40,249 nucleotides of DNA, from IMG/VR virus record IMGVR_UViG_3300015194_000007, positions 1 to 40,249 of that record. One strand, written 5' to 3'. Under the pieces are notes generated by a model. It was given only the letters and a program-made list of their open reading frames with translations, was not told where the DNA came from and ran no database searches. The stretch is from a virus. Shown one piece after another: positions 1 through 40,249 of this stretch; position 1 is the stretch's first letter; each line of letters starts with the position of its first letter. Position numbers and translations under genes: made by a program.

Positions 1-27
1 AAGTTCAATTACTGTTTCGCTATTCAT
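1..27 (-). CDS. Truncated first nine codons of a repeated 126-residue phage protein (window edge)
   Basis: The ATG at 27-25 follows an AAAAGGAGGTGA ribosome site and encodes MNSETVIEL, identical to the start of the full gene at 1312-1692. The rest lies outside the window. It is a separate copy of the cassette that also occurs at 1312-1815 and 39810-40249. The DNA from 1 to about 75 is almost the same as 1672-1741, which suggests the assembly stopped in this repeat. Function unknown. Confidence 0.75.
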
Positions 28-42
28 AAATTTCACCTCCTT

Positions 43-168
43 TTAAGATCTTGACCATGAACTTGACCATGACCCTGACCATGACCCTGACCCTGATCTT
101 GACCTTGACCTTAACCATAACCCTGACCAAAGATCGTACCCCGATATTTTTATAAAGTTAGTTTTCAT
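43..168 (-). CDS. Possible (X-Ser)n repeat microprotein, copy 1 (41 aa)
   Basis: This small ORF opens with MKTNFIKISGYDLWS and then alternates Trp, Arg, Gly or Ser with Ser, encoded by a GGTCAN hexamer array. Its ATG overlaps the stop of the 37-aa ORF at 165-278 as ATGA, the coupling style used throughout this genome. Its TAA lies directly before the ribosome site of the 126-residue protein gene. Copy 2 (1708-1815) keeps the same head and frame but has a shorter repeat. All three frames of the array are largely free of stops, so the ORF could also be a by-product of a non-coding repeat. No family recognised. Confidence 0.4.
   Translation of the reverse strand: MKTNFIKISGYDLWSGLWLRSRSRSGSGSWSGSWSSSWSRS
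46..129 (-). repeat. GGTCAN hexamer tandem array, copy 1
   Basis: Imperfect 6-base tandem repeat, reading GGTCAA, GGTCAT or GGTCAG on the minus strand, in the leader of the truncated 126-residue protein gene. The flanks (GGGGTACGATCTTT before it, AAGATCTTAAAAGGAGG after it) match those of the array at 1713-1776. The number of hexamers differs between copies, as expected for a slippage-prone repeat. Confidence 0.9.
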
Positions 169-278
169 AGCCAATGTTTCCCTTCCTCACAGTAGAATTC
201 GTAAGCTGACCACACATACACCTTAGTCTTATGGATCGGGCATTTGATGGCAAGTAGGTTTTTAAGAAAGTTTTTCAT
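165..278 (-). CDS. Small hypothetical protein (37 aa)
   Basis: Starts MKNFLKNLLAIKCPIHK and ends in YCEEGKHWL. The Cys-Pro-Ile-His and a later Cys hint at metal binding but do not complete a known zinc motif. It overlaps the end of the 58-aa ORF upstream by 17 bases, and its TGA overlaps the ATG of the (X-Ser)n ORF. No clear ribosome site; translation would depend on coupling. Family not recognised. Confidence 0.45.
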   Translation of the reverse strand: MKNFLKNLLAIKCPIHKTKVYVWSAYEFYCEEGKHWL

Positions 279-438
279 AATCTTCAGTATTAAATATATA
301 AGTATTCTTCTGGGCCTCTTTCTGCTTCTCTTCTTTTGTCATCTTTCCTTTTTTATCCCCATATTTCATCATTACTTCAATGAGCGTGATGGGAGTTTTG
401 CGTCTTTTGAATTGCCATGATTGCTTCTTTAGTTCCAT
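262..438 (-). CDS. Small basic hypothetical protein (58 aa)
   Basis: Starts MELKKQSWQFKRRKTPITL and has a Lys/Glu-rich helical middle. The start is supported by GGAGG four bases before the ATG. It overlaps the end of the 63-aa gene at 429-620 by ten bases. It sits in the leftward early operon between nuclease and cassette genes. Family not recognised. Confidence 0.6.
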   Translation of the reverse strand: MELKKQSWQFKRRKTPITLIEVMMKYGDKKGKMTKEEKQKEAQKNTYIFNTEDYEKLS

Positions 439-620
439 AATTCCTCCGTCTCATCTTCCATCTTCTGCTCATCAACTCGCTTCTTTAGCTCCTCAAGCTT
501 AAGCATCGTGTGATCGATAAATTTCTCTAGTTTTTGCAATCCTTCGTCTTTCATATGTTTTTTTAGCTGAGGGGCAGGGATTTGTTGAAGCGTGTTATAT
601 ATCACGCTTTTATCATTCAC
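429..620 (-). CDS. Small helical hypothetical protein (63 aa)
   Basis: Charged protein beginning MNDKSVIYNTLQQIPAP, with a predicted amphipathic helix over about residues 18-55 rich in Lys, Glu and Leu. A weak GGGTGA precedes the ATG. It follows a 160-base spacer holding a tRNA-like remnant. Likely a small early phage protein; no function can be assigned. Confidence 0.5.
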   Translation of the reverse strand: MNDKSVIYNTLQQIPAPQLKKHMKDEGLQKLEKFIDHTMLKLEELKKRVDEQKMEDETEELWN

Positions 621-698
621 CCTGCATGATGGTTACTTGACCCATCTGACCCGCTCACAAGTGTCGAATCATGCGTCTACCTTTTCCGCCACCCCCAG
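612..698 (-). other. tRNA-Leu-like 5' half, degenerate
   Basis: On the minus strand, 693-673 reads GGTGGCGGAAAAGGTAGAC then GC, differing by two bases from the 5' D-arm region of class II tRNA-Leu. A stem with an 8-base loop follows, then GGGTCAAGT, which resembles a damaged T-loop. No 3' acceptor strand complementary to CTGGGGG is present, so an intact tRNA is not supported. It may be a remnant of a captured tRNA. Nothing else is seen in the spacer at 621-781. Confidence 0.3.
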
Positions 699-781
699 CT
701 ATTTTGTTAAATGTAATAAAATATAAATATAAATCACTGAGCTACTCACAAACCCGTACCAGAAATATTTAAATTGGGTAC

Positions 782-1135
782 TCATAATCTTTCCTCAATA
801 AACTTAATCGCGTTATCTGCTCCTTTTGCCAGTCTTGCAACTGTTGTTTTCCCGTTGAGTTGGAGTAGCCATTCCTTCTGTTCATTACTAGTCTGGCCTC
901 CTTTTACCCTCTTTAATTCCAGGAAGATTACCTCTTTTTCAGTGCAAATTATGTAATCTGTCATTCCGGGTTTAACTCCCTGTACTCGGTTTCGTCTTTT
1001 AGCAGCCCATGATGTTGTGTATGTGCTATTTGGTACATGGGTATATAGCTTTATCTTTCCTACTCTGGTCATCAAATCAAGCCATTCAGCGAGATTTGCC
1101 CCCTCTTGTGCTTCAGTAAGGACAAAGTTGTTCAT
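782..1135 (-). CDS. VRR-NUC domain nuclease
   Basis: A 117-residue single-domain nuclease of the VRR-NUC (PD-(D/E)XK) family, common in phage replication modules. The signature is visible: KPGMTDYI with catalytic Asp60, then FLELKR with Glu73 and Lys75, then a Gln-rich helix (EQKEWLLQL) and a closing helix (DNAIKFIEE). Such proteins are metal-dependent structure-selective nucleases that may cut flaps or junctions in replication and recombination. Its ATG overlaps the TGA of the 47-aa gene upstream (ATGA). ERF recombinase and a replication-type protein lie in the same operon, which fits a DNA-metabolism role. Confidence 0.85.
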   Translation of the reverse strand: MNNFVLTEAQEGANLAEWLDLMTRVGKIKLYTHVPNSTYTTSWAAKRRNRVQGVKPGMTDYIICTEKEVIFLELKRVKGGQTSNEQKEWLLQLNGKTTVARLAKGADNAIKFIEERL

Positions 1136-1275
1136 TTCTTTTTCTTTCCCTCCATGTTTGTTTTCACTCGGTTTAACATAATTGCTTGCCTTTCAATTAT
1201 CGGTCGTTTCGTAGGCAACTCTTTCCAATCGATTCTGAGCTTTTCAAGTTGCGCGTTTATTTCTTCAAGGTTCAT
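1132..1275 (-). CDS. Small hypothetical protein (47 aa)
   Basis: Starts MNLEEINAQLEKLRIDWKEL and ends in a Lys tail. AGGAGATAT precedes the ATG. The stop overlaps the start of the VRR-NUC gene (ATGA), so the two are probably translated together and may work together. Mostly helical; family not recognised. Confidence 0.7.
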   Translation of the reverse strand: MNLEEINAQLEKLRIDWKELPTKRPIIERQAIMLNRVKTNMEGKKKK

Positions 1276-1282
1276 ATATCTC

Positions 1283-1300
1283 CTGCGTTCGGTGTCGCAG
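1283..1300 (-). promoter_or_regulatory. Conserved hairpin after the 126-residue protein gene, copy A
   Basis: Perfect 5-bp stem CTGCG/CGCAG with an 8-base loop, just after the stop of the 126-residue gene and just before the ribosome site of the next gene. Nearly the same hairpin (GGCTGCGAC then A or T then CCGAACGCAG) follows the other full copy at 39781-39798, so it travels with the cassette. It could control translation of the next gene or process the mRNA. Confidence 0.55.
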
Positions 1301-1311
1301 CCCACTTTTTA

Positions 1312-1692
1312 TTACTTTTGCTCTCGTGGGAGAGCATGTGACCAGATAAACGCATCGGTTATCGAGTTGATATTGACATACATATCTACATCAACTGGCT
1401 CGACCTCATCAAGTACCCCATCCATGATTGCCTGACGAAATCTTCCACTATCTGCTATCCATGCAGCATCTGTCATGACAAGAAAATCATTAACTATCGC
1501 TTTTACTTTTCCCGTCATGTGATAGGTTACTGTTCGGATGTAGTATTTTCCTCCCTCTTCAAAAGGAGTCGTTGCTTGTGATTGACTACCACCACTCGTC
1601 CGATTAAGAGCTGTTTTAACGAGTTCCAATGCTTCTGGCGTGTTTTTCTCAAGTCCCAATTTCACAAGTTCAATTACTGTTTCGCTATTCAT
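1312..1692 (-). CDS. Repeated cassette protein, copy 2 (126 aa)
   Basis: Start chosen at the ATG at 1692, after AAAAGGAGGTGA; the GTG three codons earlier lies inside that ribosome site. The protein has a helical N-terminus (residues 1-35), a Ser/Gln-rich linker, then a compact beta-rich domain containing YYIRTVTYHMTG, DAAWIADSGRF and DVDMYVNINSI. The paralogue at 39810-40190 has the same length and few differences, mostly conservative. A third copy begins at position 27. The domain pattern is reminiscent of small conserved phage proteins of unknown function. Copy number suggests a dosage-sensitive or variable role. Confidence 0.85.
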   Translation of the reverse strand: MNSETVIELVKLGLEKNTPEALELVKTALNRTSGGSQSQATTPFEEGGKYYIRTVTYHMTGKVKAIVNDFLVMTDAAWIADSGRFRQAIMDGVLDEVEPVDVDMYVNINSITDAFIWSHALPREQK

Positions 1693-1707
1693 AAATTTCA
1701 CCTCCTT

Positions 1708-1815
1708 TTAAGATCTTGACCATGAACTTGACCATGACCCTGACCTTGACCTTGACCATGAACTTGACCATGACCAAAGATCGTACCCCGCTATTTTAAT
1801 AAAGTTAGTTTTCAT
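1708..1815 (-). CDS. Possible (X-Ser)n repeat microprotein, copy 2 (35 aa)
   Basis: Encodes MKTNFIKIAGYDLWS followed by alternating Trp, Ser, Arg or Gly with Ser, ending in a TAA placed against the ribosome site of the 126-residue gene. Against copy 1 (43-168) the head differs by one amino acid and one silent change, while the hexamer number differs by three units. No ribosome site precedes this ATG, which lies 21 bases after the winged-helix gene. It could be a real microprotein, a leader peptide controlling the next gene, or chance coding in a repeat. Confidence 0.4.
   Translation of the reverse strand: MKTNFIKIAGYDLWSWSSSWSRSRSGSWSSSWSRS
1713..1776 (-). repeat. GGTCAN hexamer tandem array, copy 2
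   Basis: About ten hexamers with the same consensus and flanks as 46-129, again between CTATGAAAACTAACTTTAT and the ribosome site of the 126-residue gene. The shared flank starts right after the upstream gene, so the whole leader is duplicated, not only the hexamers. Confidence 0.9.
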
Positions 1816-1836
1816 AGTTTTCGGCGTTTATATCAA

Positions 1837-2319
1837 CTAGTTACCCCTTAGTCCTTGGTCTATCTCGTCTATATCAATTTCTTCTTCTTTGTTTATTTCT
1901 TCTTTCTTATTAGAGTTTATAGTTTTTAGTTTATAGTTTAGGTCCGGTTCCTTACGGGTTATTAACGGGTTAAAATAATCTTTAATATGTTGAGGTACGT
2001 TTTCGATTTCGCGCGCCTTACTTTCTAATACGCGATCTCGTCCCTCATAACTCACATACGCGCAATCATGATTGTGATATACCCAGTTCTCTTTAAAGAA
2101 GCACCATTTCATTTCGGTAAGCTCTTTCATACCTGTTTCCAACTCGTTAGCTGTGAGGTTAGTGTCAAACATAATTTGTCGTCTCGTTATCTTGTGATAC
2201 CTCGTTAACCCAAGTGATAAACAGGTTATTAAGTAGTTAAAAAGTACTTTAGTTTCCTTCGATGTTGAAGGGTACTTGTCATCAAGCCACATCCTCGGGT
2301 AAACAATTCTTGTTTTCAT
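1837..2319 (-). CDS. Winged-helix protein, likely replication organiser type (160 aa)
   Basis: The ATG at 2319 is chosen because CGGAG lies six bases upstream; an upstream ATG would overlap the ERF gene. Residues about 1-95 resemble an N-terminal winged-helix domain as found in phage replisome organisers and DnaD-like proteins: a segment MWLDDKYPSTSKETKVLFNY, a helix-turn-helix-like ITRRQIMFDTNLTANEL and a beta wing WCFFKENWVYH. The C-terminal 40 residues are a very acidic, Lys/Glu-rich tail, probably disordered. It follows the ERF recombinase by 17 bases. Origin binding or helicase loading is inferred from fold and position, not shown. Confidence 0.6.
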   Translation of the reverse strand: MKTRIVYPRMWLDDKYPSTSKETKVLFNYLITCLSLGLTRYHKITRRQIMFDTNLTANELETGMKELTEMKWCFFKENWVYHNHDCAYVSYEGRDRVLESKAREIENVPQHIKDYFNPLITRKEPDLNYKLKTINSNKKEEINKEEEIDIDEIDQGLRGN

Positions 2320-2336
2320 TATTAACTCCGTTTCTA

Positions 2337-2966
2337 TTAATTCCATAACCACCGTGTGTGTGATTTATCGTCGGTTGAACAAAATACCCCATGATATGCC
2401 TTGCCAGCTTTTGTTACCCCTTTTCGTTCAGTCGCTGGTTTTCCACAAACATCACAGGTTACTTCAATCACTTCGGTCTTAGGTTTTTCTGTATCAGCTG
2501 GGTGTGGTGCTACTGAATCCTCTACTGGCTCATATGTTATTCCGTCTTCAACTCTAACCGCTGGTTTACTTACTCGACTCATTGCATGCTCACCATCATC
2601 ATCTTCAGCAGGGATAAATCCAAAACTCTGTAATCCGTAACGACGAGAGTAAGTTATAGCAGAGCCTAGGGCTTGAGGATCGTTTTGCGCTTTCACAATA
2701 ACAGGTGTTCTCTCACTCATAAACTCACCAGACTCATGAAATATCCAGGTTTCAACATATGTCCCTAACTCATCCCTTCCGACTGGCTGGAGGATTAACA
2801 ACCCATTGTCATTGAGTGGCTTTTTGCAGACCTCCATGACAGATCCTAAATCCGCATAACTCGATTTAAAGAAAGGGTTCTTAGCATCTTTCTTAGCTGC
2901 TCCGATGAGCTTTTGTGCAGCAAGAAGTGCAGGTGCTATTTTGATTATTGATTCTGATTTATTCAT
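2337..2966 (-). CDS. erf: ERF-family single-strand annealing recombinase
   Basis: A 209-residue protein starting at the ATG at 2966 (MNKSESIIK). Residues about 5-130 show the ERF core: a first helix, then NPFFKSSYADLGSVME, then NGLLILQPVG, ESGEFMSERTP and DPQALGSAITYSRRYGL, the most diagnostic block. ERF proteins bind single-stranded DNA and promote annealing and genome circularisation in phages such as P22. The C-terminus carries CDVCGK and later HGVFCS with a following His, a probable small zinc module. An earlier in-frame start is possible but would run through the structured element at 2980-3137. Confidence 0.88.
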   Translation of the reverse strand: MNKSESIIKIAPALLAAQKLIGAAKKDAKNPFFKSSYADLGSVMEVCKKPLNDNGLLILQPVGRDELGTYVETWIFHESGEFMSERTPVIVKAQNDPQALGSAITYSRRYGLQSFGFIPAEDDDGEHAMSRVSKPAVRVEDGITYEPVEDSVAPHPADTEKPKTEVIEVTCDVCGKPATERKGVTKAGKAYHGVFCSTDDKSHTRWLWN

Positions 2967-2979
2967 AATTTTCTTTCTA

Positions 2980-3137
2980 GTTAATAACAAACAGCCTCCC
3001 TCTCTAGGCTGGTATGAATCTAACTTCATACTGCAATTGAGCGTTAGTACTCTCAAGCTTGGCTTTGTGTAGTAATAAACCTGCACGTGACAGCTATTTA
3101 CGAATCACTTCTGAAAGGAAGCCTGTTTGTTATTAAC
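2980..3137 (-). ncRNA. Possible structured leader RNA or inverted-repeat element upstream of erf
   Basis: A perfect 15-bp inverted repeat, GTTAATAACAAACAG at 2980-2994 and its complement at 3123-3137, encloses 128 bases. Inside are further perfect stems: AGCCT/AGGCT with an 8-base loop (2993-3010), GTATGAA/TTCATAC with a 6-base loop, and TTGAG/CTCAA. The whole could fold into a multi-branched RNA closed by a long stem. On the minus strand it occupies the leader of erf, 14 bases before the ATG; on the plus strand the closing stem is followed by TTTTT. It could also be a small mobile inverted-repeat element or an origin. No known RNA family recognised. Confidence 0.5.
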
Positions 3138-3140
3138 TTT

Positions 3141-3230
3141 TTAACGTTCTTTATTAATTTTTAGTAAACACTTTTTACACAAGTGTCCTGTTTCGATTTT
3201 TCGTAAGCATTCTCTGCAAAAGTTTTTCAT
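3141..3230 (-). CDS. Tiny zinc-ribbon protein (29 aa)
   Basis: Two CxxC knuckles, CREC and CKKC, 11 residues apart in MKNFCRECLRKIETGHLCKKC, enough for one zinc site. The gene follows the 47-aa ORF by 16 bases and ends three bases before the structured element at 2980-3137. No strong ribosome site (TTAACAAACTAAT). Probably a real microprotein because the spacing of the four cysteines is typical of a treble-clef or ribbon. Confidence 0.55.
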   Translation of the reverse strand: MKNFCRECLRKIETGHLCKKCLLKINKER

Positions 3231-3246
3231 ATTAGTTTGTTAACCT

Positions 3247-3390
3247 CTACATATCGTCTTTGATCAGTTCCAAGTTATGTCGTATCTCGGCCAGTTCTTC
3301 CTCACACCAGTTATCGGTATCAGTTGAATATTCCTCAAGTCCGACGAGTGCAGCATTGAGAATCATTAAAAGCTCTTCAACTCGTTTCAT
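3247..3390 (-). CDS. Small acidic helical protein (47 aa)
   Basis: Starts MKRVEELLMILNAALVGLEE, predicted as two acidic helices. Its ATG overlaps the TGA of the HTH gene at 3387-3602 (ATGA), so the two are translationally coupled. It may partner with the HTH protein. Family not recognised. Confidence 0.65.
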   Translation of the reverse strand: MKRVEELLMILNAALVGLEEYSTDTDNWCEEELAEIRHNLELIKDDM

Positions 3391-3602
3391 GCCTTTTTGC
3401 CTTTCTTTGGATACTGCTGCATGATTGCTTGGCGGGAACGACCTAAAGCCTTAGCGACTTGTTCATAGGTAGCATTGAATTCGTCGTAGCAGAAGTAGAC
3501 CATCTTCTCAGTCTCTTCCTCATACAGACCTTTTAGGCCCTGTAAGTAGGAGTTTAGCCTCTTGGATTTATCTAGCTCATGTGTTATAGTATTTTTGTTC
3601 AT
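3387..3602 (-). CDS. Small helix-turn-helix protein, first gene of the early operon
   Basis: A 71-residue protein with a C-terminal HTH: NATYEQVAKALGRSRQAIMQQ is a good match to the turn (AxxLGxSRxAI). The N-terminal half is helical and charged. The annotated ATG lies directly after a hairpin and six T residues on the minus strand and lacks a ribosome site. A later ATG (Met34) follows GAGGAAGAG, but it would remove half the protein. As the promoter-proximal gene opposite the integrase, it may regulate the lysis-lysogeny switch. Confidence 0.7.
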   Translation of the reverse strand: MNKNTITHELDKSKRLNSYLQGLKGLYEEETEKMVYFCYDEFNATYEQVAKALGRSRQAIMQQYPKKGKKA

Positions 3603-3605
3603 AAA

Positions 3606-3639
3606 AAAGACCGCCTAGCTTCATTAGCTTGCGGTCTTT
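3606..3639 (-). terminator. Hairpin with T-run at the start codon of the early operon (possible attenuator)
   Basis: Perfect 9-bp stem AAAGACCGC/GCGGTCTTT with a 16-base loop, followed on the minus strand by TTTTTT that runs into the ATG at 3602. This is the form of a Rho-independent terminator. It lies inside the leader between promoter 3755-3783 and the first gene, so it would attenuate the operon unless antitermination occurs. Confidence 0.6.
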
Positions 3640-3652
3640 ATATTTTATGACT

Positions 3653-3718
3653 CGTTACTTGTTTAGAACTTTCTTACTAGTGCGGTGACGCGACCATGAA
3701 AGTTCTATCGAAGTAACG
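3653..3718. repeat. Long imperfect inverted repeat between integrase and early operon
   Basis: Arms at 3653-3673 and 3698-3718 are complementary at 18 of 21 positions, with perfect blocks CGTTACTT/AAGTAACG and TAGAACTTTC/GAAAGTTCTA. The 24-base centre is TTACTAGTGCGGTGACGCGA plus CCAT. It may be an integrase core or attachment site, a repressor-binding region, or an RNA stem in the leader. Confidence 0.6.
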
Positions 3719-3737
3719 GTTAAATATTGAACCGTTA
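3714..3737. promoter_or_regulatory. Operator-like dyad TAACGGTT-N8-AACCGTTA
   Basis: Perfect 8-bp dyad with an 8-base spacer, about 11 bases after the expected start of the early transcript. Size and symmetry fit a dimeric repressor site. Related AACGG/CCGTT words occur right after the integrase gene at 4904-4958. Confidence 0.5.
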
Positions 3738-3754
3738 TGAAGAAGACTAAATCC

Positions 3755-3783
3755 AGAATACACCCTATTTTATCCCCTGTCAA
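3755..3783 (-). promoter_or_regulatory. Early leftward sigma70-type promoter
   Basis: Minus-strand -35 TTGACA (3783-3778), 17-base spacer, -10 TATTCT (3760-3755). Transcription would start near 3748 and run through the operator dyad, the long inverted repeat and the hairpin at 3606-3639 before the first gene at 3602, giving a leader of about 145 bases. Confidence 0.65.
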
Positions 3784-3800
3784 GGGGGGAGTTACGTTTC

Positions 3801-3831
3801 TTACAATACTCTCTTTAAACTCAGCTATAAT
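3801..3831 (+). promoter_or_regulatory. Integrase promoter
   Basis: Perfect -10 TATAAT at 3826-3831, about 33 bases before the integrase ATG. The -35 is weak (TTACAA at 3801-3806, 19-base spacing), which suggests need for an activator or low basal expression. Confidence 0.5.
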
Positions 3832-3837
3832 ACACTC

Positions 3838-3863
3838 TCAACCCCTGCCTAGAAACGGGTTGA
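3838..3863 (+). promoter_or_regulatory. Inverted repeat overlapping the integrase start
   Basis: TCAACCC at 3838-3844 and GGGTTGA at 3857-3863 form a perfect 7-bp stem with a 12-base loop, ending one base before the ATG and covering the expected transcript 5' end. It could be an operator or an RNA hairpin that hides the ribosome site; no clear Shine-Dalgarno is present. Confidence 0.5.
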
Positions 3864-3864
3864 G

Positions 3865-4905
3865 ATGGATATAGAGCAATTTCGGTTATTCCTGCTCACT
3901 GAACAAAAAGGTAAAAAGAGGTTACGCGGAAAACGTACCGTTGATCTGCATCTTAGTCTTCTGAGACGCATTTCCCGTGATAGTAAAAGCCTTTCTCCAG
4001 ATGATATCTCTACGTTTCTCCTTTCTCTTTTTGAGCAAGGTCGAAAGGGAACCTACCTCAATGACTTCGTTGATACTCTCCACATCTATGGCAGATTTTT
4101 AAAGACTAATCTGTATGAAACCCTCAAGTACTTTCCTGAGGAAGATTACGAAAAAGCGACGATGAGTGATGAGGAAATAGAAAAATTCTTAGCACTCCCC
4201 TGCACCGTTTTGACTCGTCGTGACACCCGAACTCCAGCAGCTCCCTTGATCACCTATGCCATCGGTAAAGAGCGCTATTTGAAAATGCAGATGTTCTGGA
4301 AATGCTTAGCGTACTCGGGGGCAAGACCTGGTGAAATCGCTGCACTAAAAATTACTGACGTTGATTTCGGTCGACAAGTATTTTGTGTTGATGGAAAGAC
4401 GGGGAAACGACTGGTTCCCATAGCGCAACACCTGATACCAGAGTTGACAGCATACATCGAGAGACTTGACACCGAATATCTATTTCCCTCAACTTCAGGT
4501 CGAAATAATTATCGCCACCATACCCCGACTATCAGCGACGTTGACTGGGGGTATGACTTTCATTCCCGGTTAAAAAAGCTAGGAATTAAGCGGACGAATT
4601 TAACACCGTACTCACTGCGCCATAGTTTCATAACCCGTATGCTGGATGAAGACGTGAATCTTTACTCGGTGCAAAATGTTGTCGGTCATAAACAGGGTTC
4701 ACCCGTAACAAGTCAGTATTATCATCTGTCAACAAAACGTCTTATCAAAACAATTAACAGCGACCCTCTAGGACGCGCTGTGATGAGTTATGACGAGCGT
4801 TTCCATCAATTCCGAAGTATTGTCCGTCTCACGCTTGGGAATTACGCAATGTCACTGATTGAGGAAAAACAGATGATCAAAGATTTACTGGAAAGTGTAA
4901 TTTAA
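3865..4905 (+). CDS. int: Tyrosine recombinase / integrase
   Basis: A 346-residue tyrosine recombinase. Residues about 1-105 form the SAM-like core-binding domain. The catalytic domain shows box I YSGARPGEIAALKI (Arg), a beta-hairpin Lys in DGKTGKRLVPI, box II TPYSLRHSFITRM (His-x-x-Arg type block), NVVGHKQG and the nucleophile in TSQYYHLS, about residue 287. A C-terminal extension of about 50 residues follows. It catalyses site-specific integration and excision of the phage, or resolution of genome multimers. It is almost the only large plus-strand gene, divergent from the early operon, with its own promoter and a terminator at 5149-5175. No excisionase is certain; the HTH protein at 37724-37918 is a candidate. 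Confidence 0.93.
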   Translation: MDIEQFRLFLLTEQKGKKRLRGKRTVDLHLSLLRRISRDSKSLSPDDISTFLLSLFEQGRKGTYLNDFVDTLHIYGRFLKTNLYETLKYFPEEDYEKATMSDEEIEKFLALPCTVLTRRDTRTPAAPLITYAIGKERYLKMQMFWKCLAYSGARPGEIAALKITDVDFGRQVFCVDGKTGKRLVPIAQHLIPELTAYIERLDTEYLFPSTSGRNNYRHHTPTISDVDWGYDFHSRLKKLGIKRTNLTPYSLRHSFITRMLDEDVNLYSVQNVVGHKQGSPVTSQYYHLSTKRLIKTINSDPLGRAVMSYDERFHQFRSIVRLTLGNYAMSLIEEKQMIKDLLESVI

Positions 4906-4958
4906 CGGTGCCGTTTAAATTCATTGTCGGGCATGCCTTGACGGTTTTCTAAACGGCA
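4904..4958. repeat. Inverted repeats directly after the integrase gene
   Basis: TGCCGTTTA at 4909-4917 and TAAACGGCA at 4950-4958 are perfect 9-bp arms around 32 bases. An overlapping AACGG-TG-CCGTT lies at 4904-4915. The words resemble the AACGGTT dyad at 3714-3737, so the same protein may bind both sides of the integrase gene. It may be part of attP. The rest of the gene-free stretch 4959-5148 is AT-rich with no further clear structure. Confidence 0.45.
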
Positions 4959-5148
4959 TAAATATTCTATCACAATGAGTTATCCCCATTAACTAATTCT
5001 GAGTTATACCATTAACTAGAGGACGTATAATTGATAGTTATTTGTTATTTATATAACGCGGCATTTACCGATTTATTACTCCACTCTATGCGGATTATTA
5101 AATGGTTTTCGTATCATATACCTAGTTTAATTCTTGTGCCTTGCTAGC

Positions 5149-5175
5149 AAACCCCTCCGCAATAAGGGGTTTTTT
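5149..5175 (+). terminator. Rho-independent terminator of the integrase transcript
   Basis: Stem AAACCCCT/AGGGGTTT (8 bp) with an 8-base loop followed by TTT, giving six T residues in a row. Orientation fits the plus-strand integrase transcript, 244 bases after its stop. Confidence 0.8.
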
Positions 5176-5266
5176 AGCGACTATTTTTATACTCTCTTTT
5201 TAGACCCCTAAAAGTCTGGGTTTTAGCCTCAACTCTTACACGTTTTTTGACTCTTTTTCTCGTGCC

Positions 5267-5348
5267 TGTGAAAAGATAGCCTCATTCGTTGTGAAAACGA
5301 TTTTCAAGCTCTGTGAAAACTTACAAAACTGTTGCAATAATTTTCACA
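5267..5348. repeat. Iteron-like TGTGAAAA repeats
   Basis: Three direct copies of TGTGAAAA at 5267, 5290 and 5312 (two followed by C) and an inverted copy at 5341-5348. Direct copies are spaced 23 and 22 bases, about two helical turns, so proteins would bind on one face. Possible roles are integrase arm-type sites of attP, an origin iteron set, or a repressor array. Apart from the terminator and these repeats, nothing else is seen in 5176-5369. Confidence 0.6.
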
Positions 5349-5369
5349 GGACTCTGCAATACTATTTAT

Positions 5370-5483
5370 ATGTTACTCATCTACATCTTCATAGCATTTG
5401 TCATCACATGGTTTTCCTTTAATAAACCTGATGATAATACGCGGCGTAAAAAGAAGAAAAAACTAGCATTTTTAAGGGAGTAG
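5370..5483 (+). CDS. Possible small membrane peptide (37 aa)
   Basis: MLLIYIFIAFVITWFSF would form one transmembrane helix, followed by a tail with seven consecutive Arg/Lys residues. That makes an N-out or N-in anchored peptide with a polybasic end, plausible as a superinfection or lysis-related microprotein. There is no ribosome site, and the minus strand is nearly free too, so this is weak. Confidence 0.3.
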   Translation: MLLIYIFIAFVITWFSFNKPDDNTRRKKKKKLAFLRE

Positions 5484-5520
5484 TGGGGAATTGTGTCCAT
5501 TAGTGGGGAGAGCTGAACAG

Positions 5521-5781
5521 TTAGTTTTTCTGTTCCAATATCTCTTTTACTTGATGGAATAATAGATCGCAAATATTCTCTTTCCTAATACCAATATCAT
5601 AACCCTCAGGGTCTAAGTCATTTAATAACTCAATCATCTGCCCTATGGTTAATTGTGTTGATCCGATGAATTCACCATCGAAAGTTGACCCATATTCCTT
5701 ACCCTTTAACCACTCAGAAATTTTCTGTTTTGCTATAGGGGAGAGATTCGCCATGTCGATTGCTGAGACCATTTGTTTCAT
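5521..5781 (-). CDS. Small hypothetical protein with LTIGQMIELL motif (86 aa)
   Basis: Helical acidic protein. The blocks KISEWLKGKEY, LTIGQMIELL and DLLFHQVKEILE line up in order with AIWKKEKGYTPD, LSFGQLIELS and DILWYEINQKL of the protein at 37955-38275, so the two are distant paralogues. Both are small phage proteins of unknown function. The start at 5781 has no clear ribosome site; it lies at the far end of the lysis region. Confidence 0.6.
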   Translation of the reverse strand: MKQMVSAIDMANLSPIAKQKISEWLKGKEYGSTFDGEFIGSTQLTIGQMIELLNDLDPEGYDIGIRKENICDLLFHQVKEILEQKN

Positions 5782-5963
5782 CGTACTTACCGAGTGCTTA
5801 CTTGCGAAAAGTTATCCACATCGGCTATAATTACTATAGCAATATATTGTTGTCTAGACGTGAATTAATTTATCTGAACGTGACCGTATCTTTGATGTAT
5901 TAATAGTACATAACAAAGCGCTGGTAATCGACATAGAATTTTTCAGATAAATTCCTTTACAAT

Positions 5964-6001
5964 AGCCCTGATTAATTAACTGATCGGGGCTTTTGTTTTT
6001 T
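5964..6001 (+). terminator. Rho-independent terminator, plus orientation
   Basis: AGCCCTGAT (5964-5972) pairs with ATCGGGGCT (5983-5991), 9 bp with one G-T pair and a 10-base loop, followed by a T-rich run TTTTGTTTTTT. It points to plus-strand transcription across 5176-5963, although no convincing plus gene is seen there; it may also shield the late minus-strand region. Confidence 0.65.
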
Positions 6002-6085
6002 CGCTTCTTCCTCAAGAATTTTGATATAGCCTTTTCGATTAAAGAATGAATACCACATCGCAAAGAAGACAAGAATAGGGCGCAT
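5972..6085 (-). CDS. Possible small membrane protein (37 aa)
   Basis: MRPILVFFAMWYSFF forms a short hydrophobic N-terminal helix, followed by a charged KILEEEAKKQKPR tail. It follows the holin gene by 37 bases on the same strand. The ribosome site is not evident and the stop lies in the loop of the plus-strand terminator. A lysis accessory role is possible from position only. Confidence 0.35.
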   Translation of the reverse strand: MRPILVFFAMWYSFFNRKGYIKILEEEAKKQKPRSVN

Positions 6086-6122
6086 CTCATTACTGTACCA
6101 TTTTCACGCTACTTGTCAATGA

Positions 6123-6425
6123 TTATGGTTGAGGTGTTTCGGTTGTTTCAGTTGTCGTTGTCTTAGTTAAGATAAAGCCTTTAATGCGATCCCACAACTT
6201 CATTGAGTCACCTGTCGATATAATCTCAGTCGTTGTCGTTGTCTTCGCATGATGATGGGTCACGATGTAGGCCACTATAATAAAGCCTGTTCCTAAGAAT
6301 TGATCAACAACTGTTGTTAACCATCCTGAGTCTTTTGGATTGACCAGTCCATGAATAATGAGTAAGCCAATTAAAGGAGCGACGAGCCAGCGTTCTATAA
6401 TTAAAATAAATTCACGATTGAACAT
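6123..6425 (-). CDS. Holin-like membrane protein
   Basis: A 100-residue protein with two hydrophobic helices (about residues 12-29 and 43-57), separated by a short turn containing NPKDSG, and a Thr-rich hydrophilic tail with HHHAK after the second helix. This is the common plan of class II-like phage holins, which form membrane lesions and release the endolysin. The ATG at 6425 is chosen because AGAGGTGA lies directly upstream, inside the end of the endolysin gene. Adjacency to the CHAP endolysin supports the call. Confidence 0.75.
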   Translation of the reverse strand: MFNREFILIIERWLVAPLIGLLIIHGLVNPKDSGWLTTVVDQFLGTGFIIVAYIVTHHHAKTTTTTEIISTGDSMKLWDRIKGFILTKTTTTETTETPQP

Positions 6426-6436
6426 ATGTATCACCT

Positions 6437-7576
6437 CTATTCCTGCACTAATACCAGTTGTAAAAGAGATTGCAGAACTGATGAAAAAAAACCTTTTTTG
6501 GGAGCCTTAACGCTTTCACTGACCGTTGTTGTAATAGGTGTTATTCCGGCATTCATTGATAAGAGCTCATTGGTTAAATCACTCATGTAAAGTGAAATCT
6601 TCTCAATCAGCTGGGGATCAGTTTTCGTAAAGTCGATGGTTTCTAGTCCCTTAGCGGTTAAGTAGTTATTAATTCCCATTGAGATGAATTGCTTCACAAT
6701 TGCTTGCAGCTGGGTAATTTCGGGGTTTTCCTGTTGCTGCTTTTGCATCGTTGCTACAGAGTGGAGAACTTCATCAACGAGTTTCTTGTCATCGGTTGGG
6801 TCGTATTGAATTTGCAGACTATCAGCTATCATATGTAAGTAGTTGGCCCTGTCCTTGGCTAAGCGTTCAGAATCGTAAGCTTTCTCAGCGTTATCCTGAT
6901 TCTCACCCGAAATCTTTTTGTTTGCCTCATTAAGATCTTGATTCTTTCGACACTCCGAATCGTACTTCGTTTGAAGGTCATTTAACTGCATCTTATATCC
7001 GCTGACCTGGGAATTATAGGAATCTATTTGTGATTGAAGCTGGATAACCTGATCAAGAGCCGTTTTCAGCTGGGTTTGACACTGACTTGTTGCGTCTTGC
7101 TGGGAGAGTAATTCTTGTTGAAATTGCTGGGTCGTTTTTACCTCAGGTGTTCCTTTAAAACGAAGCCAGCCAAGTACTCCTTTATATGTATGGGTAACAG
7201 CACTGCATAATGACCCTACAGGCCAGTTTTGATCAAAGCTCTTAAACTGATGTACATCTCCATCAATAAAGATCGCTACGTGTCCAGCTGGACCTACTTC
7301 AGTACCCCAAAAAATGATATCTCCCTTTTGTGGCACATTATCAGGGGTATTATCAATCTTTTCAAAAAGAGCATTTCCAGTGACATTCGGGAAGTTAAGA
7401 AAAACATCTTTAGCAGAAGGGGAGCGGAGAACTGATAAATCTGAGATACCCAGCACCTCAACACAGTAGATATGCATTAGGTCCATGCATTGGTAAGGGT
7501 TATCTTTCGGGTAGTTATCAACGTCAACCCCATACCCTAAGCGTTTACTGATGAATTCATCAAACGTCTGTGCCAT
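6437..7576 (-). CDS. CHAP-domain endolysin with long coiled-coil C-terminus
   Basis: Residues 1-142 form a CHAP amidase/peptidase domain: catalytic Cys30 in YQCMDL, GDIIFWG, and His99 in GHVAIF followed by DQNWPVG. CHAP enzymes cleave peptidoglycan amide or peptide bonds. Residues about 150-245 are a Gln/Asp-rich coiled coil, and the C-terminal 120 residues are helical and end in a hydrophobic stretch (FFSSVLQSLLQLVLV) that might touch the membrane. No familiar cell-wall-binding domain is seen, so the coiled coil may serve for oligomerisation or binding. The late motif lies 30 bases before the ATG; AGGA is also close to the start. Holin follows. Confidence 0.88.
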   Translation of the reverse strand: MAQTFDEFISKRLGYGVDVDNYPKDNPYQCMDLMHIYCVEVLGISDLSVLRSPSAKDVFLNFPNVTGNALFEKIDNTPDNVPQKGDIIFWGTEVGPAGHVAIFIDGDVHQFKSFDQNWPVGSLCSAVTHTYKGVLGWLRFKGTPEVKTTQQFQQELLSQQDATSQCQTQLKTALDQVIQLQSQIDSYNSQVSGYKMQLNDLQTKYDSECRKNQDLNEANKKISGENQDNAEKAYDSERLAKDRANYLHMIADSLQIQYDPTDDKKLVDEVLHSVATMQKQQQENPEITQLQAIVKQFISMGINNYLTAKGLETIDFTKTDPQLIEKISLYMSDLTNELLSMNAGITPITTTVSESVKAPKKGFFSSVLQSLLQLVLVQE

Positions 7577-7604
7577 GTTCCTATTATTGTCCCCATGAAG
7601 TGAG

Positions 7605-7616
7605 AATATAGGAAAG
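7605..7616 (-). promoter_or_regulatory. Late motif, upstream of endolysin
   Basis: AATATAGGAAAG on plus, CTTTCCTATATT on minus. The TATAGG core ends the motif exactly 30 bases before the ATG at 7576. Here it sits between divergent genes and its AGGA may also act as a ribosome site for the plus gene at 7618. Confidence 0.7.
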
Positions 7617-7617
7617 C

Positions 7618-7872
7618 ATGGAGCGGCCAGACATCACCATTATCTGCATACTACTTATCATTGTCGTTCTGACTATTTTAAGGCAGTATGTCACCTCGGA
7701 ATTGATACCATTAAATGTTCAAACTGATGTGACAACTACTAGATTACACACTCTTCGACGACAAAATATACTCATAGAAGATGAAATTCTTTATTACGAA
7801 GCCCTTACTACCATTCAAGATGAAGCAGTACGTCAGGGATTTGTGCCTGTAAACTACTATTTTCTCAAATGA
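7618..7872 (+). CDS. FtsL/DivIC-like or spanin-like single-pass membrane protein
   Basis: An 84-residue protein with one transmembrane helix (residues about 6-22, ITIICILLIIVVLTIL), then about 45 helical residues, then EALTTIQDEAVRQGFVPV. The order TM, coiled coil, then a short E-A-x-x-x-G-[FM] block is the plan of FtsL/FtsB/DivIC septum proteins. An inner-membrane spanin has a similar plan, and the endolysin is next door. It is on the plus strand, against its neighbours, and its TGA overlaps the next ATG (ATGA), which supports both ORFs as real. Confidence 0.6.
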   Translation: MERPDITIICILLIIVVLTILRQYVTSELIPLNVQTDVTTTRLHTLRRQNILIEDEILYYEALTTIQDEAVRQGFVPVNYYFLK

Positions 7873-8234
7873 GTAGAAAAGCCTATGATTCCTCCTGGTA
7901 CTCCTCGTATTTAGTGGGTAAGCACTTCAGAAGACAGCGAAATATAGCCTACAGACTGGCTTTCAAGCGGTGTTCAATTTGTTTTAAGAAGTATGATTTG
8001 CAACCCCATCACCTGTCATATAGAGTGCTTGATCACTGGTATGAGTTTTTGTTTTTGCGGATGGTTTGTAGTCGCTGTCACAAGTGGGTACAGCAAATGG
8101 GGCCGTTTCATCTCACGAATACGGTACTCTTAACGATTAACTATTATCTCTATCGATTGCCGGCTCTTATACTATATATAATACGCTGGCTTATTTCTTC
8201 CTATTCCATACCAGCCACTCGAAAAAGAAAATAA
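7869..8234 (+). CDS. HNH-like zinc protein with hydrophobic C-terminus
   Basis: A 121-residue protein with CSICFKKYDLQPHHLSYRV and later VCSRCHKW: two CxxC knuckles around a His-His pair, the pattern of HNH endonucleases with a structural zinc. The usual final His/Asn of the HNH motif may be the His after the second knuckle. Residues about 84-112 are strongly hydrophobic and could enter the membrane, which is unusual for HNH proteins. Coupled to the FtsL-like gene by ATGA; convergent with the fibre gene at 8272, 37 bases away. It could be a homing-type insertion or a fused membrane module. Confidence 0.6.
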   Translation: MSRKAYDSSWYSSYLVGKHFRRQRNIAYRLAFKRCSICFKKYDLQPHHLSYRVLDHWYEFLFLRMVCSRCHKWVQQMGPFHLTNTVLLTINYYLYRLPALILYIIRWLISSYSIPATRKRK

Positions 8235-8271
8235 TGGTTGAGGTTACAGCTATAAATACTAGGTAAGGCAT

Positions 8272-9444
8272 TTAGATTTCGTAAACTATAGTTACACCAA
8301 CGGTAAATAAGCGACAATTACCTGAGGCTGTCCAGTTCGTACCCGCTCCGGGTCCAACATAGGCAGCTATAGACGCTGAGTTAGCCCCGATTGAATGCGC
8401 TCCATGGGTTTGTACATTGTTATCAGTGACCCAGGAGAGTGATGCCGTTGCCCCAGCTGTACCACTCGCGATAGGCACAGTCCATGTCTTAGCCGTTGTA
8501 TTACTCGTTCCGTTTCCTGTGTCTGATCCAGTTACTACACAAACCCGACCATTCACACAAAATCGTGTCACAATACCTGTTGGATTTACAGAAAATCCTG
8601 TAAAAGTCGATGTATACGCAAACCACCCAGGGTAGCCTTGAGGATTGACTTCATAGCTATAGAAAGGACTACTTATTGTGGTGTTAGTTAAGACGTAATC
8701 ATTATTGATGGCAATAGTTACTGTTGTATTGGTTGAGAAGGAAGATGAGGTAACAACTGCATACTTAAGCGTACTGTTGGTAAATTTGAGTCGTGTCCCC
8801 TTCGTATAGATTGCCGTTCGATCAACTCCCGCAATGGTGAAGGTTGATGCAGAGGCATAAACCCAAGTATCACTCGATGTTGTCCAGCCATCGGTTGAGA
8901 CGGTTGATGTTGGCGCAGCGACTCCATTAAACTTAACCACTCCTGAACCCTTAGTAATAAGATTTAAATCAACATTCGTGTCAGTACCGGTCGCAGATAC
9001 AGACGGGGCATTGAGTGTCGCAGCATTGGTCATCGTTACTTGATTAACTGCTGATGCTACAAAAGCTGTTTTTATAATAGCGTTGTTATTGGTGTCTTGA
9101 GCTAGTGTGGTATCAACTGATCTGAGTTTATCGGCTACACGGTTATTATGGACAGCTGAGACTACAGCGACAATTGTAGCCCCGTTATTATGTGCCTTGG
9201 CTGATGTTCCCGCTTGTCCTCTGATTACTCCCGTTAACTCATTACCTGTAATCCCTCCATATTCGATGACTTCATAGACTGATGTATCAATCGTTGTCGC
9301 CCAGTCAATGCCAAGCATCCCGCCATTGGTATTGAGTCCTGAGACAGAGGTGAGAATTAGTCCTGTTGTTTGTGAGTTATTAATTCCTCCACCAACATTG
9401 AGCGTCGTTGAGAAGTTTGAAGTTCCATACAGTACATTAGCCAT
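8272..9444 (-). CDS. Tail fibre / receptor-binding protein
   Basis: A 390-residue Ser/Thr/Asn/Gly-rich beta protein. The N-terminus has the tail-associated pattern VYEVIEYGGITGNELTGVIR then GQAGTSAKAHNNGATIV, a small domain common at the start of phage fibres. A short Asn-rich linker follows (about residues 112-160), then a large beta domain and a C-terminal head (residues about 280-390) with a jelly-roll-like pattern ending FTVGVTIVYEI. It is the last tail gene before lysis, a usual place for the receptor-binding protein. The late motif lies 30 bases before its ATG and no canonical ribosome site is present, only AGGT next to the start. Confidence 0.75.
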   Translation of the reverse strand: MANVLYGTSNFSTTLNVGGGINNSQTTGLILTSVSGLNTNGGMLGIDWATTIDTSVYEVIEYGGITGNELTGVIRGQAGTSAKAHNNGATIVAVVSAVHNNRVADKLRSVDTTLAQDTNNNAIIKTAFVASAVNQVTMTNAATLNAPSVSATGTDTNVDLNLITKGSGVVKFNGVAAPTSTVSTDGWTTSSDTWVYASASTFTIAGVDRTAIYTKGTRLKFTNSTLKYAVVTSSSFSTNTTVTIAINNDYVLTNTTISSPFYSYEVNPQGYPGWFAYTSTFTGFSVNPTGIVTRFCVNGRVCVVTGSDTGNGTSNTTAKTWTVPIASGTAGATASLSWVTDNNVQTHGAHSIGANSASIAAYVGPGAGTNWTASGNCRLFTVGVTIVYEI

Positions 9445-9471
9445 TTACCTAGTATGCTGAGAAAGAAGGGC

Positions 9472-9484
9472 AATTATAGGAAAC
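9472..9484 (-). promoter_or_regulatory. Late motif, upstream of the fibre gene at 8272-9444
   Basis: AATTATAGGAAAC variant, right at the stop of the nozzle gene. TATAGG is exactly 30 bases before the ATG at 9444. Confidence 0.7.
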
Positions 9485-11430
9485 TACGAGGTCAGACGAA
9501 TTCGATTAGCAGCAGGCAAGGGTTTACCCTCAAGAAGTAACCATTTAAAGCTAAGGCCGAGAAACTTAAATGAGCCGGAGCTACTGGCTTCATCGAGCTC
9601 AAACTTGATTGAGCGGGATACTTTATTGAAAATAATCTCCATAGGCTGATCACTATTAAGCGTTGTTGTCGCTGCCCCCTTTGAGGTATCCCACTGAAAG
9701 GTATCCCACTTGTCATAGTCCCAGGAAATACCAGAGACCAGACTTGAGATATTAAAGGTTCCTGAGTTAAATACACCGTCATTGATGATGTATCCCGTAA
9801 TAGAACCATTAGCCACATCTTTAAACCAGAATATAGGATTCCGGTAAATCTTATACTGATCAAAGTATTTTTGATTGAAGTTCTTAGTCTGAATCTTCCA
9901 GCTGATTGCCGTTCCATTATCATCAGTCCCCGTAAACATCTTCACAATATAGCCTGTGGTATCTGACGCGTAGTAAAGCTCCTCATTGCCTAGCCCGTCT
10001 TGATAGCTGAAAAAGGAATTAGCATTGATATTATCCCAGTACCCAATCCAGGCATTAAAACGTGAATCAAAAGGATATACCCGGTTATTCGTCGTTGAGC
10101 CACCTTGAGCTAGACAGATGCCATAAATATTTCTAAAAAAGAAGGCGCAAGCATTTTGCAGTTGCGCCACATTGGCACTATCTAGTAAAGATCCATTGGA
10201 GATCTTGAGGGATTGCTCAGTTGTTCTGAGAGCATTAAAGTAATTTTGTACATTTCCCAGGGAATTAACTGAGGCTCGTCCATCCTTCATGGAGAGAAAC
10301 CAGACTGCATTATTGACCATTTTAACCGTTCTATACGAGATGCAGCCAAGTTCATTGGTAATCAGCTCTAAAGCGGGGAGACCGGAGGATGTAAATGAGA
10401 ACTTCCAAATTGATTTGTTTTTCCAGACAATAACGGTATTTTGATAGAAATAGATAGCCGTTATCTTATCCCCATCATTTTTTGAGACATCGATCCAGCC
10501 GCCTCCATTTCCCGTTGAGAAATCATCAATCTGTGTCCCGCCAGCTGAATAATAGAGTCTACTTGGGTTTGTTGTGTCTCCAGCAATAAAAAGTCTACTT
10601 AAAGCATAGATAACCATTGAGCCCTTTTGTCCACCCGTATTATTCCCCTCAGGTGGAGTGAGAATAGATGATGGGGTATCGACTCCCGTATCGTTATACG
10701 CATTCGTTGAGACAGTAGTTAGTTTTGTTTCTCCAACTCCGTTGACACTGGCTGATTTTCGGCCATAGACGACATATCCCGTAGCTCCTGCAACGGCTGT
10801 CCAGGTAAGCGCGTTAAAGTTTGTTGTAGTAAGTGTAGCGTTCCCTGTTGCTGTTCCTACAGATACACAAGCTAGCGTTTCACCATTGGCATTGTATGCA
10901 CTGACGCGGTATGAATAGGCAGTTGTCCCGGCTGCTCCTGTATTACCAATAGCTAAACTAGTGGGAGTTGTTAATACTGTATAGGTCGTTGCAACGGGTA
11001 CGCCACCAGATACAGTTATTTTAACCAGATTATCCGTGCCATTTTGCACGAAGAGGTTATCCCGAGCAATAGCGAATTCAGTCCGGAGTGACGTCGTTGT
11101 TGCAACTCCTGCAATATTAGTAGGAACACCTCCGGCTGTATAGTACTGAAGCGCTGTGCCACCTTCCCGAATAATGAACCGATTATTACTAGAGGCTGAA
11201 GTATAAAAAGAGGTTCCCCCATATACCCGTGATCCGCTAGATGAACCATAATTGATTGATCCTGTTCGCTTCTGGACACCATCAACAACAAGTATCGCAT
11301 TCTGCATGACTGATAACTCAGAATCTTTTATCAGTGATTCATCAGATAGCTTATTGATACCCCCAGGAAAACCGATTATATAATCAGTGTGTTCACTTTG
11401 ATCTTTTATATTGGTTGGAATGGCTGGCAT
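9484..11430 (-). CDS. Beta-propeller tail nozzle protein with inserted Fn3-like domain
   Basis: A 648-residue protein resembling podovirus tail-tube/nozzle proteins (T7 gp12, P22 gp10 class). The N-terminal pattern FPGGINKLSDESLIKDSEL then SVMQNAILVVDGVQKRTGS is typical. Residues about 155-255 look like an inserted fibronectin-III-like domain (TTPTSLAIG, YRVSAYNANGE, WTAVAGATGYVVYGR). Then come propeller blades with repeated W/Y-rich strands (NTVIVWKNKSIWKF, NNAVWFLSMKDG, FNAWIGYW). The ATG at 11430 is used because it lies one base after the stop of the adaptor gene; a GTG six codons upstream is possible. It would close the tail end and carry fibres. Confidence 0.8.
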   Translation of the reverse strand: MPAIPTNIKDQSEHTDYIIGFPGGINKLSDESLIKDSELSVMQNAILVVDGVQKRTGSINYGSSSGSRVYGGTSFYTSASSNNRFIIREGGTALQYYTAGGVPTNIAGVATTTSLRTEFAIARDNLFVQNGTDNLVKITVSGGVPVATTYTVLTTPTSLAIGNTGAAGTTAYSYRVSAYNANGETLACVSVGTATGNATLTTTNFNALTWTAVAGATGYVVYGRKSASVNGVGETKLTTVSTNAYNDTGVDTPSSILTPPEGNNTGGQKGSMVIYALSRLFIAGDTTNPSRLYYSAGGTQIDDFSTGNGGGWIDVSKNDGDKITAIYFYQNTVIVWKNKSIWKFSFTSSGLPALELITNELGCISYRTVKMVNNAVWFLSMKDGRASVNSLGNVQNYFNALRTTEQSLKISNGSLLDSANVAQLQNACAFFFRNIYGICLAQGGSTTNNRVYPFDSRFNAWIGYWDNINANSFFSYQDGLGNEELYYASDTTGYIVKMFTGTDDNGTAISWKIQTKNFNQKYFDQYKIYRNPIFWFKDVANGSITGYIINDGVFNSGTFNISSLVSGISWDYDKWDTFQWDTSKGAATTTLNSDQPMEIIFNKVSRSIKFELDEASSSGSFKFLGLSFKWLLLEGKPLPAANRIRLTS

Positions 11431-11431
11431 A

Positions 11432-12094
11432 TTATTGCGGGAATCCACTTAATGGATCGATGATGCCAAAACCAGCCGGATGCCCTGTTCCTCGTCGTGA
11501 TTGTTCTCGTCCCATCTCTCTTACTATTTCCTCAAACTCTGAGAAGGGAGCTCCGGCTTTTGCTTGCTGGGTAATTGACATCCAGTACCTGGCTTCTCCA
11601 TATGCTTCAAGTGCAGGGGCGTAATCATCGGGAATAAGAAATGTTCCCCCATCAGTGACGGCTGAGACTCGTTTGTAATATTTGATGTTGTGGACTGCTG
11701 CATCTGCCCCGTCAGTTGGCACTAGGAAGTAGTAACCGCCAAAGCGGTAGTATTTAAAGGAGGTGCGAAGAGAGGGGATAGTGACAAGTGCTGAAGTCCC
11801 AAGATAATTTCTATTTTGCTGGTAGGGGATTTGGTCATAGTAGACATTATTGATTTGCAGCTCAATAAATTCCTTTAAATCGTTTGGCTCAGGATACCCT
11901 GTGGTTGAGCCTATATTCGAGTTTGCTGTAGACGTGGCTTGCTGCCACCACCAGTAACGCCTTCTGGCAATCGTTAAATACCCATCATTTGCCCAGGCTA
12001 GACGAATAGCTTTTGTGGTCGAGTCAGATGGTGCAGCTGTTTCACCTAAACGGTATGCTAGATTCGTGTGATATGAGGATGTAACGTACGCCAT
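11432..12094 (-). CDS. Head-to-tail adaptor / tail tubular protein A-like
   Basis: A 220-residue, largely helical protein with aromatic-rich segments (RRRYWWWQQ, YYRFGGYYFLVP) and the pattern LIPDDYAPALEAYGEARYWM, seen in podovirus adaptor or tail tubular A proteins. It is immediately followed by the nozzle gene, the same order as gp11-gp12 in T7-like phages. The late motif lies exactly 30 bases before the ATG, and no Shine-Dalgarno is present (CATACTCTCCCT precedes ATG). Confidence 0.75.
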   Translation of the reverse strand: MAYVTSSYHTNLAYRLGETAAPSDSTTKAIRLAWANDGYLTIARRRYWWWQQATSTANSNIGSTTGYPEPNDLKEFIELQINNVYYDQIPYQQNRNYLGTSALVTIPSLRTSFKYYRFGGYYFLVPTDGADAAVHNIKYYKRVSAVTDGGTFLIPDDYAPALEAYGEARYWMSITQQAKAGAPFSEFEEIVREMGREQSRRGTGHPAGFGIIDPLSGFPQ

Positions 12095-12121
12095 AGGGAG
12101 AGTATGAGGGGAATTGGCCTG

Positions 12122-12134
12122 AAATATAGGAAAG
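12122..12134 (-). promoter_or_regulatory. Late motif, upstream of the adaptor gene
   Basis: AAATATAGGAAAG two bases past the stop of the repeat-fibre gene; TATAGG is exactly 30 bases before the ATG at 12094. Confidence 0.75.
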
Positions 12135-12136
12135 AG

Positions 12137-13990
12137 CTAGATAAAGATATATTGATTACCTGCCAGAAGTATTGCGGGTTTACCCTCTATGAAGATTATC
12201 CTTTTAGGAGGTTGTGAAACAGTTGAGAGAATACTAGATCTTCCAGATTGTACTTTTATACTGGCTGTAGTAATGCGCGAAATGGCTGGTTGAACTTTTG
12301 TACTAGTGACAAACCCAGCGTTTGCGATAGTTGAAACACCTGATTGGATTTTCGTTGTGGTAACTGTAACTCGCGAAACCCCGGGTTGTGTCTTGGTTGT
12401 CGTGGCAGTGATTCTTGAGATACCCGGGATAGTCTTGGTAGCTGTGGCTGTTATTCGTGAGATACCTGGTTGTGTCTTATTAACTACCTGGGTAATGCGG
12501 GAAATACCTGGCTGCACTTTAGTGACCACCTGATTGATGCGAGATAGACCTGGTTGTACTCTTGTTGTAGTGGCTGTTATTCGCGAAAGCCCTGGATTTG
12601 TCTTGGTAGTCGTAGCGGTAACTCTCGAGATGCCTGGGTTAGTTTTAATAGTTGTAGCGGTGACGCGTGAGGTACCTGATTGAGTTTTTATCGTTGTCGC
12701 GGTTATTCGAGAGATAGCGCTTTGTACTTTCGTAGTAGTCGCCGTGATACGAGATAAGCCTGGTTGCATCTTATTGGTAGTGGCCGTCACTCTCGACAGG
12801 CCGGGGTTGGTCTTAATGGTTGTACTGGTGACGCGGGATTTTCCAGGTTGCGTTTGAGTAGTCGTAGCAGTTACTCGCGACTTACCTGGATTAGTCTTGA
12901 CTGTGGTAGCAGTTACTCTAGATAAGCCAGGGTTTGTTTTAATGGTAGTTGCGGTGACTCTTGAGATACCACTTTGAATCTGCTTGGTGGTAACTGTCAG
13001 GTTAGATTTACCACTCTGAACTTGTGTAGTAGTAGCAGTGATTCGGGATTTACCTGGGTTAGTTTTTATCGTCGTAGCCGTAACTCTTGAGACACCTGAC
13101 TGGACCTTTGTTACTACCTGAGTGATTCGAGAGGTACCTGGCTGTGTGCTGGTCATTACTCTCGTGATTCGAGAAGTACCCGGGTTAGTGTTAATCGTGT
13201 TTTTGAGAATGTCTCCTTTTCCTGATTGAACCTTAATGGTAGTCGCGGTAACTCGTGATATGCCTGGTTGGGTTTTAATCGTTGTAGCGGTAACTTTTGA
13301 TATACCACTTTGTACTTTTGTCACTACTTGAGTAATACGTGAGATACCTGGCTGGGTTTTAGTCGTGGTTGCGGTAATCCTGGATAGGCCTGGGTTAGTC
13401 TTTGTGGTCGTTGCAGTAATACGCGAGAGGCCACTTTGTATTTGCTTTGTAGTGATGGTAACGCGAGACAAACCTGGGTTAGTCTTTGTGGTTGTAGCTG
13501 TTATGCGAGATAGACCTGGTTGGGTTTTTGTCGTAGTGGCTGTAATGCGAGATATTCCTGGGTTAGTTTTAACTGTACTAGCGGTAACTCGTGATATACC
13601 ACTTTGTACTTGTTTAGTCGTAGTAGAGATACGAGATAAGCCTGGATTGGTTTTAGTTGTAGTGGCTGTTATTCGGGACAAGCCTGGGTTCGTCTTGGTA
13701 GTAGTTGCTGTAATCCTGGATATACCTGGATTCATTTTCTTTGTCGTTGCTGTAACTCTTGAGACACCTGGGTTAGTTTTGATGGTCGTAGCCGTAACTC
13801 TTGAGACACCTGGATTGGTTTTCGTGGTTGTAGCAGTTACACGGGAAATACCTGGGTTAGTCTTTGTGGTGGCGACGGTGATTCTTGATAAGCCTGGTTG
13901 AGTTTGGGTAGTAGTAACTAAACCAACAGAGACAATCCTTAGTCGTTGGGTAAGGGGCTTAAATGGCTGTGAACGGCCTAGGCGTGCCAT
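12137..13990 (-). CDS. Giant repeat fibre protein: about 40 units of 14 residues
   Basis: 617 residues. After a short basic N-terminus (MARLGRSQPFKPLTQRLR) come about 40 tandem units with consensus TTxKxNPGxSRITA, where NPG alternates with QPG or QSG. The C-terminal 25 residues (KRIIFIEGKPAILLAGNQYIFI) are unrelated and beta-like. One PG or SG turn per 14 residues and alternating Thr/Ile/Val suggest a fibrous beta structure, for example a triple beta-spiral (adenovirus and reovirus shafts use about 15 residues with a conserved turn) or a beta-solenoid. If each unit adds about 1-1.3 nm the shaft would exceed 40 nm; this is inference. Similar Thr/Lys-rich repeats occur in uncultured phages. It lies among fibre genes and lacks an obvious ribosome site. 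Confidence 0.85.
   Translation of the reverse strand: MARLGRSQPFKPLTQRLRIVSVGLVTTTQTQPGLSRITVATTKTNPGISRVTATTTKTNPGVSRVTATTIKTNPGVSRVTATTKKMNPGISRITATTTKTNPGLSRITATTTKTNPGLSRISTTTKQVQSGISRVTASTVKTNPGISRITATTTKTQPGLSRITATTTKTNPGLSRVTITTKQIQSGLSRITATTTKTNPGLSRITATTTKTQPGISRITQVVTKVQSGISKVTATTIKTQPGISRVTATTIKVQSGKGDILKNTINTNPGTSRITRVMTSTQPGTSRITQVVTKVQSGVSRVTATTIKTNPGKSRITATTTQVQSGKSNLTVTTKQIQSGISRVTATTIKTNPGLSRVTATTVKTNPGKSRVTATTTQTQPGKSRVTSTTIKTNPGLSRVTATTNKMQPGLSRITATTTKVQSAISRITATTIKTQSGTSRVTATTIKTNPGISRVTATTTKTNPGLSRITATTTRVQPGLSRINQVVTKVQPGISRITQVVNKTQPGISRITATATKTIPGISRITATTTKTQPGVSRVTVTTTKIQSGVSTIANAGFVTSTKVQPAISRITTASIKVQSGRSSILSTVSQPPKRIIFIEGKPAILLAGNQYIFI
12215..13925 (-). repeat. 42-bp coding tandem repeat region
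   Basis: Nucleotide period of 42 bases matching the 14-residue protein unit, about 40 copies. Units differ at many third positions and in the TCA/GGT/CCT choices, so the array is old and kept by selection on protein rather than recently amplified. Confidence 0.9.
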
Positions 13991-13993
13991 AGG

Positions 13994-15217
13994 TTAATAG
14001 GTGCCACTCCCATTCACTGCTTGCAGAATTCTGATTATTTTATTTGGGATTGCCACTGCTGCCGTCCATTCAACTAAAAGCCAGATAGCAGATATCCTCA
14101 CTTCGTTAGTTGCTCCTGTTCCGGTAAGGTAGCCAATTTGTGAAGTGTCGAGATTCGCTTTAGTCAAGGTGGTAGGATCAGGGGTTTGATAAGCTGTGTA
14201 TGGATAATTACGGGGAACTGCGTTAGCATTTGTTACATAAGTCGCATTCGCTGGGGTAATTGTGGCACTGGATCCTATAGCAGCTAATGAAGCAGATGCA
14301 TACTCTACTTGAAAGGGCGTGTTTAGGGATGCTGCTGCTCCGGCATAACGAACACCAACTTGTATTACATTTATGGTATCGGAGGAGCCAATACCAGCGG
14401 GGGTATTATCAATATTGTGTAAGTCTTCTGAGAAAGAAGTATTTTTTCCGTTATACGAAGTAGCATCGTCGGGGGTAACATCATTAACGCGAGTGTAATT
14501 GTTGGCTGTCCCAGCCGTACCTCCAACATTAGTTGACCAGCTAGAACTATCTCCGGCTGCATTTGGTCGTAGGTGCATGATATTACCTGCTCCTGGAAAG
14601 CTATTTTGGACTGTACCCGTTGCATCATTGATCGCAATATCGTCAAAAAACCAGTTCCCTGTTGTATTAGATTCTGAAGCAAGATTCCCACCGAGGGTTA
14701 TCGACAAGACTCCCGATGCGATATTGAGATTACTTGCCCCAGCAAACTGCACCCCGTCGATTTTTGCGTTTAGAACGTGTGTGCCTACCGATGTTGATCC
14801 GTCATACTCCAACTCAACGCGATACCATGTTCCGGCAACGAGGGCTGAACTGGCACTCCCGATTAGCGTTGTGCTGTTAAAGAGTTTGAGCGTTCCCGTA
14901 GAAGTAAGAACAATCTTGGATATTGATACTGCTGGAAAAGTAGTGCTCGTTGAGACCTGGAATACGACATCGTCTATTGAGGGTGCAGTGGCGTAGCGGA
15001 AATAGAAACGGAAATACTTATGAGCCGTAGAGTTTGCGGCAGAAAATTGATATAACCATCCCTTAGCAGTAGCAGATGCAAGTGAGGTTATTTGTGCCGC
15101 GTAGGTTCCTGATCGCACAGTCGAGGTCTGAATGGTGGGCGTGCCCGTCGTTATTGTCCACTCCATATTCGCTGTATTTGAATTAAGCTCAAATCCTGAT
15201 GACCATAATCGTGCCAT
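13994..15217 (-). CDS. Concanavalin A-like (LamG/jelly-roll) tail protein
   Basis: A 407-residue beta-rich protein. Residues about 1-205 match a concanavalin A/LamG-like carbohydrate-binding jelly-roll: WSSGFELNS, YFRFYFRYATAPSIDDVVF, GTWYRVELEYDG, GNWFFDDIAI. The C-terminal half is another beta domain ending WLLVEWTAAVAIPNKIIRIL. It probably decorates the virion or tail and binds glycans of the host surface. It ends three bases before the repeat-fibre gene, so both may form one appendage. No Shine-Dalgarno (CATCATCTATT precedes ATG). Confidence 0.7.
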   Translation of the reverse strand: MARLWSSGFELNSNTANMEWTITTGTPTIQTSTVRSGTYAAQITSLASATAKGWLYQFSAANSTAHKYFRFYFRYATAPSIDDVVFQVSTSTTFPAVSISKIVLTSTGTLKLFNSTTLIGSASSALVAGTWYRVELEYDGSTSVGTHVLNAKIDGVQFAGASNLNIASGVLSITLGGNLASESNTTGNWFFDDIAINDATGTVQNSFPGAGNIMHLRPNAAGDSSSWSTNVGGTAGTANNYTRVNDVTPDDATSYNGKNTSFSEDLHNIDNTPAGIGSSDTINVIQVGVRYAGAAASLNTPFQVEYASASLAAIGSSATITPANATYVTNANAVPRNYPYTAYQTPDPTTLTKANLDTSQIGYLTGTGATNEVRISAIWLLVEWTAAVAIPNKIIRILQAVNGSGTY

Positions 15218-15285
15218 AATAGATGATGTTTAAAACACCATATCTTAAGGCTCGTAGCTATGCCATAAGCCCTAAAGATGCTGTC

Positions 15286-15795
15286 TTATGCTTCAAACTC
15301 TATCCAACACACCATGTTGATAGTTGTACCAAATGTAACACGAATACGTAAAAACTTACCCGCTTGAAGAATTGATTCATTCCCTAGGACTTCTTGAAAG
15401 TACCATTGATTGGTCGGTGCTATCAATTGATAATCAAAAAGCCTTGTTGCGGTAATTGTTCCCTCAGCACTTGCCGTAAATCCTGAGTTAGCCGTACCTA
15501 GTGTTATTAAAGCGGAGTCAGCTGCTGGCCCTCCTGGATTGTTCTTTCTGAGAACGTCTCCCGTAGCAAGTGTTGTTACAGTTGCTGCTACGTCTGTTTC
15601 AATGAGTTCAACCTTACCTGGCGTTGCTGCTGCTGAACCATCAAATGACGCTCCCCATGCTTTAATCTTTAAATCTACACCAGTCTTCGGTGAGAGCTGT
15701 AGCATGGTCTTAAGAGTTGTTCCTGTTGCTACAGGAGCCATTGCTGCGGTTAGTGCTGCTGTATTGCCGTTATATACTCTATAAATTGCTGCCAT
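15286..15795 (-). CDS. Virion-associated beta protein (169 aa)
   Basis: Ala/Thr-rich beta protein beginning MAAIYRVYNGNTAALTAAM and ending FGTTINMVCWIEFEA. It resembles small phage head- or tail-fibre-type structural proteins but no family is certain. AAAAGGAGGTGAGAAATT precedes the ATG, one of the strongest ribosome sites in the genome, which suggests high expression and a virion protein made in many copies. Confidence 0.6.
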   Translation of the reverse strand: MAAIYRVYNGNTAALTAAMAPVATGTTLKTMLQLSPKTGVDLKIKAWGASFDGSAAATPGKVELIETDVAATVTTLATGDVLRKNNPGGPAADSALITLGTANSGFTASAEGTITATRLFDYQLIAPTNQWYFQEVLGNESILQAGKFLRIRVTFGTTINMVCWIEFEA

Positions 15796-15811
15796 AATTT
15801 CTCACCTCCTT

Positions 15812-16207
15812 TTAATCGATACCTAATTCAAATTTATAATTTTTACCCCTATGGATTGCTTGCCAGCCGATGAAATAGCGAAGATGTGAGCTTTTCTTTT
15901 CTAAATCACTACTGGCCACCTGGGTAACAAGACGATAGTAAATAGGCTTGACTGTGTTTTTATCGGGTGGACGTGGTGCATAGAATTTTCTTCCATCAAC
16001 ACTGATTGACCCGTCCTCAAAATCAACACTAAAGATATGCCCCTTGCCCATGAGTGCAAAGGTTTTAAGTGGTAAGTTGGCCATGACATCAGTATAGGCT
16101 GAGCCAGTAGGAGAGATAAGGGAAGTATCTTCTTGGGTTTGAGTGATAATAGTGCCGTTTAAAGCGTGAGCTATAAAGGTGTAATCAAGTGGGTATGGTT
16201 GTGACAT
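15812..16207 (-). CDS. Hypothetical tail-region protein (131 aa)
   Basis: Begins MSQPYPLDYTFIAHALNGTI; short beta strands and IGWQAIHRGKNYKFELGID at the end. Found between a Cys-rich small protein and a strong-RBS virion protein in the tail module. No clear ribosome site upstream. A structural role is inferred from position only. Confidence 0.6.
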   Translation of the reverse strand: MSQPYPLDYTFIAHALNGTIITQTQEDTSLISPTGSAYTDVMANLPLKTFALMGKGHIFSVDFEDGSISVDGRKFYAPRPPDKNTVKPIYYRLVTQVASSDLEKKSSHLRYFIGWQAIHRGKNYKFELGID

Positions 16208-16231
16208 TGTATTGTCTGTAGCATTGTATTG

Positions 16232-16531
16232 CTATTCAACTACTGCGGACTCAAGTGTCACCTCTGAGCCGTCCTCTAGTACTTGTTTGAGTATCCCTTG
16301 CTGGGCAACAACGTCTTTCATTGCTTCAGCTATTGGTTGATTAATATCTAGATGCTCTTGCATGAGTCCCTCAAGTTCTGCTTTGTCATCGACTCTAGGA
16401 AACTTCACAAAGCAATGAGGGTTATTGTTTTCGTCAAGAACATTACAAGAAAAAACATATTCCCCGTTTTGATCAACCTCACTTGAGTGAGGGGTTACTG
16501 CTGCACATTTAACACAAAATAAGTCTTTCAT
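16232..16531 (-). CDS. Small zinc-ribbon-like protein in tail module (99 aa)
   Basis: N-terminus CVKCAAVTPHS followed by FSC and HCFVKFP gives a CxxC plus Cys and His/Cys set able to bind zinc within residues 6-40. The remainder is an acidic helical tail. AGGAG lies eight bases before the ATG. It follows the gene at 16534 by two bases. A virion or assembly role is likely by position. Confidence 0.65.
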   Translation of the reverse strand: MKDLFCVKCAAVTPHSSEVDQNGEYVFSCNVLDENNNPHCFVKFPRVDDKAELEGLMQEHLDINQPIAEAMKDVVAQQGILKQVLEDGSEVTLESAVVE

Positions 16532-16533
16532 AG

Positions 16534-17076
16534 TTAGTTCTCCTGATACTGCAAAGCAATATAAAGCGTTGCTGTATCTCCTGCTGCTGCTGTTGATGCT
16601 GTTTGAAGTTGTGTAGGGAAATATTGAGACTGTCCTGCTGCTGATATTGAAGCTGAAGCTGCATTATTAGGCCCTGTGACTCCAAATAGAACGGCTGCTC
16701 CTGATCCAACCGCTACTCCTCCTGATGATGAATCAGTAGTAAGGGCTGCATTAGCTGATGTTGCTGGTGTTGCGTAGGTAGCACTAACAATCGATTTCAA
16801 GGTTAAACCTGTGGCAAGAGCTGAGCCTGCTGCTCCTGCTATTGTGGTATTAGCTGAAAATTTCCCCGTAGCTACTGAGTTAAAAGTACCGGATAAATCG
16901 CCATATTGATATTTGGTAAAGCCGTTATTTCCTGCGGTGATAGGGGAGGCTGAGTAAGCGGTTGCCGTATCGTCAATATTCTTCCAGTTCACGTTGGTGA
17001 CAGTCACAGCGGTAGTAGTACCACGACCCCCTGAGAGTGTTCCATTATCTTCTTTAAATGCGTATGTTGCGGCCAT
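16534..17076 (-). CDS. Virion-associated Ala/Thr-rich protein (180 aa)
   Basis: Low-complexity beta protein beginning MAATYAFKEDNGTLSGGRG and ending DTATLYIALQYQEN. The pattern of Gly/Ala/Ser/Thr runs with a terminal aromatic strand suits a fibre or capsid decoration protein. The late motif is exactly 30 bases before the ATG, and the leader lacks a Shine-Dalgarno site but has CATACT just before ATG, as in other late genes. Confidence 0.65.
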   Translation of the reverse strand: MAATYAFKEDNGTLSGGRGTTTAVTVTNVNWKNIDDTATAYSASPITAGNNGFTKYQYGDLSGTFNSVATGKFSANTTIAGAAGSALATGLTLKSIVSATYATPATSANAALTTDSSSGGVAVGSGAAVLFGVTGPNNAASASISAAGQSQYFPTQLQTASTAAAGDTATLYIALQYQEN

Positions 17077-17104
17077 ATGAGTATGTTAAAGTATTAAAAA
17101 GTGG

Positions 17105-17117
17105 AATATAGGAAAGT
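17105..17117 (-). promoter_or_regulatory. Late motif, upstream of 16534-17076
   Basis: AATATAGGAAAGT; TATAGG exactly 30 bases before the ATG at 17076, 12 bases past the upstream stop. Confidence 0.75.
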
Positions 17118-17128
17118 CGCGTCTTTTC

Positions 17129-17383
17129 TTACGAATAGCTGAGTGACACCCGATTATCCCAGATATTGGCAAATGAGTCTGTTCCATTAGCCCACTGAAT
17201 ATCTGTCAGATTTGCACCCGTCCAGGTAAACTTTTTGATTTGCCAAGAAGGTTCACTTTTTAATGTCCCAATTTTTGCTTTTCCGATATAAATGGGGTTA
17301 TTACTTCCGTCGTAGTCGATAGAGGTTACAAAGTTATCGTGTGATTCCTGAAGTATGAGATTCCAGTCCTTGGGTCTTCCCAT
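17129..17383 (-). CDS. Small conserved virion-type beta protein (84 aa)
   Basis: Contains PIYIGKAKIGTLKSEPSWQI and ends IWDNRVSLSYS, a pattern known from small tail or fibre-associated proteins in many phages, without firm function. TTAGGAGCG lies before the ATG at 17383. It starts two bases after the coiled-coil gene, which indicates coupling. Confidence 0.65.
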   Translation of the reverse strand: MGRPKDWNLILQESHDNFVTSIDYDGSNNPIYIGKAKIGTLKSEPSWQIKKFTWTGANLTDIQWANGTDSFANIWDNRVSLSYS

Positions 17384-17384
17384 A

Positions 17385-17816
17385 TTACGCTCCTAATTTA
17401 AACTTCATCTCATTCATGAAATCTTCCTTTATCTGTTCTTTATATGTCTGTTCACGCTCACTGACAGCTGTTTCACGGGCAATAATGGCACTCTCTTTTT
17501 CTTCCTGTGCACCCTTAATTGAGAAGAGGTCATTTTCGTATTTCTTGAGTTCGTTTTCTTTATTTTTGAGCGCTATTTCTCGCTCATTTAAGTCCTGCTT
17601 TCGCTGAGCGTTTGCTTCTTTCAAACTCTTTACGTCTTGTATATCAGATACTGCTTGTCTTTCTTCTTCAAGAAGTTTGACTGATTCCGCTATTTCTTTT
17701 TCACGGCTATTGAGCAGGATTTCCTTATCACTAATTGCCTGTTTTTGCTGCGCTAAATCCTGCTCTCTTCGATCCAGAGCGTCAAGTGTGTCTTTGTAGA
17801 GTTGCTTAAGATCCAC
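17385..17816 (-). CDS. Coiled-coil protein (143 aa)
   Basis: Nearly the whole protein is one charged coiled coil (Glu/Lys/Gln heptads from residue 5 to 140). Start is GTG at 17816, supported by GGAGGTAGAAA directly upstream. It overlaps the end of the Pro-rich gene at 17806-18057. The position in the tail module suggests a rod, trimerisation or assembly chaperone function; no homologue recognised. Confidence 0.65.
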   Translation of the reverse strand: MDLKQLYKDTLDALDRREQDLAQQKQAISDKEILLNSREKEIAESVKLLEEERQAVSDIQDVKSLKEANAQRKQDLNEREIALKNKENELKKYENDLFSIKGAQEEKESAIIARETAVSEREQTYKEQIKEDFMNEMKFKLGA

Positions 17817-18057
17817 TTTCTACCTCCTGTATAGGTTCAAGTGGGGAAACGGTGGATACTGATTCGTCAATGACTATCTCAGGTTGAACTTCCTGAATAG
17901 GTTCGGGAGTTGGTTCAGGTTGTGGCTGCTCAATTACTACTTCAGTAATAGTTTGTGGTTTTGGTTCGGGAGTTGGCACGAAGTCCTGAAAGCCGTCTTT
18001 TGTAATAGCTCCTGTGTCTTCTCCATCTGGTATAAAATCTTTAAAAGTATCACTCAT
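17806..18057 (-). CDS. Proline/glutamate-rich small protein (83 aa)
   Basis: Begins MSDTFKDFIPDGEDTG and repeats short DFVP/EPKPQ and PEPTPEP segments, probably disordered and acidic. GAGGAGGTGATAGATT precedes the ATG. The late motif is present but 41 bases upstream, unlike the fixed 30. It may be a linker or an assembly protein for the coiled-coil partner downstream. Confidence 0.65.
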   Translation of the reverse strand: MSDTFKDFIPDGEDTGAITKDGFQDFVPTPEPKPQTITEVVIEQPQPEPTPEPIQEVQPEIVIDESVSTVSPLEPIQEVESGS

Positions 18058-18096
18058 AATCTATCACCTCCTCTATCGTAAGGATCTAATAACTGG

Positions 18097-18109
18097 AATA
18101 TAGGAAAGT
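18097..18109 (-). promoter_or_regulatory. Late motif, upstream of 17806-18057
   Basis: AATATAGGAAAGT with a 41-base gap to the ATG, which here has its own strong ribosome site. Confidence 0.65.
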
Positions 18110-18115
18110 CGCCTA

Positions 18116-18253
18116 TTATCTGTCGAGATACATCAGAATAAGACCAATTAACATGACAATAGCTCCGACTAGGCCCACTTGTCCGGCGCCTGGTACTAAA
18201 CTATTTAACGCTATAAGTATAAATAAACCTGTAAAATATATTTTACTTCCCAT
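18116..18253 (-). CDS. Small two-helix membrane protein (45 aa)
   Basis: IYFTGLFILIALNSLVPG and VGLVGAIVMLIGLILMYL form two hydrophobic helices with a short Gly-rich turn, followed by DR. GGAGGTGAGAATC precedes the ATG. It overlaps the end of the glycosyltransferase gene by eleven bases. It could be a holin-type protein, or a membrane partner of the glycosyltransferases. Confidence 0.65.
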   Translation of the reverse strand: MGSKIYFTGLFILIALNSLVPGAGQVGLVGAIVMLIGLILMYLDR

Positions 18254-19229
18254 GATTCTCACCTCCTATCACTCGTAATACTTCCTCAATTCGTGACTTA
18301 TATGTTCCTGTCTTGAGGGCTTGTTCATGTCCTGCCTTGGCTATTGCCTCACGTTCTTCCTCATTGTCTAGGAAGTATTGGACCGTTTTCTCTGCCGACT
18401 CTAGGCTTGAATACGACACATAATGTATACCTTCGAAGAAGCCATATTTTTCTAAGCTCTTGAGCTCTGGTATCTTATTGGTGAGAAGAAATGAGCCTGT
18501 CATCAGCGTCTCAAAAAACCTCATGTTTGCATCATTTCCAATTGAGATATTAAAGACGACCTTTGACTCACAGAACCGCTTGGCTGCATCCTCAAACATA
18601 TTCTTAGCGGGAAAAGCTGGGTTTCGACTGCCAAAATAGAAATTCGGAAAGGCTTTAAACATATAATCTAGAACATCAATGCGGGGTATATTGATCCCGT
18701 TTCCTTTGTGATACTCCTGAATATGGCCGATGAAGCAGAGATCATACTTTTTGAGTATTTCAAAGTGGGGATAGGCTTGCGGTTCTGCTGCATGGGGGAG
18801 ATAGAGGGCTGGTTGAACCTTTCCACTATCGATTATCTTTACCTTTTGTAGATTATGAGCGTTGTAGGTGTAAGTATACTCATCTACAGCACTCTCCTGG
18901 TTAAAGAATACATAGTCAAATTGCCTCGCCTTTTCAAGTCTATAGCCATCATCTAAATGTGTATCCGAGGCTACATAGATAGTCTTGCCACCATCTTTTG
19001 GTAGTTCATAAGCAAGGGCTTTTTCCCGTCCTACAACTGCATCTTCACCCCAGTCAATCCACCAATGATAATCAAATTTACCCAGACCTTTAATATCATT
19101 ACCTGGAATTAAGTGCATGACTTCGGTATTAGGGAGTTTTTGTAACTGATTAAAGTAGTACAATGGTGGACCGTCATTTCGGCCATATCGATGGTCATAC
19201 CATATTGCGTGTCTAGTTGGTTTCATCAT
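18243..19229 (-). CDS. Glycosyltransferase, CgeB/GT-B type
   Basis: About 328 residues from the ATG at 19229 (AGGATAAAG upstream; a GTG five codons earlier is possible). The C-terminal domain has MRFFETLMTGSFLLTNK, then YVSYSSLESAEKTVQYFLD and REAIAKAGHEQALKTGTYKSR, typical of the CgeB-like / Glyco_trans_1_2 family. The N-terminal half is a Rossmann-like domain (WIDWGEDAV, YVASDTH, YDLCFIGHI). It transfers a sugar from a nucleotide donor to an unknown acceptor, possibly a phage structural protein, phage DNA or host surface polymer. Third of three sugar genes. Confidence 0.8.
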   Translation of the reverse strand: MMKPTRHAIWYDHRYGRNDGPPLYYFNQLQKLPNTEVMHLIPGNDIKGLGKFDYHWWIDWGEDAVVGREKALAYELPKDGGKTIYVASDTHLDDGYRLEKARQFDYVFFNQESAVDEYTYTYNAHNLQKVKIIDSGKVQPALYLPHAAEPQAYPHFEILKKYDLCFIGHIQEYHKGNGINIPRIDVLDYMFKAFPNFYFGSRNPAFPAKNMFEDAAKRFCESKVVFNISIGNDANMRFFETLMTGSFLLTNKIPELKSLEKYGFFEGIHYVSYSSLESAEKTVQYFLDNEEEREAIAKAGHEQALKTGTYKSRIEEVLRVIGGENHGK

Positions 19230-19380
19230 TTTCTTTATCCTCACTTTCCTGCTGTCTGCTCATCATGTGATCTAGCCACATAGCAAAGCTAATTACAGCA
19301 CGTCTAGCTTCTTTATTGAGTTTTTTCTTTTTCTCAACTTCGGTTATCCACTCTGTTGCTGCATGTTCCACTGGATTCAT
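19213..19380 (-). CDS. Small helical protein between glycosyltransferases (55 aa)
   Basis: MNPVEHAATEWITEVEKKKK begins a Lys/Glu-rich helical protein. Its ATG shares one base with the stop of the upstream gene (TGATG), and its end overlaps the start of the next glycosyltransferase. Likely expressed by coupling. Function not recognised. Confidence 0.6.
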   Translation of the reverse strand: MNPVEHAATEWITEVEKKKKLNKEARRAVISFAMWLDHMMSRQQESEDKENDETN

Positions 19381-20633
19381 CATAGTTTTTCTCCTACTGC
19401 GATAAAGCTAATACTGTTACCTGATGGCTGGACACTGGTGACATTGAGTCCTAAGGCTGTTAAAAAGTTGGTTGTACTTTGAGGAGTGTAGCCGTGGACA
19501 TGCTCAAGATTCATCGGGATTGTTTCATGAACTGCATGATTTGGCAGCGCTAGAATGAGTCTCCCGCCCTTGCGTAATTTTGAAATCCAGAGTAAAAGCA
19601 CTGTTAATGGGTCAATCATATGCTCAAGAACGTGACGGGCTATAATGACATCTTGGGAGTTATCATCAACCGGAATATCTTTTGACACATCGGCATGAAT
19701 ATCTGCATCTGACAGCGGATTGCCCTCAAGACTTGGTATTTCCTCACCTTTAGGGATGAAGTCCACTCCCTTAGCCCGCTTGAGTGTTTTGTTATTGGCA
19801 CAACCGAGATCAAGTATTGCCGCATCTTTAGTCTTGATCATGGATCGAATCTCATCACCTTCTATGTCTCGCTTTGCTTGAACAAAGTCATACTCTGGCA
19901 TGGTATAGGCTCCCTTCATCGTCTCAAACCATTTCTTCAAACCATGCTTTCGGATTAATGCATGATTGATCTTTTCTGTTTTCTCAAAGCTATTCCAGCC
20001 GTTGGGACTGTTTGGATCACCATAGACTCGCTCACCAGTTTTAAAGCCGTGGTGGTAGATAAAGACGGTTCGATCAACGAGTAATTTATATCCTGCATCT
20101 CTGAGTTTTATTGACCAGTCAAAGTCATCGCCGCCCGGTAGGGTCAAATCCATGGCAGCTACCTGATTGAATGCCGAGCGACGCATAAGCACGCAAAATC
20201 CGATTAAGAACTTAGATTCAAATACGTGATAGGGAACATCAACGAAGATATTTTGCAGTCCCATTACGACGTTACTACTGGGCCCGACGGCTGCTACTTT
20301 CGGATCTCTAAAGTGTTGCAGCATGATATTAAGCCATAGTCTGCTTGTTGTTGGAACCATTGCATCATCATTAAAAAAGCAGACAAATTCAGAATCAGAG
20401 TTCTCAAGGCCGAGCATGATCCCACCCTCCCAGCCTGTATTGCGTCCCGCATTAATCACTCTGACCCCCTCTTGTCCTTTGAGAAAATCACAGCTGTTAT
20501 CATGGCCGTTATTAACGACTACTATTTCAAGGATATTCTTGGTTGCGTGATTACGAAGCAGGGAAGTCACTGCCTGATGCAGATATGTTTGATTATTGAA
20601 TGTTGGTATGATTACTGATACGAGTGGTTTCAT
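19380..20633 (-). CDS. Bifunctional glycosyltransferase GT2 - SAM methyltransferase
   Basis: 417 residues. Residues 1-235 are a family 2 glycosyltransferase: VSVIIPTFNNQTYL, GRNTGWEGGIMLG, then the DxD-like FFNDDAMVP and PGGDDFDWSIKLRDAGYKL. Residues about 265-415 are a class I methyltransferase: ILDLGCANNKTL (SAM-binding Gly loop), DVIIARHVLEHMIDP and LRKGGRLILALPNH. Such fusions can add and then methylate a sugar or cap a glycan chain. Its ATG overlaps the stop of the upstream glycosyltransferase (20630-20633, ATGA). Confidence 0.85.
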   Translation of the reverse strand: MKPLVSVIIPTFNNQTYLHQAVTSLLRNHATKNILEIVVVNNGHDNSCDFLKGQEGVRVINAGRNTGWEGGIMLGLENSDSEFVCFFNDDAMVPTTSRLWLNIMLQHFRDPKVAAVGPSSNVVMGLQNIFVDVPYHVFESKFLIGFCVLMRRSAFNQVAAMDLTLPGGDDFDWSIKLRDAGYKLLVDRTVFIYHHGFKTGERVYGDPNSPNGWNSFEKTEKINHALIRKHGLKKWFETMKGAYTMPEYDFVQAKRDIEGDEIRSMIKTKDAAILDLGCANNKTLKRAKGVDFIPKGEEIPSLEGNPLSDADIHADVSKDIPVDDNSQDVIIARHVLEHMIDPLTVLLLWISKLRKGGRLILALPNHAVHETIPMNLEHVHGYTPQSTTNFLTALGLNVTSVQPSGNSISFIAVGEKL

Positions 20634-21385
20634 CGTGTTGTTTTGTTATATTTACTCACTGTTTCGTCCCCTAAATCAACCCCAGCTTGCTTGATGTACT
20701 CCTCAAATCCTGCCTCATCGATCACTTGGGGGTTTTTAATATGCCCCATTTTATTTGACGTATCCATAAAGATTCTTCCTCCTGCTTCTTGGACTTGAAC
20801 ACAAAACCATATATCCTCACCAGTTTGTGTCGTACTCATGAAATATGGCTCTTTCATCTTTTCTCGAACAAACTTCATGTCGATACAGACTCCACCAAAC
20901 CCTACTGCGTCGCACTCAACTAGGGTATCTTTCGGATACTTCTTCACTGATTGATTAAAGTAGTAATCCTGATGTCTGACTCCGTCCCATCCCTTCTTCA
21001 CTGTGTATAAAACTGGATAGTGGGGAGGTGTTCGCATAAATGCGAGTGCTCCCAGAACTGTTATTTCTGGAAACTCCTCCATCCTCAGTATTATTTTCTT
21101 AGCAAAGTCTGGGTCAAGAATCATATCATCATCAAATTGAATGATGTAATCCATTCCCTCATCCCGAGCCACCCTGATCATCTTTTCCCGTGCCATTTGG
21201 GTCAGTAACCTGCCCGTTGTATACCAGTAGAATTCGTATCTGACTGGACGCTTCTCCCATTTCATCCGTTCTTCCCAGGCTCCGAGCCTCATGGAGTGAA
21301 CGAGATGATTGTCATACGCTTCCGGTAGTGTGTGTCCCTCTGTTGGGACACTAATTGCAACTTTCTTTACAACTCCCGAACCCAT
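20630..21385 (-). CDS. GT2-like glycosyltransferase
   Basis: 251 residues of GT-A type. VAISVPTEGHTLPEAYDNH is the first strand, YWYTTGRLLTQMAREKMIR and DYIIQFDDDMILDPDFAKK carry the DxD metal site (FDDDM), and YFMSTTQTGEDIWFCVQ provides the catalytic-side acidic GEDIWF block. It would transfer an activated sugar. First enzyme of the sugar island, coupled to the bifunctional enzyme by an ATGA overlap. Confidence 0.8.
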   Translation of the reverse strand: MGSGVVKKVAISVPTEGHTLPEAYDNHLVHSMRLGAWEERMKWEKRPVRYEFYWYTTGRLLTQMAREKMIRVARDEGMDYIIQFDDDMILDPDFAKKIILRMEEFPEITVLGALAFMRTPPHYPVLYTVKKGWDGVRHQDYYFNQSVKKYPKDTLVECDAVGFGGVCIDMKFVREKMKEPYFMSTTQTGEDIWFCVQVQEAGGRIFMDTSNKMGHIKNPQVIDEAGFEEYIKQAGVDLGDETVSKYNKTTR

Positions 21386-21519
21386 ATCAAAAACCTTTCT
21401 ATTAGTGTTGGTGTGGCCTCAATAATGTCGTGACCTGGGTGTTGATTGAAATCGAGTGAGGTCAGAAGCTTTTTGTCTCGTAAACATCGGTAGTACTGCA
21501 TAGGAGTATTCTTATTCAT
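21367..21519 (-). CDS. Small hypothetical protein at the head of the sugar operon (50 aa)
   Basis: MNKNTPMQYYRCLRDKKLL begins a compact helical protein that overlaps the start of the GT2 gene by 19 bases. A CCTATATTT element at 21530-21538 resembles the late motif, but lies closer (about 10 bases) and lacks the ACTTT part. Function unknown. Confidence 0.5.
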   Translation of the reverse strand: MNKNTPMQYYRCLRDKKLLTSLDFNQHPGHDIIEATPTLIERFLIWVREL

Positions 21520-21580
21520 AAGGTGAGTAAATATAGGGTTGTGTGCCTAGTTATTGCGTGTCAGTCGTACTTTCCTATAA

Positions 21581-21617
21581 CGCGGGAGAGGGCTCGCCCA
21601 GAGGTCCCTCTCCCGCG
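21581..21617 (-). terminator. Strong 12-bp hairpin after the capsid decoration gene
   Basis: CGCGGGAGAGGG pairs perfectly with CCCTCTCCCGCG around a 13-base loop, nine bases past the decoration gene stop. There is no T-run on the minus strand, so it may be an mRNA 3'-end stabiliser or a weak terminator separating the capsid genes from the sugar island. A late motif in plus orientation (21569-21580) abuts it. Confidence 0.65.
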
Positions 21618-21625
21618 TCGATAGG

Positions 21626-22057
21626 TTACATCACTTTGATAAGTGCTGAAGCGTAAAGATTTCCTGCGGAAACCGCTACTGGTAAGTTACTCGCAAAAAG
21701 TCCTTTCAGACCTGAGTTTGCATAAGTAGGTGCACCTGAGAAAAATCCGAGTGGTCCGGGGACCAGTGGATCGTTCAAACTGATGGTTAAAGATGTACCG
21801 ACGTTTGATAAAAGAACACTACCAATGAATCCTCCGATCTGAACACGGCCATAATCATTATTAGCGATATCATTGGTGGCTACACCAATAAAACCGACAT
21901 AATCAGCTGCTGAATTAGCTAAAACACCACTGACACCATCTGTACTCGTGTGAACAAGTGAGACGGGAAGTCCGGTGGTGATAGTTGCCCCTTCGACGTT
22001 TTTCACGACTCGGAAGACATTTTCTGCTTGATCTCTATTAAGTTGTTGAAATTGCAT
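21626..22057 (-). CDS. Capsid decoration / head-stabilising protein
   Basis: 143 residues starting at the ATG at 22057, which follows AGGGGGTGACAACAAT; an earlier in-frame ATG would run through this ribosome site. The sequence (VKNVEGATITTGLPVSLV, VGFIGVATNDIANNDYGRVQIGG, GNLYASALIKVM) resembles the barrel-like cement proteins placed after major capsid genes. Directly after major capsid gene, strong ribosome site, so likely abundant. Function by analogy. Confidence 0.7.
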   Translation of the reverse strand: MQFQQLNRDQAENVFRVVKNVEGATITTGLPVSLVHTSTDGVSGVLANSAADYVGFIGVATNDIANNDYGRVQIGGFIGSVLLSNVGTSLTISLNDPLVPGPLGFFSGAPTYANSGLKGLFASNLPVAVSAGNLYASALIKVM

Positions 22058-22210
22058 ATTGTTGTCACCCCCTTCCGTTTTGTCCCCTATGTGAGGGGAT
22101 TTCTTCACTGACATAGACAGGTGTCTACCGTTTATTTGAAAGGTTAGTAGTGTGGTATTTCTTTCGATTGCCACTCAAGCTGACTACTACCGCCTGCTTA
22201 ATTGTTAAGA

Positions 22211-23173
22211 TTAAGACTTTCCGGTCAAAGCATAGAAGCTAGCGCGTCGATTACAGGTCACGTTCCCTTGAACGAGAATCTGTGCGATACGAGCGTCTTG
22301 ATTTTCAGGTTTAACGAAATCAGTGGTTTTGAAATTTGCATCTTTATGCATCACCAATTTCATGTGTTTTGCATTTAAGAAATACATAGTGCCTGTTGGA
22401 CATTGTTCATCCCAGACAATTGGTACTCCTTTGAATTGCAACGACTGGAAACCTCCATCGGCCATGTTTTTCATGCCCTCTGTTGGTGTTGAGAAAGATG
22501 TACCTCCTCCTGAAATTGCTACGTTTGTGAATAAAGACTCATATGTTTCAAAAAGTGCTTGAGTCGTAACAATAAGAGTTGGGGTATCTTTTCCTCCAAC
22601 GGATGCTGTGTTGTATGCCGTTCTCATTTTAGGGAGACCGAGCGTTTCAACAGTAGCTTCAACGCCTGCTTTCCACCAGGTATTAGCAGAGCTGGAAATA
22701 CCACCGTACGTACCGGAGTTAGTTACCATAGCTGCGAGTCCTGTTAAGTTCTTTCCTCCGTTTCCTGTGCCATCAGAGAAGAGTCCTACAGAAAGAGACT
22801 CAGTCAAAGACATTTCAGCCTGCGTGGTTTTTGCATCAAGCAGATTGATGATTCGACTGGTTCCGTTGTTTTGTCGTTCCTCAAGACCTGAGATTGAGAG
22901 AGATACTGAATACTGTTTCCAGTTGAATTCAGCACTATCAATACCAGTTTGAGGAGTTGTGTCAAGAGCTTCGTATCCTGAGTAAGATCGAGCAGTCGAA
23001 TTTTTACCGTACATTAACGGTTCAACGATTCTTTCTCCGCCGTCTTCCTCAGTGATCGTGCCGTTTTTCTTTAACTGATAAAATACAGCATTAGATTTGT
23101 GTATGTTGTCAGTTAATGTTTTACGGTACTTTTTAAGTGTTGTTGACAGTAGTATGCCTACATTTGGATCCAT
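22211..23173 (-). CDS. Major capsid protein (HK97-fold type)
   Basis: 320 residues. The N-terminus (LKKYRKTLTDNIHKSNAVFY then QLKKNG), GGERIVEPLMYGKNST, SGYEALDTTPQTGI and EFNWKQYSVSLSISGLE form the recognisable start of a widespread podovirus/siphovirus capsid family. The rest has the expected alternation, including PTLIVTTQALFETYESL and a closing strand with ILVQGNVTCNRRASFY. AGAGGGGGTGAATAAATAAA precedes the ATG. It follows the scaffold gene, and the decoration protein follows it, the standard order. Confidence 0.9.
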   Translation of the reverse strand: MDPNVGILLSTTLKKYRKTLTDNIHKSNAVFYQLKKNGTITEEDGGERIVEPLMYGKNSTARSYSGYEALDTTPQTGIDSAEFNWKQYSVSLSISGLEERQNNGTSRIINLLDAKTTQAEMSLTESLSVGLFSDGTGNGGKNLTGLAAMVTNSGTYGGISSSANTWWKAGVEATVETLGLPKMRTAYNTASVGGKDTPTLIVTTQALFETYESLFTNVAISGGGTSFSTPTEGMKNMADGGFQSLQFKGVPIVWDEQCPTGTMYFLNAKHMKLVMHKDANFKTTDFVKPENQDARIAQILVQGNVTCNRRASFYALTGKS

Positions 23174-23204
23174 TTTATTTATTCACCCCCTCTCAAGTTA
23201 AGAT

Positions 23205-24047
23205 TTATTTGAGGCCGAGTTCGGCCATAACTTGCTTACCTATGTCTCTGATTGAACCTCTCGATTCAGTGTCAGACGTTGATTGAGGCGATGATGATGT
23301 TGACGGAAACTTTGCTCGCTTGGCTTTCGCTGCTGTAGACAATTCTTCCTTACCATCTGTCTTGGATCTACCAATGAGCGCATCGATTCGTCGAATTGCT
23401 TTTTTGGTAGCTGCGACTGGATCCTGCTTCCACGTCTGATCGGATTCAACGAGACTTTCAACCATTTGGCCGAAAGTTACTTTTTCACCGTCTTCTGTCT
23501 GGTAGGCTAGTGATGCATCGGTCAGACGCGCGTCCACTTTGGCTGCTTCTGATATGCCACTAGTAATCCTGTCTACTTCTCTTTGTTGAGATTGAGTCTG
23601 ATTAAATTGGTTGAGTGTGAACTCAAGACCCATCTTCATCATTTCAATCGCATCATCCGAGTAGCCAGCTTCTCTGTATTTCTGTTCCAAAGCTGTAAGC
23701 TGTGGATTTGATACAGATTGCTCTCTCTTTGACAGCATCTCCTCAATAATTGGAATGTGCTGCTGATACTTGTCATACTGCGCTGCTTTCTGCTTAATGC
23801 CTTCAGCCTCGCGTTTCGCATCTGCAATTTCCTGCGTCTTCTTCGTGAATGCCGCTTGCATCTGCTTATATGCCGGTTTCAGCTCCTCAGGTACGGTATT
23901 AGGATCAAAGAAACTCTCTGATTCTGACTGTGCCTGGTCTATAGGTTGTGGAGTCCCGAGTTGGGATGGTTCCGCTCCCTGTGTTTGTTCTACAGCTTCG
24001 GTTGTTCCTTCTATGGATTCCGTTACTGGTGTATTTAAGTCGTCTAT
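23205..24047 (-). CDS. Scaffolding protein, apparently with a non-AUG start
   Basis: About 280 residues: an acidic, Glu/Gln/Pro-rich N-terminus, long helices (AFTKKTQEIADAKREAEGIK, EALEQ-type helices through residue 200) and a Ser-rich basic end (GSIRDIGKQVMAELGLK), the usual plan of phage scaffolds. The frame is open back to AGAGGGGGTGA, but after it come ATC ATC ATA with no ATG, GTG or TTG; the first ATG (23861) is 62 codons further and lacks a ribosome site. The ATA at 24047 is nine bases after GGGGG, near the spacing at capsid genes. The region upstream of 23861 has scaffold-like composition. Confidence 0.75.
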   Translation of the reverse strand: MDDLNTPVTESIEGTTEAVEQTQGAEPSQLGTPQPIDQAQSESESFFDPNTVPEELKPAYKQMQAAFTKKTQEIADAKREAEGIKQKAAQYDKYQQHIPIIEEMLSKREQSVSNPQLTALEQKYREAGYSDDAIEMMKMGLEFTLNQFNQTQSQQREVDRITSGISEAAKVDARLTDASLAYQTEDGEKVTFGQMVESLVESDQTWKQDPVAATKKAIRRIDALIGRSKTDGKEELSTAAKAKRAKFPSTSSSPQSTSDTESRGSIRDIGKQVMAELGLK

Positions 24048-24129
24048 GATGATTCACCCCCTCTCATGAGTCCCAAACGAGTTATTCCGTTCAGGGGTTA
24101 TAAGTGCAGTATGTGAAAATAAGTTGCGG

Positions 24130-24142
24130 ATTATAGGAAAGT
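24130..24142 (-). promoter_or_regulatory. Late motif at the end of the 1436-residue gene
   Basis: ATTATAGGAAAGT encodes the last residues TFL and stop of the giant gene. The downstream gene is the scaffold, about 84 bases away with a strong ribosome site, so spacing is unlike the 30-base class. Confidence 0.65.
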
Positions 24143-27100
24143 CTGGGGCTTACGGGCTTTATTTTTCAAACTGAGTACTTTTCCTCTCAATTTAAACTCG
24201 GATACTTTTGGTTGATGTACCTTTTTTGGGGTATATGATTTCACCTTTGTCACTCTGCTTGTACTCATATGGATAGGTTTTTCCGTTAATTTTTTAGCAA
24301 ATGTACGAAAATCTACTTTCAGTGAGGCTTTCTTTCCTGTTCCTTTTTTTGTAACGGGGGATCCATCTTTATTGAAATCTTTATTCTTAAGTGCCGTTGC
24401 TTCACTATTTGAGAGGAGTCCTTGATCTTTCAATGAGTTGATCACACCATCTGAGGCAAATATGCTACCCGAAACGCTTTTCTGTCTCCCAGTCGTGAGA
24501 CGATCAAGCAAGTCCTGATGATTCATATTCTTTGAGAGGATGTACTGAGTTTTTACATCGTTTGAGTGATTGGCTATGTAGTCATAACGAACTTGGTCAT
24601 TAGTCACACCCAGCTGTTTGAATGCTGCATCTTTTTGGGACTGATCAAGGTTAGCCTTCCAGACTTCCCGCGCCTTACTATATGTATCGTTTTGATTGGT
24701 GAAGGCATCAATTCCCTGCCCCTTTGTCTTAGGTTTGAGATCTATTACCTTATTGTCTTTAGTTAGAAGAGTAGTACCATTTGCCACGCCTTTATTCTGT
24801 CCAGTGGCGTCATAGGGAGACTGTCCCGTTTGTTTGGTCTTTTTGAAAGCTGAGAGTCCAGACATCTGTGCTGATAGATCACTCTTCCCACTAGCCAGAG
24901 CGCTCTTATACGCTGCATCATAGGCATTTGAAGCAAGTTTATTCGCCTGGACAATTGGATCTGCTGGGTTTTGGGTTACACGATCACCGGCAATATTGAT
25001 TGCAGCATTGCCTGGGCTTATTTTCCCACTGAGTACTTTTTGTGCCTGAACAATGGGAATAGGTAACTTAGACTTGATAATATTTCCTATCTTCTCACCA
25101 GAGTTGTTCGTATTTGATAGCTTATTACCAAAGTAATCTTGATTTGCTACGTAACCAATACCCGCTGATACTCCTGCGCCTAAATGTGAGATTGCGAAAT
25201 GCTCGGGGTCTTGTCCGAGCTTAAGTATGTCTGACACATTACTAGAGGGCATATGTGCAACCTGGGTCACGTCCTGCCCTTTACTATTCTTATTAGTGAA
25301 GGGAGTAGGATAGCTTGGATCAATAATGTCATTTTGGAGGATGCTTTTAAGATCTGGATTGAACTGGCCAGATATCACCCTTCTCGAAATCTCTGCTAGT
25401 GCTGCTGTGACTATCAATCTACCTGCTAGTGTTCTAAGTGCAAAGTCATTCCCTGCTGTTCGTGCTGGCAACTTTCCCAGTTGTTTACCTGTGAAATTAG
25501 GATTGATAGCTGAAAGTGTTCGCTTGAATCGTCCTTCTTGGTAATCAGGTGCTAGTACTCCTTGTCTTCCTATCCATTGACCAAATTTAGATTTGAGTAC
25601 ACTATCACCAATTGATCGATTCTGACTACCAAATATATTATTGAGCTGTGCGCCTATTGCTTCTGAGGCTTTGGCTTTTTCCGGGGTAGAGAAGTCAATC
25701 ATGCCTTTTTTATCCATAATGTTAAATACTGATGACTTGAAATAGTCCTCAAGTCTCGTAAATGTGGCGCGGTTAAGCATTGAAAGGGGATTAACTTTAC
25801 TGATAGTTGAGCGGAGTCCTGTTATTCCTTCAGCACTTGGGAAATCCTGTGCTTTGGAAAGGGTGACACCAGCTTTGAGCATCTTGTCCATTTGTCCACT
25901 CTCGATGAGGCCTTGTCTATATTCATTCATCGCTTTTGAGGAGAAGAAGACATGTGCGGCTTGATCGACTCTTGGCATCTTTCCATAAGCGAGATGTGAA
26001 CCGAGATAGTCCATGCCCGTATTCTTAACGTGAAAGAGTCCACCAGATAGCTCAAGATGTTTAATACCACCACTGACAAAGTCCATAACTTTAGCTACTT
26101 TACCGAAGTCTTGAGGCTGAAGAAACTTTATCTTTTCGTAGAGATTAGGGGATACATACGTTCCCTTCATACCAGGAATGGTTAACTGGATAGCATTTGC
26201 TGGCGGTTCACCATCGTTTTTCATGATATGAACTTCACCAGGAAAAGTTGACTTCAACTTATTCGCAAAGACTCTACCTTGTATTTCTTTCTGTGCGGTA
26301 CTCGCTAGTTGCGTGATATCCTCCTGAGCGGTCTTATTTTTCAACTGAAACCCTGCTGCATTACCCTCCCGAATATCATTGAATACCCGCTCTTTATTGA
26401 AATATCCCTTGAAGTTCTTGGCTTTCCCATTAAGCATTGTCTGATACTCTGCCGCTTTCGCTGGGTCTGTCAGATCCCAGATATGCGTGGCGTAGTTTTT
26501 CTTATATCCGACATTCCCGCCGCTTTCCAGATTTTGGGAATGAATGTAATCAGTAAATTCTCTATGCGCTTGTACTGCTTTCTCAAATGCTTGGGGATTT
26601 TTGACTTGAGTCAATACTTTACTCATATCCTCAGGATGTTCTATGACATCTCTGTATAAATTATGTTCCACTGGTGACTTAATTCCCTGGTCCTGAAGCC
26701 CTTTAAGCACTGCTGCACGTTGTGAGATTTGCTCGCCTGCAACGTATCGAGAGGACAACGCATCCTTTAGGGTTCCTTGCGGAGTGCCGATGAGCGGAGT
26801 CTTTTCTCCTGGATATCTCGGCTTACCTGCCCCTAACCCTTCATCATATTTGTAATTGCTTCCTTTAAGGTTTTGATTTATGATGTCAGATGATGAGCTT
26901 ACTTGATTGGATGGCAAAGGCTTATGTGAATCTATTGAGCTGGTTTGAGGTTGGATACTTTTGGTTTCTGATCCTAACTGTACCGGCGATGGTGGCTGTT
27001 GGTTTTTGGGTGTGGTGGAAACATGTGCGTCACCATTAGGCTCCCATGGTAATGGTTCAGGATTCCCAGCAGGTACTTTCTCCAGATTCTTCTTAGCAAA

Positions 27101-28441
27101 TAACTGATCAGCTGAACGGCTATTACTGAAATCTCCTGGTCTGGCTTGGGGGATGATGTCGGATTGTGAAGCTGGTAAGTTCTCAGCTATCTTAGGGTTT
27201 GGGACAAAGCTACTCGGTTTTATATTCTTTGAATTTACTTCTTTAATAGACAATCCTGGTCCTGGTATATCGATCTTCTCTGGTATTCCTGCTGCTTTAT
27301 TCATCTCAGCAAACATAGCAGCCTCTTTCTCAGGTGACATTTTGACTGGTAATCCCCGCTTATTGCCAAACATCTGGCTTACACCTGGTAGGGAAGGATC
27401 AGAGAGAATATCAGGAGCAATATGCTGCTGTGGTGACATGTTATTAAGTAAGCCCGGTGGGGTTGGGGATTCAATACTGGACGATTTAGCAAACTTACCT
27501 AGCAAATCGCGAGGTATATTTTTTACATTCTTCATAGCAGCTTCATTTGCTGCTTTATCACTCAGGCCATGTGCTAAAGCAACATTCTTCATGATGTTAA
27601 AAAGCTTTCCCGATGCGTAGCTTCCAGCTGTTAAACCTCCTGCTAGTAGTCCACCACCGATTGCATTTGTACCTGTACTGATTGCTGCTCCTGTCAATTG
27701 ATCCTGAAGTGATTTATTGCGTCCTTCATTAAGTCCACTAGCTAAGCCAAATCCTGCTCCGAGTTTTAGTCCTTGGGGTACTTCATGCTTGAGAAGGGCC
27801 ATAAGGGTACGCTTAGGTGCTGCTTTTGCAACCTGTTCAGCCATACCCATAGCTCCTTCTCCCCCCACAGCATTAAGAATAGGCTCAGCTACTCCACCAA
27901 GATTTCCTAGTATCTGTTGAGGTGTTGCATTGATGCCTCCTGCATTGTATCCAAGACGAGCTAGGGGACTTTTGAGCGTGTTATATCCTGTTGCTTGTTG
28001 ATGTGTAAGAGCACCACCTGCTAAGCGACCAAGATCCAAAGCCGGATCTATTATCCCTTTACCTACAATTGATGATCCAATGTCCATAGGCATGTTAGCA
28101 ACGGTTGAGAAGATCTGTCCTGGTATTCCTGAATTAACTGGTGCTTGAAAGCGGGGGATGTAATCGGTAATTGAGCGATTATTATTGATAAAGTTGGCTG
28201 GTTGAAACGCTTGTTGTCCTGACTGTTGAAAGGCTGGAGTGGCTTTTTGAAGACCTACTAAACTCTGGAAGAAGGGAAGATGAGTCACTCCATACGCTGC
28301 TTTATTTAAGAGATCCTGACCGAAACCCACTGGCTGAACCTGTTGTCCTTGTGGAGTAAATGCTGGTTGAGTCGCGACGTTCACTTTTGGTTGCGCTTGT
28401 CTCCCAGTGAAGAAGTTTGTCAGCCTTGATGCTAAGTCCAT
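24131..28441 (-). CDS. Giant internal virion / ejection protein (1436 aa)
   Basis: Residues 1-330 contain hydrophobic, Gly/Ala-rich segments (LGAGFGLASGLN, ISTGTNAIGGGLLAGGLTAG) that could span a membrane on ejection. The middle is a Pro/Ser/Gln-rich linker (about 330-560). Residues about 560-1130 resemble large polyvalent protein-associated regions of phages: KKNYATHIWDLTDPAKAAEY, SGGLFHVKNTGMDYLGSHLA, WIGRQGVLAPDYQEGRFKRT. The C-terminus is very basic. Such proteins travel in the capsid and enter the cell with the DNA, as T7 gp16-like proteins do. The late motif lies 32 bases upstream; no ribosome site. A protease or transglycosylase active site is not seen. Confidence 0.7.
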   Translation of the reverse strand: MDLASRLTNFFTGRQAQPKVNVATQPAFTPQGQQVQPVGFGQDLLNKAAYGVTHLPFFQSLVGLQKATPAFQQSGQQAFQPANFINNNRSITDYIPRFQAPVNSGIPGQIFSTVANMPMDIGSSIVGKGIIDPALDLGRLAGGALTHQQATGYNTLKSPLARLGYNAGGINATPQQILGNLGGVAEPILNAVGGEGAMGMAEQVAKAAPKRTLMALLKHEVPQGLKLGAGFGLASGLNEGRNKSLQDQLTGAAISTGTNAIGGGLLAGGLTAGSYASGKLFNIMKNVALAHGLSDKAANEAAMKNVKNIPRDLLGKFAKSSSIESPTPPGLLNNMSPQQHIAPDILSDPSLPGVSQMFGNKRGLPVKMSPEKEAAMFAEMNKAAGIPEKIDIPGPGLSIKEVNSKNIKPSSFVPNPKIAENLPASQSDIIPQARPGDFSNSRSADQLFAKKNLEKVPAGNPEPLPWEPNGDAHVSTTPKNQQPPSPVQLGSETKSIQPQTSSIDSHKPLPSNQVSSSSDIINQNLKGSNYKYDEGLGAGKPRYPGEKTPLIGTPQGTLKDALSSRYVAGEQISQRAAVLKGLQDQGIKSPVEHNLYRDVIEHPEDMSKVLTQVKNPQAFEKAVQAHREFTDYIHSQNLESGGNVGYKKNYATHIWDLTDPAKAAEYQTMLNGKAKNFKGYFNKERVFNDIREGNAAGFQLKNKTAQEDITQLASTAQKEIQGRVFANKLKSTFPGEVHIMKNDGEPPANAIQLTIPGMKGTYVSPNLYEKIKFLQPQDFGKVAKVMDFVSGGIKHLELSGGLFHVKNTGMDYLGSHLAYGKMPRVDQAAHVFFSSKAMNEYRQGLIESGQMDKMLKAGVTLSKAQDFPSAEGITGLRSTISKVNPLSMLNRATFTRLEDYFKSSVFNIMDKKGMIDFSTPEKAKASEAIGAQLNNIFGSQNRSIGDSVLKSKFGQWIGRQGVLAPDYQEGRFKRTLSAINPNFTGKQLGKLPARTAGNDFALRTLAGRLIVTAALAEISRRVISGQFNPDLKSILQNDIIDPSYPTPFTNKNSKGQDVTQVAHMPSSNVSDILKLGQDPEHFAISHLGAGVSAGIGYVANQDYFGNKLSNTNNSGEKIGNIIKSKLPIPIVQAQKVLSGKISPGNAAINIAGDRVTQNPADPIVQANKLASNAYDAAYKSALASGKSDLSAQMSGLSAFKKTKQTGQSPYDATGQNKGVANGTTLLTKDNKVIDLKPKTKGQGIDAFTNQNDTYSKAREVWKANLDQSQKDAAFKQLGVTNDQVRYDYIANHSNDVKTQYILSKNMNHQDLLDRLTTGRQKSVSGSIFASDGVINSLKDQGLLSNSEATALKNKDFNKDGSPVTKKGTGKKASLKVDFRTFAKKLTEKPIHMSTSRVTKVKSYTPKKVHQPKVSEFKLRGKVLSLKNKARKPQTFL

Positions 28442-28470
28442 ATAGAGAAAGTATGCAAATAATGGGGGTT

Positions 28471-28483
28471 AAATATAGGAAAG
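28471..28483 (-). promoter_or_regulatory. Late motif, upstream of the giant gene
   Basis: AAATATAGGAAAG; TATAGG 32 bases before the ATG at 28441 and two bases past the upstream stop. Confidence 0.75.
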
Positions 28484-28485
28484 GA

Positions 28486-29562
28486 CTAGAGATCGCCTGC
28501 TTGCTGTGCTTCTTGAGTGCTACGATATTGTTTGCCTGATTTACCTGTTATATAGCCTTGTCCTTGTGACTGGGTTTGATTGCCAGATAACTGAGAGATA
28601 CCATTCTGTAATTGTGATTGCAGTCCTGAGCCAAATGTATTCGCGAATTGATTAAGATTCGTATTCTGCAAATTAGCATTGACATTGACTCCTTGTGCTT
28701 GCAGTTGTGCGAGATTAAGAGCCATAGCCTGTCTCTGTGCTTGAAGCTGCTGGGCTTGTTGGCTTACTTGCTGGATATAGTTTTGGATGGTTGATGCTTG
28801 CTGGATATCTTGATTGGCTATAGCTTGCTGCAGTCCCTGCTTAGCCCTGTTTATCTCATTGCCGTATGATGCTATCTTACTATTGGCGTCGTCTTGGAAG
28901 GCTGCAAATTGAGACTTTCTATCAGCTCCGACTCGATTCTTCTCAGAGTCAATTGACTGGGTGTTATTGAGTAAATTCTGATCAAGCTTATTAACACTGT
29001 CATTGTACGCACTACTATCAAGTGCATTATTGGCTGAGAACGTGCCTTGTGAGCGTTGTCTCAGCTCTCGATCTGTTTGCAGTAAGCTTTTGAGCGAGTT
29101 CCCATAAGTAAGATCATCAGCTGAGTTCTGTTGAGTAAGAGTATCCTGAGCCCGTTGTACTCCTTGATTGGTTGTATTCTGAAAGTTCTGAAAGTCTGAG
29201 TCATAGGTTGGAATCTGGTCTTGCAGCGCTTGTCTTGATTGACCGAAGGCATTACGAAGGGCTGAGAGATAGTCATATCCTCCGCCACCACTAGTGTCTG
29301 TTGTTCCTGGTTGTCCACCTGTAGCGGGGAGAGCTCCACCTGTGCCACCACCTGCAGCTGTAGCAGTTGGTTGTGTTGCTTGCTGTTGCGTTGTGGGAGC
29401 AGTGTATTGAGTACTCGCGTCAAGAACAGCCTGTTGTGGTTGAGGCTTTGGCATTACAAACCTCATTTGTGCGGAAGGTACGGGAGTTGTACCAAGTCCT
29501 AGTTGCTTGATCTGATTGGGGCTCCCCATCTTCAGAGATGGATTGAGTTGTGCATATGCCAT
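28486..29562 (-). CDS. Gln-rich coiled-coil virion protein (358 aa)
   Basis: A Gln/Ala/Ser/Thr-rich protein with a Gly-rich linker near residues 70-95 and helices about 130-290 (KQGLQQAIANQDIQQASTIQ, QQAQQLQAQRQAMALNLAQ). It resembles internal virion or ejection-channel proteins, which are often Gln-rich, and lies just before the giant ejection protein. Late motif exactly 30 bases before the ATG; no ribosome site (CATACCTCT before ATG). A scaffold-like or tail-needle role cannot be excluded. Confidence 0.65.
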   Translation of the reverse strand: MAYAQLNPSLKMGSPNQIKQLGLGTTPVPSAQMRFVMPKPQPQQAVLDASTQYTAPTTQQQATQPTATAAGGGTGGALPATGGQPGTTDTSGGGGYDYLSALRNAFGQSRQALQDQIPTYDSDFQNFQNTTNQGVQRAQDTLTQQNSADDLTYGNSLKSLLQTDRELRQRSQGTFSANNALDSSAYNDSVNKLDQNLLNNTQSIDSEKNRVGADRKSQFAAFQDDANSKIASYGNEINRAKQGLQQAIANQDIQQASTIQNYIQQVSQQAQQLQAQRQAMALNLAQLQAQGVNVNANLQNTNLNQFANTFGSGLQSQLQNGISQLSGNQTQSQGQGYITGKSGKQYRSTQEAQQAGDL

Positions 29563-29589
29563 AGAGGTATGATAGGACGCGGAGTTCTC

Positions 29590-29603
29590 AAATATAGGAA
29601 AGT
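29590..29603 (-). promoter_or_regulatory. Late motif, upstream of 28486-29562
   Basis: AAATATAGGAAAGT directly against the upstream stop; TATAGG exactly 30 bases before the ATG at 29562. Confidence 0.75.
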
Positions 29604-29951
29604 CTAGCTGATAATCACTTCGTATTCTTTATGATTAAAGGTGATATAGCCTTTCCCTGCTTCTTCTCGGTAGCTATTTCCTCCATGAAAGGTTGTCGTT
29701 AGTCCACATTGCTGGTTTCTGCATGCAACTTCCCGCCTGCCTATATCGGATACTAGAAAGACGTGATAACACCCTTCAGCATTCATCACACTTTGGGGGA
29801 TGTGGTAGGTCATATTGGATTTACCACTAGGAATATGCACTATCTCCTCAAGTCCATCAACGGTACGATAACCATACTGCTCCTGCCCTTGCTCGTTCTT
29901 ATCGACGCGCTCATAGGGCATCTTTTCATTTGGATTGGTTATTTTTCCCAT
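29604..29951 (-). CDS. Hypothetical head-region protein (115 aa)
   Basis: MGKITNPNEKMPYERVDKN begins a mixed protein with EIVHIPSGKSNMTYHIPQ, HVFLVSDIGRREVACRNQQC and a closing strand KEYEVIIS. Cys pair in the middle. Its ATG lies one base after the 55-aa gene stop. A structural role is inferred from position only. Confidence 0.6.
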   Translation of the reverse strand: MGKITNPNEKMPYERVDKNEQGQEQYGYRTVDGLEEIVHIPSGKSNMTYHIPQSVMNAEGCYHVFLVSDIGRREVACRNQQCGLTTTFHGGNSYREEAGKGYITFNHKEYEVIIS

Positions 29952-29952
29952 A

Positions 29953-30120
29953 CTATTGAATGGTTGGGTTCTCAGACGGATTCTTAGTGATATCGGTATT
30001 CTGGGTAAAGTCTTGCCCTATATCGGTACTACTCAAATAATCGTCCGTAGGATCGCCAGTTCTTGGTTCACTTGAACCAGCTGCTATAAAATCTGGTACT
30101 ACTTTTTTGCCTCGTGCCAT
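29953..30120 (-). CDS. Small virion-region protein, tandem paralogue B (55 aa)
   Basis: MARGKKVVPDFIAAGSSEPR begins an acidic small protein. AAAGGAGGTGAG with ideal spacing precedes the ATG. It lines up with the 48-aa gene at 30135-30281 (MA-basic, FIA, then LSSTDIG/LSTTDKG and DF), so the two are tandem duplicates. Likely disordered; function unknown. Confidence 0.75.
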   Translation of the reverse strand: MARGKKVVPDFIAAGSSEPRTGDPTDDYLSSTDIGQDFTQNTDITKNPSENPTIQ

Positions 30121-30134
30121 ATATCTCACCTCCT

Positions 30135-30281
30135 TTATGATCGGTTAGAAACTTGTGCTACTTCTCCCTGTTTCACGAAATCAAGACCCTTATCAGTTGT
30201 ACTAAGGGTATCGGTTTCTTCTGGTTTCTTGGTATCTATTGACGCGATAAACTCGCGCTTCTTTGCTGATCCTTTTGCCAT
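30135..30281 (-). CDS. Small virion-region protein, tandem paralogue A (48 aa)
   Basis: MAKGSAKKREFIASIDTKKP begins a small charged protein preceded by GAGGAGGTGAAGATAT. It shares start, spacing and the block LSTTDKGLDF with its downstream neighbour. Placed between the portal-linked gene and head genes; may be a minor capsid, connector or scaffold protein. Confidence 0.75.
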   Translation of the reverse strand: MAKGSAKKREFIASIDTKKPEETDTLSTTDKGLDFVKQGEVAQVSNRS

Positions 30282-30311
30282 ATATCTTCACCTCCTCGCT
30301 CCATTAGCTAC

Positions 30312-30530
30312 CTAGTGCATAGGTTGAGCTGGTTGGGCTTGGTCTTCCTGTTGATCTTCTGCTGTCTCAGCTTTCAGAGCTGTAAGAATAAGATCAATCT
30401 TTTGATTCATCTGACTGAGCATCGTTTGAATACCACTATCATCGTTTCCTTGATCGGGAGTCGGTGCTTGTGCTGGTTGTGCTCCTTGGGAAATTCCCAT
30501 GGCTTGCTGTTGTAATCCTTTTCCAAACAT
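30312..30530 (-). CDS. Gln-rich small protein after portal (72 aa)
   Basis: MFGKGLQQQAMGISQGAQPA begins a Gln/Ala/Pro-rich protein with one central helix (IQTMLSQMNQKIDLILTALK) that could form a trimer or dimer. The start is one base past the portal stop, with an AAAGGAGGT ribosome site inside the portal end. It may be a portal-associated or scaffold-like protein. Confidence 0.65.
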   Translation of the reverse strand: MFGKGLQQQAMGISQGAQPAQAPTPDQGNDDSGIQTMLSQMNQKIDLILTALKAETAEDQQEDQAQPAQPMH

Positions 30531-30531
30531 A

Positions 30532-32550
30532 TTACATACCTCCTTTCAGTTGAGATAAGTTAACTTGCTGTGGTTGCTGCTCTGTTGGTTGATTTGGCTC
30601 AGGCATAGGAGGTTGACCACTATTAATCTTATCCATCATGGTTGACTGATGATCCATCATCTGGGTTTGAGCCGCCTGTTGTTCATCCTGTGCCGCTTGC
30701 TGGGGATTTAACAGGTTATCATTTTGCAGGAGTTGAATACCGGCCGGGGTAGTCGTATCAGCATTGATACGTACCGCGACTTTCGGTCTAAAGCCCATCT
30801 GCATGATTTGCTGTTGTTGTTCCTCAGGATTAATGTAGCGATCAGCATCCCTCTTATGGAATCCTGCTTGGAGGGTATCACGCCAGATTAACTCTAAGTT
30901 AAGAATACCGGGACGCTGTGCTTCTGATTTGAGGGCTGTATCAAGGAGATCAAGAGAGTCTTGTTTCATCTGTACTTTATTGAGTGAGAGTGATTCAACC
31001 TCGATATCCACCTTATCAAGAAGGGACGGATCACCAAGGACTCGCAATACATCAGGTGTTACAGGCTCCTCAACGCCTGCTATTTCTAAGAATTGATTAT
31101 CCTCAGGTTTCCAGTTAAGAGCGAGTTGTTGGAATTGGAAGGTGATAACTGTTCTGATAAAGCGGGCAATCTTCTTTCTCTTGCGTCTTGACGCTCGATC
31201 AGCTGCTTCAGAGTAGACTTGGATACCTCGAGGGGTCTTCACTTGGGATTGAGATCCCCCGTTCTCTAAATCAAATGTGCCCGCTGTCTTTTCGAGATCT
31301 GTTCTGACCATATCGATACCCGTTGCTACTTCATGGCCGAGTGGTGCAGGGGAAAGGTACGTGGGAGGCGTGCCAGCATACTTCACTGTTCTGCCTACTC
31401 GTGGATCACTAAAGGCTGCTTCATCTACCTCACTATTCATCTCAACTAAAGGCTTAGGATTCGCCATCTTTCGAGTATGAGACAGGATTTGCGAGCGATA
31501 CATCTCGAGTTCTTGGATGAGTGGCATGAGGTGCTTAGCGTCGCCAAACTTCCAGAACTTATTAGCTAAACCGTAATTACCTAGGATAAAGAGTGGTTTG
31601 GTTGGGTAAGGACATTCTTCTACCTTTAACTCAACGGTGTTAGTAAAGAAGATATGGTATTCCTTGTCCCACGTCCACTCACTATTGACGATTCCTTTAG
31701 CCATATCTTCAGGGAGTATGCCATAGTATTCATAGACTTTAACCCGTTTAAGATCATCACTGACTACATCTGATCCCTTCTCAATCTCGGTATCAATCTC
31801 ACCATCTGCCTCTGAGTCACCTGTATAGATCTTCTCACTCGCTGTGACAGTCTTACCAAACACAGCCTTGACCTTCTCTGCGTTCCAGACTTGTTCTTTA
31901 AAGTAGTAAGGGCAATGATCTGCATCAAGAATGTAATTAAAGATAGTCTCAGGTGAAAAATAGATCTTGAAAGGATTCTCAACGGTTGCGTCCGGCATGT
32001 CATAGAGAGGCACTTCATACTCTTTCGATGTAGTCTTCGTGAGTGGAAGGCCTCGATCATCAAGGATAATCTGACCTGATTGGGGATCAACAAGGGGTGT
32101 TTGGATATCCTCAGTTACTTTCTTGGTACTGACTTTGTAAGGACTGGTGAGAAAGCCCATCCCAAGTAATCCGAAGTAGGTTCCTACATCTTCGATCTTT
32201 TCCTCTAAGTTCTGTTTGTCCCAGAGGAGATCATAGGCTGAGTTATAGATATCTTCAACGACCTGAAAATCCTTAGTCCTTCCCTTAATAAAGATCTCAG
32301 GCTTTTCATCAAAGATGGATGCGCCTTCTGATTCAATCTTTCGGAAGATATAGCCGATACGGACGCGATCTCTGACTTCTGCTGTGTCCTCGAAGTTATC
32401 AATGTTATACTCAGCAATCCACTTCCTCCATGCAGCATGAGGCTTCTTACTCCATGCTTTAGCAACTGATAAGCGGGACTTGAGGAGAGACAGTCGTTCA
32501 GTTGAGATCTGATCAACTAGCGCGTTCGTTACAATCTTTTGATCATCCAT
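30532..32550 (-). CDS. Portal protein (podovirus type)
   Basis: 672 residues, the length of P22-type portals. N-terminal helical domain (AWRKWIAEYNIDNFED), then VGTYFGLLGMGFLTSPY, YFKEQVWNAEKVKAVF, and the crown-like Gln-rich C-terminus (PQQAAQDEQQAAQTQMMDHQ). The stem-clip part includes FWKFGDAKHLMPLIQELEMY and PLVEMNSEVDEAAFSD. Twelve copies form the DNA channel at one capsid vertex. It follows terminase and precedes head genes. Late motif exactly 30 bases upstream of the ATG; no ribosome site. Confidence 0.88.
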   Translation of the reverse strand: MDDQKIVTNALVDQISTERLSLLKSRLSVAKAWSKKPHAAWRKWIAEYNIDNFEDTAEVRDRVRIGYIFRKIESEGASIFDEKPEIFIKGRTKDFQVVEDIYNSAYDLLWDKQNLEEKIEDVGTYFGLLGMGFLTSPYKVSTKKVTEDIQTPLVDPQSGQIILDDRGLPLTKTTSKEYEVPLYDMPDATVENPFKIYFSPETIFNYILDADHCPYYFKEQVWNAEKVKAVFGKTVTASEKIYTGDSEADGEIDTEIEKGSDVVSDDLKRVKVYEYYGILPEDMAKGIVNSEWTWDKEYHIFFTNTVELKVEECPYPTKPLFILGNYGLANKFWKFGDAKHLMPLIQELEMYRSQILSHTRKMANPKPLVEMNSEVDEAAFSDPRVGRTVKYAGTPPTYLSPAPLGHEVATGIDMVRTDLEKTAGTFDLENGGSQSQVKTPRGIQVYSEAADRASRRKRKKIARFIRTVITFQFQQLALNWKPEDNQFLEIAGVEEPVTPDVLRVLGDPSLLDKVDIEVESLSLNKVQMKQDSLDLLDTALKSEAQRPGILNLELIWRDTLQAGFHKRDADRYINPEEQQQQIMQMGFRPKVAVRINADTTTPAGIQLLQNDNLLNPQQAAQDEQQAAQTQMMDHQSTMMDKINSGQPPMPEPNQPTEQQPQQVNLSQLKGGM

Positions 32551-32577
32551 TCAGTAATTGTCGTTGAAGTGACAATC

Positions 32578-32591
32578 AAATATAGGAAAGT
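32578..32591 (-). promoter_or_regulatory. Late motif, upstream of portal
   Basis: AAATATAGGAAAGT, four bases past the sigma-like gene stop; TATAGG exactly 30 bases before the portal ATG at 32550. Confidence 0.75.
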
Positions 32592-32594
32592 CCC

Positions 32595-32939
32595 CTACTC
32601 CTGCTTCATCAGTAAGCACCACTGCATCAAATCAGCTACCTTGATACTTGCTTTCTTCTTATATGGTTTATATGGATCTCCCTTAAGTACTCGTCTTATG
32701 TGTGATATCTCATCTTGCAAGCTTGGCTGAGTGATTCCTAAGATTTCCGCAACGAACTCCTGAGGATAGCCTAGCTCATAGTGAGCAGCAACGACAAAAC
32801 GCATTCGATTAGTTGGCAGTTTGTTATAGAGTGTACGAAGTGCCTCAACCTCAATTGTTCGCTTCAATTCTTTCTCTGTGTCATCAAGTCCGTCACTTGG
32901 TGTACTCATACCGATAGAACTTCCTAGTTTGTATTTCAT
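32595..32939 (-). CDS. Sigma70 region-4-like HTH protein, candidate late regulator
   Basis: 114 residues from the ATG at 32939 (GGAGGTGAGTTGACA upstream). Residues about 35-90 match the fold and pattern of sigma region 4: LYNKLPTNRMRFVVAAHYEL, GYPQEFVAEILGITQPSLQ (HTH), ISHIRRVLKG. No region 2 is present, so it would not be a full sigma factor; sigma-region-4 proteins of phages can act as small sigma factors or late activators. It lies right before the first late-motif gene (portal), which makes it the best candidate to read that motif; this is inference. Confidence 0.7.
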   Translation of the reverse strand: MKYKLGSSIGMSTPSDGLDDTEKELKRTIEVEALRTLYNKLPTNRMRFVVAAHYELGYPQEFVAEILGITQPSLQDEISHIRRVLKGDPYKPYKKKASIKVADLMQWCLLMKQE

Positions 32940-32941
32940 TG

Positions 32942-33346
32942 TCAACTCACCTCCTCTCGTACCATTTTCTTTGTTATCTCACTATCTGGCGTTTGATGCT
33001 TCCCACTGGATATGTCTAAAGATAATCGCCCATCCCGTCTCTCTACCCAGTCACTGCCAAGCTTTCCTGCTTTAACAGCATCCGTAATAAAACGTAATAG
33101 ATGGGCTTCAACTTCTTTATGAGACTGATCGGACCAGACATCAGTAATGTACTCTGTTGACTTTCCTGTATCATAGTAGACTTCCATAGCTACCTTGTTA
33201 TCTCTGATTTGATTGATGATGTTTTGTCCTTGGAATGACTGTGCTTCAAAGATAAGTTTGAAGCGGTCAACTATCTCGGGAGCGAAATGCTTCTCAAGGA
33301 TTAGCTTGACTCCTTCTCGTAATGGATGGGTGAATATTCTTGTCAT
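32942..33346 (-). CDS. Hypothetical protein between terminase and portal (134 aa)
   Basis: MTRIFTHPLREGVKLILEKH begins an alpha/beta protein with NQIRDNKVAMEVYYDTGKST and LLRFITDAVKAGKLGSDWVE. Its ATG overlaps the TGA of the 52-aa gene (ATGA). No family recognised; the position suggests a packaging or regulatory function. Confidence 0.65.
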   Translation of the reverse strand: MTRIFTHPLREGVKLILEKHFAPEIVDRFKLIFEAQSFQGQNIINQIRDNKVAMEVYYDTGKSTEYITDVWSDQSHKEVEAHLLRFITDAVKAGKLGSDWVERRDGRLSLDISSGKHQTPDSEITKKMVREEVS

Positions 33347-33501
33347 ATCTTTTTAAACCACTCCTTATTCTTTATCACCTTATCTGTATAGATAAGTATC
33401 TTCGGGCCGTAATAGGCATAGTAGAGATTGCCTTGTATGTTTGGGACAAAGATCACACCTTTCTCAACGTCTGGTAAGTCTCTAATTAGTTTGTATTTCA
33501 T
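33343..33501 (-). CDS. Small hypothetical protein (52 aa)
   Basis: MKYKLIRDLPDVEKGVIFVP begins a small beta protein with YYAYYGPKILIYTDKV and a Lys-rich end (NKEWFKKI). Both ends show ATGA overlaps, with the HNH gene stop and the 134-aa gene start, so the frame is supported by chained coupling. Confidence 0.75.
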   Translation of the reverse strand: MKYKLIRDLPDVEKGVIFVPNIQGNLYYAYYGPKILIYTDKVIKNKEWFKKI

Positions 33502-33866
33502 ATCTTATAAGTAATGTATGGATTATTAATTATGAAACTTCTTCTCATATTTGTATGCTTACCTGCATGACATTCTAGGCAAAGGTGTATTAGGTTATCG
33601 AAATCACGTTGTAATTCTGGGTATTCAAATACACTTTTAAGATGATGGACTGCCTTGCCTGGCTCGTGGCATATCTCACACATCATGCCTGATCTTGCAT
33701 ATACTCTTTGTCTTAACTCTGGTGATAAACTCTTTCGCTTAGACTTTATCTTATGTTTTGTAACAAATACCACTTTATTTTGTTTAAATTTCCATTTTAA
33801 ATTGTCAGCTATCCATTGCTGCAGTATAAGTTCTTGATAATTACACTCTGTACAATTTCTATCCAT
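33498..33866 (-). CDS. HNH endonuclease next to terminase
   Basis: 122 residues. RVYARSGMMCEICHEPGKAVH begins the HNH core: CEIC, AVHHLKSVFEYPEL (His-His), NLIHLCLECHAGKHT. The first 40 residues include a separate Cys pair (CTECNY) and a basic helix. HNH proteins beside terminase stimulate DNA cutting during packaging in HK97-like phages. It starts one base after the terminase stop, in the same operon. A homing endonuclease is less likely because it does not interrupt a gene. Confidence 0.85.
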   Translation of the reverse strand: MDRNCTECNYQELILQQWIADNLKWKFKQNKVVFVTKHKIKSKRKSLSPELRQRVYARSGMMCEICHEPGKAVHHLKSVFEYPELQRDFDNLIHLCLECHAGKHTNMRRSFIINNPYITYKI

Positions 33867-33867
33867 A

Positions 33868-35223
33868 TTAGCTATATCCTACATATTCTCTTTCTAGTGC
33901 TCGCCTATCCTCAGCCTTCTTAATGAATCCTTGCATTGAGTTAGCTGGCGGGTTATCAGCTAGCTTGTTACTTGGCTCACTGATGTTCCAGCAGTAGTAT
34001 TCCCAAGCACGCATAGCATGAGAAAACTCATCATGTATCGGTACTTCATTGGACTGATTGACCATAGACTCAGCACGCTTAGGGTATTTGTAGTTGAGGA
34101 TGCAGGAGACGAAGCGCTCAGTGTTGGGATTACTCTTACTGACAAAGAGACGAGGGATAAACTTGTGAGCGTTTCTAATCTGTAAGTCTATGCTTGGAAT
34201 AGGACGGGTTCTGATATAAAACTTGTGCTTCCCTAGTTCATCAATCGGACTCTTACCTGTGGTGAGGGTTCTTGCCCTCCCTGCAATATCTCCAGTTTGC
34301 AAAGAGGGGACTTTGTAAGGGAGTGATTTAATGTACTGGACGAAGTGATCAATGTTTGCATCACTTGCTTCGTAGTAATCAATGAGTCTGAGTTCTGAGC
34401 CGTTAGGTTGGATAAAGAGTACTGATGTTGGGTCATTGACACCGAAGTCCCATGATAAGTGCAGTGGTAAGGCTGGTTCATAGTTGAAGGGTATGTATCT
34501 GCGTTCCATATCCCATTCTTCATAGACTGTACCTTCTGGCTTCTCATACTCAGCTAATATCTCTTGACGGTAGTATCCACTCCCCATTAACTTGTATTCC
34601 TGCTCTAAGTTATGCAGTTCTTCTGCGTCTAGTTCTGGATTATCGTGAGATCTGAAGTGAAATGATTTCCATAATGCTTTCCCCTTATCGTCTTTCAGAT
34701 TCTCAAGTCGATAGAGGTTACGAAATCCCTTCGGAGTGCCAGCGATTAATGCTGGTGCTTTATTAGGCATCAGATTAGGACGAAGGATTAAAGGAAAGAT
34801 ATCCTCGGCCCAGTCGTCGTATTCATCACAGCCAATGGCTCCCCAGTTACTGATTCCTCGAAGTCCTTCTTTATTCTCAACCCCGAATAGCTGAACCTTA
34901 CCTCCACCTGGGAACTCAACATATAACTCTGTTTGATTTGCTCTAAAGGGAACGCCTTCCATCTTGAAGTGATTAAGGATACGCTCGATGTGATCATTCC
35001 AGGTAATGTTTTTCGCCTGTACTCGTGAAGGTGCGATATAAGGACAAGGTAGTCCTGTAAGCATAGCCTGTTCTATCAGCCATGAAACCATCATGGAAGT
35101 CTTTCTGAACTTACGTCCTGCGCGTAACATGACGAAGCGTTCACCATTATCTAATGCATTAAGGACTTCCAATTGCTTGGCGTGTGGCTTCGTGGGGAAA
35201 AATACGTTAACTTTATAGTTCAT
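33868..35223 (-). CDS. terL: Terminase large subunit
   Basis: 451 residues. Packaging ATPase: Walker A is LRAGRKFRKTSM at residues about 33-44, a divergent form where Phe-Arg replaces the usual Gly or Trp-Gly; Walker B is WGAIGCDEYDDW; the coupling motif is LIAGTPKGF. The nuclease domain shows LSWDFGVNDPTSVLFI (Asp), GDIAGRARTLTTGKSP and HDEFSHAMRAWEYY (Asp). It translocates DNA into the procapsid and cuts it. Coupled by ATGA to the 84-aa gene. The Lys-Thr of the P-loop is kept, so the enzyme should be active. Confidence 0.93.
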   Translation of the reverse strand: MNYKVNVFFPTKPHAKQLEVLNALDNGERFVMLRAGRKFRKTSMMVSWLIEQAMLTGLPCPYIAPSRVQAKNITWNDHIERILNHFKMEGVPFRANQTELYVEFPGGGKVQLFGVENKEGLRGISNWGAIGCDEYDDWAEDIFPLILRPNLMPNKAPALIAGTPKGFRNLYRLENLKDDKGKALWKSFHFRSHDNPELDAEELHNLEQEYKLMGSGYYRQEILAEYEKPEGTVYEEWDMERRYIPFNYEPALPLHLSWDFGVNDPTSVLFIQPNGSELRLIDYYEASDANIDHFVQYIKSLPYKVPSLQTGDIAGRARTLTTGKSPIDELGKHKFYIRTRPIPSIDLQIRNAHKFIPRLFVSKSNPNTERFVSCILNYKYPKRAESMVNQSNEVPIHDEFSHAMRAWEYYCWNISEPSNKLADNPPANSMQGFIKKAEDRRALEREYVGYS

Positions 35224-35474
35224 AAAGATCTGATTGATTTGATTGTATTATCCATAAACTTTACGAATTCGTCTGCGTCTTTAATTTTCATAACTCTTGT
35301 TTTAATCATTTTATCTATTTCCTTTGACAAAAGAGCTACATACACATCCTCCAATTTTGATTTCAGATCATTTATCTGATTAAGTGTTTCTTGCTTGGGA
35401 GGCTTAGTTTGCTCAAGACCGTTAATAAGATCTACTAGCGCTCTGCAATATTGCTTGTTGCTTCTTATCCTCAT
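35220..35474 (-). CDS. Small helical protein between terminase subunits (84 aa)
   Basis: MRIRSNKQYCRALVDLINGL begins an almost fully helical charged protein. ATGA overlaps link it both to the small terminase (35471-35474) and to the large subunit (35220-35223). An accessory packaging subunit or coiled-coil partner is suggested by position; family not recognised. Confidence 0.75.
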   Translation of the reverse strand: MRIRSNKQYCRALVDLINGLEQTKPPKQETLNQINDLKSKLEDVYVALLSKEIDKMIKTRVMKIKDADEFVKFMDNTIKSIRSL

Positions 35475-36190
35475 TCCCTCGTTATACTCACTTTCACATC
35501 CCGATCCTGTACTAATACCTGTTTCTCAGTCTCCATCATGCCGTGATTAGCCTTGAGCATAAAGATAGAGAAGGTTGGATTCTTAGCAGTAAATCCTTTA
35601 TTGATGATTCGCTCCTTCTGAAGCTCCTTTATTCTTTTTATAGTATCGAAAAATTGTTCATCCTCTTGAGTCCAGTTCATAACAGTCTCACTATCTACTT
35701 CACATAGCCTTGCAAGCTCTTCAATAAGCGGTAGTTTATATGTTCTCTTTTCGTCCTTCATTTCACCCATCAAACACTCCATCAAATAGCTATTAGCCTT
35801 TTGAAGCATTCCCTCGTTATACTTACTTGGCCTTCCTACTCCTCGCTTATCCTCAACTATCTCCCCTTGCTGCGTTTTAGGTGCTGTCTGGACAACTGCA
35901 ATCGCTATAGCTTCCTCTTCTCTCTTTGTTAACTCCCCAGCGTCCGCTACACCAGAAACTTGCGCTTCTGAAGTTTGCTGGGGAGTAGCAATGATTGTAG
36001 GGATTTTTCCTAGTTCGCAATTTTGATGTTTCCATGTATAACACTTTCCACATGCAGCCATCGCTTTTATATTTGTTAGATTATCAGAGGTGAGGGTTTC
36101 GGTGTGGTCGTTAATAGGGATCGTAACAGTAACTGTAGGGGTATCGGTGATCACAGTACTAGCCTGTGGTGGTGTTTGTTGGTTATCCAT
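35471..36190 (-). CDS. terS: Terminase small subunit, long N-terminal extension
   Basis: From the ATG at 36190, 239 residues; a TTG start at 36226 with AAGGAA upstream is an alternative. The C-terminal half matches P22 gp3-like small terminases: GRPSKYNEGMLQKANSYL, LPLIEELARLCEVDSETVMN (HTH-like) and FMLKANHGMMETEKQVLVQ. The N-terminal 110 residues are unusual: Thr-rich, then CGKCYTWKHQNC, a possible metal knuckle, then a Gln/Glu linker. Small terminase recognises the packaging site, so pac may lie in or near this gene. Confidence 0.8.
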   Translation of the reverse strand: MDNQQTPPQASTVITDTPTVTVTIPINDHTETLTSDNLTNIKAMAACGKCYTWKHQNCELGKIPTIIATPQQTSEAQVSGVADAGELTKREEEAIAIAVVQTAPKTQQGEIVEDKRGVGRPSKYNEGMLQKANSYLMECLMGEMKDEKRTYKLPLIEELARLCEVDSETVMNWTQEDEQFFDTIKRIKELQKERIINKGFTAKNPTFSIFMLKANHGMMETEKQVLVQDRDVKVSITRE

Positions 36191-36245
36191 ATTGGGCGAT
36201 AAGGATGGGCGTGACTTTCTTATCAATTATTCCTTGAGTGTAAGG

Positions 36246-36299
36246 AAATGTGAGTATCCTATTACCTGATCGGTTATAAGAGATAAGGAAGTCACATTT
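36246..36299. repeat. Inverted repeat in the terminase upstream region
   Basis: AAATGTGA (36246-36253) and TCACATTT (36292-36299), perfect 8-bp arms with a 38-base centre holding GATCGGTTATAAG. Also TATACA/TGTATA at 36345-36365. Candidates are an operator or the packaging (pac) region. No gene is seen in 36191-36457. Confidence 0.4.
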
Positions 36300-36340
36300 A
36301 ATAGAATTTCGGGCAGAAATACACTATTAAATACAGTAAT

Positions 36341-36369
36341 AATGTATACAATTTTTCGGTGTATAGCAA
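36341..36369 (-). promoter_or_regulatory. Candidate promoter for the terminase operon
   Basis: Minus -35 TTGCTA (36369-36364), 17-base spacer, -10 TACATT (36346-36341). It would give a leader of about 140 bases that contains the AAATGTGA dyad. Confidence 0.35.
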
Positions 36370-36457
36370 GTAGATCTTTACATATCTATTACAGTACTTT
36401 CCTATATATACGTATATTGAATGTGTTTGAGGCTATTATGTATTCGAGTACAAGATA

Positions 36458-37051
36458 CTAGCTGGGGATAAACTTTTCGTGACAAGCTGGGCACTCGACT
36501 TCTTTTCGTTCTTTAGGTAATGGAGTGTCCTCTGATGAATCAACGTCATAAGATTCGAATACATCACTGAAGGTTGGGGATTCATCCATGTCGAATACTA
36601 AGTCTGTGAAGTCTTCTACTTGTTCAAAGATGTCGCGGTTATTAGCAACGACGTCTTTATTCCACATGGCAAAGTCTTTATCACCATTGCCTTCAGCTGC
36701 GATTGCGAGGGCTTCTACTTCACTGGTTGGTACTCGGTGGACCATAACGGGTATCCACTCTAAACTCGTCCCGTTATCAGCTTTTGTTACTCCCTCATTG
36801 ATCCAGAACAGAAGTGCTTCATATCTATTATTCCCGTCATAGATAGTTCCTGTCTCATCAACTTGGAAGGCGGATTTAATGCCGTGTTTCTTAACAGACT
36901 TTTTAACCCTCTCCCAGCCCTTCTCCTTAATCAGTCGATACTCTTCGTTTTTCGGCCATTTATGCAGAGCCTTGTAATACCAGAAAAGCTTGCCGTCTAT
37001 TGTTTTGACAGCTGGATCTTCTTTTTGCGTGAGTGAATCAAGTAATCCCAT
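36458..37051 (-). CDS. ParB/Srx-like nuclease-domain protein
   Basis: 197 residues with the ParB N-terminal-like block: VKKHGIKSAFQVDETGTI, then YDGNNRYEALLFWI (the DGxxRxxA motif), then a region VMVHRVPTSEVEALAIA. An acidic C-terminus ends in CPACHEKF, a half zinc knuckle. These domains bind CTP or DNA, and some are nucleases or sulfiredoxin-like. Preceded by AAGAGGATTCT. It could partition the prophage or modify DNA; function inferred from family. Confidence 0.75.
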   Translation of the reverse strand: MGLLDSLTQKEDPAVKTIDGKLFWYYKALHKWPKNEEYRLIKEKGWERVKKSVKKHGIKSAFQVDETGTIYDGNNRYEALLFWINEGVTKADNGTSLEWIPVMVHRVPTSEVEALAIAAEGNGDKDFAMWNKDVVANNRDIFEQVEDFTDLVFDMDESPTFSDVFESYDVDSSEDTPLPKERKEVECPACHEKFIPS

Positions 37052-37060
37052 AGAATCCTC

Positions 37061-37318
37061 TTACTTAACAGTAGGCTTTACTGGTAGTGAGTAGACTCGT
37101 TTGATTGCTGCACTTGGACTGGCAGTTGGCATAGGTGTTGGTGTGACAATGACAACACGTTGCTGAAGTGGTCGGTTCTCAAGTGTTGTTAATCGTTTAT
37201 CCATTCCTTTATATGCCTCATAGATAGCAACGGATAGAAGAATAACACAGACGATATAGATAATTCCTAGCGAGACCTTTGCTGCTATCTTTACTCCTGG
37301 CTTTAATGTGTATTTCAT
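37061..37318 (-). CDS. Single-pass membrane protein (85 aa)
   Basis: MKYTLKPGVKIAAKVSLG then IIYIVCVILLSVAIYEAYKG forms one transmembrane helix at about residues 16-38, followed by a short coiled part (RLTTLENRPL) and a Thr/Pro-rich tail with VVIVTPTPMPTAS. GGGAGGTGAATATAC precedes the ATG, and AATTATAGGAA, a partial late motif, lies 48 bases upstream. It may be an i-spanin-like or envelope protein. Confidence 0.7.
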   Translation of the reverse strand: MKYTLKPGVKIAAKVSLGIIYIVCVILLSVAIYEAYKGMDKRLTTLENRPLQQRVVIVTPTPMPTASPSAAIKRVYSLPVKPTVK

Positions 37319-37430
37319 GTATATTCACCTCCCCTCCTACGTATCGTAGTCAGTTGAGGTGGTAATTATAGGAATCACTCAGGCTTAGATTTTAGGAGAG
37401 TGAGTATTGAGAGGAGGGCAGGTATCATAA

Positions 37431-37691
37431 TTATTTCGTATTGCGGTACAACATCCATTGCAGATAATCGAGTTCCCCACCTTTTTTGATAAAGCTGTCT
37501 CTCCAGTATTGGAATGTTTTAAGGACTCTTTGGGATGCGTAAGCTGAAGCGGTATGGATAAGTCCCTTCTCTACGAGCTTATTGAACTCACTCATTTGCT
37601 CATCAGTACAGATACTGAGAAACATTTGCTCTATTTGAGAATTTGGGATGAGTGTCTTTTCTTTTTGTTTACTGAAGATAACCTTACTCAT
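37431..37691 (-). CDS. Small hypothetical protein with consensus promoter (86 aa)
   Basis: MSKVIFSKQKEKTLIPNSQI begins a helical protein with CTDEQMSEFNKLVEKGLIHT and a Trp/Tyr-rich end. It is one of the few genes with a full consensus promoter (37699-37727), which places transcription start at or near the ATG, so the mRNA may be leaderless. Strong constitutive expression is predicted; a lysogenic or moron role is possible. Family unknown. Confidence 0.65.
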   Translation of the reverse strand: MSKVIFSKQKEKTLIPNSQIEQMFLSICTDEQMSEFNKLVEKGLIHTASAYASQRVLKTFQYWRDSFIKKGGELDYLQWMLYRNTK

Positions 37692-37698
37692 GAGTATT

Positions 37699-37727
37699 AT
37701 TATACACTATACTAGCCATTTTGTCAA
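37699..37727 (-). promoter_or_regulatory. Perfect sigma70 consensus promoter
   Basis: Minus -35 TTGACA (37727-37722), 17-base spacer, -10 TATAAT (37704-37699). Only seven bases separate the -10 from the ATG at 37691, so the transcript would start at or next to the start codon. The promoter lies at the 3' end of the HTH gene. Confidence 0.8.
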
Positions 37728-37918
37728 GTACCTTGTTTTATCAGCCATGAGTAGAACTTGAGGATACTGAAGATATCACGGGGGTCGTACTCGCCACCAT
37801 CCGTTTCATATTGTATAATTCGCTGTTTTACTGTGTGTCTGCTCTTTCCTAAGTACGCTGCCCACTCTATCGCGGTGATAATGCGCCTCTTTGATTTTGT
37901 ATTATGTGCGTATTTCAT
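37724..37918 (-). CDS. Small HTH protein, excisionase- or repressor-like (64 aa)
   Basis: From the ATG at 37918: MKYAHNTKSKRRIITAIEWA, then the HTH ITAIEWAAYLGKSRHTVKQR, then YDPRDIFSILKFYSW. The pattern resembles excisionase and MerR-type winged helices. A promoter at 37925-37953 would make a leaderless mRNA. It may regulate the strong promoter that overlaps its end, or serve as excisionase for the integrase; both are inferred. Confidence 0.7.
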   Translation of the reverse strand: MKYAHNTKSKRRIITAIEWAAYLGKSRHTVKQRIIQYETDGGEYDPRDIFSILKFYSWLIKQGT

Positions 37919-37924
37919 GCACAC

Positions 37925-37953
37925 AACATACATCATGCATGCTATATTGTCAA
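37925..37953 (-). promoter_or_regulatory. Promoter of the small HTH gene
   Basis: Minus -35 TTGACA (37953-37948), 17-base spacer, -10 TATGTT (37930-37925); the ATG at 37918 follows after six bases, again a leaderless arrangement. ATGCAT repeats inside (GCATGCATGATGTATG) could bind the HTH protein. Confidence 0.65.
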
Positions 37954-37954
37954 A

Positions 37955-38275
37955 TCACTTACTAATACTCACCATATACTGAATAATTCGCCTCTTTAAC
38001 TTCTGATTGATCTCATACCACAAGATATCAATCGGCTCATTGCCATCCCATCCTAGAAAGATCTCTTCATACTGCAAGCTGTTATTAAAAGTTGATCGCT
38101 CAGGTGGCGTTTCATACTTGAAATCATTCGTAAGAGCAAAAGACAGCTCGATTAACTGACCAAATGATAACGCTTTATCAGGCGTGTATCCTTTCTCTTT
38201 TTTCCAGATAGCCAAAAACAACTGGTTTAACAGTGGCAGGCTATCAAATTCGGTCTGGCTGGTGAATTGTTTCAT
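37955..38275 (-). CDS. Small hypothetical protein, paralogue of 5521-5781 (106 aa)
   Basis: MKQFTSQTEFDSLPLLNQLF begins the protein; AIWKKEKGYTPDKALSFGQL and IDILWYEINQKLKRR match blocks in the 86-aa protein near the lysis end. It overlaps the zinc-ribbon gene upstream by 32 bases. Function unknown; a conserved small phage family of GQLIEL type. Confidence 0.65.
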   Translation of the reverse strand: MKQFTSQTEFDSLPLLNQLFLAIWKKEKGYTPDKALSFGQLIELSFALTNDFKYETPPERSTFNNSLQYEEIFLGWDGNEPIDILWYEINQKLKRRIIQYMVSISK

Positions 38276-38453
38276 TTGATACCATAGTTGGTTTTGTCTC
38301 TATAAACTCCATCAGACTCTCAAAGCAATTCTTACACACATCCCGTCTATAGACCCAGATGTGAACGATATAAATAGTCTCGCCAAGTGAGTCAAATATG
38401 TGTCCACATTTACTACACTCAGGCTTGTTCGTTGATGCATCCCAGCTCTTCAT
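38244..38453 (-). CDS. Zinc-ribbon protein (69 aa)
   Basis: CSKCGHIFDS near the start and VCKNCFESLMEF form two CxxC knuckles about 24 residues apart, a classic zinc ribbon, with a beta part YIVHIWVYRRD between. The start at 38453 has no strong ribosome site. Probably a small DNA- or protein-binding accessory of the early region. Confidence 0.7.
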   Translation of the reverse strand: MKSWDASTNKPECSKCGHIFDSLGETIYIVHIWVYRRDVCKNCFESLMEFIETKPTMVSNETIHQPDRI

Positions 38454-38498
38454 ACCGCAATCATACAGGTTTTGTACTCAGGGTAAAAGATAGCTTAT

Positions 38499-38624
38499 TT
38501 ATATAGCACTAGGTCGTATCTTTTGATGAATCGACATTCTATTCCGCTTACACTTTTTACAATCCTTCCGCCATCCCCCGTGGATACAGGGTATGTGATC
38601 TTTTTCAATTGGCCATTTTTTCAT
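38499..38624 (-). CDS. Tiny Cys/His-rich protein (41 aa)
   Basis: MKKWPIEKDHIPCIHGGWRK then DCKKCKRNR: a Cys-x-His and a CKKC give a possible zinc site; the rest is basic. Its ATG overlaps the TGA of the membrane peptide upstream (ATGA). Likely nucleic-acid-binding. Confidence 0.6.
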   Translation of the reverse strand: MKKWPIEKDHIPCIHGGWRKDCKKCKRNRMSIHQKIRPSAI

Positions 38625-38767
38625 GATGTTTTAAAGTTCAATGGTTCCCCCTTACACGCATTGAAATACGTAATGAGCAACAACCATATCAAGATAAAAA
38701 TAATCGTCCATAAAATAGACTGCCCCTCAGTAACGTGTGCTATATAGTTTTTGATCCAGTTTTTCAT
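38621..38767 (-). CDS. Single-pass membrane microprotein (48 aa)
   Basis: MKNWIKNYIAHVTEGQ then SILWTIIFILIWLLLITYF forms one transmembrane helix, followed by CKGEPLNFKTS. ATGA overlaps join it to both neighbours. May act at the membrane in superinfection exclusion or lysis timing; unproven. Confidence 0.65.
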   Translation of the reverse strand: MKNWIKNYIAHVTEGQSILWTIIFILIWLLLITYFNACKGEPLNFKTS

Positions 38768-38925
38768 ATGCCATCTATGCGTAACGGTTTATCATGTTCT
38801 TCTTTTGTTTTGCCACAAACTAAACAGTTTACACTCCTCTCAGCAATCATCTCCCGATTCTTGTGACCACCGAAGCGATACTTCTTTATATTTTGAAATG
38901 GATGTTTGTTTATTGTGTATACCAT
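38764..38925 (-). CDS. Small zinc-type protein (53 aa)
   Basis: MVYTINKHPFQNIKKYRFGG leads to CLVCGKTKEEHDKPL, a CxxC with a downstream His, typical of a mini zinc finger. AAGGA lies ten bases upstream. Its stop overlaps the membrane peptide start. A second ORF in another frame overlaps here, but has no coupling. Confidence 0.6.
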   Translation of the reverse strand: MVYTINKHPFQNIKKYRFGGHKNREMIAERSVNCLVCGKTKEEHDKPLRIDGI

Positions 38926-39004
38926 GACATAAATCCTTAATTATGCGATCATCTCCAATATTTCCTTTATGACTCAAGCCTCTATTTTGTATATAGCCAG
39001 TCAT

Positions 39005-39256
39005 CTAGGTTCTTCTCAATCTCTTTTCCCACTCACTCACGTTTGTCTCATTATCCATAACTTTGCCTAGGTTTGTGTTTTTTTGCATAGGTTTACTCCC
39101 GTTTGTCTCAGGCTGGCAAGGACACTCAGGATTGCATAACTCGTGAGAGTGGTGCCTACTGCATACACAAACCTTTGTCTCAGACTGGCTTATTATCCTG
39201 TCTATATCTTTATTCGTTAGTTCTTCTCCTAATTGATTTTTTACATTCTTAATCAT
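39005..39256 (-). CDS. Small protein with dense Cys/His cluster (83 aa)
   Basis: From the ATG at 39256 (GAGGAGAAAA directly upstream). The middle holds VCVCSRHHSHELCNPECPC: six Cys and three His within 18 residues, a metal-binding cluster unlike the usual two-knuckle ribbon. The C-terminus is a charged helix (WEKRLRRT). The start overlaps the stop of the 84-aa gene. No family recognised. Confidence 0.7.
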   Translation of the reverse strand: MIKNVKNQLGEELTNKDIDRIISQSETKVCVCSRHHSHELCNPECPCQPETNGSKPMQKNTNLGKVMDNETNVSEWEKRLRRT

Positions 39257-39503
39257 TTTTCTCCTCTCGTTTGACAAGTTGATTTAATTCAGGAACTATA
39301 TCAACCATTTCTTCAGATACTTCTATAGGAACTTCTTGCTTCATTTTTTCCCCTATAATAGAATTACTTGGTAATTTAACGAATCCCAAGAATCTCCAAT
39401 ACTTATCGGGTAGATTTCCACCACCATGCTCCATACTAGATATTAGGTATCTCCCCTCTACTACATAATGTTCAAATAAGGCAACAAACGTATCCATACT
39501 CAT
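39249..39503 (-). CDS. Hypothetical protein (84 aa)
   Basis: MSMDTFVALFEHYVVEGRYL begins a protein with GGGNLPDKYWRFLGFVKLP, then an acidic helical tail. CGGAGGTCTGA directly precedes the ATG and the stop of the upstream gene overlaps it (ATGA). Family not recognised; early-operon position. Confidence 0.65.
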   Translation of the reverse strand: MSMDTFVALFEHYVVEGRYLISSMEHGGGNLPDKYWRFLGFVKLPSNSIIGEKMKQEVPIEVSEEMVDIVPELNQLVKREEKND

Positions 39504-39766
39504 TCAGACCTCCGTTCTTTGAGCTTCTCTAAAAGACTAGGAATCTCAGAGTCTCCCCTATCCAAATCCCATGACTCAGCGTCTATTTCTTTCTGCATTA
39601 TTTTTATCAACTCAAGCATCATCTCCTCTTTCTCCTTTTGGAAAAGAGCGAGGAGTTCATCAATAAACTGTTCGCTATTTAACATATAATTCTCATCTTC
39701 AAGATGCATTACATTTAATCTTCCAGTTAATTTACCGATCTCTTTTCTCAATTCGTTTTTATTCAT
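39500..39766 (-). CDS. Helical hypothetical protein (88 aa)
   Basis: MNKNELRKEIGKLTGRLNVM begins a Glu/Lys-rich, mostly coiled protein with FIDELLALFQKEKEEMMLEL. AGGACAAGACT precedes the ATG, just after the cassette hairpin at 39781-39798. Function unknown; coupled to the next gene by ATGA. Confidence 0.65.
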   Translation of the reverse strand: MNKNELRKEIGKLTGRLNVMHLEDENYMLNSEQFIDELLALFQKEKEEMMLELIKIMQKEIDAESWDLDRGDSEIPSLLEKLKERRSE

Positions 39767-39780
39767 AGTCTTGTCCTACT

Positions 39781-39798
39781 CTGCGTTCGGAGTCGCAG
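39781..39798 (-). promoter_or_regulatory. Conserved hairpin after the 126-residue protein gene, copy B
   Basis: CTGCG/CGCAG stem with an 8-base loop, nearly the same as at 1283-1300 and in the same place between the cassette stop and the next ribosome site. Confidence 0.55.
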
Positions 39799-39809
39799 CC
39801 CTCTAAAGA

Positions 39810-40190
39810 TTACTTCTGCTCCCTTGGAAGTGCGTGAGTCCAAATAAAAGCATCTGTTATTGAGTTGATATTGACATACATATCGACATCAACTGGTTCT
39901 ACTTCATCTAGCACCCCGTCGGTGATTGCCTGTCTAAATCTTCCGCTGTCAGCTACCCATGCAGCATCTTTTAAGACGAGAAAATCATTGATAATAGTCT
40001 TTACCCTTCCCGTCATATGATATGTCACGGTTCGGATATAGTATTTTCCTCCCTCTTCAAAGGGAGTTGCAGCCTGTGATTGCGCCCCTCCGCTTGTTCT
40101 ATTAAGAGCCGTTTTAACTAGCTCCAACGCTTCAGGCGTGTTCTTCTCTAAACCTAATTTAACAAGCTCTATAACTGTTTCACTATTCAT
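39810..40190 (-). CDS. Repeated cassette protein, copy 3 (126 aa)
   Basis: Same length and layout as 1312-1692, with scattered changes (for example TVTYHMTGRVKTIINDF and LKDAAWVADSGRF). AAAGGGGGTGATGTTAT precedes the ATG at 40190. Unlike the left copies, its ribosome site and leader have diverged, so it is an older duplicate. Function unknown. Confidence 0.85.
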   Translation of the reverse strand: MNSETVIELVKLGLEKNTPEALELVKTALNRTSGGAQSQAATPFEEGGKYYIRTVTYHMTGRVKTIINDFLVLKDAAWVADSGRFRQAITDGVLDEVEPVDVDMYVNINSITDAFIWTHALPREQK

Positions 40191-40211
40191 ATAACATCAC
40201 CCCCTTTCAGA

Positions 40212-40249
40212 CTGACCCTGACCTTGACCATGACCATGACCATCACCCT
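40212..40249 (-). repeat. GGTCAN hexamer array, copy 3 (cut by the window end)
   Basis: At least five hexamers (GGTCAT, GGTCAA, GGTCAG) upstream of the cassette gene. The (X-Ser) frame ends with TGA just before the ribosome site, as in the other copies, but a further TGA occurs in the last bases of the window, so coding here is uncertain. Confidence 0.85.

What the first reader, a model, noticed from the sequence alone, without database searches (positions are those of the whole stretch)
7605..32591. Late-gene motif ACTTTCCTATATTT at a fixed 30-base distance from start codons
On the minus strand this motif precedes the endolysin, fibre, adaptor, 16534-17076, coiled-coil, portal and giant-protein genes. 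The gap between the CCTATA core and the ATG is exactly 30 bases in six cases and 32 in the seventh. Five of these genes (adaptor, 16534-17076, Gln-rich, portal, giant) have no recognisable Shine-Dalgarno site, while the fibre and endolysin genes have only a short AGGT or AGGA near the start. Several share CATACT just before ATG. Other genes of the phage have strong AGGAGGTGA sites. The fixed spacing suggests one element sets both transcript start and a short special leader: a phage late promoter coupled to non-SD translation, or an RNA-processing site.
Basis: seen in the sequence. Interest (0 to 1): 0.8.

Follow-up and report, generated by a model that had tools for sequence, protein, structure and literature searches.

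The report
Phage late promoters starting on AUG
The repeated motif is the upstream half of the phage's own late-gene promoters, placed so that the messenger RNA should begin exactly at the gene's start codon with no leader, and related phages keep this layout while the motif itself changes from phage to phage.

Summary
The motif and its spacing are real and far above chance. So this is a sigma-70-type promoter in which a phage-specific box replaces the -35 element and the predicted late mRNAs are leaderless. In the window 11 of 11 sites fit: seven leaderless, one with a 2-nt leader, three with longer leaders, all three with a Shine-Dalgarno site.

Eight relatives lack the exact motif, but each has its own box at the same place (CTTATAA, CTCATAA, GTTATAA or GGATAAA). 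Over 30 sites nAnnnT sits at offset 18 in 29, against 0-10 at other offsets. Where the ATG slips 1-2 bases, the -10 stays with the box (9 of 9). A ninth relative, fetched later, fits too. This argues strongly against RNA processing and an archaeal TATA box.

Leaderless phage late mRNAs and -35 replacement are each known; the combination is a new variant. Host unknown; no transcripts mapped.

The parts
32578..32591 (-). -35-position box ACTTTCCTATATTT of the portal promoter; -10 GACAAT 32557-32562; predicted +1 at 32550 = A of ATG (leaderless)
29590..29603 (-). box ACTTTCCTATATTT of the Gln-rich/coiled-coil gene promoter; -10 TATCAT 29569-29574; +1 29562 = A of ATG
28471..28484 (-). box CCTTTCCTATATTT of the giant-protein promoter; -10 CATACT 28450-28455; +1 28443, leader 2 nt (AU) before ATG 28441
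   Evidence: -10 stays 18 nt from the box although the ATG is at 32
24129..24142 (-). box ACTTTCCTATAATC of the scaffold-like gene promoter; -10 CATACT 24108-24113; +1 24101; leader of about 50 nt with SD GAGAGGGGGTGA
21529..21542 (-). box ACAACCCTATATTT; -10 AAGAAT 21508-21513; +1 21501 = A of ATG of a 44-codon ORF overlapping the start of glycosyltransferase-like gene 20630-21385
18096..18109 (-). box ACTTTCCTATATTC; -10 TACGAT 18075-18080; +1 18068; 11-nt leader with SD before ATG 18057
17104..17117 (-). box ACTTTCCTATATTC; -10 TAACAT 17083-17088; +1 17076 = A of ATG
12122..12135 (-). box TCTTTCCTATATTT of the adaptor promoter; -10 CATACT 12101-12106; +1 12094 = A of ATG
9472..9485 (-). box AGTTTCCTATAATT of the fibre promoter; -10 CATACT 9451-9456; +1 9444 = A of ATG
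7604..7617 (-). box GCTTTCCTATATTC of the endolysin promoter; -10 AATAAT 7583-7588; +1 7576 = A of ATG
37364..37377 (-). weaker box TGATTCCTATAATT upstream of the operon that holds terminase and the region-4-like gene; -10 TACGAT 37343-37348; +1 37336; 18-nt leader with SD before ATG 37318
32595..32945 (-). 116-aa sigma-region-4-like protein directly upstream of portal; probable reader of the box (inferred)
37699..37727 (-). perfect TTGACA-17-TATAAT promoter 7 nt before ATG 37691: ordinary sigma-70 promoter, also leaderless, outside the late set

Best explanation
The motif is the upstream recognition element, in the -35 position, of about eleven mostly late phage promoters read by host RNA polymerase. 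Host sigma region 2 reads the -10 hexamer (YAnnMT; A-11 and T-7 nearly invariant) 18 nt downstream of CCTATA. Initiation falls on the purine 7 nt after the -10, which for most structural genes is the A of the AUG, so these mRNAs are leaderless and need no SD. Where +1 lies clearly upstream of the start codon, the gene has an SD. A phage-encoded factor, most likely the stand-alone sigma-region-4-like protein encoded next to portal, reads the phage-specific box in place of host sigma region 4 and TTGACA. Shown by sequence: the box/-10/ATG geometry, its conservation among phages and the SD contrast. Inferred: the exact +1, late timing, and which protein reads the box. The stated confidence is for the leaderless-promoter reading; the region-4 protein as reader alone is about 0.5.
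For: Over 30 sites in nine phages nAnnnT stands 18 nt after the box in 29, against 0-10 at all other offsets 10-27 and 37 of 251 box matches elsewhere. The one exception is an SD-led gene in G003. At the 9 sites whose ATG is 31 or 32 away, the -10 stays at 18 in all 9. Four window sites found without regard to ATG spacing also have it. Each relative has its own box at -37 to -31, in front of orthologous portal, adaptor, fibre or giant-protein genes. L119, fetched later by portal homology, fits: CTTATA-N18-GATAAT, 4-nt leader. All 11 window +1 positions are purines; the 3 longer-leader genes have SDs and the other 8 do not. A perfect TTGACA-17-TATAAT lies 7 nt before an ATG in the window and in G002, so sigma-70 promoters with leaderless placement exist here without the phage box. 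Region-4-like gene in 8 of 8 contigs covering the terminase-portal junction (window, G002, G003, G013, L043, L045, L046, L119); Pfam Sigma70_r4 in 6 of 7 homologues, best E 5e-7; best fold matches are sigma region-4 domains.
Against: No transcript 5' ends are mapped. In relatives the boxes were chosen partly by their distance to ATG, so the ATG spacing there is not fully independent (the -10 is). L046 has the region-4-like gene but no box I could find. The window's region-4 protein is below Pfam cut-offs and the fold matches have non-significant E-values. The host is unknown, so its capacity for leaderless translation is untested.
Confidence: 0.88

Rival explanations
1. RNA-processing site: a longer late transcript is cut near the motif, leaving a short or absent leader.
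For: Fixed distance from the motif to the ATG, co-directional genes, motif in the transcribed strand.
Against: The invariant partner is a -10 hexamer 18 nt away, not the ATG: in 9 of 9 sites with shifted ATG the -10 stays with the box. A-11 and T-7 are the bases a sigma factor requires. The box sequence changes freely between phages while its position is kept.
Confidence: 0.04
2. Promoters as described, but the box is read by something other than the region-4-like protein: host sigma itself, an alternative host sigma, or another phage activator.
For: The conserved block is about 14 bp, longer than a -35 hexamer; L046 has the region-4-like protein but no visible box; several phage proteins have no assigned function.
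Against: A diverging box with a constant -10 points to a phage-encoded reader; the region-4-like protein is a conserved candidate of sigma-4 type, and the more distant relatives without it also lack boxes.
Confidence: 0.45
3. Archaeal TATA boxes: an archaeal virus with TATA-like signals about 30 bp upstream of leaderless genes.
For: CTTATAA and GTTATAA look like TATA boxes; archaeal leaderless genes have TA-rich signals near -30 (PMC3160421); one relative sits in a Nitrososphaeraceae MAG.
Against: Near-invariant A-11 and T-7 in 29 of 30 sites; TTGACA-17-TATAAT promoters; a sigma-region-4-like gene; a CHAP-type endolysin (just below cut-off). The other MAG names are bacterial and discordant.
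Confidence: 0.02
4. Chance or a dispersed repeat with no function.
For: The window has other repeats.
Against: 6 against 0.01 expected in shuffles; spacing conserved in relatives with different box sequences.
Confidence: 0.01

Closest known systems
Leaderless middle/late mRNAs of Thermus thermophilus phage phiYS40 (and extended -10 late promoters of P23-45)
   Same: Phage later genes expressed from mRNAs without a leader by host RNA polymerase (PMC3594737; PMC7403470).
   Different: P23-45 middle/late promoters are of the extended -10 class, whereas here a conserved box sits at the -35 position with fixed spacing. No sequence relation to these phages was found or looked for specifically.
T4 middle promoters (MotA box, sigma appropriation)
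   Same: A phage DNA box replaces the -35 element while the host sigma -10 is kept (PMC2988021).
   Different: The MotA box is centred at -30, 12 +/- 1 bp from the -10; here the CCTATA core is 18 nt from it, in register with a normal -35. MotA is a two-domain protein acting with AsiA; the candidate here is a single region-4-like domain. T4 uses this for middle genes.
Leaderless genes with TANNNT about 12 bp before the start (Deinococcus-Thermus, Actinobacteria and others)
   Same: Same -10 to start-codon distance; in Deinococcus a -35 placed 17 bp upstream boosts such promoters (PMC3160421, PMC12340547).
   Different: Here the promoters carry a phage-specific -35-position box and serve phage structural genes; the host group is unknown.
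Sigma-70 family region 4
   Same: Profile, predicted fold and helix-turn-helix resemble sigma region-4 -35-binding domains.
   Different: It is a stand-alone protein of about 85-130 aa; no region 2 was seen in it.

Membership tests
Sigma-70-type promoter | -10 hexamer with A-11 and T-7 at a fixed place | tested here: met
   29 of 30 sites in nine phages; 11 of 11 in the window
Sigma-70-type promoter | -35 element TTGACA 16-18 bp upstream of the -10 | tested here: not met
   replaced by phage-specific boxes ending in ATAA/ATAW; true TTGACA-TATAAT promoters occur elsewhere in the window
Leaderless gene | -10 about 12 bp upstream of the start codon and no SD | tested here: met
   seven window starts, plus 28441 with a 2-nt leader
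Leaderless gene | primary transcript 5' end at the start codon | not testable with these tools
   needs 5'-end mapping
T4 MotA-type middle promoter | MotA box 12 +/- 1 bp from the -10 | tested here: not met
   box core is 18 nt from the -10 and of different sequence (PMC2988021)
T4 MotA-type middle promoter | encodes MotA and AsiA | not tested
   no specific search was made for either protein
Sigma-70 region 4 domain | profile match above curated cut-off | tested here: inconclusive
   window protein below cut-off (Sigma70_r4_2 E 0.008); 6 of 7 homologues match Sigma70_r4 to some degree, best E 5e-7
Sigma-70 region 4 domain | region-4 fold | tested here: inconclusive
   model pLDDT 76; best matches are sigma region-4 domains (3vfz: TM 0.79 by target, rmsd 1.4) but none with E below 0.001
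Archaeal TATA promoter | TATA box without a fixed bacterial -10; archaeal host | tested here: not met
   invariant nAnnnT at -12 to -7 and TTGACA/TATAAT promoters present; the host itself was not identified

The most novel reading that the evidence does not exclude
The phage clade carries a stand-alone sigma region-4 domain that takes the place of host sigma region 4 on the polymerase and reads a fast-diverging, phage-private -35 box. One small protein would thereby switch host polymerase to a whole set of leaderless late genes: a split-sigma late switch coupled to SD-independent translation.
Probability: 0.4. Interest if true: 0.75.

Novelty: new variant of a known kind. Interest (0 to 1): 0.57.

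Why it matters
One promoter layout appears to set both where transcription starts and that translation is SD-independent. It is repeated about eleven times in a 40-kb genome and kept across phages whose upstream box has diverged. A changing box, a constant -10 and a small region-4-like gene beside them make a natural series for studying how a -35 reader and its DNA site evolve together. It also shows that searching relatives for the literal motif would have missed the system, and that start-codon calls in such viral contigs should allow for leaderless starts.

Tried and rejected
Portal as a single-protein query found no relative in viral contigs or in the phage collection; the capsid protein worked. 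A literal box + -10 + ATG pattern over all viral contigs gave 51 contigs with one hit each; none encodes a relative of the window's proteins or holds a second box, so these look like chance. The region-4 alignment was too divergent for a collection scan, and the window's region-4 protein has no tblastn match in the phage collection. A capsid search of 380 genomes from the phylum of the Gottesmanbacteria relative found only the one already known; the host stays unknown, and the discordant MAG names of the relatives probably reflect binning. The syntenic 'DNA-directed RNA polymerase' ORF of MW202803 is a short cysteine-rich (zinc-ribbon-like) protein, not the region-4 protein, and that phage shows no box; MW202497, which has an annotated ECF-like sigma factor, shows none either. 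Consensus scanners show no excess of sigma-70 promoters or intrinsic terminators in the window, as expected if the -35 is non-canonical. Primary papers on P23-45 are not held; these phages are cited through reviews. Agreement between box type (C or non-C at -36) and region-4 subgroup was considered, but it follows the phage phylogeny and proves nothing.

Full report
OBSERVATION. The motif is real. In the 40,249-base window (an IMG/VR virus record) TTTCCTATA occurs nine times on the minus strand and twice on the plus strand; dinucleotide shuffles average 0.5 in all. CCTATA stands exactly 30 bases before the ATG of the genes starting at 32550, 29562, 17076, 12094, 9444 and 7576, and 32 bases before the ATG at 28441. 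TTTCCTATA-N30-ATG occurs 6 times against a shuffle mean of 0.01. The SD contrast also holds.

WHAT SETS THE 30. In every case a hexamer with A at its second and T at its sixth base begins 18 bases after CCTATA. The hexamers are GACAAT, TATCAT, CATACT, TAACAT, CATACT, CATACT and AATAAT at the seven reported sites, and TACGAT, CATACT, AAGAAT and TACGAT at four further sites (37372, 24137, 21537, 18104) taken without regard to an ATG. This is what the -10 element of a bacterial promoter looks like. Seven bases past it is the expected +1, and at seven sites that is the A of an ATG (the seventh being a 44-codon ORF at 21501). In the '32' case the -10 stays at 18 and the predicted leader is just AU. 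At 37372, 18104 and 24137 the predicted leaders are 18, 11 and about 50 nt, and each of these genes has a strong SD. So the rule inside the window is simple: +1 at the start codon, no SD; +1 well upstream, SD.

RELATIVES. The capsid protein brought in related contigs, a tail protein brought L059 and portal brought L119. The window's literal box is not conserved, but positional k-mer counts show CCTTATA, ACTTATA and GGATAAA enriched at exactly -37 to -31 in three relatives. Boxes by phage: CCTTATAA (G001), ACTTATAA/ACTCATAA (G002), GGATAAA (G003), AGTTATAA or GTTATAA (G004, L043, L045), CTCATAA (G013, L059). They precede orthologous portal, adaptor, fibre and giant-protein genes, among others. 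Over 30 sites in nine phages (window included) nAnnnT is at offset 18 in 29, against 0-10 at every other offset from 10 to 27, and in 37 of 251 box matches elsewhere. In the nine sites whose ATG is at 31 or 32, the hexamer remains at 18 in all nine. L119, fetched after these rules were fixed, shows CTTATA-N18-GATAAT before its portal gene with a predicted 4-nt leader. More distant relatives (capsid identity about 50% or less: G006, G007, G009, L047) show nothing of the kind.

CAVEAT ON SELECTION. Boxes in the relatives were chosen partly through their distance to ATG, so the ATG spacing there is not an independent test; for G003, L043, L045 and L059 the exact-30 count is weak taken alone. The -10 was not used to choose sites and is the strong evidence.

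READER OF THE BOX. The 116-aa protein at 32595-32945 lies directly upstream of portal. Homologues lie in the same place in G002, G003, G013, L043, L045, L046 and L119, that is, in every relative of this group whose contig covers that junction. No homologue was found in the more distant phages (G006, G007, G009; L044 and L047). Pfam Sigma70_r4 matches 6 of 7 homologues (best E 5e-7; window member below cut-off). The profile finds SigF and FliA region 4 in the PDB. The predicted fold (pLDDT 76) matches sigma region-4 domains best, with probability near 1 but no significant E-value. The window also has a textbook TTGACA-17-TATAAT promoter 7 bases before an ATG, and so has G002. So the same -10 and the same leaderless placement exist without the phage box, and the late set differs in its -35. 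The economical reading is that a phage protein of sigma-4 type reads the box in place of host region 4. That step is inferred. L046, which has the protein but no box I could find, is the main loose end.

ALTERNATIVES. RNA processing fails because the invariant distance is to a -10, not to the ATG, and because the box diverges while its place is kept. An archaeal TATA box was considered seriously, since archaeal leaderless genes have TA-rich signals near -30 (PMC3160421) and one relative is in an archaeal MAG. It fits poorly with the A-11/T-7 hexamer, the TTGACA/TATAAT promoters, the CHAP-type endolysin and the sigma-like protein.

KNOWN SYSTEMS. Leaderless middle/late mRNAs are known in Thermus phage phiYS40 (PMC3594737), and P23-45 has extended -10 middle and late promoters (PMC7403470). 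Replacement of the -35 by a phage element is known from T4 middle promoters (PMC2988021). TANNNT about 12 bp before the start is an accepted sign of bacterial leaderless genes (PMC3160421, PMC12340547). What I did not find described is the combination: a phage-private, evolving box at the -35 position with fixed spacing in a set of leaderless late promoters, with a stand-alone region-4-like gene beside them. The library searched is only part of the literature.

Noticed in passing
window 23205-24053 (-): The scaffold-like gene has no ATG, GTG or TTG at its conserved N-terminus: a strong SD (GAGAGGGGGTGA) is followed by ATC ATC ATA GAC. The G001 orthologue starts with GTG at this place, one base out of register. 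Either a rare AUC/AUA start or a one-base difference or assembly error.
   Followed up: partly
window 21580-21617: A long GC-rich hairpin (CGCGGGAGAGGG...CCCTCTCCCGCG) between the capsid block and the promoter at 21529-21542, flanked on the plus strand by a copy of ACTTTCCTATA (21569) without a -10. No T run on the minus strand.
   Followed up: no
window 36396-36409 (+): A near-perfect plus-strand copy of the box (ACTTTCCTATATAT) with no -10 at 18 and no gene start at 30; unexplained.
   Followed up: no
window 12137-13990 (-): 617-aa protein built of about 14-aa (42-nt) repeats such as ATTTKTNPGxSRVT.
   Followed up: no
window 1283-1582 and 39781-40080; 1-110 and 1666-1775: Paralogous ORFs and repeats near both contig ends (82% and 95% identical), a local duplication or a circular-junction effect.
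   Followed up: no
window 18243-21385 (-): Three genes between capsid and tail, two of which read like glycosyltransferases, conserved in several relatives at 42-57% identity.
   Followed up: no
window 37918-37953 and 38453-38487 (-): More sigma-70-like promoters placed 6 nt before an ATG outside the late set (TTGACA-17-TATGTT; TTTACC-16-TATGAT), suggesting that leaderless placement is not limited to late genes.
   Followed up: partly
L042, L043, L044: Phage contigs of this group or distant kin sit in MAGs named Nitrososphaeraceae, Melioribacter and Gottesmanbacteria; the discordance suggests misbinning.
   Followed up: partly
L046: A relative with the region-4-like gene beside portal but no detectable late boxes; it does have TTTACA-17-TATAAT 8 nt before an ATG.
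   Followed up: partly
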